64,000 bases of DNA from Niebla homalea (taxonomy: Eukaryota > Ascomycota > Lecanoromycetes > Lecanorales > Ramalinaceae): NCBI GenBank assembly GCA_019925105.1, contig JAHGAU010000014.1, positions 62,001 to 126,000 on the forward strand, read 5' to 3'. Shown in pieces: positions 1-64,000 of the stretch. Every line of letters begins with the position of its first letter. Position 1 is the first letter of the stretch. The notes under the pieces are model-generated. The model worked only from the letters and a program-made list of their open reading frames with translations. It made no database searches and had not been told where the DNA came from. Made by a program: the position numbers and the translations under genes.

Positions 1-586
1 AAATTCTCTCCCTGCACGATTTCAAGAGCGCACACGATGAATCTCATGATACCGGAGCCTGATTCTTAATCATGCAGCTTATACCTTAGGATTTTCAAGT
101 CGCGATCTGTGTTTCGATGTCACGACTGCGGTGGCCAAGAGACGGAACCAATCTGATGCTGCGCCGTGGAAATTTGACATGCCGCGCCGACCGTTCTTTT
201 ATCACCACGAATATACTTGTTGCCGTGCGGACCCAAGGGGATGCTTACACGCAAATATTCCAGCTGAGGGAAAGCCAGGGCCGGTAGAAGGTGGGTCCGC
301 ATTAGATTTAGATCATTTTTGCAGAGTATACATGAGCTCATGGATGGTTGATAAGGCATATGGGTACCCTTGCTTCTCCTCATCAAGCATTCCACTGTCT
401 TATTCCGTCGACTGCCTCGTCGCCCCCTTTTCTTCGTGCCAGCACTTAATCTCCTTGTCTACCTTCTCATTCTGTGAATATGCAATTCCTCGGCGTGACA
501 CTCACATCATGCCTCATCACCACCCCGATCGGCAATCCGGTGCACCAACACCTCGGCCAATCTGACCGGTTCGAATCTAGAGATTA
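1..586. other. Left-edge stretch without a recognised gene
   Basis: I see only short overlapping open frames with no recognisable motif. It may hold the upstream region of the degenerate gene that follows, or the end of a gene cut by the window edge. Confidence 0.4.
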
Positions 587-1622
587 ATGCCAAGGCCTCC
601 TGGTGATGCTTGTAAGAGCATACCATTGGCAGCTGGACAGGCCTGGTGTGGAGGCTGCAGCGGCGCTGATACATCAAATTCTAACGCAGGGACTAGTCCC
701 GGCTCTGGCACTGGCTCTGGCTCTGGCTCTAGGATGGGCGGCGCATCACAACAACGGCCAGCTCAACAGAAAGCTGGAAGCAACAACCCGCATACACGAA
801 CACGGGAGCAACACCGGCCACTGGCGCAAAGGCCCCAGCCACTGGAGGCAACACCCCAGCCGCTGGAGGAGGCAGCACCACCCAAACCACCAAAGAACAA
901 AGTCCAGAAATTAATGGTACCGATTGCACCGGCGAAGGCGATAACGAGGAGCAAGGCGATCAAGACAAAGACCATGGCGACAACGCCGCTGGCTCGACAC
1001 TCCCAATACTACAAAATCAGACACCCAAAGCAGTGACATCCCAAGCAGCCGCACCAGCGACAACAACAAAACCAGCAGCAATGCCACCAAGTCCACCACC
1101 CCCAGCGGTGGCGGCACCGGCCGCAAAATGCAAGCGACAGTAACCGAGTACGGCACCTGCCAGACCCAAGGCAAGGCGTGCAGTCTCACCGGCACGCCCG
1201 GCAAACAACCCACGGGTGCCCCATGTCCGCCAATCTGATCCCGGGGTACGGGTCCCGGTCTGTGTGGGACGTATTGGCGGGTCTCGAAGCTGCGCAGTCT
1301 TGTTTTTCGGGGGGGCAATGGCGCGCCTGCCGTTGGCGGCGCGTTGAAGAGCTCGCGGGGGAATGGGATGGTGGTGCTGATGAACGATTCGTGCGCGCCG
1401 GGGGCGGATCAGACGGAGCCTGATGCGGTGGGGCAGGGTAATCAGAATTGTGGGGCGGAGGGGGGGAAGGATAGGTTGGGGAGTGATACGGTGTTGGATC
1501 TTTGCACGGAGACGGATGCACCGATGATGGTTTGGGGGATGGCTAAGGCAGGGATGTCAGTGGCGGAGGTGGAGGAGGTGGATTGTGGTGAGTGGCTGGG
1601 GGCAGTGAAGAAGGCGAGCTGA
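587..1622 (+). pseudogene. Broken secreted DPBB (expansin/barwin-like) protein gene
   Basis: Three frames together look like one secreted protein. The middle frame (about 730-1141) encodes a Thr/Ala/Gly-rich linker. A second frame (about 945-1622) encodes a C-terminal domain resembling the double-psi beta-barrel of fungal expansin/endoglucanase-like proteins, with motifs TVTEYGTC, GPGLCGTYWRVS, VVLMNDSCAP and DTVLDLC. This second frame is stopped by TGA at 1236-1238, just before the GPGLCG motif. No clear signal peptide or start could be joined to it without a frame change. The family usually loosens or binds cell-wall glucan, but this copy looks interrupted. A complex intron layout that I failed to resolve is the alternative; the domain match is by eye only. 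Confidence 0.4.
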
Positions 1623-1882
1623 AGCGAGGGGGTCTCGCCGCTGTGTGCTTGGGATGGGGGGATAATTTGGCTGGCATTACACGAAAGGTGATATGAAGAT
1701 GTGATATAATCGATATTGGTATTGAAAGGCTAAAGCTCCCTATGCTGGCATACTCCTCGCCATATTAGTCCATCCGTGGGTATCATGGTGCCGTAATATC
1801 ACAACGCCAGGCTAAAAAAAATAGACACACTTCATATCGTAATGGCTCACGTTCGCCTTTATCTGCGTTCGCCGTCACACCA

Positions 1883-3433
1883 TCATGCCTTCCGCTTCCC
1901 CTGCCTATCTTGTCCCTTTTCAGGTGACAACTCTTCCAAGTCAGCTCTTCTAGCTTCATTCCCAAAAATTCGATCGCGCAACAACTCTTCCGCCCCTGGT
2001 CTGAAACGCGGGTCGGGCAGTAGCATCCTCATGAGGATTGCCACCAAGGGTATACCTTTCCGCGCTGCAAGGCTGTTGATCATTTCCGTCGTCGCTTTTT
2101 GATCATGAATGAAGTTATGGTCCCGCATCTCAACCGGGAACCAGCAATGGGCGAGCGAGAGGGCAAGCATCCAGACATCGATCTTCTGGTCGTATGCGGT
2201 ACCCCGCCGGGATCCTTTACCAATTACAACCTCGGGAGGCAGGTTCTCCCATGCGGCAAGAGTGGTGTCGGTGTCCGTAGGCTTGAACCACACCTTGCCA
2301 AAATCTATCAATGCGGCGCGCAACGGAGCAGCCTCGACCGCTGGGAAGTACACAATATTCTGGCGCGTGATGTCCCGATGCATGTAACCTTTCTGGTGGA
2401 TAGCAAGCACGCCCTCTAAGAGCTGGCGGAGCACTTCGACATGCAGCCTAAAGTTTGGCGATTGCAGGTTTTCACGATGCCAATTGTAGTGCTTCAGATC
2501 TTGGCCCAGGTCCTGCACGAGATAGATGTCGTATGGGAACTTTCCCTTTAGCGGTTCGTCTTCCTTCAGCAAATTGGCAGCCTCGTGGAGTCGCACGATT
2601 CCGGTTCTGCCTTTCAGTTCCTCCAGTGCTCTGATTTCAGCCAAGGCAAGGGCACGACTGGGTCTGTCCACGACGCATAGGCGCTTGACCGCCACAGGTC
2701 CTCCAGAAACTGGGTTGATTCCTTGGAAAGCGATCCCAAATGATCCGCCTCCCAATCCTGTCCGAAAAAAAGCAGACCGAAGGCGCGTGTCAGTCTCGAA
2801 GGGAATGCCCGAATTCGCCATCTCTATGGTCTCGCATCCAGACTGATCTAGCCATTCGTCTCTTTGTGCCAAGTACCTCTTCTCCTGCGCCGCGTTCTTG
2901 ATGCAGAATTCAATGCGAAAGCGCAACCCACAGACTTTGATATCTGTCTGTGGTTGGTACAAGCATTCGCTGCCGTAAGTCCGCATCACTCTGTCATCCA
3001 TTTCAGTCGGCCCAGACGCGCGAAGCAGCCAAGCGCCAGATCGAGGGTGTAAGTGTAGGAAGAGATGAGCTTGATCTAGTAATGATCCGTGGGCTGACTC
3101 CGGGTCTGCTAATAGAATATCAACCCTCCGGTGTCCGCGTTTATCGTTGCCTTTCCCTAGTACCCATCTGATACCTGCGTGGAAAGGATGCGTGTCAAAT
3201 CCCATGCGAAAGTATCCCAGATTGATCTGGCCCTCTTCAGGACCTTCGGATCCAGAATTCGCAGGCTTAGGCGGCCTGTAGTCTCTGTCCAAGAGACCCT
3301 TGCCTGACTGGACAACGTACTGTTCATGATGCTTATCAAGCGTGCCATTAAGTTTTTGCTTGATCAGTTCATCAAAACACTCTTTGGCCACATCATTTGT
3401 TGGTAGGATTCTGAGGATGTCGAGGTTAGCCAT
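1883..3433 (-). CDS. FHA-domain serine/threonine protein kinase
   Basis: A single-exon gene of 516 residues. Residues about 85-180 look like a forkhead-associated (phosphothreonine-binding) domain, with the SGAWLLR strand and upstream conserved Gly/Arg residues. The kinase domain follows: glycine loop GLGGGSFG at 226-233, VAVK with catalytic Lys250, HRD at 352-354 in HRDITRQN, DFG at 377-379, and PPE at 399-401 in place of APE. All catalytic residues are present, so it should be active. The short basic C-terminal tail is KR-rich. The FHA-kinase order recalls Rad53/Cds1-type checkpoint kinases, but the sequence is divergent and only one FHA is seen. Orthology is therefore not claimed. The start is the only well-placed ATG, and 334 bases separate it from the divergent gene at 3768. 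Confidence 0.8.
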   Translation of the reverse strand: MANLDILRILPTNDVAKECFDELIKQKLNGTLDKHHEQYVVQSGKGLLDRDYRPPKPANSGSEGPEEGQINLGYFRMGFDTHPFHAGIRWVLGKGNDKRGHRRVDILLADPESAHGSLLDQAHLFLHLHPRSGAWLLRASGPTEMDDRVMRTYGSECLYQPQTDIKVCGLRFRIEFCIKNAAQEKRYLAQRDEWLDQSGCETIEMANSGIPFETDTRLRSAFFRTGLGGGSFGIAFQGINPVSGGPVAVKRLCVVDRPSRALALAEIRALEELKGRTGIVRLHEAANLLKEDEPLKGKFPYDIYLVQDLGQDLKHYNWHRENLQSPNFRLHVEVLRQLLEGVLAIHQKGYMHRDITRQNIVYFPAVEAAPLRAALIDFGKVWFKPTDTDTTLAAWENLPPEVVIGKGSRRGTAYDQKIDVWMLALSLAHCWFPVEMRDHNFIHDQKATTEMINSLAARKGIPLVAILMRMLLPDPRFRPGAEELLRDRIFGNEARRADLEELSPEKGQDRQGKRKA

Positions 3434-3767
3434 GAGCCAGTATGGCTACCCAAGGATGTTCTCCAATCAATTCCAGCGCCTTGGAGTCTTACTTGGCCAA
3501 CATGGAGTGTTGTTGCTTGCTGATGCTGGCAGAGAACTGATGATTTGAATGGGCATGGAATCATGTGTAGTGATGTGGATCTTCTATCACAATGTTGTTG
3601 TGAATGCAATTAACGCGGGGCGTACAGTTCTCATCATGACTGCGCAATCCTGAGAATGACACTAGCGCCCCACTTCAACATCTCTGTCCCTCCCTCCAAC
3701 CTCTTTCCTTCCACTCCTCACTCCCCAAAAACCTACCAACATTAGAAAGAAACAAGACAACACCATC
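3434..3767. promoter_or_regulatory. Divergent intergenic promoter region
   Basis: This 334-base gap lies between two divergently transcribed genes and should hold both promoters. A CT-rich tract (about 3685-3735) ends about 30 bases before the start at 3768, as is common just upstream of fungal start codons. No specific factor site was recognised. Confidence 0.4.
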
Positions 3768-4473
3768 ATGGAGCGTTCAGTACCGTCTGAGACTTTCGCC
3801 GACGAGTATAACTCACCGCTTGATATGATGTTGACGGCAGAGGAAAGGGAACACGTACGCCGTGAAGGATGGACCTATTTCGATCGCATCTATGGCAATG
3901 AAGACGACGACGAGGGCAACCCCATCACAGAAGAAGGGAAAATGGAGCGTCTGGATAGATACCCTTCACCCGACTACCGCTACCACCGATGGTACACCCC
4001 AGCGTATGAGTTCCGTCGCCGTGCTCAGAACGCCCCTCTCTCCCCTCCTCCGACACCTCCCCACATCCCACAGCAGCACAGTGTCTCGCAGCATCAATCC
4101 CAGCGGACCAAGTCAAACCGCATTCAAAAGCCCAGAAAGGCCCAACCCTCAGCCACGTCGCGGAAGGAGAATCATCGTCAAAAGAAAAAGGCACCACGCC
4201 GACCACTGACACGTTCGTTGGACGAAGGATACTTCCAAGAGATTGAACTAGACACTCGGCCGGGGAAAGTGAGGTATTGGAAGCAGAGAGAAGGCTGTCC
4301 AAGAGGCTGGTCATACTATGCTCTGAATTATTCGGATTACATGAGACGCTGGGTGAGTGGCCCCACCTCATTTGGTAAAATGTCAAGTCGGCAGCTGATC
4401 GGCTCTTGCACAGTACGATGACAGACCCGCGAACATAGTGGACATGTACGACAGACCAGTCAACCCCTCATGA
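3768..4473 (+). CDS. Hypothetical basic, Pro-rich protein
   Basis: Two exons: 3768-4352 and 4414-4473, with a 61-base intron (GTGAGT donor, CACAG acceptor). Splicing replaces the unspliced tail and gives 214 residues ending in VNPS. The N-terminal third is acidic (EDDDEGN), the middle is Pro/Gln-rich, and residues about 120-150 are strongly basic (RQKKKAPRR), a possible nuclear localisation signal. The C-terminal segment is aromatic-rich (RYWKQREGCPRGWSYYALNY) and looks like the conserved core. I do not recognise the family. A CT-rich leader precedes the ATG. It may be a lineage-specific gene; the intron and clean frame support it being real. Confidence 0.6.
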
Positions 4474-5755
4474 CATGGAAGCCATTCAGATTCGAATCAC
4501 AGCTGCACCAGCCATTTCAGTCCAGCCGCCGCCTTCTGCCAAATCACTTGGCACACGATAGCACAGCATTGTTAATAACAGAGATACCCCATTCCAGCCT
4601 TTGCCATTACAGCAGTTGACAATACAGCATTTCTCGTTACAGGGGAAGTTGGCGTTGCGTGGATGAGACCAGAGAAGTGAAGAATACATGACCAGGCATT
4701 GATATGGGACATATGACTCTGCAAGAGCACAGGAGCAGAAAAGATGCCTAGTACAGCATTTTGAAGACTCGCTGACGAGGCTGCCATCCTGTCTTACCAG
4801 ATGGCTTCTTTGCGTCAATGGCGTGGTGCATCTATCCAGTGGCGGATGTGGTATATGCTTTGACGATGTTGCATGCTACAATATAGAGAAAGAACGTTCA
4901 GCATTTTTCACTCTTGACAGACTTTCACGCTAAGAACTACGCTAAAGATGGGTGGAGACCCTTCCTGGAAGTGCGAGTAGACGGAAAGAAGCATCCCTAT
5001 ACATGACGAAGATTTCACTCAACTGCATCAGGTTACGCGCTGCACTGTCTCTACTGGAATTTTGCTTCCAGCTGATTGAAGCGTCGTCAAATGCTGCCAG
5101 TTTGCCCTTTGTCGCTGCCTTTGCAGTATTCATTGACCATATCTCTGCGTCTAATACTGACCATTACTCGCGTTTCAGCCACGAAGACGCATACCAATCT
5201 TATGCAAGCACTGTTCGTTGACATATTCCAACCCACCGTCCATCAGGTCCATCTCATCGTATTTCCCGCAAGCGGAGTACTGCAGCTCAATAAAAACGAG
5301 GACGGTCAATATTCCTTCAGCCGACACTGGCGCACCGGTTTCTATTTCGCTTTGATTAGCACGCTCCAAATCGAAACCGGGGAAAGAGCACAAGCGGAGA
5401 AGTCAAACCCCAGAGCTGCTCAAGCTACAAGTCTGGCTCGTCTGTCTGAGTCACTGTGAAGATCTGCAAGCGTCATATTCTCTGGGTTCGCTCAGCATAA
5501 TTGCCAGCGGTGCTGACAACCCGGTCAGTATTGATTATCGCCTCATGCACATAAACAGAGATCCCTCAACACCACGGGCTTACAAGAAGTGGTAGCCAGG
5601 GTACGAAGATACCTCCAATGCACTATGACGCAACGCCCGGACCAACCTCAGCTGGAATCTTCTCAGCCTTGCTCTGTGATTCTAGTAACGACGAAGAGAC
5701 TGGTGGCCGTCCAAAGCGTACTTCATGAACATCTCTCTGCTCCAAGTCTCGAACC
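4474..5755. other. Intergenic region, no gene recognised
   Basis: About 1.3 kb with small open frames on both strands and no motif I recognise. A minus-strand frame at 5175-5393 has fairly normal composition and could be the remnant of a gene, but it has no start, domain or credible splice partners. Confidence 0.35.
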
Positions 5756-8700
5756 ATGTCGATGAGACAAAGATTCCACTTGTCAGGTCGCAAGGGTAGA
5801 CAAGGCCCAGCCGCCCAACCCCCAGAGGTCCCTCAAGGTTTGCCGGAGGTCGGCGCCTCACTGCATCAAGTTTCACTTCCTGAGCGTGCTAGATCCCTAG
5901 CTAGTGAAGATTCTGTCTCTACGTTGTCACGACCCACTTCGTCTGCAGCTAGGGGCCATGCAGAAACATCCTCATCTATGACTCCAACTCTTGACTCTAG
6001 CAACGTTACACCACAGAGCGTCCAGCACAGCAGCCCACAGGGTGAAGGCTCATCAACTGTTAATGCTCAGAAGAAGAGTTATTGGCAATTGGCTGTCGAT
6101 GAGCTGCAAGATGAGGATCGGTCGATGAGGGATCAGGTAGCAGCAGTGCAGCAAGCTGCTGTAGCCGCAGGCAACGCGGACTTTGCTGTGCAACTTCTTC
6201 AGACGACGCAGCAAGGGCAGAAGGAAATTGAATCTAAGAGATGGAAGATAAGCACGGGTTCGCGAGAAGTGATTCTCCGTGATCATTTCGACCGACTAGT
6301 GAAGGCGATGACGTTGTACAAGGATGTTGGCAAGGCCGTGGGCAGCATCGATCCTCTCCACGCCGGACTACCACTAGCAGGCTTCTGTGTCCTGATGCAG
6401 GTCAGTGCTATATGAATATTGTGCCTGGTTTGAGGTGGTGCTAAAGTGCTACTAGATAGCTACCAATGACTTAGAGCAGTACGCAGCGATGGTAGCCGGC
6501 GTGGAGGAGATTGTCACGATTGTGGCCCGGTATTCTCAGATCGAAGCGCTGTACCAGTCCCGACTGAACACCGTCTTGAAGCAAGAGTTTGAGCGGCATC
6601 TAATCAGCTTATATAAGCAAATTGTTCGCTATCAGATCTTGGCGACGTGCTACTATCGGCGAAACACTATGGGTGAGTTATGCTGCGTGATGCTTTGTAT
6701 ATCATCCTCCTGTGCTGATGGGGTCTGCAGTCCGCTTTATACGTGCCTTGCCCAAGCTCGATGACATCTCGGACGTGATGACAACAATCCGGCGAAAAGA
6801 CGAAGCGTGTCGGAATATCAGCCAGGTTTTCGATTCCTCAGGTGGGTTCCACGCTTAAGAAGAAGATCATCAGCGGCTCATGGTTAATAGATGCCTCCGA
6901 ACGACATCAAGAGCTGCTCGCTACGCTCGAGCGGTTTGAGAAGTCTCTGATAAATCAGAAAGATCCTTGTGAAAAGCGCATCCCCTTCTGCCAGACATGC
7001 TCAGACTGACGTATGTATCCAGGGCCTCCTCAACAGACCGGCCATAAGCACTGGACGGTGACCCGATCGATCAACACACTCTTCACTGGTCGAGATGACA
7101 TTCTCTCAGAATTGGAAACTGTCGCTCGAGATGCTGCAAAAGATCCATCACGTCATGACCAATGTCGGATGGTCATCACTGGCATGGGTGGCCAAGGCAA
7201 GAGCGAGATCTGTTTGCAGCTTGCTCATCGGGTCAGGCAAGCGTGAGTCCACGGTTTGGTGTCACGCTTGTCACCAGTCGCTAACATTGACAAGCTTCTG
7301 GGGCGTCTTCTGGGTCGACGTTAGCACAGCGACATCCGCCGAGTCTGCTTTCCTGCACATAGCAAGTCGACTGCAGATCTCGGCACAGACGTACGAAGAC
7401 GCTCTACGAGGACTTGCAAATACGCAACACACTTGGCTACTAATTCTGGACAACGCGGATGACCCTCGTGTTGACTACCAACGTTACATTCCAACTGGAA
7501 ATCTAGGCGTAGTAGTGCTAACATCACGAAACCAAGAGTGTGACCAGTACGCCACAAAGAGTATCACTCTTGATGGACTATCTGATGCCGAGGCATGCGA
7601 GCTGTTATTCCGAGCAGCTAAGGTTCCGTACGATAAAAATGAAACGGCCAAAGACGATACCCAGACTGTCGTCGCACTACTCCGGTCGCACCCTCTTGCA
7701 CTGATCCAAGCTGGGTCGTACATGTCGCGCGGTCACTGCACCATGGCCGAATATCCTCAAGTCTTTGCCCAAAGAAGACAGCGACTGCTGAAATTCCACC
7801 CAACGCAGGCGCGATCACGATATGGAGATGTCTACGCGACTTTTGAAGCATCAGCTGAAATACTGCAATCGACAGGCACAGAGAGCGCTACAGATGCCTT
7901 GCATTTATTGCCAATTTTGGCCACATTTGCTTCGAGTCGTCTCCCGCTGCCTCTATTTGAAGCAGGTTGGAAGGGTGCTCATGCGAGAAAGGCATACTCG
8001 AGCGGCGCTGGCGGTGATCATGGTTATCTTGAGATGACAAAATGGCATCGCTCTCGCCTCCCGGTCCTAATGAAGGCAGAAGCAGATCAATGGGACCCAT
8101 TTCGACTCGTCAAAGCTATTAATCTCCTGGAGGCATTCTCGCTGGTCTCGACCGACGATCACAGCGGCTTCCGAAGCGTTTCGATGCACCCGCTGATACA
8201 TGCCTGGGCACGGGACCGTCAGGACTTGACAGACCAGAACATGTCGTGGGTTACGAGTGGGTGTATAGTAGCAATGTCCTACCGTGAGGAGGAATGCTGG
8301 ATGCAACATAGTCGGCAGCTCCGACCCCATCTTCATGCCTTGACCGCGTGGAATACGAGCGAGATTTTCGTAGACTGTCTGCCTAGGAGGATCGCTTGCA
8401 TAATCGTTAAGTGTGGCTGGCTGCTGTTTTCCATGGCCGACTACTCGAAAGTCGATTCTCTAACGCACGGCCTCTTTGGCGACCTAGTTCTAGATGGACA
8501 TACTGTGGAGGAAGAATGGTTAGAGCTCTATGACCTCAAGGCGCGTAATCTCAGGGAGATAGGTAACTCGGAAGAGGCGGTGTTACTGTCAGCTCAAATC
8601 GTCAAATCCCAAGAGCAGACACTTCCTGAGGATGATCGAAACCGATTAACATCACAGGAAGAGTTAGCAAGAGGATATGAAACGAACGGACAGATACAGA

Positions 8701-9596
8701 AGGCAATACCCTTATTAGAACACGTGGTCCAGATTCAGGAACAGACACTAAGAGAGGATCATTTAGGACGACTTATATCACAGAACCAGCTAGCAAGCGC
8801 ATATCGATCGAACGGACAAACTGAGGAAGCACATTCATTATTGGAACACGTGGTCAACATTCAGGAACAGACACTTAGAGAGGACCATCCCTCTCGACTT
8901 ACTTCACAGCATAATCTGGCTATATGCTATTGGGAGTTGGACCGTCGCAACGCTGCGCATGAGATGATGACGCATGTGGTAAAGATACGCCGGCAGGTGC
9001 TTGATGAGCATCACCCAGTTCGGATGGCTTCTGAAGGTTGGCTTGAAGGCTGGCAGATTGAGCTTGCAAGAGAATGTAAAGCGAACGGACATATTGAGGA
9101 AGCAATAGCATTATTGGAACCCGTGGTCAAGATTCAGGAGCAGACACTGAGAGAAGATCATCCCTCTCGACTTAATTCACAGCATAATCTGGCTACATAC
9201 TATTGGGACACCGACCATCGCGACGCTGCGATTGAGATGATGGCGTATGTGGTAAAGATGCGCCGACAGGTCCTTGATGAGCTTCACCCAGATCGGATAG
9301 ATTCTGAAGCTTGGCTTGAAAACTGGCAGACTGAGGAAGCAATACTATTGTTGGAACCCGTATTCAAGGCTCAGGAGCAGACATTAGAAGAGGATAATCC
9401 AGAACGACTAGATTTGCAGTGTAATCTGGCTATATACTATTGGGACTTCGGCCGTCGCAACGCTGCGATTGAGATGATGGCGCATGTGGTGAAGATAGAG
9501 CGGCAGGTGCTTGATGAGCATCACCCAGATCGGGTCAAATCTGAACGTCAGCTTAAACGATGGCGGAGGCGATTGGGCAGCACTCAGGCCGGATAG
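5756..9596 (+). CDS. NLR-type receptor: NACHT_N-like / NB-ARC / TPR
   Basis: Six exons: 5756-6400, 6456-6672, 6731-6841, 6891-6968, 7023-7242, 7295-9596; frame is continuous, 1190 residues. Residues 1-105 are Ser/Thr/Pro-rich and disordered. About 110-390 resembles the N-terminal domain of fungal NWD/NACHT NTPases (YWQLAVDEL, then GVEEIVTIVARYSQIEALY). The NTPase has P-loop GMGGQGKS at 404-411, Walker B LLILDNADD near 476 and an HPLAL motif, as in NB-ARC. From about 856 the C-terminus is a run of kinesin-light-chain-type TPRs (EQTLREDHPSRL, VLDEHHPDR). Fungal STAND proteins of this architecture act in non-self recognition and regulated cell death; the ligand is unknown. TPR copies are unusually alike in DNA, as expected in a fast-evolving sensor. 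The intron 7243-7294 contains a CTAAC branch site. Confidence 0.88.
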
Positions 9597-12410
9597 ACCA
9601 TGACAGTCTCTCGTTCGGTTGTGCGAGCCTGGACCACGTCGAGCTGCGGAAAACTGACTTTACAAGATCTCTCATCTCATTATGCTATCATTTCTCGTGG
9701 ATTCAGATAGTCATTGTGGTTCAACTTGGGTTCTGTCGTCGGAGAAGGCAGCCTCTTTGATGTATGACAGATGATAAAGCATACGTCTTCATTGAGACAG
9801 GGATATGTCAGGAGAATCCGTACGCTTCGGACGAGAAGAGCACAGTACGGAGAATCTCTGTAACGCACACTTTTGCAAGTAGTCATCCGACCAACGACTG
9901 AGTCCTTTCATTGCTTCTTCAGATGGTCATCTTCGAAGGGAGGCTCAGATGTCGACAAACATGTTCGGGGAACAAGATCATTTGCGGACAAATCATCGAA
10001 GGGAAAATGATGAAGCTATATGCGGAACGATGAAGGGCATGAGAGCATGGACACGGCGGGGATCACATCATCTTGTTTGTTCGATTTTCCTTGCAATCTA
10101 AGCTGTCAATCTACTGGCTTTGCAGTAATTATCTTAGCTGTGGTGACTGGGTCGCCACATTCCATCGCGGGCTATGATGTTGATGCTGCATCTGTTTCGT
10201 GACTTTGGTGACTCGGTTGCCACGATATGATGTCCGTCAATTGAGCACACACGCACGGACCAAATATCATCCTGTCGGATCCTTGCCAAGGAAACTGCTT
10301 GTGATGAGCCATGCTGCTGCCACTGCAGTTCCTGCCTTAGAATCCTGATCCTCTTACGCTGATATGGTGTCGCTGATATATAGAGGTTTGCAAAATCCTG
10401 CAGTGTGCCCAGAGAGCTCGATCAAGACGTCACGCCTTTCTCCGAGCAGATTTGAGATTGGATGCCACAGTACTTTCAACCTCCAACATCCATTTCAAGG
10501 TTCTACTGTCTCTTGACGTCCTGCACACGTCGTGTTTTCCGTGTCCTCCGACCATCGCTTCGACAAGGTGTGTTCTGCCAGTATATTTGTGTGTTCTTTG
10601 ATGGCCAAAAGACATCACAGGCTAATCGAGAGATGCGAAGAGTGGCAGACTGTGTTCGCAATACAAAAGGGCAATGATGATGAATCTGGAAATTGCTTCT
10701 CCAGGACTTGTCATCGGTCATGATTTCTTCATCCTATCACCGTGGACCATGAACGTACAGTTATTTGCCTTTTGAGATGGGGAATGATCTGGAGACTCTG
10801 CCTGGACTCTTTTTCTGCAGCACGTACAAGCCTTAGCTCTTTCCTTGACGTACGCGCCATCTGAATGATAGTCTCTACGAGCTTCAGCATCTTGGGAATG
10901 CTCAGTCTTGTATCGCTATCAAGAATTTGTTTGGGCGGGATGTAGATATCAGGTTTATATTCATTGCAATCGCATGCCTTGTTTTACTTTTTTCTGCTGT
11001 GTACAATCATATCTTGGGGCAAAGTCTTGAAGTACTGTGGCTCCGCTCTGATTCAATGAGTACTCGTTTGCAATTACTTGCCTCACACTTCTGAAAAAGA
11101 TCAGGCAGCAGGCTTTTGAAAAAGGCTGCTTCACGATCATGACGCCGAGGTCAACATGTTGTTGTCACAGGGGAAGACGATGGGAGCATCAAACATCGCT
11201 TTACCAAAAGAGTGGAAACTGCCTTGATTTTGACGAACCTTGCCCACTACAATTCATCATCAGAAGAAAGAGACAAGTGGAAGCAGAAATCATTGTGTCA
11301 ATCGAAGTAGAGAACCCAGCATTGATGATTGCTACAATAAATTCACATATTGTTACAATCCTTTGATGAGTCAGAGGTTGTTGTGACTGTTTCTTCCCCG
11401 AACCCCTTCATCTGTCAAGGGTTCAGAGGTCTGACCCGGTGTTTGTCAGGCTCTTCTGTCCGTGCGCAGCGGGCGATGTCCACGGAGAATACAGGAATCC
11501 TTTCATTTCTACCTGAAGTTTCTCTCGGATTCAGAGATGCCCGAACACGACGAGTAGGCTTCCATCTTTGCCAGAAGCCAGGAGTCGGATCTGGAACAGA
11601 CCCAGCTGCGCTCAACTGATCTAAAGCATCGAAGTAAGGGGCGATTGCTTGTGCGGCCAGCACCGCTCTAAAGAACCTCACAGGTCCTGCCCATGATTCT
11701 GACGTAACACTTTGAGCAATGTTGAATCAGGTACAGACACAATGCGATAGCAAGCAAACAATAGCCTGCGGTCACGACAGCCGCGATGGCGTAGGGCGTA
11801 TAGTGATATATGCGATCGTAAGAGCTGTCGTGCTGCATCTCCATGTGTGCAGGCTAATACACGACTTGTTTCGACTGTCGTAAAACACAGAAAAACTTGA
11901 CATGGTTCTGCAGTTGTGAAATACAGCGATATTTCCAACGCGAGGTAGACCGCGGTGATCATTAACTTGCGTCAGCTTTGTGCCAGTAATTTGTAGATTA
12001 AAAGCTATCTCTGCACCGCAAGTCCTTTGAAAGCCGGACTGGTCATCGTAGCGCTGATGGCGGTTTTAAGGACGTACTTCGACCTGCACCAAAGCCTTGG
12101 TGTCCACAGTCCAAAAGGAGATGACATTTTGGGAGGTCATCGTGGTCCCAATGAGGAAGTTTTGCGTACTTTTCACCTTGCTGAGGAATATCATCATTAC
12201 ATATGCGAGGGAAGGAAGTATCATTGGACGAGTTTTCGACAGACTCAGCGCAACAAATCACTCCGCGTTTTGCTTGATAACAAATTTATTCATGAGAGAG
12301 CCTCAATGGAAATCTCTGAGACTACTGACTCAAGATGAGACATTGCTGTCTTACCTACTATAAATATTGTACAGACATGGATGGAGGATTTGCCTCAAAA
12401 AGCAAAAAGT
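9597..12410. other. Long intergenic region without recognised genes
   Basis: About 2.8 kb. All open frames are short, on both strands, and carry no motif. Codon-like composition is weak apart from a minus frame at 11415-11681, which I cannot assign. No terminal repeats or transposase motifs were seen. It separates the receptor gene from the housekeeping block. Confidence 0.4.
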
Positions 12411-12494
12411 AGCCGAAGGCGAGGCTCGAACTCGCGACCTTGAGGTGACTTATTAGATAAGAGCCACACGCTCTACCGATTGAGCTACCCCGGC
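12411..12494 (-). tRNA. tRNA-Lys (CUU) with an 11-base intron
   Basis: The minus strand folds as a cloverleaf of 73 bases plus an intron. The acceptor stem GCCGGGG pairs with CTTCGGC (two G-U pairs), followed by discriminator U. The D arm is GCTC/GAGC and the T arm is GCGAG TTCGAGC CTCGC. The anticodon loop reads CTCTTA with anticodon CUU. An 11-base insert (TCTAATAAGTC) sits after position 37, the standard place for nuclear tRNA introns. The anticodon stem TGTGG/CCTCA has one U-U mismatch. Two runs of five Ts follow the 3' end on the minus strand and should terminate RNA polymerase III. Confidence 0.92.
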
Positions 12495-12721
12495 TGATGG
12501 CTAATTATGTTTTAGTAGTAGATATATTTACTTTTTACCAGACGCCCTTTGTCACATGTCGAAAGGGATTCTCTGTGTGAATTGCCAAGATTGCCAAGCC
12601 TTTTATCGAAGTATCGGCCGCCACTTGGGGCTCAAGGGGCTGAATTAGCGCGTCCCATTACAACATCGCGATCATTCACTGTTGTACTCGCTTAAGTCCT
12701 TGCATTGTCAATACCTCCCCA

Positions 12722-14012
12722 ATGATGGCGGTCCGGAACCGCCCACGGAATGGACTGGCCAAAGATGATGCTCTGGACGCTCACGAGGAGAGGTCGATGT
12801 GGAATCAGATAGTCAATGATTTGCGCAAGCTGAAGGGTATTCAGGCTAGGGCAGCTGATATCGCGAAGCAGCAGGTTGATGTGGAAGCGAGGTTGGCAAA
12901 AGGTAATATTTTTGATCCTTCATTTCGCTGCCGTTCTATTTGTCCCACTACTTTTCGAAATCGTAAATGCTTTCTTGTTGCAATTTTCACACTGGCTGTC
13001 ACAGGATTCTGCATGCTACAAATTGAGGTAGCGCATGTTGCCTATTAGATGCAGAACCCATACAAAGACTTTTCCCTGCCTTGACGCGCGCTCCAAAGTC
13101 ATATCTAAAATCGTAGTCTAGGCCCCACCATCAAAGAGATAGATGAGCTCCAAGATCTCTACCGCGAAGGCGTCCGCCTCGCCGAAGAGGAGCAACGCTT
13201 GCTCAACGAAGAGCCTGCCGACGTCATCAAAAACGTTACCATTCTTGCTGCCCTCCGCACCGCCACCGAGAACACCGAGCCCAACAATCGCCTCGCTCCA
13301 CAGCCCACCAAGCAGCGGAACCCGAAGCGACAGAAAGTCGATACAGATGGCACCACAGAATCGCCATCTGTGCCCTCCCCCGGCTCCAACCCTGCTGTCA
13401 ACAAATTGAAGAGCCAGAATGTCATGCGCAGCGTCAGTGTTCCGAGACAGCAGCAGGCGGCCGAAGTCGTGGTGAAGCTTGAGGACGGCGTAGCCGGAGC
13501 GGAAGCATTGAAGGGGCTGGCTGGGGAGAAGGCAGGCAAGTTCTTCATCGGGGCGGAGGTGGCGTATCGGCAGACGAAGCCGAAGGAGGATGGGAGTCAG
13601 TGGATCCAATGCAACATCACTAACGTGACTGGGGATGGAAACAAGAAGAGGTCTGTGCTACTTTCGTCATTCTCTCGGCTACTTAGACCGCGAAGTCCCG
13701 AGCTGAGTGCAAATGATACTGACATATTCACTCAGGTACGAAGTACAAGACCCCGAGCCAGACGAGAATGGGCAGCCCGGACAGGTCTACAAGACAGGCG
13801 CGAATGCGCTCATTGCGATTCCCAGTCCTGATGCAGCATTACCCGACTTTCCAGTCGGTAAGGCTGTCCTTGCGAGATACCCGGAGACTACAACTTTCTA
13901 CAGGGCAGAGGTCACGGGCAGCAAGAAGGATGTGTACCGTTTGAAATTTGAGGATGACCAGAACCAGGAGAATGAAGTTGGAAAGAGATTCGTCTTGGAT
14001 TTGGGTCGATGA
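12722..14012 (+). CDS. sgf29: SAGA-associated factor 29 (tandem Tudor protein)
   Basis: Three exons: 12722-12902, 13122-13650, 13736-14012, giving 328 residues with continuous frame. The N-terminal part is helical (MWNQIVNDLRKLKGIQ, then IDELQDLYREGVRLAEEEQRLL), and a disordered linker follows. The C-terminal half is the SGF29 tandem Tudor domain: FFIGAEVAYR, WIQCNI, YEVQDPEPDE, AVLARYPETTTFYRAEV and YRLKFEDDQ are its hallmark strands. In SAGA it binds methylated histone H3 Lys4 and directs histone acetylation. The length is normal for fungal orthologues. Intron 1 is long (219 bases); a further small exon within it cannot be excluded. A second ATG lies at 12725. Confidence 0.9.
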
Positions 14013-14810
14013 AAGAGAGAACATTGTTGGTGTCTGCGTTAGCATTGGATGGACAAGGAGTGACGGCGCTTTTTGGTATGAAACTCAGGCTTTGGATCCG
14101 GTATACCCAATTCAATTGAACTTTTGGCAGTTCTAGAGACACAATTGGAATGCAATGATTGAGGAGACATCGCTGAAGTCATCTGCAAGCATGTGCCACC
14201 CCGTTTTCTTGCTCGTTTGGGAGACAATGTCCCGATCGAGAAACCTTGCTCGTCCAGCATTGAACCCGCAAAATTTTTTGTCGCAGCATGCCTTCGCCCC
14301 GGTTTGCGGCTTACCGGGCGTGCCCACCAGGGCTGACGCCTAAAATGGACTCCTACAAGCGAGGGATTGCCCCTGTGGCGCGGGGCCAAGACGCACGCTC
14401 CAGGCTCGCAATTTAAGCGTTGCAGCAATGCAGATAGCGGAAGTCCAATTTCCAGATTTGCCCTCCTATTTGCGAGTCTCATCCACTACCAAGTTTGGTC
14501 TCCACAGCTTCTCGATTCCTCCATACCCTCCTCTAACCCCCATCTAAATTCTTCATACAGCCCAAGTCCGCCACTCACCATCAGCCTCCTTTACGAGCTT
14601 CCCAGACTTCCTAAGCCTCGATCCAACCTATTCCGACCCTTACTTTCTCCTGACGGATAGTGACAGCCTGATCCTCTCGAAAGCAATAGGGCTTAGTTTT
14701 ACAAAATCCGCCCCACGACATCTTGTAAGGGTGACAACTGTCAGAGCCGCTATTGGGAAGGAGACCACATCTCATCTGCTGAGGTCACACAATCCCACAA
14801 CACCGCCATC
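14013..14810. promoter_or_regulatory. Intergenic region and arf6 upstream region
   Basis: About 800 bases between two genes on the same strand. It contains the sgf29 3' end and a CT-rich leader-like stretch (about 14490-14640) before arf6. The minus frame at 14039-14482 shows no motif and is not called. Confidence 0.35.
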
Positions 14811-16081
<1,271 letters not shown>

Positions 16082-16807
16082 TCATTGGCCATCTCTCCCA
16101 CATGCCCACCACCATCTATCCCACCCCCTCCACAATTCCCTCAGGTCTCCTCCCTCCCCCACACTTCCACCCATCCCTCCCGCCACCTCCTCCCCTACAT
16201 ACTCCACCGCACCACTCCCCCACCCCTCCCCCGTCTCGCCCACCCACCTCGCCGGCCTCCCACCCACCACTGACCCACTCCCCAGAACCATGCCAGCAGG
16301 CACCACGCTCCCCGGAAGGATCTTCACACAATCCCGTATCACACAGAGCTTCCCCACCACGGCACCCCTGCCAATATGAACATGATCGCCAATACTCGCG
16401 GCTTCGACGATGCAATCCGCGGCGATATACGTGTGATCGCCAATCTTCAACGGCACATACACCGACCCGCCCTGTGGCGTCAATCTCGGCGCTGGCCGCA
16501 ACGTCGTTCCCTGGCAAATGTGGCTGTATCGCCCGATGGTGAGTGACGGGCTGGGCGCGGTGGGTTTGGTGGAGGTGGGTTTGGAGGACGATGTTGATGA
16601 TGATGAGGAAGTGGGTAGAGGAGGAGGAGGAGGAGGTAAGCGGACCAAGTCGCCGCGGATGCAGACGTCTGGGTGGATGACGACGCGGCCGCCGAGGACG
16701 ATGTGTTGGGTGCCGTGGAGGAGGGCGCGGCGGGAGACTTTGTTGCCGGTGTCGGTTTCGATGAAGGAGGATTTGGGTCGGGATGTTGCGGCAGCGGTTG
16801 GGGGCAT
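16082..16807 (-). CDS. dctn5: Dynactin subunit p25 (DCTN5-like)
   Basis: A single-exon gene of 241 residues. The N-terminus SSFIETDTGNKVSRRALLHG followed by QHIVLGGRVVIHPDVCIRGD is diagnostic for dynactin p25, a left-handed beta-helix protein of the pointed-end complex. The hexapeptide turns continue through LKIGDHTYIAADCIVEAASI, VHIGRGAVVGK and VKILPGSVVPAGMVL. The role is to hold dynactin on cargo for dynein transport along microtubules. Compared with animal p25, a Pro/Ser/Thr-rich insert of about 30 residues follows GDLVR, and the C-terminal tail is long and Gly/Trp-rich. Several overlapping long plus-strand frames are by-products of the GC-rich repeat-like coding sequence. Confidence 0.88.
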   Translation of the reverse strand: MPPTAAATSRPKSSFIETDTGNKVSRRALLHGTQHIVLGGRVVIHPDVCIRGDLVRLPPPPPPLPTSSSSSTSSSKPTSTKPTAPSPSLTIGRYSHICQGTTLRPAPRLTPQGGSVYVPLKIGDHTYIAADCIVEAASIGDHVHIGRGAVVGKLCVIRDCVKILPGSVVPAGMVLGSGSVVGGRPARWVGETGEGWGSGAVEYVGEEVAGGMGGSVGEGGDLRELWRGWDRWWWACGRDGQ

Positions 16808-17536
16808 TGCAGAGGGGTGACGATTGGAGGTAAAAGGATTGGATGCGGAAAGCGGTACGAGTACCTTGGTGTGAATTGTGATGATCGAGGGTTATTTGAA
16901 TGAATATCATATTGGCGCGCCAAGCCAGTATGTCATTGGAGGCAAGTCTGCCGAGTCCCTCGGAAGTCAGAATTACGTCACAGGCAATTCTCGAGCACTT
17001 GCACTTGCATACAGCAACAGCATACAAGGTGAAATTCCACCTCGTGGGTTGTAACGCGATTAATTGGGACGTCGACGACTCACGACTGTAACCACGGCGG
17101 CATCAAACACGGTCTACCCAATCCAATCCAATTTCACGCAATATTGGCTGACTCCTTTCAAGACTTTGGTTGTCAGCTCAATGATGATGTTTTGAGCCAG
17201 TGCTTCAGAGCACCCTACAATTATCATATGGAAAAGCGCCTTTACCGCGCCATCTCAGCTCTGCAATACCAGCCCTGCTACCCCGCCATCGGCAGCTGGC
17301 TGAATCTACTAGTGCTGACCGTTGCTTTGGTTTCAGAATTGGATGGACACCCTGCAGGCAACCCATTCATGCGTAGCTAGGTAGTATTCAAAGGGATAGA
17401 TCAAGTCTTGGAACGGCAGAATCCTTCTAGCACTGATTATTTACTGGCTCTTTTCAGCCCATCACCAATTCATTCCTGCACTTGTATATCAATTCCCGAA
17501 GTGACCTCCTTGAATAATCTCAACACTTTCTTCGCC
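16808..17536. promoter_or_regulatory. Divergent intergenic promoter region
   Basis: The gap lies between the minus-strand dynactin gene and the plus-strand lipase. The open frame at the lipase extends 43 codons upstream of its chosen ATG but is low-quality and probably 5' UTR. No specific sites were recognised. Confidence 0.35.
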
Positions 17537-18814
17537 ATGGACAGTCTTCCAGAAAGCATGAGGGAAGCTGTAGCATTCGAAAAGTCGAATCAAGCGCTGG
17601 GCTCAGTCATCGATGACCCTTTCTACCATGCTCCCAATCAGGAAGATTCGAAAGCAGCACCAGGCACACTCTTCAAGGTCGACAAAGATGTTGACACCAA
17701 CAAATATCTTCTACCTGCAACGACTGCTCTTTCCCGCTTTGTTTACCAGTCAGAAACCATGAACGGCATCAAAGTGCCAGTATCTGCATATATTCTCTGG
17801 CCGTATTCCCCTCGCTCCCAAAGTGATGGCTATTCCGTCATAGCTTGGGCACACGGTACCAGCGGATTCGGTCCCAACGCGGCCCCATCCAACCACAAGA
17901 ATCTTTGGCAGCATTTCCAAGCGCCTTACCAAATTGCGCTTCAGGGCTACGTTGTGGTCGCTACCGATTATGCGGGCCTCGGGGTGAGCAAGCATGCATC
18001 TGGAGAACCCATTGTCATCGAATGGTGCACAGGTCCCAGCCAAGCCAATGACGTTATTCATTCTGTCGAAGCAGCTCGGGCAGCATTTCCTGACTTGTCC
18101 AAGCAATTCGTCGTCATCGGCCAGTCCCAGGGCGGAGGAGCCGCGTGGGCTGTTGCGCAGAAAGCAGCAACTACACCGATTCCCGGCTACCTCGGCGCTG
18201 TTGCTGTCTCACCATATACAAGCCTGCTCAACAAGACAAGTGAAATCATCGAACTCGCCACAGCAGTACGGAGTCCCGCCATTGCTGCCGCCTTTCCCGA
18301 ATTCAATCCCGAGGCCTTCCTTACCGATGAAGGCTTGGGCGGTTATGAAGCGCTACATCAACTCGACGGTGGCATATTCAGCGGACTTGCTCTGCTGTCG
18401 GGAAAGAAGCTCGTCAAGCCGGATTGGAAAAAGAATGTCTACTACCGCAAATTCCAGGAGATGACATCCAATGGCGGCAAAGCCATCGCGGGCCCTATGC
18501 TTGTCATTCACGGTAAAGAGGATCCGGCATTACCTGTCTCGGCAACCGACAGGGCTGTTGAAGAGACAATTGAGCACTTTCCTTCTTCCCAGATCGAATA
18601 TGTTTCATTGCCTGGCGTGACGCACGTGTCTGCCTTGTCGGCATCCCAATATATGTACATGGACTGGATTCAGGACAGATTTGCAGGACGAGAAGTTTCA
18701 CCTGGTTGCAAACGACGCGAAATGGCTGCTGCGAGGCCTCAGAAGTCTCGTCAAGGCGAGCAGAATTGGTATCTATCGCTTGCCACTCAGCCGTATCATG
18801 CACCTGGTCCTTAG
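17537..18814 (+). CDS. Secretory-lipase-family alpha/beta hydrolase
   Basis: A single exon of 425 residues. The catalytic triad is visible: nucleophile Ser197 in GQSQGG, Asp329 in HGKEDPALP and His363 in PGVTHVSA. The oxyanion region AWAHGTSGFGP and WCTGPSQ match fungal secretory lipases (LIP family, triacylglycerol lipase). The chosen ATG is followed by MDSLPESMREA, which is not a signal peptide. This copy is thus probably intracellular, or an upstream exon is missing. Another ATG could be read 43 codons upstream, but that extension also lacks a convincing signal sequence. The substrate (ester or triglyceride) is not predictable from the sequence. Confidence 0.85.
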   Translation: MDSLPESMREAVAFEKSNQALGSVIDDPFYHAPNQEDSKAAPGTLFKVDKDVDTNKYLLPATTALSRFVYQSETMNGIKVPVSAYILWPYSPRSQSDGYSVIAWAHGTSGFGPNAAPSNHKNLWQHFQAPYQIALQGYVVVATDYAGLGVSKHASGEPIVIEWCTGPSQANDVIHSVEAARAAFPDLSKQFVVIGQSQGGGAAWAVAQKAATTPIPGYLGAVAVSPYTSLLNKTSEIIELATAVRSPAIAAAFPEFNPEAFLTDEGLGGYEALHQLDGGIFSGLALLSGKKLVKPDWKKNVYYRKFQEMTSNGGKAIAGPMLVIHGKEDPALPVSATDRAVEETIEHFPSSQIEYVSLPGVTHVSALSASQYMYMDWIQDRFAGREVSPGCKRREMAAARPQKSRQGEQNWYLSLATQPYHAPGP

Positions 18815-21800
18815 GGTATGTCAATCAAGCTATCACGGTTGTGATCCGTCATGCCAAGGTCGAGAGCATAACCCAGTGAGATGGCTGTCAATATGCTCAG
18901 AAGAATGACAAGAGACCATTATCGCCACATTAACAAGATAGAGCATCGAAGAAGCGTTTCTCTCCTGAATAATCTCGAAGCATGCTTTCTCATACATCAC
19001 ATGCATTCTCTTCTCAGACTTAAGAATCAATTGAACCTACGGTACTCCTTTTTCTAGCCTTCGAAGAATCACGCTTGACTGATTTGACGATTTGCAGCAT
19101 GGCACATGCATGCTCAGCTACGTGCCGTGAGACTCAAATTTCCTGGTAGTTAACAGTCGTACAAATCTCTATGTATAAAAAGATATCTTGCTAGTGACAC
19201 CATACTGTCACTGTTGGTCCATTCGTGTACAGATCCCCCTGCTGTCATGACCATCTGTCCTTCTCACTCCGATAACGAATTGCTGTCGACCGCGCACTTC
19301 GAGCTTGAAGATATTGACATTTACATAGCCCATACGAATTGCGATGACTCCGACCCCAGAAGTATGAAACTCACACGCTGCTTCATCACTGCAGTCGAAG
19401 AAGGTCTGCCCACTCGGTGGGTCCCACTCCGATTGCCCACCCCCACCATCAACACCACCACCACGGCGTGACGATGACGAGGAATCAGCACGTGTCGGGA
19501 AGCACTAACCCCAATCCATCAATCTCCCTCCGTCCAGCGTTGGATTGGGCTTTACTCGCCAACCACCACCAAAATTTATACGGTAGAAAGATAAAAAACC
19601 GAATGATATTTGAAAAACGCGCTAAACCGGATTGGGATCTATAAATCTTTGTTATATTTTGTATGGGAGCTGGTCAACTAAGTCACGTGCGGCCTTTCAC
19701 TCGGCAAACACACGCGTGACCTCTCGACAGTCGCCCTTGCTGGTCTTGTTGGCCCCGGGATTCCTGGTGTTTTGAGCCCAACAGCCTCGGTGATGCACAC
19801 CCGCCATCACATTTGCCACAAATTTTGCATTGTGCCACGATGACGTTCACGTCCCTTGAGGCCGCCGTCTTCAATCTTTTGCGCATATTTTTTTCAAGGT
19901 CAGCACCTTCTGTGCACGAACGGGCGCACGCATTGTCGAGCAACGCTTTGCCCACGATTCTGGTAAAGCCGCACGAACCGCAGTATAGAGACGCTATTAT
20001 CCTATGTCTGATTCGCAACGTCAAACCAGTGTGCAACCATAAATTGTCATAAACCTGCAGTCAGTGAAGACATCGCTTGTTAACTCCACAATCATTGGCA
20101 GGTTCCTGGCATCTCTCCAAATTAAATCAAAGTTGCTTCCAACATGATTCATGAACGATGGTTCGCATCAACGCAACACAGTACCTAACTCTCATGAGGA
20201 TCCTCATTATCTCGTTCCCATATTTCACCTCAATCTGGTTACCGCACAATTCAACGCTTTCGGCACGGATGTCCTACTTGCTGCTCAGCACGGAAGCAGG
20301 CAACACTACCTCCCTTCTCGATCCACGTCCAAGACCACGCCCAACAACAATGATGATAGCGAGGCCATCACCTCCTCCGACGTACCTACCAGTCACCTCT
20401 CGCAAGACCCAGGCAACAACAACAACAACACCACCCTACCCGCCCCAGCAGCAGTGGTGACCCCACCCCTCCTCCCGAAACGCGCCCCGGGGATCTACAC
20501 CATCACGTGCAGCGAAAACTTTCACCCCACCCTACAGCTTCACATCGCAATGCCTCCGCCTCCTGGACCCGGGGGGACCTGGGCTCTGCCGCGCCCGCAC
20601 CATGACCACCACCACCCCCATCATCATCACCATCATCAGACAACCCCTCCCCCCCCTCCTCCGCCACAGCCTCAGGCCCCTACAACCCCCCCTTCACGGA
20701 ACATCCGCATCGACAGCATCGTCGGCCAGGAAGCCAGCCAGCCGGCCCGTTCTCGGAGGCGGGGGCCGGACCCGCACACCAACCCGTACGAGCAGCTTGC
20801 ATCCTGCGTGCCCCGCTCCCTGCGCTCCGACGCCCGGGCAGCGGGGAACGCACGGGCGCGGCTGGCAGCGCCGTTGTGGGCCTTTGTCAGGGGGACACGG
20901 GAGTGGTGGAGATGGTGGTGGTTGCGGAGCGGGAAGGGGGGGAGGGGAAGGGGAGCAGCAGCAGTAGTGCATCTGTACATCTACGCCTCGAGGCTTTTCA
21001 CCAGCAGGGTGCGCCCGAGGTCGAGGTGGGCGCCGCTCGGGGGTGTGGGGGGGATCAATCCGTGTCAGGAGTGCTCGAGTATTGGGCTGCACCCCTGTCC
21101 CCGCAGTGACGCAGCGGATCCGGGCGGCGTTGGCATCGGCGGGCCTATGTGTGAGCGGACGGAAATTTACATTTTCTTCTCCCTCCTCCGATCAACATAG
21201 GCCACGCCATAAGTGACGCACGGGGTGCTCAGCGGCACGATCCAATCGATATGATTCATTATTGGCTCTCATTCAAATTCATGTGGAGCGAAAGCTGAAC
21301 GATCCTACCGCCCAGCAAGAAGAAGAAGAAGAAGCAAAAAGGGGGAGGGGGGTGAGGCAATTATGGTATGGTACTGCACTGGTGTCATGAGCCCCGAGAA
21401 AATCGAACGGGCATGATGAGGCATGGTGCTGAGTCCCCAACTTTCCGCTCAAGAGCAAGATCCTTCGTTTCCCACCTGTTGCCGTGTATACCTCGCATAT
21501 ACATAACTACATACCTAGTGAAAAACCCACTCACACTCCCGCCCCATCTCCTTCCGAAAGCCGCTCGATGATGCTCCCCTACCAGCACCCACACCGATCC
21601 CTTTGCATGTCCATGCAAGCAACACACCAGAACTGTGACGTGAGTAGGCTGCCGAGAGGCCCGGTTTGGCGTCATGGGATTGGATGTTTTTGCTGTGCTT
21701 TTGCTGCTTTCGAGTCGTTGGTTTTGGGAGGAGATTCGGTATACGGATTGTGTGGTGGTGGATACGAAGGCGAGGGAGATGGGATGCAGAAGGCTGGGGG

Positions 21801-22064
21801 AGAGAGGAAGTGGATGAAGGGAGGGGTGGTTGAGGAGAGTCAAGAAGACAACGCGATGGAAAGGAGGGGCATATGGGTATGGGAAGAGATGCTGTGTGTG
21901 TGCGTCTACGAGTACTGGATCGATGCTCGAAGAACAAAGCGATGGGCAGAGTGCGGAGACGATCACTGGCGCATAATTGATCCCCCCTTCGAAAGAGAAC
22001 CGAGTAGCTTGTAGGAACGGGCGCATCTCTGGCAGAGAAGATAATTCTATAATCACCCAAAGCC
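18815..22064. other. Long intergenic, low-complexity region
   Basis: About 3.2 kb. The first half is AT-richer with no gene. From about 20150 to 21200 there is a GC-rich stretch with an open frame of 349 codons rich in His, Pro and Arg; it lacks motifs, and its other frames are also open, so it is not called. An AAG-type microsatellite lies near 21320. Opposing frames at 21385-22068 overlap the glutamate-cysteine ligase 3' end and show no domain. Confidence 0.4.
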
Positions 22065-24183
22065 TCACATCTCCAAACCATGCACCCTGTCTTTTGCCCC
22101 TTTCTCAATCTTATCCCAGCCCGCCCAAAACATCTCGGCACCCAACCCGCTCCTCCCCTCATTTTGCGTAATGATCTCCACCTTCCTGAGCAAATCATAT
22201 GTCACCCCTTCGCCCACCACGCTATCTCTTTTATACTCCGAGTGACCCCGGACGTACTCTCGTATCCATTTCGCATTCGTCCAGAGCTCGCCACTTGCAC
22301 GTTTACGGATGAGGTCGAGGTAGCGGATTAGTTCGCAGCGGGTCTGGACGTCGATGTTCATGCCGGCGAGGTAGGATTCCACCAGGGGATGAGCCCGGGA
22401 AAGCAAGAGGAGGTATCGGAGCAGCAGGAGGAGGCTTGTTGGCCGTTGATGATTTCGTCGATGGTCATGAGGGTGTGTTCCTCCTCGACAGGACCAGTGG
22501 GGGTGGGTGGGCGCGAAGGGCGGTATGCGGGGGTGCTGCTGCCGGTTGAGGTGCCGTTCGTCTTGACGGGACGAGGAGGTATAGGGTCTTTTCTGAAGTG
22601 GAATTTACGGTCTAAGACAGCGTTGCGTGCGTGGGCTGTCTCCATATTCTCTGTCGTCAGGGGGATAGGAAGGTAGAAGTTCAAGTCGAAGCTAAGGATT
22701 GCACGAGTAACAAGGACGATGAAGATGGAAAAGGCCGCGTTCTCAAAATCCGTCATCTGGATCTCCATTGGCCGAAATTCCACCCGCCAGCCAGTGTCTT
22801 TATCGGGCGGTGGCGGCTTGAAGCGCATATGCTGCCAATTGGTGCTTTGAAGATTCTCAAAATGATCGGTCTTGCTGAGGTCAAGCTCTTTGAGATCCTC
22901 AGCAAAGATGACCAAAGGGTCTCGGATGAAGAGATGGGCAAAGTGTGTGGCAAGAAGATCATCCATTCCCATATCCAGGAGTCGTTGCTTCAGATGCTGA
23001 TCAACGACCAGGTCTGGATCCATGTATTCTTTCCGTAATCGAGGGTCTTGAGCGATATATGTTGAATTCGATGCGTATCTTGATTTGGGAATCCGCCATC
23101 TGTCATTTTGGAGGGGTGCTTCTCCCAGCTCCTCTCTCGTGCGATCATCTACGGCCCGACTGATCTGATTCCATCGGACATCTGTGTCTGCAAGGAAGCC
23201 CTTGTAGATCGGGGTGGCAGCAGTGAGAGCCAGCATGATGGGACCAAGGGGACTGAGCTGGTCATAGAGTGTCCTTCCTTCGGTGATGTTCTTGGCTTGG
23301 AAGGTGATCTGTAGACAACAACTTCCCATGCCAAAGGCCATTGCATCCATGTATATGGAATCTCGGTGAGCTGCTCCATTCCGCACATCGTCATCTTCCG
23401 GCCAGTTATGAAGGTCATAGTCAACAGTGGGATCCTGGAAGTTGGCAGGCGTATTCTCGTCGTGAAAGATGGGCACATTGATCTCGACCTTGCGCCCCCT
23501 TCTCGACCTGATGTTGGCGGCTAATGTGGGAAAGCGGATGTGAGGGTTTGCGATCTCATCTGGAAGGTATTGCGATCGTAGCCTTTCCCCGGAGATGGGA
23601 TATTCTGGGTAAAGGGAGTTTGGGCTACCGAGACGTGGGAAAGTGGTCAAGGTGATTGGGAACTCGTTGGGATTCATGTGTTCTTTCGCAATGGCTCGTC
23701 TGTGATCAAAATCAGTCAGCTCTCCTGCGCCAGAGCCTTGTCCATGGTGTGATTGACCGACCGCCACTTCATGTTTGGTTCGACGTCCAATAGATCCTTC
23801 AAACCTATTCCCCATGGCTTTCCGGGTGTTGCCTCCAGCATGAAGCGACCGAACTCTGGATGGAAGATGGGGCAGGTTTCGCCGTGGTGGCTGATGACTT
23901 GTAGATCGGGCACGCATCCTCCTTTCTGACACAGAGCTTCATCGGAGGCCAATGCTGCCAGTATGTCTGCCTGTCTGAGAGATAGCTTCACGTTCCGGCT
24001 CTTCTCATTGAATGCAACGACCAAGTATTCAACTTCATCTCCCCACAAGAGAGCATTCCCCTCTTTGCCCTTGGCTCTTCTCCAGACGGCCAACAATTGT
24101 TCAATGCCCCACTCTCTTACATGATCTGCATTCTTCTTTGCTTCAGGCCAATCGAGCGGGGTGCCGAGGGCTAAAAAACCCAT
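22065..24183 (-). CDS. gcs1: Glutamate-cysteine ligase catalytic subunit, apparent frame break
   Basis: The enzyme makes gamma-glutamylcysteine, the first and limiting step of glutathione synthesis. Exon 1 is 24183-23762 (MGFLALGTPLDW, WGDEVEYLVVAF, HPEFGRFMLEATPG); intron 23700-23761; exon 2 starts at 23699 with RAIAKEHMNPNE. Further family hallmarks are YMDAMAFGMGSCCLQITFQ, RWNQISRAVDDRT, GWRVEFRPMEIQMTDFENAA and DEIINGQ. The conserved C-terminus (LVESYLAGMNIDVQTRC through WAGWDKIEKGAK) is present but in another frame. The two join only if one base is added in the C4 run opposite 22385-22388. No GT-AG pair in that stretch can explain it. It is either a sequencing or assembly error in an essential gene or a true frameshift. 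Confidence 0.88.
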
Positions 24184-25987
24184 GGCGGTGACTTCAAGGC
24201 TCGTATGGAAAGGGGGATTGAGGCGCTACCTGAACGTAATCGAGCGGTTGAAAGGAGCGAGAGGTTGGTGAGAGCAGGGACTGGAGGCGCACAGTGGGAG
24301 ATCCGAGTTGGTCTTGTTAAGTGGCGTTCATCAAGGCTTGCGGGCGTAACGTTGAGCTACCGAATGTCCGGATGGAGGTAATAGCAAAGCCGCAAGCAAT
24401 ATGCCAAACGACAAGATGCTCGGAAGGATGTAGACACTCTCATAATAACCAGTGAAGAGACCATGATATAAATATTTCTGGCGGGTCGGGAATGAGGTCG
24501 TTGACGTCTTGGTGATGACCAATCCATCTTTCCATTTTCAGGGTTGTGAAGGCTTTAAAGGCTTTAAGTCTTGGAGTGGGCTGCCGTTAGGGTCGTCTGT
24601 TCTAGGCAGGAACCACGGAACCTGGGGATGTAAGGTAGGGTTCGAGGGGCAGGGGCACTCTCCCCTCCCCCGCTCTCCACCCATCAAAGCATCACGTGTT
24701 TCCACCCGAGAGGAAAAGAAAATAGATTTTATTGCGACTATCTCAAGATTAATATGTCTTCATCGCATTGGCCTGCTCTTATTATATTCTTCCAAAAGGC
24801 ATACCATCACGTATTGGTGATGGAACCCTTGGTCAAGTGCCGCTAGCGGAATCAGTCTAACATTCTAATTCTTAAGCAGCAAACAGAAGCATGCGGGTAC
24901 CCTTCAACTATGCATTGCATTTCCACTTGTCCACTTCTCTCATCCTGTCCTCGTCGTCTCGTCTCTCATCCTTGATCCTTCCGGTTCCAGGCGTAGACAA
25001 TCAGCGATCGACCGTGTCAGGCCCAATGACGGCCTTTGAACTGTCTCAGCGATCATCCTCCTCAGGCCAATTGCAGGCCGTGGGGAATATTCATGCCTGA
25101 GCTATGACGTTTGATTTGTCTCGGACGATTTGCCTTGCAGGTCTAGTGTGTATAGTGTGTTGCACCGTGCGGGTTTTTTGACTCCAACACGCGCGTCAAT
25201 TTCTGAAGCTGGTATCACTAACTGTAGGGATCCGTAGGAACGAGGGGAAGTAGGACTAGGCGACTGATAAGACTCTCAAACCTTGTCCTTCTTTCTTAGG
25301 CCAATCTGAAGAAGGCGAAAGGCTGGGAGAATCGAGATCCGCTTGCAGACAATCATTGTTCATTGCCTGTTCCATTCCAGCTAATCTTGCTAATCTATTT
25401 TTTTTTGTTCTTATTGTGAATAAGGAATTATCCGTGACGGGATAACCAGATTGCTGGTATCTACTAAGGAGCTTGCTCCTGTCGTATCACTGATGATATT
25501 TGATATTCACACCAATCATTCATCAATTTGCAACGACAAGAGCAAAAGTCACTGTGGGTGCAATGGCCGGATATCCCTGGAACTGGTACATTAGAGATTT
25601 AGTTCTGCACATCTGAATATTGTGCCGTCCTGCACATGACCACTTTGTGACTTCTGCACGCGAGCAGACTGCGTGGGGCGAGCCAGGTACTGCCGAATCA
25701 GGTACGAGGTCAACGTCAACGTCCAACGTCAAATGTCACATCTTTAAGTAAATTCATCTCTCCAACACAATTCTTCAGTTTTTCAACTCCTCAATTCTTC
25801 AATCGTCTTTATCGAGAAGCCACCTCGAACCAAATCCTCTATCCTCTTTGGCCGAAATACTTTCTGATTCGAGCTCGTCCTTCACCTCATCAACACATCA
25901 TACCTTCTATTGGAAATCTTTGGTGCCCGTTCAACCCTCCTCCTTCTCAAAACTTCTCCAGGAGGGGAGGGACCCCCTCCTTCCATC
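24184..25987. other. Intergenic region
   Basis: About 1.8 kb including the glutamate-cysteine ligase promoter. Only short open frames are present. A T-rich tract lies near 25397 and a pyrimidine-rich leader (25740-25985) precedes the next gene. Confidence 0.35.
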
Positions 25988-26524
25988 ATGGCAGATTCAC
26001 GCCCCGACTCCATCGATCCAATTGACCTGACCAGGAGGCTCAAAGTCGTCGAAGCCCAACAAAAGGCGGAGAAGTCGGTGGCAGACTCGCTCAAGAAAAT
26101 GAATGAATCAAAAGCTTCCGCTCAAAAGGTCTCCCATCCACCAGCTGAGGAAGCCAAGATCCGAAGCCCAACAAAAGAAGCCAAGCCGAAGAACCAGCAG
26201 CCAGCACATCCGATGAAGACTCGCAACCGGCCTTCTCAACACAACACCAAACCGCCCACATCACATCCCAAGAACCTCAGGTCACCTCCCCTCAGTGAGA
26301 AGCGTCCCTATCATGCCTCCCACCGCTCCCGCTTCCTCAACCTTGACGATCGTGACGAGTCGCCGGATAGTCAAGTCATTGCCAGTGGTGACTGCAGCCC
26401 TGCATCTGAAGGGGTACGCCGCAAGGATCGCGTCGATGTGCATCATTGGCCTGGTTACATGGACGGAAGTGCAGAGCTCACGCCCGAGTCGAGGCGTATG
26501 CTAGAGGTGGAGCACGGGGTGTGA
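25988..26524 (+). CDS. Hypothetical Lys/Pro-rich protein
   Basis: An open frame of 178 residues. It begins MADSRPDSIDPIDLTRR, and an N-terminal helix (residues about 12-45, VVEAQQKAEKSVADSLKKMN) could form a coiled coil. A long basic, Pro/Ser-rich disordered middle is followed by a tail with DRVDVHHWPGYMDG. A pyrimidine-rich leader precedes the ATG. I do not recognise the family. The frame ends near a possible GTGAGT donor (26522), so a further exon is possible. Only the length, composition and leader support the call. Confidence 0.45.
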   Translation: MADSRPDSIDPIDLTRRLKVVEAQQKAEKSVADSLKKMNESKASAQKVSHPPAEEAKIRSPTKEAKPKNQQPAHPMKTRNRPSQHNTKPPTSHPKNLRSPPLSEKRPYHASHRSRFLNLDDRDESPDSQVIASGDCSPASEGVRRKDRVDVHHWPGYMDGSAELTPESRRMLEVEHGV

Positions 26525-29146
26525 GTCACGGTATGGCAGCATGGAGATTCGGTGGCAGTTCAGCATCAATATACCAGAGGCTCGTCGGCCAGTCATCTAT
26601 CGGTCCCAGACGATGGCACATCATACTGTGAGCAAGCTTGCACAAGAGTTGACTTTTACAAGATAGATTCGGAACATCATGTACAATAGAAGACCATCAA
26701 CACCATCAGCATCAATAGCAACATTCCAATCAATCCATCCGACCTTCTCGCAGGTCTTTGCTCTTCTGATCGCGCTCTCGAGCTTTCATGTCCTTCTGCC
26801 ATCAACACAATGGCAGCCGTGTCACCTACCAAAACGCTGGCTGACCAATCGCCAACATCTCTCAAATAAATGCAATTGGCCCTGCCCTTGCACCGCCACA
26901 ACATTTCACCCTCACTTCAAATCGAAGTGGCGACCCTCTTCCAGCTGCGGATACACCTCCAACAACCCCCACTCTCCGATAGCCCCCCCCCCCCTCTCCC
27001 CTCCTCAGCTCCATCCAATCATCCAACCCTACCCCACACCTCAACCCACCCATCCCAGAGCCACAACCCTCACCACCACCCATCCCAGCTGCACCCACTC
27101 GCTCTCCTCCTCCTCTTCCCCCGGACCAACCAACGCATCCATCCCGCTTCTTCCTCCCCCAAACCCCCACGCGCAAGACCTCACCATTCCAATCCACTCC
27201 AACCCCAACCCCAACCCCGCGACGGCATCTCTCAGCAGCGCAGCCCGGCCCCTAGCAAACATACCGCAACGTCCTGGACGATGCAACCATGCCCCGCCCG
27301 CCCCAATTCGCCCGTCTTTCCTCTCCCGCGCTCACTCATCACAACCTCGCCCTACCCCTCACAACCACCTTGCGTGTGCCACACCCACGCACTCGACTCG
27401 CATAAGAGGCGGGGGATACACCCATTTCACTTCGCTTACCTGATTCATGCACCCCTCCACGGAATCACGCGGGTATGCGGCATCCCATCGGTTTCGCGCG
27501 TAGTAGCGAGGGGGATGGGAGGCGGTGGGAGGGGATGGGATGGGATGGGAGGGGTAGTGGGTACCGCAACACCTCTTGCACGGGTTTGTCATCTCTGCGA
27601 CGACGACGACGATGGCGGCAGTGGATGTGGGCAGCGGGATGCTGCGGGGCGGGGGGGGTTGGATATTTGGAGAGAGAGGAAGAGAGAGAGAAGAAGTACG
27701 CCGCCGATGGATTGAAGGAGGGGTTGACAGTTCGGGAATTGTGGACGCCCGATGAATGAACGGGGATGATGGATTGATTTCCCGAGCGTGGGGGAGTGGG
27801 GATGGTATGGCAGGGAGGGAGGGATGAAGGGGACACCTCGCTGAAAAAAATGGGTTCGAGGGATTAGGATGATGGAATCAATGAGAGGGATGCGATAATG
27901 GCCGAGATTGAGACGGCAAGAGGGGAATACCGGGTTGGTGGATTGATTTGGATGGGAGAAGTCTTGAGCAGCAGCACTTTGAGGAGAGGTGAAAGGAAAT
28001 ATGGATGGATCGGAAGGAAGGGGGAGGAGGGCAGACAGGTATCTGATCCCGCTTTCCGCAGCTCAGTAGGAGGGTATCAGAATACACACGAGAGAGAGAG
28101 AGAGAGAGAGGGGATGAATCTGGCATAGGTTGGCCGTGAAGGATCCGAGCAGTTGGAGGCGAGTAGGGATATGACAAGAAGTATAATGGTTGAGAGGATG
28201 CAGAGAACAGACTTGATCGTACTTACAATTGGCGAACAAGCTATGGCGGACTGGGGTGAGAGGGATCGACTCGCGGTAGGAGTTCCTCTCAGATGCCGGT
28301 GAGTCTCGAAGCCTGGATGATGGAAACCGGGGCCGTGGTAAAGCCCACGAATTGTAAATCGTGATAGTGTGGCAGTGGTTTCTGATGGTGGCAGCAGGTG
28401 GTGAAGTATGGCTCTGCGGATAGATGGAAGTGCAGCAATGCCAGTGCATCTTTGATATGTCCTCGGAAGGGGGCGGAGGAAAGATGCCATAGGTTGGGGC
28501 TATGGTTTCCTCCCAAAATCTACACATTCCCCATGGCGTGTAATACGATCACACTTGATCAACAGGATCTTGGCTCTGATGATTCGCTGATTTTTACATC
28601 AAAAAGACTTTGAGCAACCAAACTGGCCACGAGAGACTTCTTTGTATGGGAGGAATGCACATGAGAAGAGTGGTTGGAAAGCTCATGATTATCACACTGA
28701 CGAGTATGAACGTGCGCGGTTGGAGAGCTAGCGATATACCCAATCATGTGGCGAAGGAGATACGGGGATGCTGGCCATGATCCTGGGTCTGTCCGCGCGG
28801 AAAGGTATGAGCATCAGCGGAGACGATTTGCGTCTGGCTGTGGCGAGAAGGGGAGGGATCTTGCGAGTAAGTGAGGCATAAAACATAGTATCGCCTGTCT
28901 AGTGAATTAATTGCGTGGAACACAAGCTTATCCTCGACCGTTGATGTCTCAAGGCTGATATCGATTTCTCCTTGCATTGTCGGCCGCCTTCCCCTGCTTT
29001 GCCAGCGTAATAGCCCGCGGTATAGGAGACACTTTTTTGACATCATTAGCCACATTCCACGGCAGCGTGTCTATAGCTAGCGATATCATATACTATGGAT
29101 CGTCTGAACTTCTTCACAACTAGTGGTATCCACCCTGTCGGTCATA
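26525..29146. other. Low-complexity region; one weak gene candidate
   Basis: About 2.6 kb with strong strand asymmetry: C-rich on plus at 26900-27400 and G-rich on plus at 27480-28110, with short GGGAT repeats near 27535 and a (GA)n microsatellite near 28090-28110. Long open frames occur on both strands but are Pro/His or Gly-rich artefacts. One minus frame starting at 28490 (MASFLRPLPRTYQRC) resembles a mitochondrial presequence and runs to a GTAAGT donor near 28224. It could be a first exon, but no partner exon was found. Confidence 0.35.
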
Positions 29147-30562
29147 TCATGTGCCGTTTACCGGACCAGTCCGGCGCCTTGCGAGGGTCGAGGGACTTGT
29201 GGGCTCAACACCCTCCATCCCAATTCTTTGCTCTGTGTCGACACGCCGTGGCGGACTAATCAGGCTTTTACTCTGGTGCTGCCTCCACAGGTTGGTTCCA
29301 AATTTCCCGGACTCATCATTGTCTTCGAGAACATCTGAAAGCGACGATGTTGATTCCGTCGGCTCTCTACGAACCTTGTCTGTACGTTCGATTCAGCTTT
29401 CCACAAGTGATGCAAGGCCCTTCAAATAGACACTTACCATCCCAGACTTCCCGCACAACAAACATCGTCGATATAAGCAAGAAGATAGGTACCAGCTGTC
29501 CGAAACCCAATTCGTTTTCACCAGCCGGTGAAGGCCATCGATCCTCGAGTACACTTTGGAGACCCCACGCAAACCAAGCCGCATTGAAGAGCCAATTTAT
29601 GACGATGCAGTCGTCATAGAGGACCAACAGGCGATGCAAGAGCCAGGATGTTGCCCATAGAAATTTTTCAAGGTAATTGAGAGCACGGTTTTTGGAGAAG
29701 TCATTCGTCATCTGGCGCTCAAGGAACCCCTTGGGTCTGATGTATAGCCAATTCTCATAGGAGTCGCTGAGAGATTCAAAAAGCGAGATCAGGGCTTTAG
29801 GATAGGAGGTAAGAAGGAAGAAAAGGTTCACTCCCATCCAGCGAGCCGGATTACCGTAAACGTTACCGATCAAGTCGTCAAACAAGCATTTCGCATGCGA
29901 CGAGTAGCTATCGTACCAAGCTCCATTGGCCTGAAGTATCTGGAATACCACCATGAAGACGAAGACCAAAAATATCAACACAATCCTCCAGTTTCGCTGA
30001 ACATGATGATCCGGTGAGCGAAAATGATATCGAAGGACGTTTAATGTGATGAGATGGGTATTGGATGCAAACCAGCCCAGGTCGGACACGATAGTGAAGT
30101 GATATGCAGAAATACTGCAGACCCTAACAATGCCAGCAAGGAGCATGGCAAGGCCCACGAGAATTTGTTGATCACTGAGGTTAAGGATGACTGCTTTGAG
30201 GACATCTTTCAACTCGCGTTTTCTATCGGTCAGCCGCTCCTTGAAAACGGCCTTGAGAAGGGTCTCAAAGAGATTTCCAAGCTTGACGTCTATCCAATAT
30301 CCTTCATTCACATCGTGCAATGTGACTACTGTGTGGGCAAGCGATAAGCAGAGCGCGATGAAGGAGGTCGCCACGAAAGCGCTTAGGACCTGCTAGCCAG
30401 TGCTTAATGAGGATTCGACTTACTCAGGACGCGCAAACCATCAAAGGATTCCACGGAACTTACTCCGATGCCTGCAATGTCCGGATCGGCTTCGAAAACC
30501 CATGGATCTTCGCCTAAATTATAAAGCGTGCAGTTTGGGGCCGCGGAACCGCAGATGCCCAT
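29147..30562 (-). CDS. Multi-pass membrane protein of unknown function
   Basis: Three exons: 30562-30464, 30389-29438, 29334-29147, giving 412 residues with continuous frame. It begins MGICGSAAPNCTLYNLGED, an N-terminus typical of a family of uncharacterised fungal membrane proteins. The next recognisable block is LSDQQILVGLAMLLAGI and YHFTIVSDLGWFASNTHLITL. About six hydrophobic segments follow (including IVLIFLVFVFMVVFQIL and FLLISTMFVV). The C-terminal 60 residues are soluble. The family has no assigned biochemical role. Introns have GTAAGT donors and CAG acceptors. It probably sits in the plasma membrane or an endomembrane. Confidence 0.8.
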
Positions 30563-31052
30563 GTTGTAGATTTCGAGTGATGGGGGATTTTTAAGAGTCG
30601 AGTAGTGAGCAATAGAGATTGCTAAAGGTCAACGAAGACCAGGAAAGCAAATGTAACGTTCGTCTACTACGAAAGAGGTGGAAAGACAAGGTAGAAAAGT
30701 TGGACGGCGAAGAAGCTGTCTTCTGCATGAATAGCCTGGAACTGGTATCATAATCGTGCTGCCTCAGAAGCTGCCAGTCTGGGCAAGATCGCCCAAAGTA
30801 GGCGAGCCTAATGCAATGGCATTGTGGTAGCTCCATTCTGGTTCATTATCCAGATCTACCCCCCTCAAAAACTTCCTGGGGGCTCCACGCCTACAATGTG
30901 GTCAAAATGGCATTCTGAGAAGACCAATCAGAGCAACAGACTGGAATGAACAAGGGTGTGGTGGGTGGACGACTTCGGATTTTAGTGGGTTGTCCCCCTC
31001 CCGACAAGCTCCTTTGCTGCTCGTCGTCTTCGCAATTACCTCATAGCAGTCA
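30563..31052. promoter_or_regulatory. Upstream region of the membrane protein gene
   Basis: About 490 bases, no gene seen. It holds the promoter of the minus-strand membrane protein and the 3' region of the microprotein gene. Confidence 0.3.
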
Positions 31053-31331
31053 TTACTTAGCGACTAGGGGTGCCACGGTTAGTAGGTATTCGCGATGCAT
31101 TCATCGGACGGCTGCTTGGAAAAGCCGTCTATTTGAGCAATTACACGACAGAGTCGTGATGCCTCACCTACCTTCTTCTGCTTTCCTCATGATCTTCTTC
31201 TCCTCCATTTGACTCAGGATGGTGATGAATCTCTTATCGACTTCGCTGGCATTCTGCTTCTGTTCGAAGAAGAGCCGCAGCACACGCAATGACTTCAACG
31301 CTTCTCGTGTGGTAACCTGAGGCTTGTCCAT
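31053..31331 (-). CDS. Candidate 56-residue microprotein
   Basis: Two exons: 31331-31172 and 31063-31053, with a 108-base intron that has a GTAGGT donor, a textbook TACTAAC branch site and a CTAG acceptor. The product starts MDKPQVTTREALKSLRVLRL and continues as a charged amphipathic helix (FFEQKQNASEVDKRF) ending KAEEVAK, with no signal or membrane segment. The helix ALKSLRVLRLFFEQ loosely recalls a C-terminal segment of fungal pogo-type DDE transposases, so it might be a domesticated or leftover fragment; that is weak. Exon 1 composition and the ideal branch site argue for a real spliced gene. Intron retention would stop after GR. Confidence 0.5.
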
Positions 31332-31725
31332 ATCTCAATATCGTAATCGCCCGTCAGAAGACAAATCATTTTACCATGCTTGCTTTGACTGTTTCTGTGA
31401 ACACTCATCTATGTCCAGATCAAGCTGCCTTAGATACTAGATTTCTCGGAATTTGAAGATGAGAGAGAAAGGCCGTGCCAAGCTCCCAAAGACGCCGCTT
31501 GCCAAAGGATTAGGATTTCTCCGATAGACCAATCAAAACGACGCATTAAAAGACGAGGCTGTGTTCTGTCACTAGAGTAACTCGACCAACTCCTTCCCAC
31601 GCGAAACTCACTCCATGCACCTGCAGCGTCAGCACTTGAGCCGCTCTTATTGCCCTGCCCAATCGCGACTTCCCCATGTCGAGAGCTAATAACAAGCACC
31701 CATAAAAAGATCCCTCCTCAAGGCC
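31332..31725. promoter_or_regulatory. Divergent intergenic promoter region
   Basis: About 390 bases between the microprotein gene and the coiled-coil gene. No specific site was recognised. Confidence 0.3.
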
Positions 31726-32766
31726 ATGGCGGCCAACAACCTCTTCCCCTCCTTCCTCGACACCTCCAACTCCTCCCCATCCGCCAATAGCAACAATACT
31801 AATAATGGCCACCTCCGCCTCTCTCCTTCCTCCTTGAACAGTCCCCAGCAAAATCCGAGCAATGGTAATGGGGTTCCTAATGGGGTGAATGGTCTGCCTC
31901 TCAATGCTGGACAGCAAATGGATGTCAACTTTCTCTACCAGAAGGTGTTGGAGCTGAGTGAGGTACTGCGAGAGAATCGGGAGAGGACGCAGGGGATCGT
32001 CAATGGTGCTGAAGAGCTTGCCGTACGTGTTCCCTTCCTTATACCTTCATAGATGTTGTCTGCCCCGTTCCTCATCCCCTCCCCCCACCAATCCCTCCCC
32101 CTCTCATCTTTGCGCCAATCAACATCACCCTTCTCTGCCCATGGCGATGCTGAAGACCCCAATCATAAGCGCCCTTCATTGACTCGAGCATTTTCTAATA
32201 TACCTCAGACCCGTGCAGCAGCCAATGGCGCCGCCCCCTCCCTCCGCGACGCTAATGCCGAAGTCTCCTCCGCTCGCATCGCCGACCTCGAGCGCCGGCT
32301 CCTCATCTCCGAATCCAAAGTGTCAACCCTCCAATCCGAACAAAAAGAGAACACCGACCTGATCGGCGCCTGGGAATCCGAGGTTGGCAAGTTGGTGGAG
32401 AAAGTCCGGGAGCACACCTTCGACAACAAGCAGGAGCTGCTGGCGCAAGCCAAGCGGTATAATGAGTTGCTACAAGAGGAGAAGGATCAGCATCTGCAGG
32501 CACGGTTGGAGAAGGAAGAGTGGCATTCGCGGTTCATGCGCTGCGTGGCTATGATGCGGGAAGCGTTTCGGTTGAGGTGCGAAGAGGAGGAGGGGCCCGT
32601 GAGGGTGGTGAGTGGATTGCAGAATGAGGTGAGAGCGTTGAGGAGTGCGATGGGGATGGAGAGGGAGAGGGAGGAGGATGAGTATGGATGGGAGATCTTG
32701 AGGGATGTGGATGGAATTGGTGCAGGCGGGGAGGCGGAGCTGGGGGGAGGTGGTGGGGAGGTTTGA
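31726..32766 (+). CDS. Coiled-coil protein of unknown function
   Basis: Two exons: 31726-32022 and 32209-32766, with a 186-base intron (GTACGT donor, CTCAG acceptor), giving 284 residues. The N-terminal 60 residues are Asn/Ser-rich and disordered. A helix (NFLYQKVLELSEVLRENRE) follows. The second exon is an almost unbroken coiled coil (IADLERRLLISESKVSTLQ, then WESEVGKLVEKVREH) to about residue 260, ending in an acidic Gly-rich tail. Such layouts are common in cytoskeletal or spindle-pole scaffold proteins, but I cannot name a family. The start has a good context after a leader without other ATGs nearby. Confidence 0.65.
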
Positions 32767-33042
32767 AGAAGACTTACGCATTGGTGAAGGATGACAGAAT
32801 GGTGGTGATGCTTAGCGCGGCGTTTTGCATGATACCCTTGAAAATGTATAGACGATGGATATTGCCAGTATGGCCTGTTCAGTTGCATACTCGATAGCTT
32901 TGAGGGACCCCAGGAGGGCATGCACATTGTTTTCCTTCTCTTCAGGACCCTCTCTCAGTGCCTAGCGGATGGCTTCTAGGGTTTCCAGTGATATGTACAT
33001 GCTCCTCCATAATCAGTCTTTTCCCACACCTCGATAGTTCAC

Positions 33043-33504
33043 TCAGTTACTCCTCGCCCCACCCTTGGCCGCCCGTATCTCATCCATCTTCTTCACCCGC
33101 TTCTGAAACTCCTCGTACTGGCACTTTTCATACGAATGTCTCTCGGTCTGCGCGTACACATCAGCAGCTGACCTCGAATCTCCCATGCCTATTCCCCCTC
33201 AAGAGACGCCGAATGTGTCAGAGGGTGTCATACTTCACACTTCCAGGGCAAATAATACTCCTCATACCGGCACCGATTCAACGGTATAAGCAGATGGGCG
33301 CAGCTGTCACGGTAGGCGAGGGGGAGTTTAGCGGCGGACATTTCTTCGCGCGTAGCTCTCCCTTTGACAGGAGCCGGTCAGATCACTCCTGATCGATAAT
33401 ACGTGAAAGGAAAGGAGGATTGGGAGCCCCTTACGGACTGGCTTTGAATCGCCCGCGCCGACCGCATCCTGCACCTTTTCCACGGCGGATTCGACGACGG
33501 TCAT
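33043..33504 (-). CDS. NDUFB7: NADH:ubiquinone oxidoreductase subunit NDUFB7 (B18)
   Basis: Three small exons: 33504-33435, 33361-33234, 33147-33043, giving 100 residues; splice phases 1 and 0 keep the frame. The core reads ATREEM, LPLAYRDSCAHLLIPLNRC, YYLPWKCE, then ERHSYEKCQYEEFQKRVKKM and a C-terminal GGARSN. Two CX9C motifs (C-AHLLIPLNR-C and C-ETERHSYEK-C) form the twin disulphides imported through Mia40. It is an accessory subunit of mitochondrial complex I on the intermembrane-space side. The first exon adds an extra about 23 residues (MTVVESAVEKVQDAVGAG), which I place as the start because it is the nearest ATG with a matching donor. A shorter form starting at the ATG inside ATREEM is possible. 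Confidence 0.9.
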
Positions 33505-33997
33505 GCTAGCGAAAGATGAGGTCGAGGAGACGAAGAATGGTGTATCTTCAGCTCTCGAATGGTCACGCCGACAATCCTCAATTGGTGTGACTCGGAGCTC
33601 TGTTGCAGCAATAATGAGTGTTCGCGGGATTGACACTGAGTCCCTCATTCACCCCTAGCGCCAACCGAATGACTCGCCGTTCTGCCGGGACTGGAGACGC
33701 CAGCCACTGAGCCACTTTACGCGTGAGTTCTCGGCAGGCGCGTTCCACCGAGTCTCTTTTATCATACCCGTAATTTATTATTTATTGAAATGCATTCCGT
33801 GGATTAGAATTAGAACTACCGTCTCGCGACGCAAGAAGTGGATCCCATTCATTTCGAAGCTTGCTATCTCAATTGTTGAGATGTCTACGTAGACACCAGC
33901 TCCCAATTCGAGCAGCTGCAACACGCGCCGCAATCGCATCGACCTGAAGATAATCCACTGCCATCACACCAAAAGCCTGAAGAATATTCCCCACCAT
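33505..33997. promoter_or_regulatory. Divergent promoter with an MCB-like site
   Basis: The gap between NDUFB7 (minus) and the APSES factor (plus). It contains ACGCGT at 33719-33724, identical to the MluI cell-cycle box bound by MBF in yeasts. It lies 274 bases upstream of a gene encoding an MBF-type factor. Confidence 0.4.
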
Positions 33998-36196
33998 ATG
34001 GCGGGTCACGGCAATGACATCTACTCGGCCACATACAGCGGCGTAAGCGTGGACTTCTCCCACAGTGCAGGTCCTCATGTAACCTTTCCGGCTTACTCTG
34101 TTTCAGGTCCCCGTTTACGAGTTCAATGTTGGACAACACCATGTCATGCGTCGACGCTACGACAACTACGTCAATGCCACACATATCCTCAAAGTAGCAG
34201 ATTACGACAAGCCTGCTCGAACGCGAATACTAGAGCGCGAGGTGCAAAAAGGAACGCATGAGAAGATTCAGGGCGGCTACGGGAAATACCAAGGTTCCTA
34301 TCCTATTGCACAAGTGGAGGACGGCATGGTAACGGGCATAAAGGTACATGGGTACCGATAGAAGACGCACGACAGCTTGCAGCCCGGAGCAAGGTCTATG
34401 ACAGATTACAGCCCCTCTTCGACTTTATCCCCACCAACGTCAGCCCACCTCCTGCCCCGAAGCATGCCACCAACGTCAGTAAACCCAAGGTCCCCAAGGG
34501 GCAAGGGACTAAGAAGGGCCCAAGTAGGTACCCCTTATACCACAACTCAGCGACGCTCATCTGCTGACCAGCAGAACCGAAAGAAGCCCCCAGGTATAAC
34601 CCAATGATGAGCGACGACATCGACATGGGCTCCCAGATCCTCGATGAAGATTCTCAAGATGCAGAGACTATCGATACTGCCTCGTACTTGGACGGAGATG
34701 ATGGGTACGGGAGCCAATACGTGCCTGGCTCACGCAAACGGAAGCGGGCCATTCAAGATCAGACCGACTACGCCCACATGGCTTTTGCCGATTCTCTCCT
34801 CGACTACTTCATACTTTCTTCTCCTGAGGGACCAGCCATGGGCATGGCGACACCTCCAGCCTTACCCCCCAATTACCAAGTCGACAGATCAATCGACACG
34901 AACGGGCATACTGCTCTACATTGGGCCGTGTCAATGGGTGATCTTGATATTACACAGATGCTCGTCAACAGAAACGCCAATGTTGGTGTCAGGAATCATC
35001 GCGGAGAGACATCACTCATTCGCGCCGTGGTCTTCACCAATAACTATGAGAAACGGACATTGGGTGACCTGATGCAATTCCTCAAAAGTACATTGCCCAT
35101 CCCAGATTATTACGGAGCCAATGTGTTGCATCACATAGTCATGACCACTGGGTGCCAATCCAAACGAAAATGTGCGCTCTATTATCTCGAAGTCATCCTC
35201 GACAGCTTTTCCGCTCTCTGCTCGTCAGGAGCATACCCTTCCCATCAATTCAACTTCAATTCCTTCATCAACCAACAAGATCGAGTAGGGGACACCGCCC
35301 TCCACATCGCCGCCCGCCACGACGCCAAAAAATGCATTCGCCTGCTCCAAGAATTCGGCGCTCAGGGCGACATCCCCAATAAAAAGGGCCAAACAGCCGA
35401 CCAGACACTATCCTCCAATCGAGCCCTCCGTAACAACATCATCTCTTCTTCCCCACCCCGCGCCGATGTCGACCATCAACAGATCAATGGTATCGACAGC
35501 CACATCAACAATAGCTCCCACCCGTCCGCCCCCACCACCAAAATTTACCGCTCCGAATCTGCCCTCTCATTCTCCCACCAGTTCGACACCCTCGCCCACG
35601 AGAAATCTCTACAGCTCTCGTTGGCCCTCGACCGGGTCTCCAAGGAAAAGGATGAAGCCCTTCAAGAGGCTCAAGACGCCGTCGACCGCACCGATCGGGA
35701 ACTCCAGTCGACCCACCAAGCCACTCTCGATCTTTTAGCCAAGGACACTGCTTCCCTGAACGGCGATAGCGAGGAAGCCGAGCTAGCACAGCTACGCCAG
35801 GAATTCGCCACAGAGACGGCGACCGGTGAAGCCTTCTCGGAGAAATACCAGCACGGCGATCTACACTCCGCGATCCGGAGGGCGGAGACGGCACTCCCGC
35901 ATTCGGCCCACAATGCGCCAACGTACCATTTCAATAATGATGTGGCGGAGGAGCAAGCGCTACGCCAACACCTCCGCGCGGCGTACGATCTGCATCATGA
36001 ACAGCTGAAACGCCGTAGATTGACGCAGGAGGTGGTGGCTGCGCAGGCGAACGCGGGAATGAGTGCCACAGGAGAGCGATTGAAAGGGTTGGTGGGGAAG
36101 GTGATGGGGGTGGCCGTGGGTGAGGTGCCAGGTCTGGCGGGGGAGTTGTTGGAGGAGCTTGTGGGGGCTGGGGGAAATGGATGGCGTAAGTGGTGA
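33998..36196 (+). CDS. mbp1: APSES/ankyrin transcription factor, MBF subunit (Mbp1/Res type)
   Basis: Four exons: 33998-34042, 34107-34293, 34344-34523, 34572-36196 (the last may start at 34575), giving 678 residues. The APSES (KilA-N) DNA-binding domain is complete: IYSATYSGVPVYEFNV, VMRRRYDNYVNATHILKVAD, KPARTRILEREVQKG, EKIQGGYGKYQG and TWVPIEDARQLA. Ankyrin repeats follow (NGHTALHWAVSMGDLDITQM, DRVGDTALHIAARHDAKK), then a coiled coil (residues about 480-600) for dimerisation with Swi6-like partners. The DNA-binding domain excludes Swi6 itself. It drives G1/S genes from ACGCGT sites. A basic SRKRKR stretch near residue 180 is a likely nuclear signal. Exon 2's donor (GTTCCT) is weak, but only this choice restores the conserved GTW. 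Confidence 0.95.
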
Positions 36197-37998
36197 TGGA
36201 GTAGGAGGAGAAATGGATGGCGTTGAGATGGGTGGGGAGGGTGCTGTGGCCGTGATGTGATGGGGATGTCCTTGACAGATGGGTGAGTGTGGTGTGTGGA
36301 GAGGTGAGGATTGTGTAGGTGACCGTCCTGACAATCATGACTTTTTCAAATTCCAATTCTTCTACGCTTCAGTGGGACAGTGATGTTTGCACGTATAACT
36401 GCAACTTCTTCACATGATCCACCCGCCCCCTTTCTACCCGAGTATACCACCAACCACTTCCATGCGATACCAACTTCCCCCCAGCAAACCGCCCGCACCC
36501 CTCCTCCCTAACCTTCTCCCGAGAGGAGTAGAACTCCCCCCCCCACAATCATCTCCGCTACTCCATCCATCCATCCATCCATCCATCCATCTCCCAGCAC
36601 CGCCAGCTTGCTCCCTTCCGGATCCGCCTCCCCCGGGCGGGCGGTTTTCTCGTCCACGTAGATAGATGCATATGTGGGGGGAGTTGAGGTTGTTGGACCG
36701 CGTTGATTGTGGGGGAAGGGGGTTGGGGAGATGTCTGTGGTGGGGAGATTTGTCGGTCGTTTCAAGGTCGAGCGTGTGAATGCATCCATCCATGCATCCA
36801 TCTCCCAGCACCGCCATCCCGCTCCCTTCCGGATCCGCTTCCCCCCGGGCGGGCGGTGTCCGTCCACGTTGATAGATGCATATGTGGGGGAGTTGAGATT
36901 GTTGGACCGCGGGGATTGGGTCGTGTGTGTGTGTGTGTGTGTGGGCGTGTTTGTGTATGTCTGGGGTGGGGAGATGTGGGGAGATGTTATGTTGTGTCTA
37001 TGGTGTGGGGCCGGTCGGTGTGTCTGTCGGTGGTTTCAAGGTCGAGCGTGTGGATCCATGCGTGCATCCATCCTCTGTCGTGGTAGGGGAGGGGTTGGGG
37101 AGGGGCGATGTGTGGTGTTGGTGAACTGTGGCGGGGGAGAGGGAGGAGGGTGGAAGGATGGGGATGGGGCGAGACGGGGTGGGGTAAGAAGGAGAGGCGT
37201 TGGGCGTTGATGGGGGCAAAGAATGCAGGAGGGAATGAGAGGGTGGTCGAGGCGGGATGGGGAGGGGGAGGGGGAGGGGGAGTGGTATGGAGGAAGAGGT
37301 GTTGGGGGAGGGGGAGGATAGGGATGGGGGAAGGGGGTGGGGGCGTCATATGGAGGAAGAGTGGTGGGGAAGGGGGAGATGGAGGAAGAGGGGTGGGGGA
37401 AGGGGGGAATGGAGGGGAAAAGGAGAGGGAAAGGGCGGGGGAAGGAGGGGAGGCGTTGATGGGGGCAAAGAATGCAGGAGGGAATGAGAGGGTGATTGAG
37501 GCGGGAGGGTTTGGGGGAGGGGGAGTGGTATGGAGGAAGAGGGAGTGGGGGAGGGGGTGAGGATAGGGATGGAAGGAGGGCGAGGGAGAGAAGGAGATGG
37601 AAGAGGTTTAGTGAGATGATGGTTTTCCAAGAGGTAGTGGAGTGAGGTTTTGCTGGAGGGGAGAACAAGGGGATGTAGAGGAAAGGGGGAATCAGGAGGC
37701 TTCGTAGGACAAGAAGGACTCGGGCTCAGGGGTGGAGGATTCTGGGGTTGGGAGATGAGATATTGGAGGAGGATTGGGAGGTCTCGGGTGGTGGATCTGT
37801 GGATCTGGGAGGTTATGCTTTGCTGCGTGGAATTGGACGGGGAAGCTGGGCGTTGAGATCAACTCCCAAGTATGGTTGTGTTCGATCTCTTACCAAGACA
37901 TGTCATTCATGACTTCTTCTCGCGGAAGCTGCTTTTCCCTTCCCTTCCCATTCACTCACTCGTAGATCGAAATTTATAAAGGAGAGCAGGACCTGCCC
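36197..37998. repeat. G-rich low-complexity region with imperfect duplications
   Basis: Plus strand is strongly G-rich from about 36660. A (CATC)n microsatellite lies at 36562-36592 and a (GT)n run at about 36923-36942. Two imperfect duplications are visible: a 36596-36780 segment (CTTCCGGATCCGC, GATAGATGCATATGTGGGG, TTTCAAGGTCGAGCGTG) recurs at 36806-37060; and a segment near 37196-37300 (GCAAAGAATGCAGGAGGGAA) recurs at about 37450-37545. Long minus-strand Pro/Ser/Leu frames here, such as 37036-37668, mirror the repeats and are not called as genes. Confidence 0.7.
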
Positions 37999-39818
37999 TC
38001 AATGCACCCCGTTCGCTCCGTTCATACCCCCATTTGCCTTGCCACCCTCGATCTCACAGAACGCTTTGAACGTCACGAACTCCTCCCCAGTCGCTTCCAA
38101 TATGCATTCCGCACCCGCCCCGACAAACACCACACCTCCCTCCCCCACGATCTCCTCCTTTGCCCCTACTTCAAATCTTCCTTCCCCCTTCGTTACGATG
38201 AAGATACTCGGTCCCCCAATCCCCTCGAACGTGGCCTTTGCCCCCTTCTTCATCAGATCTGTCTTGACAACAGCAAATTCCTCAATAGGCGGATCATACA
38301 GGATAGATGAGGAAGAGGAGGAGTACGCGGTGGTGTTGAGGGTAACATAAGGATAGTCCGTGGGTGTCATCTTCTGTTCCGAGGGCGGGGAGTAGGAGTA
38401 GGTCAGCATCGAGGTGAGGGTGGGGATGTCCTTGTGTTTCGGGGTGAAGCCGGCGCGGACGACGTTATCGGAGGAGGCCATGCATTCAATGATATCTAGA
38501 TATACATGTTAGACCAGATCGAAGTGGTGTAGATTACTCGGATAAGGAGGAATATGCGAGTGAACGAGTTGGCAAAAACATGAGGTGAGAGCTGCGTCTG
38601 ATCGCAAGGAGATGATGATGTGGATGGGAAGGGAAGAGAGAGTACGGTGGTGGGAGCAGGTTTGAGGAACATACCACCAGATAAATAAGCATGAATGTCA
38701 TCTGCCTTCAAGAACATGGCTTCCCCGACCTCCAGCTTCACGTAGTTGCAGAAGAAGAGCACGAACAATCCAATATCACCCTCAAATTGCCCATTCAGCC
38801 GCACCACCAATTCCGCCAGCTCTTTACCTGTGTTGCTTGGGCCTCCGCCACCCGCGAACCTCTCCCCGTCTTTCTCCGCTGACGCGACCAGCTCTTTTGC
38901 AGCTGCGGCTATTGATGTGGCTTCACTTGTCATCAAGACCTGGAAGACCTTTTGGAGCGCTTTCTTGTTCTTCTCAACCTGCTCGGGGGAGGTGTCGTTT
39001 TCGTGCCCTGACACGGTAGTGGTGAAAGCTCTTGAGTTGTCTTCGCCGACAAGAGCGCGGAGAGATGGCACGCTGATGAGGAAGTGGGATAGTTCGTCGA
39101 GGGGCCGGAAGCCGCAGAGCCCTTCAAACGGGGTGATGGCGATGGTCATTTCGGGTTTGTGGTTGTCGTCTACACAGACCTCGATTGTCAGCCCGCCATT
39201 ATGTTGCTCGTGGCCCTTCAGTCATGTTGTAGTTACGAACCAGGGTAATTCTTCGAGTCTTTTGCATGCAGCTCCCCCGCCAGTTTCTTGTTTGGATGCG
39301 CCTGGATACTGAGTGCTTTCCGTATGCTCAGCACTTTGAACAAAAAGGGCAGCTTCCCGCCGTATCTCTCAGTGATGGTAGTGGACATGAGGGACTGATT
39401 GTCTTGGACCATGTCGAGTAGCGTGCGTCCTGTTTGGACATCCTTGGACGGGAGGGATGGGTGAGTGCCCATCCACAGCTCGGCATATGGTTTCTGATCA
39501 TCGATGGAGACATTGGACGAGGGTGTAGCGGAGGCATAGCGAGCGGCGGCGGAGGTGGTACCGAGCTTCCCTGGAAGAGGAAAAGATGGTCAGATGCAGC
39601 ACGAAAGGAGTTCTCGATAGAGGACGAAGGTGCCTGCGAGTGGGGGAGGAGGGGAGAGTGGGAGAGGGGGAGAGGGGGAGAGGGGGAGAGGGGGAGAGGG
39701 TAGTAAGCAGTTATTCACCCCAGTCGTAGCTATTGACTCCTAAAGGTAATTTAGTTCATTGCGCTTGAAGCTAGGAGGAAGACCTACCACATTGGAGTCT
39801 TATCAATGGGGCTTGCAT
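37999..39818 (-). CDS. manA: Mannose-6-phosphate isomerase (PMI)
   Basis: Five exons: 39818-39788, 39739-39719, 39570-39241, 39169-38675, 38495-37999, giving 457 residues. It interconverts fructose-6-phosphate and mannose-6-phosphate, feeding GDP-mannose for cell-wall mannan and glycosylation. The hallmarks are [38 protein letters not shown] (zinc-binding Gln and His), DDNHKPEM (Glu ligand), FEGLCGFRP and [20 protein letters not shown] with [10 protein letters not shown]. Exon 2 is only 21 bases and encodes the conserved VNSYDW. Intron 2 carries a CCCCTCT pyrimidine repeat. Every junction restores a family motif. The C-terminal tail ends NGVH. Confidence 0.95.
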
Positions 39819-40148
39819 CTTTAATTTTGTGTGAAAATCTCAGGAAGGATGCTTGCGATTGAGCATCAAATCAGTTCTATTGCGAAGTGAGGGGTGGGAC
39901 TTGGGGTCCAAAATTCGGTGGAATTCTTGGCACTGGCATGCTTTCTTTAAGGTGGTAAATTTTCATTCTCACAACGACGCATACCCATTCGCTACGTAAT
40001 TTTGTGTCACACAACACCAGTCGCATAGAGATAAATGTTCAATATTTATTATCTGTGAGAAAATGTGGCTCTACTAGTGGCTTGGCAAGCACACACATAT
40101 ATATCCTCTACTTTCTAACACTAGTTTTACTCCTCAGTAGCCTGCAAA
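39819..40148. promoter_or_regulatory. Divergent intergenic promoter region
   Basis: About 330 bases, AT-richer than its flanks, between PMI (minus) and the F-box gene (plus). It should hold both promoters; no named site was recognised. Confidence 0.35.
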
Positions 40149-41617
40149 ATGTTTTGGGATTCCCTACCCGTAGAGATTCAAACGCATATCCTAGAAACCC
40201 TTGTTCTTCATGGAGATTCCGCTCGGTACGCCTCAATATGTCGAGCATGGCAAACAATTATCGAGCAAAGGATTTTCGCTCGCCTTAAAGTTACGCAATC
40301 ACGTCTTGCTGGCTTCAGCGACATTGGCTATCGCCATCGGCATTTGGTGAAGTATATATGGTTTTCCATAGAGCCCTCTGAGTACCATTGTCCACGTTGC
40401 GGAGGCGTGTGGGTCTCTAATTGGCATCAAGTTTCTTCCAAAACTATCAGGAAGGCGATCCAGGATTTTGTTATCCACTTGAGTATATGGGAACCAAGCG
40501 GCAGCTTGTTACTTGATATCAGCGTCAAGCCTCCAAGCGCCTTGATGCATTCTTCCAGTATCATCCAATATGGGCCTCCTGTTATTTCAGAACCGAAGAA
40601 GGACAGAATCATTCAATGCTCATATTGGCTCCACGATACAAACCTCCGGGGTCTGGCTGCGTATTTATTCAATTACACCACCAACGTTAGGGAACCCGAG
40701 CCCGAACCTAGCCAAGAAATGCCAAAGGCGAGAGCTGTCACAAGCCTCCTCCTGCGCCGTCAAACTCGCCATCCTTGGAAGTCAGAAGCACTCGAAGACC
40801 TTCTAGACCTTCTTCCCGAGGTCCACGAAATCCATTACGAACCTTGGAGAAACTGGCGTCGAATGGAGGAACGACCCACCAATACAAGTAAGGCTCGAGA
40901 CACGTTACCCTAGACATAGATTTCTGCTAAAGCTTTGTAGCTACAATGCGGCTATGCAAGTCACTTAGATCTGATCGATTGAGGCGAATGGTGATATTTG
41001 AGAACTTCCATGGCAATAACCCGGCCATGTCCTCAGCAGTACAAGCCGCAGAGATTGACACCGCTTACGCCCTTGTCGAAGCCAGTCTCGGGCTTGAGCA
41101 TCTCGCAGCATCGTTCGTTTCAGATGCTTCACATTTCTTTGATGCATGTCAAAAATGGAACATTTGGCCCAGGCTGGAATCGCTCGCTCTGACCTCGAAC
41201 CTTCTCAAATCTCAACAGCAGTCTGCCTATATCAACGATCTTCTTGAAACGATTGCGCTAGTAGCCATGAAGATGCCAAGGCTAAAATCGATGGAGCTCT
41301 GGAATGGCAGGGCTGGGTTGGCGGCTGTTTTCCAATACCAAATATTGGAAAGTGACTGCACTGCTAAGATTACTTGGCGAAGTACTTGGGATCTACCACT
41401 GGAGCCCCGTGTTCTGAAAGCATGGCAAGCTGTGGCATCCGAGCGGGTGGACTGCAAGCTTCAGGTCGTTACAGAGATATTGGACGCCAATGTCGTTATC
41501 TCATCTCATGGCGATGCTATCCGTTACCTGATGCTTCTGAATACAGTCATTCATCCCGTTTCGTTGTGGCAGATCCAAAAGGAGACTGCTTATCAAACTA
41601 AGTCTAGGTATCCGTAA
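40149..41617 (+). CDS. F-box protein
   Basis: Two exons: 40149-40887 and 40941-41617 around a 53-base intron (GTAAGG donor, CTAAAG branch, TGTAG acceptor), giving 471 residues. The N-terminus MFWDSLPVEIQTHILETLVL and YASICRAWQTIIEQ is a fungal F-box that would bind Skp1 in an SCF ubiquitin ligase. The rest resembles the long lineage-expanded fungal F-box proteins, with a CPRCGGVW zinc-ribbon-like motif near residue 80 and Leu-rich segments (ALTSNLLKS, MPRLKSMELWNG) typical of degenerate leucine-rich repeats. The substrate is unknown. It marks the border between the housekeeping block and the accessory region. Confidence 0.8.
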
Positions 41618-42308
41618 ACTTTCAGGACCCTTCGGTACGAGGACAACCACGCTGTCTTAGATAGCACCAACCCTGGCACAGATCGGCTGGTTTACCGTGA
41701 TTTAGAGGCTCTGATTTGTAACGCACTCTCTCTCGCTTGCAACAACAACAGCAGCAACAGCACCAGCATCAGCATGTAAGTTATGCTTTGATGCAGTGCA
41801 CCTTTACGTTTCTTTCTGTCGTAAAGCCTTACACCATCGTGTCTAAGCTGAGCATATCATGGTATTACATCAAGATACGCAGAGGGCAAAGCATAATCAC
41901 AGATTCCCTGAGGCCCCATGCCCGAATCCAGTTCCGTAACGATCTTTCCTGAGCATAAATTGGCTAATCGTTCGTTTGTAGGGCTTCCCCGGGTCCGCAC
42001 GCCGTGGGTGGGCGCCGCTCCCGCCGCTTGGCCATCAGGGCCTTGAGGGCGGAATTGGTGATGGCCGATGACAACTGCAGGGAGGTATCTTGCTCATACG
42101 CCGGTGAGTCTCTTGAAGTGGGTAGAGATACTCGATACTAGGAGCGAGTGGGATGATCTCGTCAAAAACAATACGACTCGCTTGGCAATCGCTGCAGTCA
42201 CAAGTGAGAAGTGTTTTTGCTGGTTATAATTGACGAGACACCAACTTTCTTAATCATGCTGTGAAAGTGTACACCCTCATCACCACCGTACCTGTCGCAA
42301 CGACCCTG
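41618..42308. other. Intergenic region with a CAA/CAG microsatellite
   Basis: About 690 bases. A short CAA/CAG run lies at about 41739-41775, and a GC-rich block follows at about 41985-42060. No gene was recognised. Confidence 0.35.
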
Positions 42309-43439
42309 TCAGTCGCCCACCCAATCATCAGAAGAAGACTCGGCATCATCCATCTTCTCCCGCCGCTCCACCAAAGGCTTCTGTCCCCAAATCACCACCT
42401 TCGGCACCACCCTCGCCACACCCTTCTGACTCATCATCAATCCAAACTCAAGATCCTTCGCCAACCCCTCGCCTTTCTCCCCACCACCTTCTGCTTTGCC
42501 CTCTACCTCCTCCTGCATGACCAAGAACTGCAAACTCTGCAAGAATCCCGCAATGCTCCTCTCCCCCTCAAACACCTCCTTCCCCACCTCCTCAAACCCG
42601 ACCGCTCCGAACGTATCCTCCAACTTCCTCACCCACCTCAGCCCCTCAAAACTCGCCTTCTCCTGCATCCGCTGGAACCGGGTGAGGTCCTCCGCTCCGG
42701 CGCCCCCACCATCGCCCCCCACCACCCCAGCCCCTTCCACATCCAACTCATCCCACTGCATCCACCCCCCCGGCCGCAGCATCTCCCACGCCTTCCTCAG
42801 CACCGGCATCGCATCACCGCCGCGGATGACCAGCAGCGCGAGACGCAGGTGCACCACGTCGTACGCGCCCTTCCAGCGCGGAGGAACGCCGGCATCATCA
42901 TAGATGTCCCACTCGCGCAACTCCATTCCGCGGGGCAAGGGGGCCCCGTGCGGGGCCTGGGCGAGAGAGATATCGGATGCGGTGATGCTGACATCATCGG
43001 CGTTCGGGTCGTCGTCGGCGCCGCGGGCGGGGGACAGGAGTTGCAGGAGGGAGAGGGCCCAGAAGGCGGTGCCGGTCGCGAGGTCGTGGATGCGGAGCGG
43101 GCGGACAGTCTTCTGTTCGGATGGTGGGGGCGATGAGGCCGAGCCGGTCGGTAATGATGAGGGAGGAGGGTTGGAGGATGATGCGATTCTGGGATGGAGA
43201 GGAGCCAGAGCCTTGGCTATTGCGGGATGGAGCAGGAAGCGGAGGTCGTGTTGCCAGAGAGCGTGTTGGGCGATCAGGCGGGCGGTGGAGAGGGGAGAAC
43301 GGGAGAGTGGGTAGGTCGTGGGTGCTGAGGAGGTCGGCTTGAGGTCGGAGCTTTTCGCGGGCTTGGGAGTTTCCGGAGTTTCATAAATTGACCCTGGGGG
43401 GGGCATGGAAAGAATATTGTAGGCTTGGGGTGTCTGCAT
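42309..43439 (-). CDS. LaeA-like SAM-dependent methyltransferase
   Basis: A single exon of 376 residues, starting at the ATG of MQTPQAYNILSMPPPGSIYE. The open frame extends 54 codons upstream but without coding character. The SAM-binding motif I is HDLATGTAFWA at 118-128, followed by the acidic loop ITASDISLAQAP, the YDVVHLRLALLV strand and MLRPGGWMQWDELD, as in the LaeA/velvet-associated group of fungal methyltransferases. Gly-rich and Pro-rich insertions occur around residues 90-110 and 270. LaeA-type proteins act as global regulators of secondary metabolism, but many paralogues have unknown targets. It lies at the left edge of the accessory cluster. A related N-terminal fragment sits at 62879-63211. 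Confidence 0.75.
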   Translation of the reverse strand: MQTPQAYNILSMPPPGSIYETPETPKPAKSSDLKPTSSAPTTYPLSRSPLSTARLIAQHALWQHDLRFLLHPAIAKALAPLHPRIASSSNPPPSSLPTGSASSPPPSEQKTVRPLRIHDLATGTAFWALSLLQLLSPARGADDDPNADDVSITASDISLAQAPHGAPLPRGMELREWDIYDDAGVPPRWKGAYDVVHLRLALLVIRGGDAMPVLRKAWEMLRPGGWMQWDELDVEGAGVVGGDGGGAGAEDLTRFQRMQEKASFEGLRWVRKLEDTFGAVGFEEVGKEVFEGERSIAGFLQSLQFLVMQEEVEGKAEGGGEKGEGLAKDLEFGLMMSQKGVARVVPKVVIWGQKPLVERREKMDDAESSSDDWVGD

Positions 43440-43971
43440 GATTGACGTCCCTGACTGAAAGCAACTGAGGGTTGATGCTGACTTTCCAGGTCGGGTCAGG
43501 ATTACGAATCTGAACCGCAAACACAAACATGAGCGGGTGACTCTACTTGTTGGTTTACTGTGCCCTTGTACGACTCGGTCGTTGCAGGTGCAAACCCCCA
43601 ATGTATCAGTTCCGCGGCTCAGGAATCGCGAATCCGCAGCAACTCATACTATTGAAATATGTGGACGGACACGCCAGACGGCTCATTGGGTGACTTTGCA
43701 AGCGGATGAATCGTTGATCCGAAGAGCCTATTCTGCCCCTGAGACAAGGATGATTCAATCAATTGTCCAATCAAGGGTATTCCGACTGTAAGACCAGTGA
43801 TTCTTGCAGCTTTAATCGAACGTGGACGACATATTACGAGCTTCACTTGGGCGAGACGGCGATTTGTCTACAAGACCAGAGGAACTTCATTATTCATTAT
43901 ACTGGCAACTTTGACCTGGGAATCAGATCCTACCAATGCCCCACGATCGCGTCGCTCGAGATGTCAAGCGT
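43440..43971. other. Intergenic region
   Basis: About 530 bases holding the methyltransferase promoter and the 3' region of the rhodopsin-domain gene. Nothing else was seen. Confidence 0.3.
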
Positions 43972-45402
43972 CTACACTAAGTGGTCTGAATCTCGGCTTC
44001 CACCATTCGAACTCCCCTCATGGCCCTCCACAAAATAGTCGGTCCTGACATGAATTCCACTATCGTTTTTGACTGGTAAGCGCGGCGTAGGACGCGCATT
44101 TGGGCGTGAATCATTCTGAGCACGGTCCGTAAGCTCAACAAAACCATGTTCCCCTTGCTCAGCATTAGAGAATGAGCCCAACTTGTCACCTTTCTTCTTC
44201 CCTCTCCTGTAAGAGTCCCATGAGTATGATCCCTTGTACTGCTTGGATGGAGATGCGTTCTTGGCACTGTTACGGTTAGGGCGATTGACCGAGCCGAAGA
44301 GAATCAGATTTAGTATTGGGCGGAGAGAGGGAAGACATGCTACATCATTTGTTCTTCAGTAAGGTTGCGAGGTTGGGAGTACTGCGACTCAGACTCACCA
44401 CAAGTGATGCCTATATGGCTCTCAACGGCTGTCCATACCTGCGTGTTCACAAAGTTCCAAGTGATGTCTGGAGACTTGAGGTCAAGGTTGATTATGAATG
44501 TGAAACGCGCTATTGAAACGCAGACTACGCTGTGCTGGGGGTCAGAACGACTCCTTGCTTATGGAGTGCAGACTTACAAGATGCCAAGCACAAAAATACT
44601 GCTGAGCGCCAGCTTCTGAGCTCGAGGAAGCTGTAGTCTCCAGATGTACGGCATTGGTAGTACGAGAATTGCAGCATCAGTGATAATGTTCGGGATAGAA
44701 TTCCCGTCAAAGAAGTGATTGACGTCGACAGTACATTTGAAGCTATCTGGAGCGGTGGTAGGATCGAAGCGCATCCAGAACGCATTGACAGGTTGACATT
44801 GAAAGATAGTAACCAGAATCTAGGTGAATTTCAATACGAGACATCTGAAAAGTTTGGGCTCCCTTCAACTTACCACAGCAACGCTCCAAGCACTGACTAT
44901 TCCTGTAAGCACATATATTGGTATGCGGATGTTGCTCGTTTTGAACAAGCGCCAATAGAAGGCCAGCAAAGAGAACTTGACACTGCAGATGATGCAGGTG
45001 TAGCTGATTTCCGAGACGAAGAGGCCTTTGGCCCAAGCGACGGCAGCATCTGGCTTCCCAGCCCAGATGTGGCGTCCAAGACCATGGTCAACCACTAAAG
45101 GACTTAGCGGGGGCGATCAGAAAAGAACCATGCACTTACTATACGTAGTCGATACTAACATCATGGTGGCTGCCGCTGCCTATGTTGAGGTCAGTGACTG
45201 AAGAGCCAGAAGTTGATTACCATCATACTATAGCGGGCAACATGAGCCAGTCATCCCACCAGTATGGCTGGCGTGTTAATCGTCGCGCGGTGAATCGTAG
45301 GCATATTGCCAGTACTGCAAGTATAAATGTCGCAATGTTCACGCCCAGGATTCGAGGGACCTGAGTATCCTGCAAGTCGATGCCTGGAGGGGGACCATCC
45401 AT
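43972..45402 (-). CDS. Rhodopsin-domain integral membrane protein, copy A
   Basis: Six exons: 45402-45229, 45179-45140, 45094-44874, 44819-44578, 44529-44399, 44339-43972, giving 391 residues; all phases agree. It belongs to the fungal rhodopsin-domain (SAT5/PTH11-like) membrane proteins: seven predicted membrane segments, RFTARRLTRQPYWWDDWLML, DHGLGRHIWAG, FQCQPVNAFW, NIITDAAILVLPMPYIW, WNFVNTQVWTAVE and ACLPSLRPILN. The cytosolic C-terminal tail (110 residues) is basic then acidic. Members occur often in biosynthetic clusters, but their function is not established. Its paralogue at 59475-61048 has internal exons of identical length. Introns are 45-59 bases. Confidence 0.88.
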
Positions 45403-47335
45403 CCTGCGCCGGATTGTTGTGGGCGGAGTGATAACATTCGACCCTCAATCTCAGCAGTGAGCCTACTCATGAAGTTCTAGCCATGACGTGAAGACGGCCC
45501 CTACACAATGCTTATATGTTTTGGAAAGAATGCTGAAATCTTGCAGTAAGCCTACTTACGAAGCATCTTGCGACGTAAGGTACCGGCGGCACCCAATAAT
45601 ATCTGCTTCGGAATGGATTCGCGCCCCACAGAAGATGCCTTAAATAAGAGGTCTAAACAGCTAGTACCCTATCAAAACAGACCCTATAAGCAGCAGCCGC
45701 TCGGGACAACGAATCGGTTTCACATAAAGACATTCTCAGGCATGCAAAGAGAAGTCTGCATAGGGTCCGAGAAAGAACTCACAGGTACGTAAGGTAGTGA
45801 GGATCTTTTCAGCTGCAATGCGAGAGTGGTCTTACAAACGGTGCATTGCAGCAGGGCATGCAAGTCCGAGAAGCGCAAATTCCCGATTGGCTGGGTAGGG
45901 AAGTATTCTGTTGGGGTGGACGGAAGTTGGAATGTAATTGACACCATTTGACAAACATCATGCCAAGACCAGGGAGATACTTCTGGATCGTGATATGTCT
46001 AGTTGATATTACGGGGAGAATCATCGTGGCATCGAGCCTGGATTCAGACAGCTAAAATTCCCATGATCTTTCAGGCGCATGGTGTCAGGCCACTGTCACA
46101 ATTTCTTGCTATTGGTTCCGTATTGGGGCGGAGTATATAATTTTCCAATGCGGTGGAGATCATGATTCATTGAAAAAGTTAGCCGTCGGGGCTTGAGCAG
46201 AATTAGAGAATTCCACACCGTGGAATTCTCTGAGAAGAACTGCAGTTTAGTGGTCGCTTAAAGTGATGTACCGAGAAAGCTCGCCGCTAATATGCATGGT
46301 TGAGGCTGGCGACCTCTAGTAGCTGCGGGGTTGTGACGCATTCGTTGGCGATTCAGTCTGAAATTGGTAGGACGCTCAAGAGGATGGAGGGAACGGATTA
46401 TGAAGGATTCGGCTTGCATTAGGCTCGGATTCTGCCACATGAGTGCAGGATCCAGCTGCGCCTCGAGACGAAATGTCACATGTGAAACATGTGCTTAGGC
46501 TATTCCAGCTTGCTAATCACCTTGGAGAGACTAGACTCTGTGGTGGCCTGCTGGAGTTCAAATTGAGTTTCGAAGTGAGAAGATTTGCCGAGCTACCTCC
46601 CTGATGGGGTCTAGCTTTGTTATCATGGCTCCGTCACGATCCGACGTGCCGCAGTGCCCGTCTTCTCAAGTTCTCTCACCGTCTTCCCCACTGGCCATGT
46701 GGCATCATCGTTTCGAATCTATTTCGTATGTGAATTTGACAAGTCCCGAGCCTCCCCACGGGGACGGGCTGTCGTACGTACTATGTAGAGCACACGAGCT
46801 GTGAATATTGAGTAAGCGTTGATTTGTGCTGTTGCTTTCTGTCCGGCCTCGCCTTCTGATGGTTCACACTAACGAAGAAGGGTTCCAAGATCTCCCCCGG
46901 CCCCCGTTCGATCAATGATAAGTTGAAAATTAGGTCTCTGCCTTCTGCGTCATTTAGCTTGGCGATAGGCGTCTTGTGTCACTCAGAGTGGTACTGCCGC
47001 TCAATGGGCATGAAAATTGTATGGCAATCTTGGGGTTCTCTAGAAGTTTTGCGAGATTGTTTTACACATCGGTGTACGTTCGTACTGAGAGTATCGTGTG
47101 GGTCACAACGCGCCAACGAAGATAGCTTTTCAGGCAATAAACATGATGATGGACCCTTTCTTTCTGCATCTTAAAAGGGCGTGGCAGTCGCATTGGTTCA
47201 GGCTTTTTGGTGGTCGAAAACGCTGGCAATCCTGACGCACTAAAAACGGATTTGACATAAGCTCCTATCCCGTGCATGTGCCTGACATCTGCCCGCGCCG
47301 TGCAGCACGTATATCGCTCCTGCCACAGCTCAATA
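45403..47335. other. Intergenic region with a perfect palindrome
   Basis: About 1.9 kb without a recognisable gene. A perfect inverted repeat with 12-base arms (AGAGAATTCCAC / GTGGAATTCTCT, 3-base spacer) lies at 46205-46231. The remaining open frames are short and motif-free. Confidence 0.4.
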
Positions 47336-48261
47336 ATGGCGCCGCTGATCTTCTTCTCGCTCATTCTCCCCTTCTTGCCACAAATTGTTTTCTGTACACC
47401 ATTGTTTGCAATGGCCTCATTAACAGTTGTGTTGGTACCTGGAGCCTTCCATGTGGACTCCTCATTTGATATTCTGGGGGCAGAACTTCAACAAAAGGGG
47501 TACAATACACGTACCTGGGGGTTGATCACGGTCAACAAGCCTCAGGTCTCCATCGACGAGGACGCCAAGGCCCTGGCAGACGGGATCCTGAGGCCGCTCA
47601 TTGAGGAGCAGGGCAAGAACATCGTGCTCTACTTACATTCGTACGCTGGCTTCCCAGGAAGCGCTGCGATTGCTGGGTTGTCAAAGGCTGAAAGGGCCGC
47701 TAAAGGTCAACAAGGCGGCATCATTGGTCTAATCTACCAATCTGCTTTTATACCCAAGCCGGGCGACACTCTTTTACAGATGATCGGTGGCAATTATGCT
47801 CCTTGGCAGGCTCCAAATGTCAGTACCTTTCCCACCCAATCCTTGCTCATGACTCGACTACGTGCTGAACAATGCACCAGGAGACGACTGGGCTCGTCTC
47901 CGTCATTGATCCCCAGGGAACATTCTATGCCGACGTTCCGCAAACACTAGGCGTTGAAGCTGCGAACCAGATTTACCCTCAGTCCCTCTTGTCGTTCAAT
48001 TCACCCTCTGGACCAGTATATTACCAAGACGCAGCCTACAATGGACGTCGAGTGTATCTACATACAAACCAAGACCAGGCCCTTCCTCCCTTTGCACAGG
48101 ATATGTTCGTCAATGATAGTGGGGCTGAGTGGAAGGTCTTGAAGCTGGACACAAGCCATGGCCCCTTCCTCAGCGAGCCTGCTAAACTAGCAGGCATCGT
48201 TGACGAGAATGTGAAGAATTTCATTGCGAGCTTCAAGACTCGTAACGTCAGTGTGACCTAA
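47336..48261 (+). CDS. Alpha/beta hydrolase, cluster-associated
   Basis: Two exons: 47336-47818 and 47881-48261 around a 62-base intron (GTCAGT donor, CCAG acceptor), giving 287 residues. The fold is clear: VVLVPGAFH (oxyanion strand), Ser102 in LHSYAGFPGS as nucleophile, Asp225 in NQDQALPP and His254 in SHGPFLS. This is the small esterase/salicylate-esterase-like group. Starting at 47336 gives a hydrophobic N-terminus (MAPLIFFSLILPFLPQIVF) that could be a signal peptide. A start at 47411 (MASLTVVLVPGAF) would give a cytosolic enzyme and matches most family members better. A related hydrolase lies at the right edge of the window. It may hydrolyse an ester or process the cluster product. Confidence 0.85.
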
Positions 48262-48538
48262 GGTCTACTGCACTGTATAACGTATGCCGCCTGAGACGGT
48301 TGATAGCGCAGGAGGCACGAGGGTCACCAATGTAGGGGATTTGTTTGAATCTATCAGCTGGGCGCCAAGCCTATTTAATGTCAAGCATGCATTAGGCTAC
48401 ATCCCGAGCACCATAGGCCACGATTCCTCAAAGAACCTTCCATAATGAATAGGAGATCGTACTGCCATTCAAAGTCTTTCAAAGCTTTCTTACGCTGACA
48501 GTATGACCTTGCCAGCGCTGAAAGTGTGTAGCCCATCA

Positions 48539-50735
48539 ATGAACAGGTTGCTTTTAGCACACTCGCTCGAACTTGAGCGGGGTCTGCAAAATCCAGGAAA
48601 TCTCTGGTCCAGTGGTGGCCATCAGCTTTCTATAGCGACCGTCATCTTGGTCGCGAGGTGAGCATCTTCGATAATCCCTGAAAGGAGTCTGAGCACAAGA
48701 TAGGCATCTTTGTTCTGTGGACATCCCTGAAGAGGCTTGCGATGTCATCAACCACAGTGCCGAAAGCTTGAAAGCCGTAATATCAAGAAACGAAATCATC
48801 TATGGTATGCTCACACCTGTTCTTATCTACAAGGGAAGGCAATTGAGTGCATCAGGTCTTAATACTGGCTTCGGCGGCAGTGCTAACACTCGAACTACGA
48901 AATCGGAGAGTCTAAAGCGGGACCTTCTGAACGGTCTGCTCTATGGCATGCTCGGTGATCGTTCGCCAACGGCGAAGCATACTGCTTTTCTCCCTCTAGA
49001 CCATGCGGTCAAAATGAGCATGCCAGAGTCCTGGGCACGAGCCGCAATATTGATAAGAATCAGCTCCATGGCTCAAGGCGCATCTGGCGTGCTACTTCCC
49101 ACCTTGAAGGGTCTGACCAAGCTACTAAATAGAAATGTGATCCCTCAGATACCCCTACGTGGTAGCATTTCAGCCTCTGGCGATCTCAGCCCTCTTGCAT
49201 ATATTGCTGGCCTGTTGGAAGGCCAACCAACAGTCAATGCTTGGGTGACCAGTCAGGACGATGGTAGACGACGCTTGTTACCCTCTGATGAAGCCTTGGC
49301 GGAACAAGGTATTGCACCCATAAGCTTGAACCCTCGAGAAGCGTTGGCTCTTGTAAATGGCACATCAATGTCTGCAGGGTTGGCAGCCCTGGCTATGCAC
49401 GAGGCATTTCACCTGGCCACACTATCACAAGTCTTGACAGCAATGAGCGTTGAAGCCTTACGAGGCACTGACGAAAGCTTCGACCCGTTTTTGGCTGGGG
49501 TTCGACCGCATTGGGGTCAGGCAGAATCCGCGCGGACCATTCGTGGATTCCTACATGGATCAAAGTTGGTCTTTCGCGACCATGGCAACCAGGAATCCTC
49601 TCTCAGACAAGACCGTTATTCCATTCGAACGGCATCACAATGGATTGGACCGATCTTGGAAGATTTTGAACTTGCCTTCCGTCAGATATCGACTGAGCTC
49701 AATTCCGCTACTGACAATCCCCTTATTGACAGCGTAGGCTCTCGAATGGTTCATGGGGGTAATTTCCAGGCAATGAGTATTACATCAGCAATGGAGAAAG
49801 TTCGTCAAGCTTGCCAGTCCATGGGACGAATGTTGTTTACGCAATGTACTGAGCTCATCAATCCTGCCACTTCTCGTGGTTTATCCCCGAATCTGGTATT
49901 CGCCGAGCCATCTGAATCTTTTGTATTCAAAGGCACAGATATACTGATTGCTTCTCTGCTCTCGGAGCTGGGTTACCTTGCAAACCCGGTCACTCCGCAC
50001 GTGCAGACAGCGGAGATGGGTAACCAATCTCTGAACTCTCTTGCTCTCATTTCCGCACGCTATACCATGGACGCACTGAGCATCTTGACGCAACTCGCGG
50101 CAGCGCATCTTGTTGCTGTCTGTCAAGCCCTCGATTTACGGCTCTTCCACTCAAAATTCTTATCTACCCTGGAGCAAGAATTCAAGTCCAATCTGAAATG
50201 CAACATGCAACCCCATATGACAGACGATGGGGCCTTGTCAAGGCTTGTCAATGATGGCTGGAAGGAATACGTTGAACAATTGGATACGACTTCGGCTTCA
50301 GACTCCACTAAACGTATTCCGGGTGCAGTCCGCCATATTCAGACACTGTTTCTGCCGCACCTGGCGGCTTCAAACGACAGTCTCGATGCACTGAGGTCAT
50401 GTACCGACAGCTTGGGCCAAAAGGCACTCCACGTGTACTCACAAACTCGAGACCAGTACCTGAAAGCACCCGACGCAACACAATCATTAGGCAATGCCAG
50501 CCGAAAGATTCACAGGTATGTCAGAGCCGAGCTAGGAGCTCCTGCTGTGGGACCGCAAACTCTTGGTCAGCAAACTGGGCATGAAGCTACAGCCAAGCCG
50601 ATCGTCATTGGGGATCTCAATGAACGAGTCAGAGGCTCGATGAACGAAGATGGCTTGTACAAGGTCCTGATCGTGTGCCTCAAAGAGGTCGAAGAGGGCT
50701 GGCCCCCGCTCGCAGTAAGGCAGAGCAAACTCTGA
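48539..50735 (+). CDS. Aromatic amino acid ammonia-lyase (MIO enzyme, PAL/HAL family)
   Basis: Three exons: 48539-48657, 48704-48804, 48856-50735, giving 699 residues, the usual length for fungal phenylalanine ammonia-lyases. Ala180-Ser181-Gly182 in SISASGDLSPLAY would form the MIO prosthetic group; Tyr73 in IIYGLNTGFGGSANTRT is the catalytic base loop. Further signatures are NGTSMSAGLA, NSATDNPLID, HGGNFQAMSI and TAEMGNQSLNSLAL. It should deaminate Phe or Tyr to cinnamate or coumarate; aminomutase activity cannot be excluded. Start and first exon (LSIATVILVAR) come from motif continuity. Intron 2 (51 bases) is in frame with no stop, so the unspliced reading still looks open. Such a lyase is unusual beside a RiPP precursor. 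Confidence 0.92.
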
Positions 50736-51367
50736 GGAGGCCAAGAATGATCTGGGCCCGTACACCCTCAGAGCGGTGTAGCAGCATTGACCACTTGACC
50801 TTGCCGCCTCTAGCCTGCTTTCAGCATTTGCCTTGCGAGTTGCGACAATGATATGGCTTCATCGAACCCAACCTAATGCAGCTCATCTGCACGTCCAATG
50901 CATGCCCCGCTATGTCGCCGACTTTTCCCAACCGTGCCGCCTCTTATGCACCTACGGGCATGAACAAATATTCCTCGCGTTGAAACGCACCAATCATTGA
51001 TTGCCAACTCTGTAAATTCTTCAAGCTCGGTGAGTTACCTATATGCAAGAGTCGCTCCGGCGCCTAGACTTAGGTAATTCACGAAGAACACATGCGCAAA
51101 GGCTTTCCCCGTTCCAGATCCTGCTCGTGATCCATGCTTGTGCATGTCTGATCGTGGGGATCTAGTTTCCTGTAAGATATGGTTTCAATACCATGCAGCA
51201 ATATGTCACCACCTCGCAAGAACAGGGGCCATGGACTAAATACTTGCTAAAGTATGCCTTTTTCATCCATTCAGTCCAATCTTCGAAATCACTTTCTGAA
51301 GGCAAAGAAAAATTTTCGCAATCCCATTTTGTTCTCCACGACTATTTGCTAAAAATTGACATCCACT
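50736..51367. promoter_or_regulatory. Promoter region of the precursor peptide gene
   Basis: About 630 bases between the lyase and the precursor gene. No other gene was recognised and no specific regulatory site is claimed. Confidence 0.35.
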
Positions 51368-51902
51368 ATGAGGGCCTCACTCCTTTACATAGCAGCCGTG
51401 GTCTGCGGCATGGTGACTGCAGCACCTCTAGGTGAGCTCAGCCGCCTTTTCCATAGTTTGAAGGGCATCGATGTCCCCTAACATGAGGTTAGCTTCAGAA
51501 GAGAAGAGGGCTCCTGATGTCGACAACAATCCAATCGCATACCCGGATGCCTACAAGCGAGAGGTCGAGGAGGGGCCTATTGCCTACCCAGACGCGTATA
51601 AACGCGAGGTAGAAGACGGCCCAATTGCTTACCCAGACGCCTACAAGCGAGAGGTCGAGGAGGGCCCTATTGCCTACCCAGACGCGTATAAACGCGAGGT
51701 AGAAGACGGCCCAATTGCTTACCCCGACGCGTACAAGAGGGAGGTTGAAGATGGGCCCATTGCCTACCCAGACGCCTACAAGCGAGAGGTTGAGGAGGGG
51801 CCTATTGCGTACCCCGACGCGTACAAGAGGGAGGTAGAGGATGGGCCCATTGCCTACCCAGATGCCTACAAGCGTGAGATCGAGGAAGGGGTCAACATGT
51901 AA
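51368..51902 (+). CDS. Putative RiPP precursor with eight PIAYPDAY repeats
   Basis: Two exons: 51368-51431 and 51499-51902; the intron has a GTGAGC donor, CTAAC branch and TTCAG acceptor. The product has 155 residues. Residues 1-19 are a signal peptide (MRASLLYIAAVVCGMVTAA). After EEKR and APDVDNN come eight identical PIAYPDAY segments, each followed by KR. Seven intervening spacers are EVEEG or EVEDG, and the tail is EIEEGVNM. The KR pairs are Kex2 sites, so the Golgi protease would release eight nearly identical peptides. This is the layout of ustiloxin/phomopsin/asperipin (dikaritin) precursors, and two UstYa-type proteins follow directly. The core contains two Tyr and one Ile, residues used in known ether crosslinks; core borders are inference. 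A pheromone precursor is the alternative. Confidence 0.88.
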
Positions 51903-52395
51903 TTTGACCCACATGAAAGAGCCGCAGCTGGGTATTGAGCTATTGTCTTAACGATATTGGAAAGTTTGTGCAGATCTTGATCAATGGGAGACAAGGGAGC
52001 TTTGCATGTGATTATCTAAGGATACTTTTCCTATGCTGTAGTCAATGAATGAATGAGTACCCTTCAAATAGAATGAAGACTGAGGCATCATAGCCCCAGA
52101 CCTGATCTCCACATTATGAGAGCTTTTATGAGGGTCCTTCATTCGTGAAACTCGACTATAGATTCGAGAAGAGGCATGGAGGGAACGTAGGCAATGAGTT
52201 CGCTGTCAGTGACGTCGTGGTGAGCAATCCCAGGGTGATCGAGCAGAATCTTCGCAAGGCCTCCCCTCTTTTTAAACAACATTTCCAGACTCCTACACAG
52301 TCAAGATCCTAGATCCACCACCATTTTGATATTGTGGAGTCGGCTACTCACCGTGATTGCGAACCTGTCTCGTTATTCAATCGGCTCTCGTCACA
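51903..52395. promoter_or_regulatory. Intergenic region upstream of the first UstYa-like gene
   Basis: About 490 bases with the precursor 3' region and the promoter of the next gene. No further gene was seen. Confidence 0.3.
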
Positions 52396-53488
52396 ATGGC
52401 GAATGAACGTTTGGCCAGGAGCCCGAGGGTTTCAAATTCACGTCAAGAAGCCTCACCATTCCTCAGCTTAAAAGAGCGAACCACGAGCTCTGCAGAAGAC
52501 CCGGCAAATCCACCTCGTCAACATCGCAGAGACCCATTCCACTGGCTTCACCCCACCCTCAAACATCCCCTCAGTATCCACATGGTCCTCATACTCCTCT
52601 ACACCCTCATTACCATCCTGGTCCTCCGCTCACAAAGGGGCTGCTCTGGTATACTACCGCCAAGTACGCCATCACTCCTTTCATCCCCTCAGTCTCATGG
52701 ATACGAAGCTCACACCCCTAGCCTCCATCCAAAACCTCGATCGCCAATTCAGCACAACACTGTTCCACAATTTGACGAACAATCCGTACGCCGGTTCCGC
52801 TTTTGACGCCGTCGATTCAGCATGGAACACGCTTCTCGCACCGATGCACATCCGCGTCACAGCAGAGGAGTTACGGCAGGACGGTCAAGCATCTGTTGCG
52901 CTGCCTGAGGGTGGGGGATTCTTGGGATGGATGGGCGTGTTCCACGAGTTGCATTGTGTGGTACGTTCTCCTCATTTCTACTACTATGATATTTGAAGGC
53001 TGTGGGGGAGGGGAAGGTTGATGAGTGGGATACTGTTGTAGAACATGCTGCGCAAATGGACATACAAGTCGCACTACCATGGTAATTTGACGGGGGAGGA
53101 GGAGGAGCATCTGCTCTCGCATGTTGGTACGTACAGACATTCGTTTCGTTCATTTCATGGACCTGTATAATCCCCCGTCTCAAGAGTCCTATCTATCAGT
53201 CCACACTCCTCCTGCGAGTCGGAGACCTACAGCCCAGCTGACCATCACGTTTCTTGATCGAAACTAGACCACTGCATCGACATCCTCCGCCAAACGGCGC
53301 TCTGTCACGCCGACGCCTCCCTCACGACCTTCGTCTGGCACCCGCAAAAGGCACGGCCGATGTTCAACGCGAGCGAGGCTGAGCACACATGCATCGATTG
53401 GCCAAGATTGACGACGTCCATTGCGGACCGCGTGGTGAGCGAGCAGGAGATCAGGAGGCTTGAGAATCCGCTTCTTGCTGCCGCCTAA
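52396..53488 (+). CDS. UstYa-family (DUF3328) oxidase, model uncertain near the membrane segment
   Basis: Exons 52396 to 52960, 53042-53126 and 53268-53488. The N-terminus MANERLARSP is followed by a single membrane segment (MVLILLYTLITILVL). The lumenal domain has AWNTLLAPMHIRV and the two HxxHC motifs of the family, HELHC and HVDHC (the second formed across an exon junction). UstYa-type proteins catalyse oxidative crosslinking of Tyr-containing core peptides in dikaritin pathways. The frame changes by one base between the membrane segment and the NNPYAGSAFD region. Either the GGGG run at 52637-52640 carries one extra base, or an 88-base intron (52621-52708, GTCCTC/AAG) is removed. The later exons are solid. 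The 53042 and 53268 junctions restore NMLRKWTYKSHYHG and DHCIDILRQ. Confidence 0.82.
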
Positions 53489-53546
53489 AGCAACATTCTC
53501 TAAATATATGTCATGATGCGATACCGCAACCTTCACATTTCCCAAG

Positions 53547-54248
53547 TCAGCCATGGGTCATATGCGTCGTCCCATTCCCTCCCGTCCTGTCTCCATACCC
53601 CTCCCATTTTCCCACCCAATCCACCAAACCGTCCCAATCCTCACACACGTGCTCTGTCCCGAACCCCAACACCCCACCCACTTCCTCGTCTTTCTCCTCA
53701 ATCGTCAAGTCCGGTCGACACATCAGGCTCTGCCGTAAAAGATCGACGCAGTGGCTTACGTGCCGAGGGGACGTCATCATCGGCATGTCCGACACATTGA
53801 AACGGTGTGTGGCTGGCCCTGATGCATCAGAAGACGCATTGGTAGCAACATCATATAGCGCGTAATACCCCTGCCGTATCCCATCCAAACAGTGCAGTTG
53901 GTGAAACACCGAGAATGCGGACCGGTGAGGCGCAAGATTCGGGTGGGTGAAAAACCCGCCCTGGGTGGGGAAGATGGAGGACCAGGCAGCGTTGGAGTGA
54001 GGGGAGGGGGGCGAGCCGAAGACAGGATCGTGAGTGAACGTCAAGGGGTGGAGAGGGAAGTTGAGAGATTGTTGGGGCGAAGGCAGGAAGGAGATGGAGA
54101 GCCGGCCAGCGAAGAAGCTTAGGGTGAGAAGAGCGACGATGGCGAGGATGGTCAGGGGGAGGGTAAGGATAGATCGGTGGGTCTTCTGTTGAGTATCATT
54201 TCGAAGAGGAGAGTATCTGTAATGGGTACCACGGAAGAAGGACAGCAT
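53547..54248 (-). CDS. UstYa/UstYb-family (DUF3328) protein
   Basis: A single exon of 233 residues. A membrane segment spans about 27-50 (SILTLPLTILAIVALLTLSF). The lumenal domain carries HQLHC at 116-120 and HVSHC at 163-167, the paired HxxHC motifs that define the family and are thought to bind metal. The closing motif FGTEHVCEDWDGLVDW is also typical. It is convergent with the other UstYa-like gene, 58 bases away. Dikaritin clusters generally carry two or more such proteins that act together on the core peptide. The frame is intact, so this copy may be the active partner even if the other is damaged. Confidence 0.9.
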   Translation of the reverse strand: MLSFFRGTHYRYSPLRNDTQQKTHRSILTLPLTILAIVALLTLSFFAGRLSISFLPSPQQSLNFPLHPLTFTHDPVFGSPPSPHSNAAWSSIFPTQGGFFTHPNLAPHRSAFSVFHQLHCLDGIRQGYYALYDVATNASSDASGPATHRFNVSDMPMMTSPRHVSHCVDLLRQSLMCRPDLTIEEKDEEVGGVLGFGTEHVCEDWDGLVDWVGKWEGYGDRTGGNGTTHMTHG

Positions 54249-54772
54249 TGTCGTTGGATGAAATGGTCGGTGCCGTCAGCTGTTGGCTGCCTCTTCAGGA
54301 GTATTATCTTCAATCCTCGAGTTGTGCTGTTGATTCCTCTACACTGGAAGTTTTCCGGACCAGCTATTCCCGCTAGTAATTTACCACCGTACTCCGTATC
54401 ACGATGCATGTCGCAATGCAGGGGTTCGTGCCACGACTCGCAATGCAGGGTCCATACCACGACAAAGTCTGCTGTCCAAGACACGTATCCCTTCATGCCG
54501 CCCAATCATCGTCGAGTGTTTGCGTCCGGGGGCGGAGGCACGTGCGTGCAAAGAGCTGACAATCTTGGGACGAGGGTTGCCCGCAGGATCTAGCGTGAGG
54601 CAGAGTAACTGGCTCTCCGTCACGAGATCCATCATTTGCGTTTGTGGAATAAGGTGCTTATTCCAAAATCTCGACCCGCCGTGAAGGGTTTGGTATCCAA
54701 CCGGAGAAATGGTAAGCGAAGTAATGTAAAACCTATCGCCAGTCTCTTTGCATATCTTGAAGTCATCCTGCG

Positions 54773-56350
54773 ATGATGATCTTCGGGGAGCGTGAAGTCG
54801 GTGTACTGGACCTCTTTCGCGACTCCGTGAAGTGGGAAGTCCTGTGGTTCATCTTGGTCATCGCAGTCTGCTGTTCATTTCTCTTGCGGCGCGTTGCATC
54901 CACTCTCCACCGCTCTGGAGTGATTCGCAAGCACGGATGCAAGGCGCCCCCAGCTGTCCCACAGCTCGATCCAATATTCGGTCTTGACTTTGTGCTTCAG
55001 CTACTGTCATCACTTAGTAGGCGCAGGAAAAATGCCTCGCTGAGAGATCTGTTCGAGCGATATGGAACAACATTCTCGTCATGTGTGTACGGCACCACAA
55101 AGATCTTCACCATCGATCCGAAAAATCTACAAGCTGTGTTCGCCACGGATTTCGAAAGCTGGGGTGTGGCACCTGTGAGGCTCTTTTACTTTGGTCCTTT
55201 TGTTGGCAAGGGTGTGATGACAACAGATGGGCCTGAGTGGCAGCATTCCAGGGATCTGATTAGACCAACCTTTTCGCGGGTGCAGGTGACAAACCTGTCG
55301 ACGTACAAGGTCCACGTCAAGCGATTGCTACAACTCATACCCAAAAATGGGACAGTCGTGGACCTGAAGCCGCTGTTTGAGAGATTGGCACTCGATTCTT
55401 CCACCGAGCTGCTATTTGGGATATCCACGGCTTCACTGACACCTGATGCAACCATGGACAGTAAAATGTTCCTCGAGGCCTATAATTACGGTCAGGCTGG
55501 GGTTGGTAGGAGGATGCACCTCATGGCATGGAATTTACTTACAAGGGACAAGCGCTTCTGGCGCTCATGTGAAAGCGCACGTGCATTCGTCAGCCAAAGA
55601 GTGAACAGATGCATGGACAAATCCGGCAAACGGCTTCCTTCTGAACAGCATCAAGCACCAAAAAAGCTGGTGCTTGCAGAGGAGCTACTGGCTCAAACGA
55701 GCGACATCACTGATATCACCAACCAACTCCTGAACGTCTTTCTCCCGGCTCACGACGCAACAGCTGTCGCAATGACAAACGTATTCTTCCATCTTGCCCG
55801 TCATCCTAAGATATACCAAAAGCTTCGCGAGGAAGTCAAAGCATTGACGGGCGGGGATCAGAAATATGAGTGGACGTTTGAGCGCCTGAAAAGCTGTCGA
55901 TACTTGCAAAATGTAATGAGGGAGACCTTTCGCCTCAATCCAGCAATCGGCCAGATGAACCGGGCAGCCCTCCAAGACACAATTTTACCGACAGGCGGCG
56001 GACCTGACGGCCGATCCCCAATATTCGTGAAAAGGGGTACCGTGATGACGACGAGTTTCTATGCACTGCACCGACTACCACGCTATTTCGGTTCTCATGC
56101 TCACCAATGGCGACCAGAGCGCTGGGATGATCTCAAGGCTGAGTATTGGAGCTATCTGCCCTTTGGCGGTGGGCCACGCATCTGTATCGGGCAGCAGCTG
56201 GCGTTGACTGAGGTGGGATATGCAGTTGTGGCGATTGTTGAAAAGTTCTCGCGCATTGAGAATGCGGACCCTGTACTTGAGTTTGTGGAGGACTGGAAGA
56301 TCACGACCATGAGTGCTAACGGTGCGAGGGTTAGGCTGTTTGTGGATTAG
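54773..56350 (+). CDS. Cytochrome P450, CYP52-like
   Basis: A single exon of 525 residues, with an N-terminal membrane anchor (LWFILVIAVCCSFLL, about 24-38). The heme-binding loop is FGGGPRICIG with Cys471; the ExxR motif is Glu384-Arg387 in RETFRL; the I-helix has PAHDAT at 325-330. GVMTTDGPEWQHSRDLIRPTF and the YLQNVMRETFRLNP stretch resemble the CYP52 alkane/fatty-acid hydroxylase group of the ER. In a cluster setting it may instead oxidise the peptide or a lyase-derived aromatic acid. It is transcribed toward the O-methyltransferase, 386 bases upstream of that start. The lack of introns differs from most neighbours. Confidence 0.92.
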   Translation: MMIFGEREVGVLDLFRDSVKWEVLWFILVIAVCCSFLLRRVASTLHRSGVIRKHGCKAPPAVPQLDPIFGLDFVLQLLSSLSRRRKNASLRDLFERYGTTFSSCVYGTTKIFTIDPKNLQAVFATDFESWGVAPVRLFYFGPFVGKGVMTTDGPEWQHSRDLIRPTFSRVQVTNLSTYKVHVKRLLQLIPKNGTVVDLKPLFERLALDSSTELLFGISTASLTPDATMDSKMFLEAYNYGQAGVGRRMHLMAWNLLTRDKRFWRSCESARAFVSQRVNRCMDKSGKRLPSEQHQAPKKLVLAEELLAQTSDITDITNQLLNVFLPAHDATAVAMTNVFFHLARHPKIYQKLREEVKALTGGDQKYEWTFERLKSCRYLQNVMRETFRLNPAIGQMNRAALQDTILPTGGGPDGRSPIFVKRGTVMTTSFYALHRLPRYFGSHAHQWRPERWDDLKAEYWSYLPFGGGPRICIGQQLALTEVGYAVVAIVEKFSRIENADPVLEFVEDWKITTMSANGARVRLFVD

Positions 56351-56736
56351 TCTTAGCAGAGCTTGTAGAGAGTTGGTAGGGGAGGCTGCCATTTTGCCGA
56401 TATGTCAGAGAGTACTGATGGTACAGAAGTGTTCCCTGCGCGATACCGTATATTGTAGACAAGATGGTAACCCTTCTAGTAAGCATGTATGAGGGACATT
56501 CCCGGGTACAGGAGCACAGCATGATGAGTACGTTGTATGGCCAGACTCAAATTGCAGAGCATGAGGGGACTCGTACCCCGCAAAAACGGCCTGAGTGTGA
56601 CTTGCCTAATTCAGCGCGTGCGAAACCTGCGAGAGCCCAAACATATTCTTCTGATAAATTCACCTGTGGAGGAGATGCTCCATTGCTAGTTCAAGCTTGT
56701 CAAGTGAGATCGCGGCCCAGACTCCTTGGATTGGAA
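56351..56736. promoter_or_regulatory. P450 / O-methyltransferase intergenic region
   Basis: About 390 bases. The open frame of the next gene extends through part of this interval from 56464, but it is poor in coding character, and the start was put at 56737. Confidence 0.3.
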
Positions 56737-58219
56737 ATGCCTTCTAATAGGACATCGGAGCTTGCTTCGATCATTGCATTGAACACAGAAAAGATCGAAG
56801 AGTATCTAGCGAAGAAAGGGTCACCGCCGCTGTCATTTGATGTGGGTTCAGATGCTTTGCTACACCAACACTCTCAGATAGCCCGAGAGCGTCAAGCGGT
56901 TCTTAACGCCACAGAAGAGCTTCACGCGTTGATACTCGGGCCCAAAGCAAGCCTAATGTCCCAGCCAGTTAGTGCTCTCAACGCATCATCGCGAGATGCT
57001 GGATATACCACATCATTGACTAGCACGATAGGTCAATTACTGGACAACGATGCACGCGATATACGAATTTGGCCTCGCAACTGCAATTCCAGAAGATCGA
57101 GAAGAAGCGACATACGCTGAGCTTGCCGCCATAACAGGGCTCACAGAGAATTACATTCAAAGATTCTTCCGACATGCAATGACATATCACATCTTCCAGG
57201 AGCCACGGAAAGGGGTGGTATGCCACACGGCAGCCTCGAAGCTGCTTGCCAATGATCCATTGATGAGACAATGGCTGGGTATGGTGTCCGAGGAGATATG
57301 GCCAGCGGGTACAAAGGTAGGACTTCGTCATCTCAACATACTGGGTGAATGAAAACTAGATCCTGATAGTGAGGGGCAGGTCGTCGACGCTTTGATTAAG
57401 TGGCCAGGATCTGAAGAGCCGGAGAACTCGGTCCTCTAAACCTTCTTTCTAGCTTTCCTGGCTGATTATCTGAAGGGGTACAACATCGCCAATAGTACAG
57501 AAGTCACTTTCTTCGATGAGATTTCCAGACATGCCGAGCGCGAGAAGCGGTACGCATCCGCTATGACCTTGTCCTCGACATGGCCTGGCCTAGAAGCTAC
57601 CCACATATTGAATGGCTTCGACTGGCCTAGTCTGGGAAAAGGGCTGGTGGTCGATATAGGCGGATCACACGGCTCCTTAAGCATGACAATTGCACATCAG
57701 TATCTGGACTTGAGTTTCGTAGTCCAAGACAAGGAAGAGGTTGTAAGAGTGGGTGAGAAGGTATTGCCGCTCGATCTTATTGAACGCATCAGCTTCATGG
57801 CCCATGACTTCTTTGCGGATCAACCTGTTTCAGGCGCGGACGTGTACATCCTACGCTGGGTCCTCCATGACTGGTCCGACAAGTACGCCATCCGAATCTT
57901 GCGAGCTCTGAGACCAGCTCTCAAAAGCGGTGTTAGGGTCCTTATTGTGGAGCAAATTATGCCTGAGCCAGGGACCATTCCTCCATTTGCTGAGAAAGGA
58001 TTGCGGTAAGAGCTGACTTCCCTTCAATAATATCCGACGATACTGATAGTCATTACCAGTGGCTTTGACATCTCAATGTGGGCTTTGCACAACGCGAAAG
58101 AGCGGGATCTGGACGACTGGCAGCGGTTGATCAATGATGCCGACAGTAGATTTCAGATCACCTCGATAAATCAACCCAGTGGATCTCGCCTGAGCGTCAT
58201 TGTCGTGACATGGAACTGA
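56737..58219 (+). CDS. SAM-dependent O-methyltransferase
   Basis: Five exons: 56737-56967, 57032-57316, 57380-57430, 57476-58005, 58060-58219, giving 418 residues. An N-terminal winged-helix/dimerisation part (MHAIYEFGLATAIPE, EKIEEYLAKKG) precedes the catalytic domain: motif I VVDIGGSHGS (247-256), DVYILRWVLHDWSD with catalytic His320, and KSGVRVLIVEQIMPEPG. This is the plant-type caffeate O-methyltransferase-like fungal family, acting on phenolic hydroxyls. Intron 3 is only 45 bases, starts GTCCTC, and contains an in-frame TAA that would otherwise look like a nonsense mutation; splicing restores EEPENSGYNIANSTE. Its probable substrate is a Tyr-derived phenol or hydroxycinnamate of the same cluster. 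An upstream ATG at 56464 is less likely. Confidence 0.9.
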
Positions 58220-59474
58220 CAGTGATAGCGATCTTGGTCCTCCTGAATGATCGAGCCCAGAATCTGTCAACCTCTGTAGGAAGGGTTGTCTCCAGTAGCG
58301 GGATAATCGGACAGGAAGCTTTTCTGATGATAAAGTGACACTGGCTGAGCTTTCTCTTCCCGGAGCTAGCGTTTCATTCATTTTGGCTTTCTCTTTGAAA
58401 TTTCATTCGGTCGTCACCTTAAAAACGGTCACAGTTTCATCTGTTCCCTATATTTGACGTTTTCTCTTTCGCCTTGCCTTTTGCCCATTCTAGTCGCCTA
58501 CTCGCCCATTCTCGTCAGTACCTGATGAAGATTTTTGGATGTCAGGATGTCTCTTCGTCCATAACTTGCATCTGAGGAGCGTAAACTCCTTCGAAATCCA
58601 GATATAGAGATGTCCAGTTGCGCAGATGCAAATTTAAGAAATAGGACAGGCATTTTTCTGACGATAGGACGTTAATTTCTGAGGAGCCCACTCCAGCCAC
58701 GCCAGCAAAGAACCAATGTCTGCAGAACGCAAAGAGTTCATTCGAGATTGTGTCCCTGACCAGTGGCGGCGCTACCCGACCTACGGCCACAGCGATGTCC
58801 TATATCACTGGTGACTGAGAAGCGACAGCGGCGCAGGATGCTTACACCCAGCGAACAAGTTTCACCCATGGATCAATCCCCGATTTTGGAGCAAAAGGTC
58901 ACATGGCCGAGGATTGTGGGTGCGACACTGGAGCCAGCAGAGTCCGGCCTCTACGACTCAGGGAAGATGAGAGCATGATACGAGAGCAAGGCCGTCGGAT
59001 AGATGGCTCTCACTCGCTTGACAGGTAATCCAAGGATACGAGGGTCGAACCTTTTTCGGTGGAGAGTAATAAAAGGTCATGAACAGAAAAGCAGGGTGCA
59101 CCCGAGAAGTAGGGAAGGCGAAGACAACTCGATCTTTACCAAATGACTGGCATCATGTTGTCGATCGCCGATTCCTTTGACTCGCATACGTGTAGGCATC
59201 TGATGAACCGTGGCGTCTTGCTGACGTCCTGTGGAAGAAGGGTGCAATCTATGACAATGCGTTCACAAGCTACGAAATACCTCGCATTTCCAGCGTCATC
59301 CCCATGCGACCAATTTTGTAACGGCTGTGACTGGAGCTATTGCGGACAGGGTAAGAAATGCCTATGCCACGTACGTGGGCCATATGGTGGTCTTGAGGAG
59401 CTGAGGAGATCAGATGTGAAAGAGAGCATTATCATTGACTCGCTGACTGCGTTCAAGACAGGCTTCAGAGACTT
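58220..59474. other. Intergenic region
   Basis: About 1.25 kb. A T-rich pyrimidine tract lies at about 58370-58520. The small open frames on both strands are motif-free. No gene is called. Confidence 0.35.
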
Positions 59475-61048
59475 TCAAATTCTATCATCCAGACCCCGGA
59501 TTGCGCCGTGATTATCATCGCTTTCATATCGTCGGCCTCCCGACGGCCTCATGACTGGATGAGGGAATGGCGTCGCATATGTTTCGACCTCTTCCACGCG
59601 ATTGTAATCCCTTTTTCCGGTCTTATCAGCCCCCTCTACTTTGATCTCTGTGCTCACCTGGATCTCGCCACCCATGTTGCTTAAGAGGCGGCGCTTTGAC
59701 CCTGCGTGTATGCGCGGAGGATCAGAGCTACGGTTACTAGACCGATTGGCGAGCCCAACACCATCCACCCCTCCATGGCCTAACATTTCAATCGAGTCTC
59801 CCTCATCCACACCACTTGTAGCTTGAGTCTGCCCTTCCCAATCATGTGGCTTTCCAAAGCGCGAGTATGACGATGAGCTGACTCGGTCAGGGCGACTGTT
59901 ACGGTGTACCGAACCAAAAAGGATGAGGTTCAAGAAAGGAAGAAGTGTGGGGAGGCATGCTATGGCCCAAGGTCAGGAACGGTATCTATACTCGAGAGCG
60001 GATCCTAGCTCACCGCAAGTGATACATGTGTGGCTCTCGACAGCAGTCCAGATTTGGGTATTCACGAAGTTCCAGGTGACATCTGGAGATAACGAATCGA
60101 GGCTTATGATGAATGTAAAACGTGTTATTGACACACCAAGTACGCTTTTGGAGCAATTAGCAGGTCTCATTATCAGGTTGACTCCCTGACCCCTACTAAC
60201 AATATACCAAGTACGACAATGAAAATCACAGCAAGCTTCTGAGTTTTTGGGAGGTTCAGACCCCAAATTTGGGGTAGTGGTAGGACCAGAAGTGCCGCAT
60301 CTGTGATAATGTTGGGAATAGAAGTACCGCTGAAGTAGTGGTTGATATTGATAAAACACTTATGGCTGTCCGGATATGTATCTGGCGTATAACGTGTCCA
60401 ACAAGCGTTCACAGGCCGACATTGGAAGATAGCGATAAGAATCTGGAATATGAGGAGAACGTGAGGCTATGTCCCATGATTTGAGACGAGCGTGAGCTCC
60501 GACTTACCGTTGCAATACCCCAGGCGCCGATTATTGCCGCGAGGACGTACGTTGGCTTTCGAAAATCGCTATTCTTGAGTAAGGGCCAATAAAAGGCCAA
60601 TAGAGAGAACTTGACACAACATAAGAGGAAAGGGTAGCAAATTTCCGTAATAAATACCCCCTTGGCCCACGCGGTAAGAACATCTTGGGGGCCAGCCCAA
60701 ACATGACGTCCCAAGCCATGATTCACGCCTAGTTACAAGTCATCGACAGTTAAGAAGTACTCGGAAAGCACGTACCGTAGATATTTGGTACAAACACCAT
60801 GATGCTCGCTGCTACCTGTGCTATCATTAGTGGCCTGGTGCAGCAAGAGGATTCTGTCCTTATACAATTGCTGGTAGCATGAGCCAGTCATCCCACCAAT
60901 ACGACTGGCGAACCAGTCTTCGCGCAGTAAAGCGCAAAACAATAGCTATGACTGCCAGGATAAATGTTGCGATGTTGACGCCCTGTAGCCGTGGAACTTG
61001 AGTGGCAGAAAGATCGATTCCTGGCGGAGCCGGCCCCAGACCAGCCAT
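59475..61048 (-). CDS. Rhodopsin-domain integral membrane protein, copy B
   Basis: Six exons: 61048-60866, 60815-60776, 60728-60508, 60442-60201, 60144-60014, 59959-59475, giving 433 residues with continuous frame. It is the same family as copy A: RFTARRLVRQSYWWDDWLML, NHGLGRHVWAG, FQCRPVNACW, NIITDAALLVLPLPQIW, WNFVNTQIWTAVE and ACLPTLLPFLN, with seven membrane segments. The soluble C-terminal tail is longer (about 150 residues), Ser/Arg-rich and diverged. The four middle exons match copy A in length exactly. The intron 4 donor is GTTAGT and its branch site lies in TGCTAAT. Function is not established; membrane sensing or transport of the cluster product are guesses. Confidence 0.88.
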
Positions 61049-62878
61049 CGTTCATGAAAGGCTCGGATGCCTTCAACAAAGGGCAATGACAAGTATTGGC
61101 AAGCCCGAGCTTAGGTCTTACTCGCGCAAGCGTAGTAGCCGAGGGCCGTTCATATGAGATTTCACGAGGGCAGAAGTAAAGTGTCATGCTTCCGCAATGT
61201 CTTCAAACGCCGTATGGCATGTGGCACGGCTTTCTGGAAAGTGCCAGCGTATGGCTGAATGTTTGCTGCGCCGCCGCACCTCGCAATATGCAGGTGTGCT
61301 GAGCTTTGCTCCAGAGGACGGATGGGCACGGAAGAGCGGAGAATTTTAGTTCTTTCATAGTGATAGGTTATCAACCTCTGATTCGCGAGCGCAGGCCGTG
61401 TGCAGCCGAAAGTCTGGAGCTAGCGAGGCACAGCACATGCACCTCCTGCATGTCAGACTTTGAAGTGACGGAGTACATGCCACATGCAAGCATGATCCTA
61501 CGCTTCCATGCCATTAGCTGCACTGTGGCTGGAGGGAGGCATGGCATCCAGCCCAGATGCCATGCTACAAGGGACATTGACATGATTCATCTGCGCGCGA
61601 GAAAGAGCATGATCTGGCTTACATCAGTCGTTCTCATTCAAGTAATGTGAGACCAATGGCGCCTCACTGTAAGGCTCGAAACGTACCGACCGATGCCGAA
61701 CTGTTAGGTATGATAGACAGCGGATCATCCTCATTGGGGACAGTGGTCGGCGTTTCAAAATGGGCGTACTGGAAGTATTTCCATTCCTCTAGTAAGTGGG
61801 ACTCATGCGTTTGCGAGGATGCAACAAACTTTGTTGTCAGGCTATGCCTGTGTGATAGACAAATCAGAGGCCAGAGCATGCTAGCTTTGTTGCTGTGCCG
61901 TTGGTTCCATGCAAAAGGTATTACACTATCACGGAAGTCCACACTAAAAGTCCTGGAGTACGCTAAGAGTTGGGAATACATGTATGAAGTTTGGGAAGTA
62001 ATATTCGATGCGCTAAGATGTATTGAAAAGCCTTTAAGCAGCTGAGCCTCAGAAGGCTGCCTGAGGCCCCTTGGCCTATTGGCGCTAACGTGTGGCTTTA
62101 AGGGCCTCTCTCCAGGCACTTCAACGCTGAGCTAAGATTTTTGATACGGTACAGAGCTTAGTGCATCAATAATACTGATCAAAATTAAAAACGAGTCTTA
62201 GCGTACTCCAGGACTTTTAGTGTGGACATCCGTATCACACCAAGAAGAAGATTGGACTTTTGGATGAAGTAGACGTCGGTGGTACACAATAAGAGGCGAA
62301 ATGGCGGTAGGCGAGAATCATGCGCTTCATACCACTAACGTATTACCCCGGCTATAACCAAACAATCGGATATTCTCTCGCATCCTCAGAGTGTAATTGG
62401 GGTAGGATTAGCTAGTGCAGGCATGGTGGTAGTGTTGCGGGCATGGAGGGTCACTGAGCCGTCATATGAGCGGTGCCAAGGCACTCTCATGACACGTGTA
62501 TATTTCATCACCTTGCCGTACATCCCAGACTAGCTGGGTGTTTCCTGCAGGCATCATAATAGATCATACTCAATTCAGATCCCATCACACTCATGCGTCC
62601 ACGCGTGTGACAGACTGTTGTCCTCTTAAGTCCCCAGAATGCTCCCATATTACCGTTTGCGAACATTGTTCCCTCCCCTCACGTGTAGTATTGGGTTTCG
62701 GCTGCTTCAACCATCAAACCGCCAGACCCCTCCACCTCCCACTTCCCCTTCCCCATCGCGCTCATCTTCCACTATCTGGGAAGACAAGCACACGGGGAAT
62801 GAAGCCCGTTTCGTCTTGCGCCATGCAGCGAGCAACCGTAGCAGGGTGTTGGAAGAGCAACTTGGTCGGCGCCAATGG
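61049..62878. other. Intergenic region with an inverted repeat
   Basis: About 1.8 kb without a recognised gene. A near-perfect inverted repeat of about 38 bases lies at 61931-61968 and 62196-62233. Frames at 61647-62045 (plus) and 61664-62119 (minus) overlap its left arm and have no motif. Confidence 0.4.
61931..62233. repeat. Inverted repeat of about 38 bases, 227-base spacer
   Basis: The arm at 61931-61968 contains CCACACTAAAAGTCCTGGAG. Its reverse complement occurs at 62196-62233 with a single mismatch. The whole element is about 303 bases. It could be a non-autonomous transposable element (MITE) or a solo terminal repeat pair. I saw no clear target-site duplication. Confidence 0.7.
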
Positions 62879-63211
62879 CTATCGCGATGGGGGAGCATGT
62901 TCCGTTCCAGCTGAAGTTGCCGGCTTAGAGGTATCATAGATGGAGCCGGGGGTAGGCATGGCGAGGATGCTGTAGGCTTTCTGTGTCGGCACTGTAGGCT
63001 TGGATGTATGAGAAGCAGAAATACCTGGTGTGCCTTTTGTCTGTTGCGGCTGTACCTATTGTAGCTTTATCTGGTGCGACCTTCTCTTGAGAGAGTTCCT
63101 CTGTTGGAAACCTCGCCGGTGTTGGGATTACTGGCTTCTGATGGCCTTCTCCGCCGAGTCCCGTGGCTGAGGAGGGTCGCAGATAGCTCCAGGAGTGGGC
63201 GTGGAGAGCAT
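62879..63211 (-). pseudogene. Methyltransferase N-terminal remnant
   Basis: Two short frames repeat the N-terminal signature of the LaeA-like methyltransferase at 42309-43439. One starts at 63211 with MLSTPTPGAICD and stops at 63128-63130. The other reads AYSILAMPTPGSIYD and stops at 62879-62881, compared with AYNILSMPPPGSIYE in the intact gene. No SAM-binding motif follows on this strand, so only the N-terminal module is left. It is probably the remnant of a duplicated methyltransferase gene. A small unrelated spliced gene with this module is a less likely reading. Confidence 0.5.
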
Positions 63212-63709
63212 GTTTTAGGAGTGAGGTATTGATTAGGAACTATCTTTAGGTGACATTTTTGCTGATGAATGACCGCTCAGTATAGCCAAAAAGGCCCAGG
63301 AATGTCTTCGAAGACCCAATGGACCTATCTACATGTTTCGTGAAAGATTCAAACGGAGACGGGTTTACTGAGGACGAACATAATTTCTACCGCCGTATTG
63401 CATCATGTAAGCTACAACGTAGAATGTAACAATTGACTGTGATTTACTTTGAGACCCGATTCGAGATTCTGAGAGATTCATTGTTGCAGGTTAAGGCAGT
63501 GCATGTTCTTTTTTACGAACTTGTCCATCTGCGCAGAGTTCGTTTTCATCCCTCGAGTACTCTGTATATCGATCTACAGCAATCAAGAAGTGAGATTGGC
63601 GCTCAGGCTGAAATGTGAGTCTAGCCAAGTCTCTTGCCGTCTTGCTTTTACATGACCTTGAATCGCATGAATGTGTGCCGCAAAATTCCTCCGCCACGTT
63701 ACCAGAAGG
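63212..63709. other. Intergenic region
   Basis: About 500 bases, no gene seen. It holds the 3' region of the hydrolase fragment on its right. Confidence 0.3.
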
Positions 63710-64000
63710 TCAGGTAATCGCGACTGCGTCATTCAGATCATTTCCTGCAACAAAGGACGTCATCTCCCTGATCATCCAGTCACCCAAAGCTTTCGGCTGG
63801 CTCAAAAACGGACTGTGACTGGTGTCAAAGTTCTGCGTCCTCCAAGTGGCCCCCGACTGCGCCAGAAACGCGTTCTGTGCGACTAGGGGGATGCTGTGAT
63901 CCATCAGGGTGTGCGCATAGGAGCGTCGCCCCTCGTAGAAAGGTTCTGCCCATGCGGGTGGACCTCCCGGCGTGGAAAGGGCACTCCTCGACTCGTTCCT
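63710..64000 (-). CDS. Alpha/beta hydrolase, partial at window edge
   Basis: The C-terminal 96 codons of a minus-strand gene that continues beyond the window. It has PAWAEPFYEGRRSYAHTL, DHSIPLVAQNAF, WRTQNFDTSHSPFLSQP with the catalytic His, and a final helix WMIREMTSFV. It aligns along this length with the hydrolase at 47336-48261 (YQDAAYNGRRVYLHT, LKLDTSHGPFLSEP). They are therefore paralogues on opposite sides of the cluster. The frame is open to the edge. The nucleophile region lies outside the window. Confidence 0.8.
   Translation of the reverse strand, partial: RNESRSALSTPGGPPAWAEPFYEGRRSYAHTLMDHSIPLVAQNAFLAQSGATWRTQNFDTSHSPFLSQPKALGDWMIREMTSFVAGNDLNDAVAIT

Follow-up and report, generated by a model that had tools for sequence, protein, structure and literature searches.

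A candidate dikaritin-like peptide cluster with a repeat precursor, two UstY genes and a phenylalanine ammonia-lyase gene in Niebla homalea

Genes of the locus

The window is a 64,000-nucleotide stretch of the Niebla homalea genome (contig JAHGAU010000014.1, positions 62,001 to 126,000), and the features discussed here are collected in Table 1. The fungus that carries it very probably forms lichens. Two UstYa-family proteins with HxxHC motifs adjoin a repeat precursor, as the first-pass annotation had proposed, with PF11807 scores of 127 bits (1.1e-36) for UstY1 and 89 bits (7.1e-25) for UstY2. Each has a hydrophobic helix and two motifs, HELHC and HVDHC in UstY1 and HQLHC and HVSHC in UstY2. 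A sequence search found no relatives of UstY1 among solved structures. In a structure model of the Lepraria UstY1 homologue the HxxHC motifs lie on helices 144-159 and 170-193, and this model gave no fold match to solved structures at E <= 0.001.

Table 1. Predicted genes and features, in window coordinates unless stated otherwise
Feature	Position	Strand	Details
SAM-dependent methyltransferase-like protein	42309..43439	-	376 aa open frame from inner Met
Fungal rhodopsin-like membrane protein	43972..45173	-	several exons; PF20684 at contig positions 106400-106840, 106868-107173 (window 44400-44840, 44868-45173)
Alpha/beta hydrolase	47411..48261	+	exons 47411-47818, 47881-48261; alternative upstream ATG 47336; PF12697 44 bits, 5.1e-11
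PAL-like MIO enzyme	48503..50735	+	711 aa; exons 48503-48657, 48704-48804, 48856-50735 (predicted model)
RiPP precursor	51368..51902	+	157 aa; signal-peptide exon 51368-51431, repeat exon 51493-51902, 61-base intron (predicted model)
Eight (P)IAYPDAY core copies	51531..51869	+	KR after each; first bases of P codons 51531, 51576, 51621, 51666, 51711, 51756, 51801, 51846
Tandem arrays in precursor gene	51531..51891
UstY1	52396..53488	+	265 aa; exons 52396-52648, 52722-52960, 53042-53126, 53268-53488 (predicted model)
UstY2	53550..54248	-	233 aa, single exon
Cytochrome P450	54773..56350	+	525 aa, single exon; PF00067 194 bits, 4.4e-57
O-methyltransferase	56737..58219	+	422 aa; predicted exons 56737-56967, 57032-57308, 57360-57430, 57476-58005, 58060-58219; PF00891 93 bits, 1.7e-26
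Second rhodopsin-like membrane protein	59475..60753	-	PF20684 at contig positions 121931-122143, 122194-122454, 122505-122753
Fragment like the 42309-43439 protein	62846..62986	-	45% over 58 aa, E 7e-5
Third alpha/beta hydrolase	63746..64000	-	extends past window to ~64593; PF12697

The hydrolase, MIO lyase, P450 and O-methyltransferase (OMT) named as neighbours in that annotation are all present, open under plausible splicing and supported by Pfam. Against solved relatives the P450 and the OMT gave generic family matches only; the OMT may have a non-methylating role, since its two best matches are Methyltransf_2-family proteins, one of them named HpiI. The two rhodopsin-like genes each include a frame without a Pfam match of its own, 59478-59972 in one and 43972-44355 in the other, yet the latter resembles the two other copies. 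Among the cluster proteins scanned no GNAT was found, nor, in this subset of ORFs, a transporter or peptidase. The cluster genes share no more promoter words than do shuffled sequences.

The precursor and its core peptide

Eight identical PIAYPDAY segments with KR sites in a secreted precursor had been claimed, and the two-exon model of 157 aa, with an N-terminus that by eye is signal-peptide-like, bears this out. Each segment is followed by KR and then by E(V/I)E(E/D)G. When the seven repeat units with full spacer were compared, all 68 pairwise codon differences within the core were synonymous, against a chance level of 17 of 72 random single changes; the repeat is therefore not an artefact of recent copying. 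In the spacer and KR codons, 72 differences are synonymous and 12 non-synonymous.

The protein gave a weak match to Pfam Extensin_1, at 46 bits under a cut-off of 105, and an extensin identity was rejected on this score. The broader idea of a structural wall or extensin-like repeat protein, for which that match is the argument, seems highly improbable to us given the KR at all repeat borders, the strict conservation of the core and the cluster context, and given that a second precursor right of the window retains core and KR with a different spacer sequence.

This second precursor has the core IAYP(D/N)(S/A)Y, and its spacers are informative as to where the core begins. In a test devised after the sequences had been seen, Ala or Pro fills 15 of the 16 even positions of these spacers and 1 of the 16 odd ones (p = 8.6e-7; the first core has no preceding KR and its spacer was excluded). 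For the spacers of the window precursor the figures are 4 of the 10 even and 1 of the 10 odd positions (p = 0.3). Seven distinct spacers bounded by KR occur in the two precursors; two of these spacers are one-residue variants, and every one of the seven is of even length. Because the X-Ala/X-Pro spacers of the second precursor stop before IAYP(D/N)(S/A)Y, the true core is probably the 7-mer IAYPDAY. Of the core of eight residues or fewer proposed earlier, PIAYPDAY itself is probably one residue too long. Computed M+H values for IAYPDAY are 812.3825 (linear), 810.3668 (one ring) and 808.3512 (two rings), with 14.0157 added per methyl; those for PIAYPDAY are 909.4352, 907.4196 and 905.4039, respectively. 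Candidate substrate peptides for UstY1 and UstY2 are EVEEGPIAYPDAY and IAYPDAY.

The core had been described as unlike published ones, and the strings PIAYPDAY, AYPDAY and YPDAYKR are indeed absent from the open-access literature searched. A search of the protein collection for precursor homologues returned two candidates, none at E <= 0.01.

The duplicated unit and the ammonia-lyase

The cluster unit was duplicated. A diverged and partly decayed second copy lies right of the window, at about 71,000-83,100 in window coordinates, and holds homologues of the hydrolase, the precursor, the P450 and the OMT. The two P450s are 50.5% and the two OMTs 33% identical. The 47411 hydrolase has paralogues in copy 2 as well as at the window's right end, the latter being 35-40% identical to it. 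The methyltransferase-like protein at 42309..43439 has no Pfam or NCBIfam match of its own and shares 34% identity with a protein of copy 2 at 71703-71038, itself matching Methyltransf_25. No PF11807 or PF00221 match was obtained in copy 2, where the one UstY-like match, N-terminal, was weak (E 0.054) and ammonia-lyase matches were at E 0.94 or worse. The span first drawn for the locus, 42309-64000, does hold a cluster but is too small, because of this second copy.

An ammonia-removing enzyme is unexpected in a UstY peptide cluster, and none in a UstY/RiPP cluster was found in the part of the open-access literature searched, judged by word counts; searches of the same kind for lichen phenylalanine ammonia-lyase (PAL) clusters gave nothing relevant. 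Like fungal PALs, the window enzyme is an intact MIO lyase, and its score exceeds the curated PAL threshold (NCBIfam TIGR01226 equivalog, 559 bits against 519; PF00221, 474 bits, 4.9e-142). It contains the motifs ASG, LVNGT, RQDRY and NPLID, with the MIO motif in GSISASGDLSPLAYIAG. The position that we take to match His137 of RtPAL is occupied by Gly here and differs between the aligned rows; reading a substrate from the active-site residues proved uninformative.

PAL and UstY1 homologues lie close together in other lichens as well. In Lobaria immixta they are MMC22_000939 and MMC22_000937, both on the sequence listed at 237,028, and in Dirinaria Q9191_003428 and Q9191_003430, both on the sequence listed at 18,028, two locus tags apart in each case as read from tags and sequence listings alone. 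A third pair lies on a sequence listed at 19,630. In a tree of 36 rows (32 of the 120 matches listed, out of 2,642 at E <= 1e-100, with the window PAL and three of the genome's four other PAL loci, one of these three being partial and the C35 fragment left out), the window PAL falls in a separate clade of 23 rows with support of 100/100, which includes the three PALs of the UstY pairs. The seven named members of this clade are presumably all lichen fungi; other lichen PALs fall outside it. With the two homologues so close in both Lobaria and Dirinaria, the PAL probably belongs to the cluster as a conserved member and is not a bystander.

These observations bear on the possibility that two pathways lie side by side, one making a phenylpropanoid small molecule by means of PAL, P450, OMT and hydrolase, the other an unrelated UstY peptide route. 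The four enzymes would by themselves form a coherent small cinnamate pathway, and copy 2 is without a detected PAL. However, homologues of P450, OMT and hydrolase adjoin the second precursor, the precursor and the UstY genes of the window sit inside the gene row and not at its edge, and PAL-UstY proximity recurs in Lobaria, Dirinaria and the third pair, the three PALs concerned all falling in the clade of the window PAL. We regard such a juxtaposition as improbable. The pairing of a second precursor with hydrolase, P450 and OMT homologues supports a UstY-peptide pathway, as do the adjacency of the precursor and both UstY genes and a core that is constant in protein and not in codons.

Relation to known systems and a proposed pathway

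The ustiloxin and phomopsin pathways include a tyrosinase; the genome has 11 PF00264 matches, with none on the cluster's contig. In the available text of PMC12048977, a tyrosinase in the cluster is given as a dikaritin criterion of Ding et al., optional since asperipin-2a. The locus resembles the dikaritins ustiloxin, phomopsin and asperipin-2a in its secreted Kex2 repeat precursor, its Tyr-containing core and its adjacent UstYa oxidases with two HxxHC motifs each, as those systems are described in parts of PMC6514808 and PMC10512285. It differs from them in the core IAYPDAY, in having a PAL and a PF00891 OMT with no tyrosinase found, in dipeptide-step spacers (clear in copy 2) and in the duplicated unit. 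The OMT, assigned to PF00891, may be of another type than the N-methyltransferase of ustiloxin. At the level of sequence, the designation as a dikaritin-type RiPP cluster is supported by the Kex2 repeat precursor, the two two-motif UstYa proteins and the Tyr core; the contig gave no tyrosinase match, and the core is likely shorter than proposed.

Lecanoromycete UstY genes have been grouped into Clans R1 and R2 (Pasinato and Singh 2025, PMC12048977), and in the sections of that survey available to us R1 has, like the window, two UstY genes and an OMT. Unlike here, R1 has a tyrosinase (upstream), an FGE-sulfatase and its OMT between the UstY genes; in the window the OMT lies beyond the P450 and the R1 arrangement was not found. 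R2, as outlined there, has GNAT acetyltransferases flanking one UstY gene; the proteins scanned in our cluster included none. According to the same sections, a conserved repeated precursor was not found in either clan, whereas the window cluster has an explicit one.

The precursor also resembles ascomycete alpha-pheromone precursors in its signal peptide, KR sites and X-Ala/X-Pro spacers, the last clear in copy 2 only. According to the portion of PMC6339444 consulted, alpha-pheromone precursors typically have such spacers, and none are predicted for the precursors of ustiloxin or phomopsin. It could accordingly be asked whether the peptide is an unmodified secreted signal, freed by Kex2, Kex1 and Ste13 and perhaps sensed by the rhodopsin-like neighbour, with the UstYs serving something else. 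Besides the copy-2 spacers, the rhodopsin-like genes favour this: among the matches listed, 11 of the 22 UstY loci have one within 8 kb, with 0.8 expected under uniform gene density. The same holds for 2 of 51 ketosynthase loci, one of five PAL loci (the window's own) and three of six tyrosinase loci, again among the matches listed, and the last figure is a control against a special link to UstY. These counts use 150 of 156 rhodopsin-like matches, with 150 of 209 first-look candidates scored. P450 (109) and ketosynthase (98) rows were reduced by eye to one per gene, dropping extra exons, and merging left 88 and 51 loci; the former is a lower bound since 92 of 180 candidates were scored, and the PF00109 count mixes fatty-acid and polyketide synthases.

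Unlike alpha-pheromone precursors, however, the window precursor has UstY, PAL, P450 and OMT neighbours and a core with neither Cys nor Trp, at odds with the pheromones described in the same portion of PMC6339444. In the part of PMC7329392 seen, KEPs annotated as mating factor or pheromone are almost all without UstY neighbours. With two UstY genes directly adjoining the precursor, and with PAL-UstY proximity in other lichens, an unmodified pheromone appears unlikely.

On the basis of gene content and sequence, we consider it likely, with some room for doubt, that the locus is a biosynthetic cluster for a ribosomal, Kex2-processed, UstY-modified (dikaritin-like) peptide. We infer that the cluster is expressed and that processing would run as follows. 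The precursor would enter the secretory pathway, Kex2 would cleave after every KR, a carboxypeptidase would strip the KR, and a Ste13-like dipeptidyl aminopeptidase would trim the spacer dipeptide-wise to yield the 7-mer; the genome gives one match for Kex2-type genes and two for the DPP-IV type. One or both UstY copper oxidases would then join Tyr side chains to neighbouring beta-carbons. Since the core divides into [IAY]-P-[DAY], it is natural to guess at one ring for each X-Ala-Tyr unit and for each UstY. P450 and OMT may decorate the product, and PAL may supply or remove an aromatic amine-derived group. More tentatively, and with a rather small probability in our judgement, the product could be a lichen-specific hybrid: a Kex2/Ste13-cut heptapeptide, crosslinked by two UstYs and joined to or trimmed by a deamination arm (PAL in one copy, an aminotransferase at the same place in the sister cluster), for example with a cinnamoyl-type cap decorated by P450 and OMT. 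The rhodopsin-like protein of the cluster may sense or export such a product.

Among the 11 UstY loci read, of 21 outside the window (loci merged at 8 kb), three adjoin a repeat precursor and at eight none was found by the scan. No characterised RiPPs from Lecanoromycetes are recorded in the 2025 survey, as far as its available sections go (PMC12048977). Explicit repeat precursors at at least four UstY loci in one lichen-type genome provide exact peptide masses to seek. That UstY and rhodopsin-like genes so often lie close together (11 of 22 loci among the matches listed) is directly checkable in other genomes, and the PAL link offers a marker by which this family of UstY clusters can be traced in other lichens.

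Gene neighbourhood and predicted core peptide

The window corresponds to C14:62001-126000 in a host genome of 50.57 Mb in 52 contigs. Gene models were built by splice-site enumeration and families were assigned by Pfam, including those of the neighbouring genes (Table). We again saw the arrangement reported in the first-pass annotation, an eight-copy KR-repeat precursor next to two UstYa-family genes (UstY1 and UstY2). Both UstY proteins carry two HxxHC motifs. The precursor consists of a short exon with a signal-peptide-like start, a 61-base intron and then eight PIAYPDAY segments with a KR after each one. Pairwise comparison of the core in the seven units with a full spacer gave 68 synonymous and 0 non-synonymous codon differences; the codons vary freely and the protein is invariant, as predicted by constraint on the released peptide.

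A genome search with the precursor returned a relative approximately 26 kb away, at 78273-78040 (-) in window coordinates, within a diverged unit (copy 2) to the right of the window's own (copy 1). Its spacers, counted from KR to core (the first from the start of the stop-bounded piece), are EA.AA.EA.NA, DA.KA.EA.EA.GA, DA.EA.DT and EA.VP.KA.EA, each followed directly by IAYP(D/N)(S/A)Y. Ala or Pro fills 15 of 16 even positions versus 1 of 16 odd ones (post hoc test, p = 8.6e-7). Spacers of X-Ala/X-Pro are described for alpha-pheromones as the signature of a Ste13-type dipeptidyl aminopeptidase (PMC6339444). The copy-1 spacers, AP.DV.DN.NP and EV.E(E/D).GP, are even in length and end in X-Pro, with a weak pattern (4/10 even versus 1/10 odd positions, p = 0.3). 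From the dipeptide spacers we therefore predict release of the 7-mer IAYPDAY rather than PIAYPDAY; the core first proposed keeps its eight copies and KR sites, but its leading Pro would be a spacer residue. For the precursors of ustiloxin and phomopsin PMC6339444 predicts no Ste13 processing, so Ste13 trimming here would be a processing variant. The 7-mer reads [IAY]-P-[DAY]; as a guess, the two UstYs would make one ring per X-Ala-Tyr unit.

In CctR, another member of the family, the HxxHC motif forms a binuclear copper centre (PMC12435403). In a model of the Lepraria UstY1 homologue (mean pLDDT 83), the two motifs sit on two long helices and a long N-terminal helix is taken as a membrane helix. 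No solved structure matched UstY1 by sequence or, at E <= 0.001, this model by fold. The six named among the ten best UstY1 relatives are from Lepraria, Imshaugia, Dirinaria, Lecanora, Viridothelium and Xanthoria, all of which we take to be lichen-forming; lower-ranked relatives include non-lichen fungi, e.g. Lasiosphaeria and Botrytis. The ranking makes a lichen-forming fungus the very likely host. At C35:33754-37073 two UstY genes lie close together in opposite orientation, like the window's pair, approximately 2 kb from a rhodopsin-like gene; this locus holds the best UstY2 match among the stretches compared.

Features of both units and further precursors (copy 1 by order in row, copy 2 in window coordinates, others by stretch)
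Feature	Position	Strand	Remark
Copy 1 methyltransferase-like	1 (leftmost)	-	
Copy 1 rhodopsin-like membrane gene	2	-	
Copy 1 a/b hydrolase	3	+	
Copy 1 PAL	4	+	between hydrolase and precursor
Copy 1 precursor	5	+	between PAL and UstY1
UstY1	6	+	
UstY2	7	-	
Copy 1 P450	8	+	
Copy 1 O-methyltransferase (OMT)	9	+	right of P450
Second rhodopsin-like	10	-	
Methyltransferase-like fragment	11	-	
Third hydrolase	12 (right end)	-	
Copy 2 methyltransferase-like	71703-71038		34% identity to copy-1 homologue
Copy 2 rhodopsin-like	72889-72239		homologue of copy-1 gene
Copy 2 hydrolase	74695-75480		31% identity to copy-1 homologue
Copy 2 OMT	79799-81142		33% identity to copy-1 homologue
Copy 2 P450	81528-83033		50.5% identity to copy-1 homologue
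Further KR-repeat precursor beside UstY	L024:2136-2423	+	core unrelated to IAYPDAY
Further KR-repeat precursor beside UstY	L027:7723-8016	-	core unrelated to IAYPDAY
Further KR-repeat precursor beside UstY	L032:2299-2730	+	core unrelated to IAYPDAY

The second unit and the ammonia-lyase

Homologues of the P450, OMT and hydrolase recur beside the second precursor, which argues that these enzymes belong to the peptide pathway. Copy 2 itself looks decayed, since a profile search of it found no UstY catalytic domain, just a weak N-terminal match (E 0.054), and its precursor has an in-frame stop after the first core. Between the copies lies a block (L019:2000-6000, approximately 66000-70000 in window coordinates) that has approximately 16% GC and in which the RIP-like index is raised; low-GC blocks of this kind are left by repeat-induced point mutation.

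The window's phenylalanine ammonia-lyase (PAL) scores 559 bits against a curated PAL cut-off of 519. Among the 32 listed UstY1 matches and the best 120 of 2,642 PAL matches, two named species have both homologues: Lobaria immixta (UstY1 MMC22_000937, PAL MMC22_000939; both contigs listed at 237,028) and Dirinaria (Q9191_003430 and Q9191_003428; both 18,028). In a third pair both contigs are listed at 19,630. Given the equal sizes, each pair is taken to lie on a single contig; the tags, two apart in both species, would leave one gene between, as the precursor lies between the window's PAL and UstY1. A single clade (100/100), with 23 of the 36 tree rows, holds the window PAL and all three UstY-linked PALs. 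Outside it are the host's three other included PALs, PALs of non-lichen fungi, some other lichen PALs and Lobaria's other listed PAL, MMC22_005046 (P0076), which has a distant tag. Another host PAL gene (C2:1945972-1949264) lies approximately 1.3 kb from a tyrosinase match, with the nearest UstY match on C2 more than 100 kb away.

PAL may supply free cinnamate for a cap or deaminate within the peptide. In copy 2 its place between hydrolase and precursor is taken by pieces of a class I/II aminotransferase; BNA3 ranks first among the solved relatives, ahead of glutamine and kynurenine aminotransferases. This suggests that amino-group removal may be a need common to both copies.

Other UstY loci and wider meaning

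A precursor scan of 20 stretches, representing 11 of the 21 UstY loci outside the window, found KR-site repeat precursors at three, on C3 (ELYPAPDLGRIKVDD units), C8 (GNFEADGMLAVGNDAESSYATKP) and C38 (EPQENDLQYKYGKYAEE), and none at the other eight. Upstream of each, in a different frame, lies an AAP-containing signal-peptide-like stretch, the arrangement of a split gene. In the L024 precursor the frame closes after four repeats, with a further copy in another frame. Run on the window, the scan returned the known precursor and one false match, at 7062-9593. This is a big open frame of repeated QEQTL units that looks by eye like a repeat protein of the NB-ARC/TPR type.

Of the 22 merged UstY loci, 11 have a rhodopsin-like (PF20684) gene no more than 8 kb away (0.8 expected at uniform gene density; binomial 8.5e-11); with the window's contig left out, 10/21 have one within 10 kb. 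Among the matches listed, ketosynthase loci lack this enrichment (2/51, expected 1.9), so the closeness is not general to biosynthetic clusters. Nor is it confined to UstY loci, since P450 genes (18/88, a lower bound; expected 3.3), though more weakly, and tyrosinase loci (3/6) are enriched as well; a shared accessory-region effect may underlie it. None of the papers listed by a full-text search on UstYa/DUF3328, PTH11, rhodopsin and RiPPs contains the word rhodopsin.

A 2025 lichen survey gives no conserved repeated precursor for its two clans (PMC12048977), and a 2020 KEP survey covered 1,461 strains, possibly with lichens among them (PMC7329392). The locus first noted is real, and the first-pass reading of a dikaritin-type cluster is largely right: the repeat precursor and UstY features are present, no tyrosinase was found on contig C14, and on sequence grounds we place the cluster in a dikaritin-like RiPP class with a putative crosslink. 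The locus is set apart from a further dikaritin-like member by its spacer pattern, by a PAL lineage that several lichens have close to UstY, by its duplication, and by the explicit repeat precursors that this lichen-type genome carries next to UstY genes, of which we know no earlier report among the literature listed.
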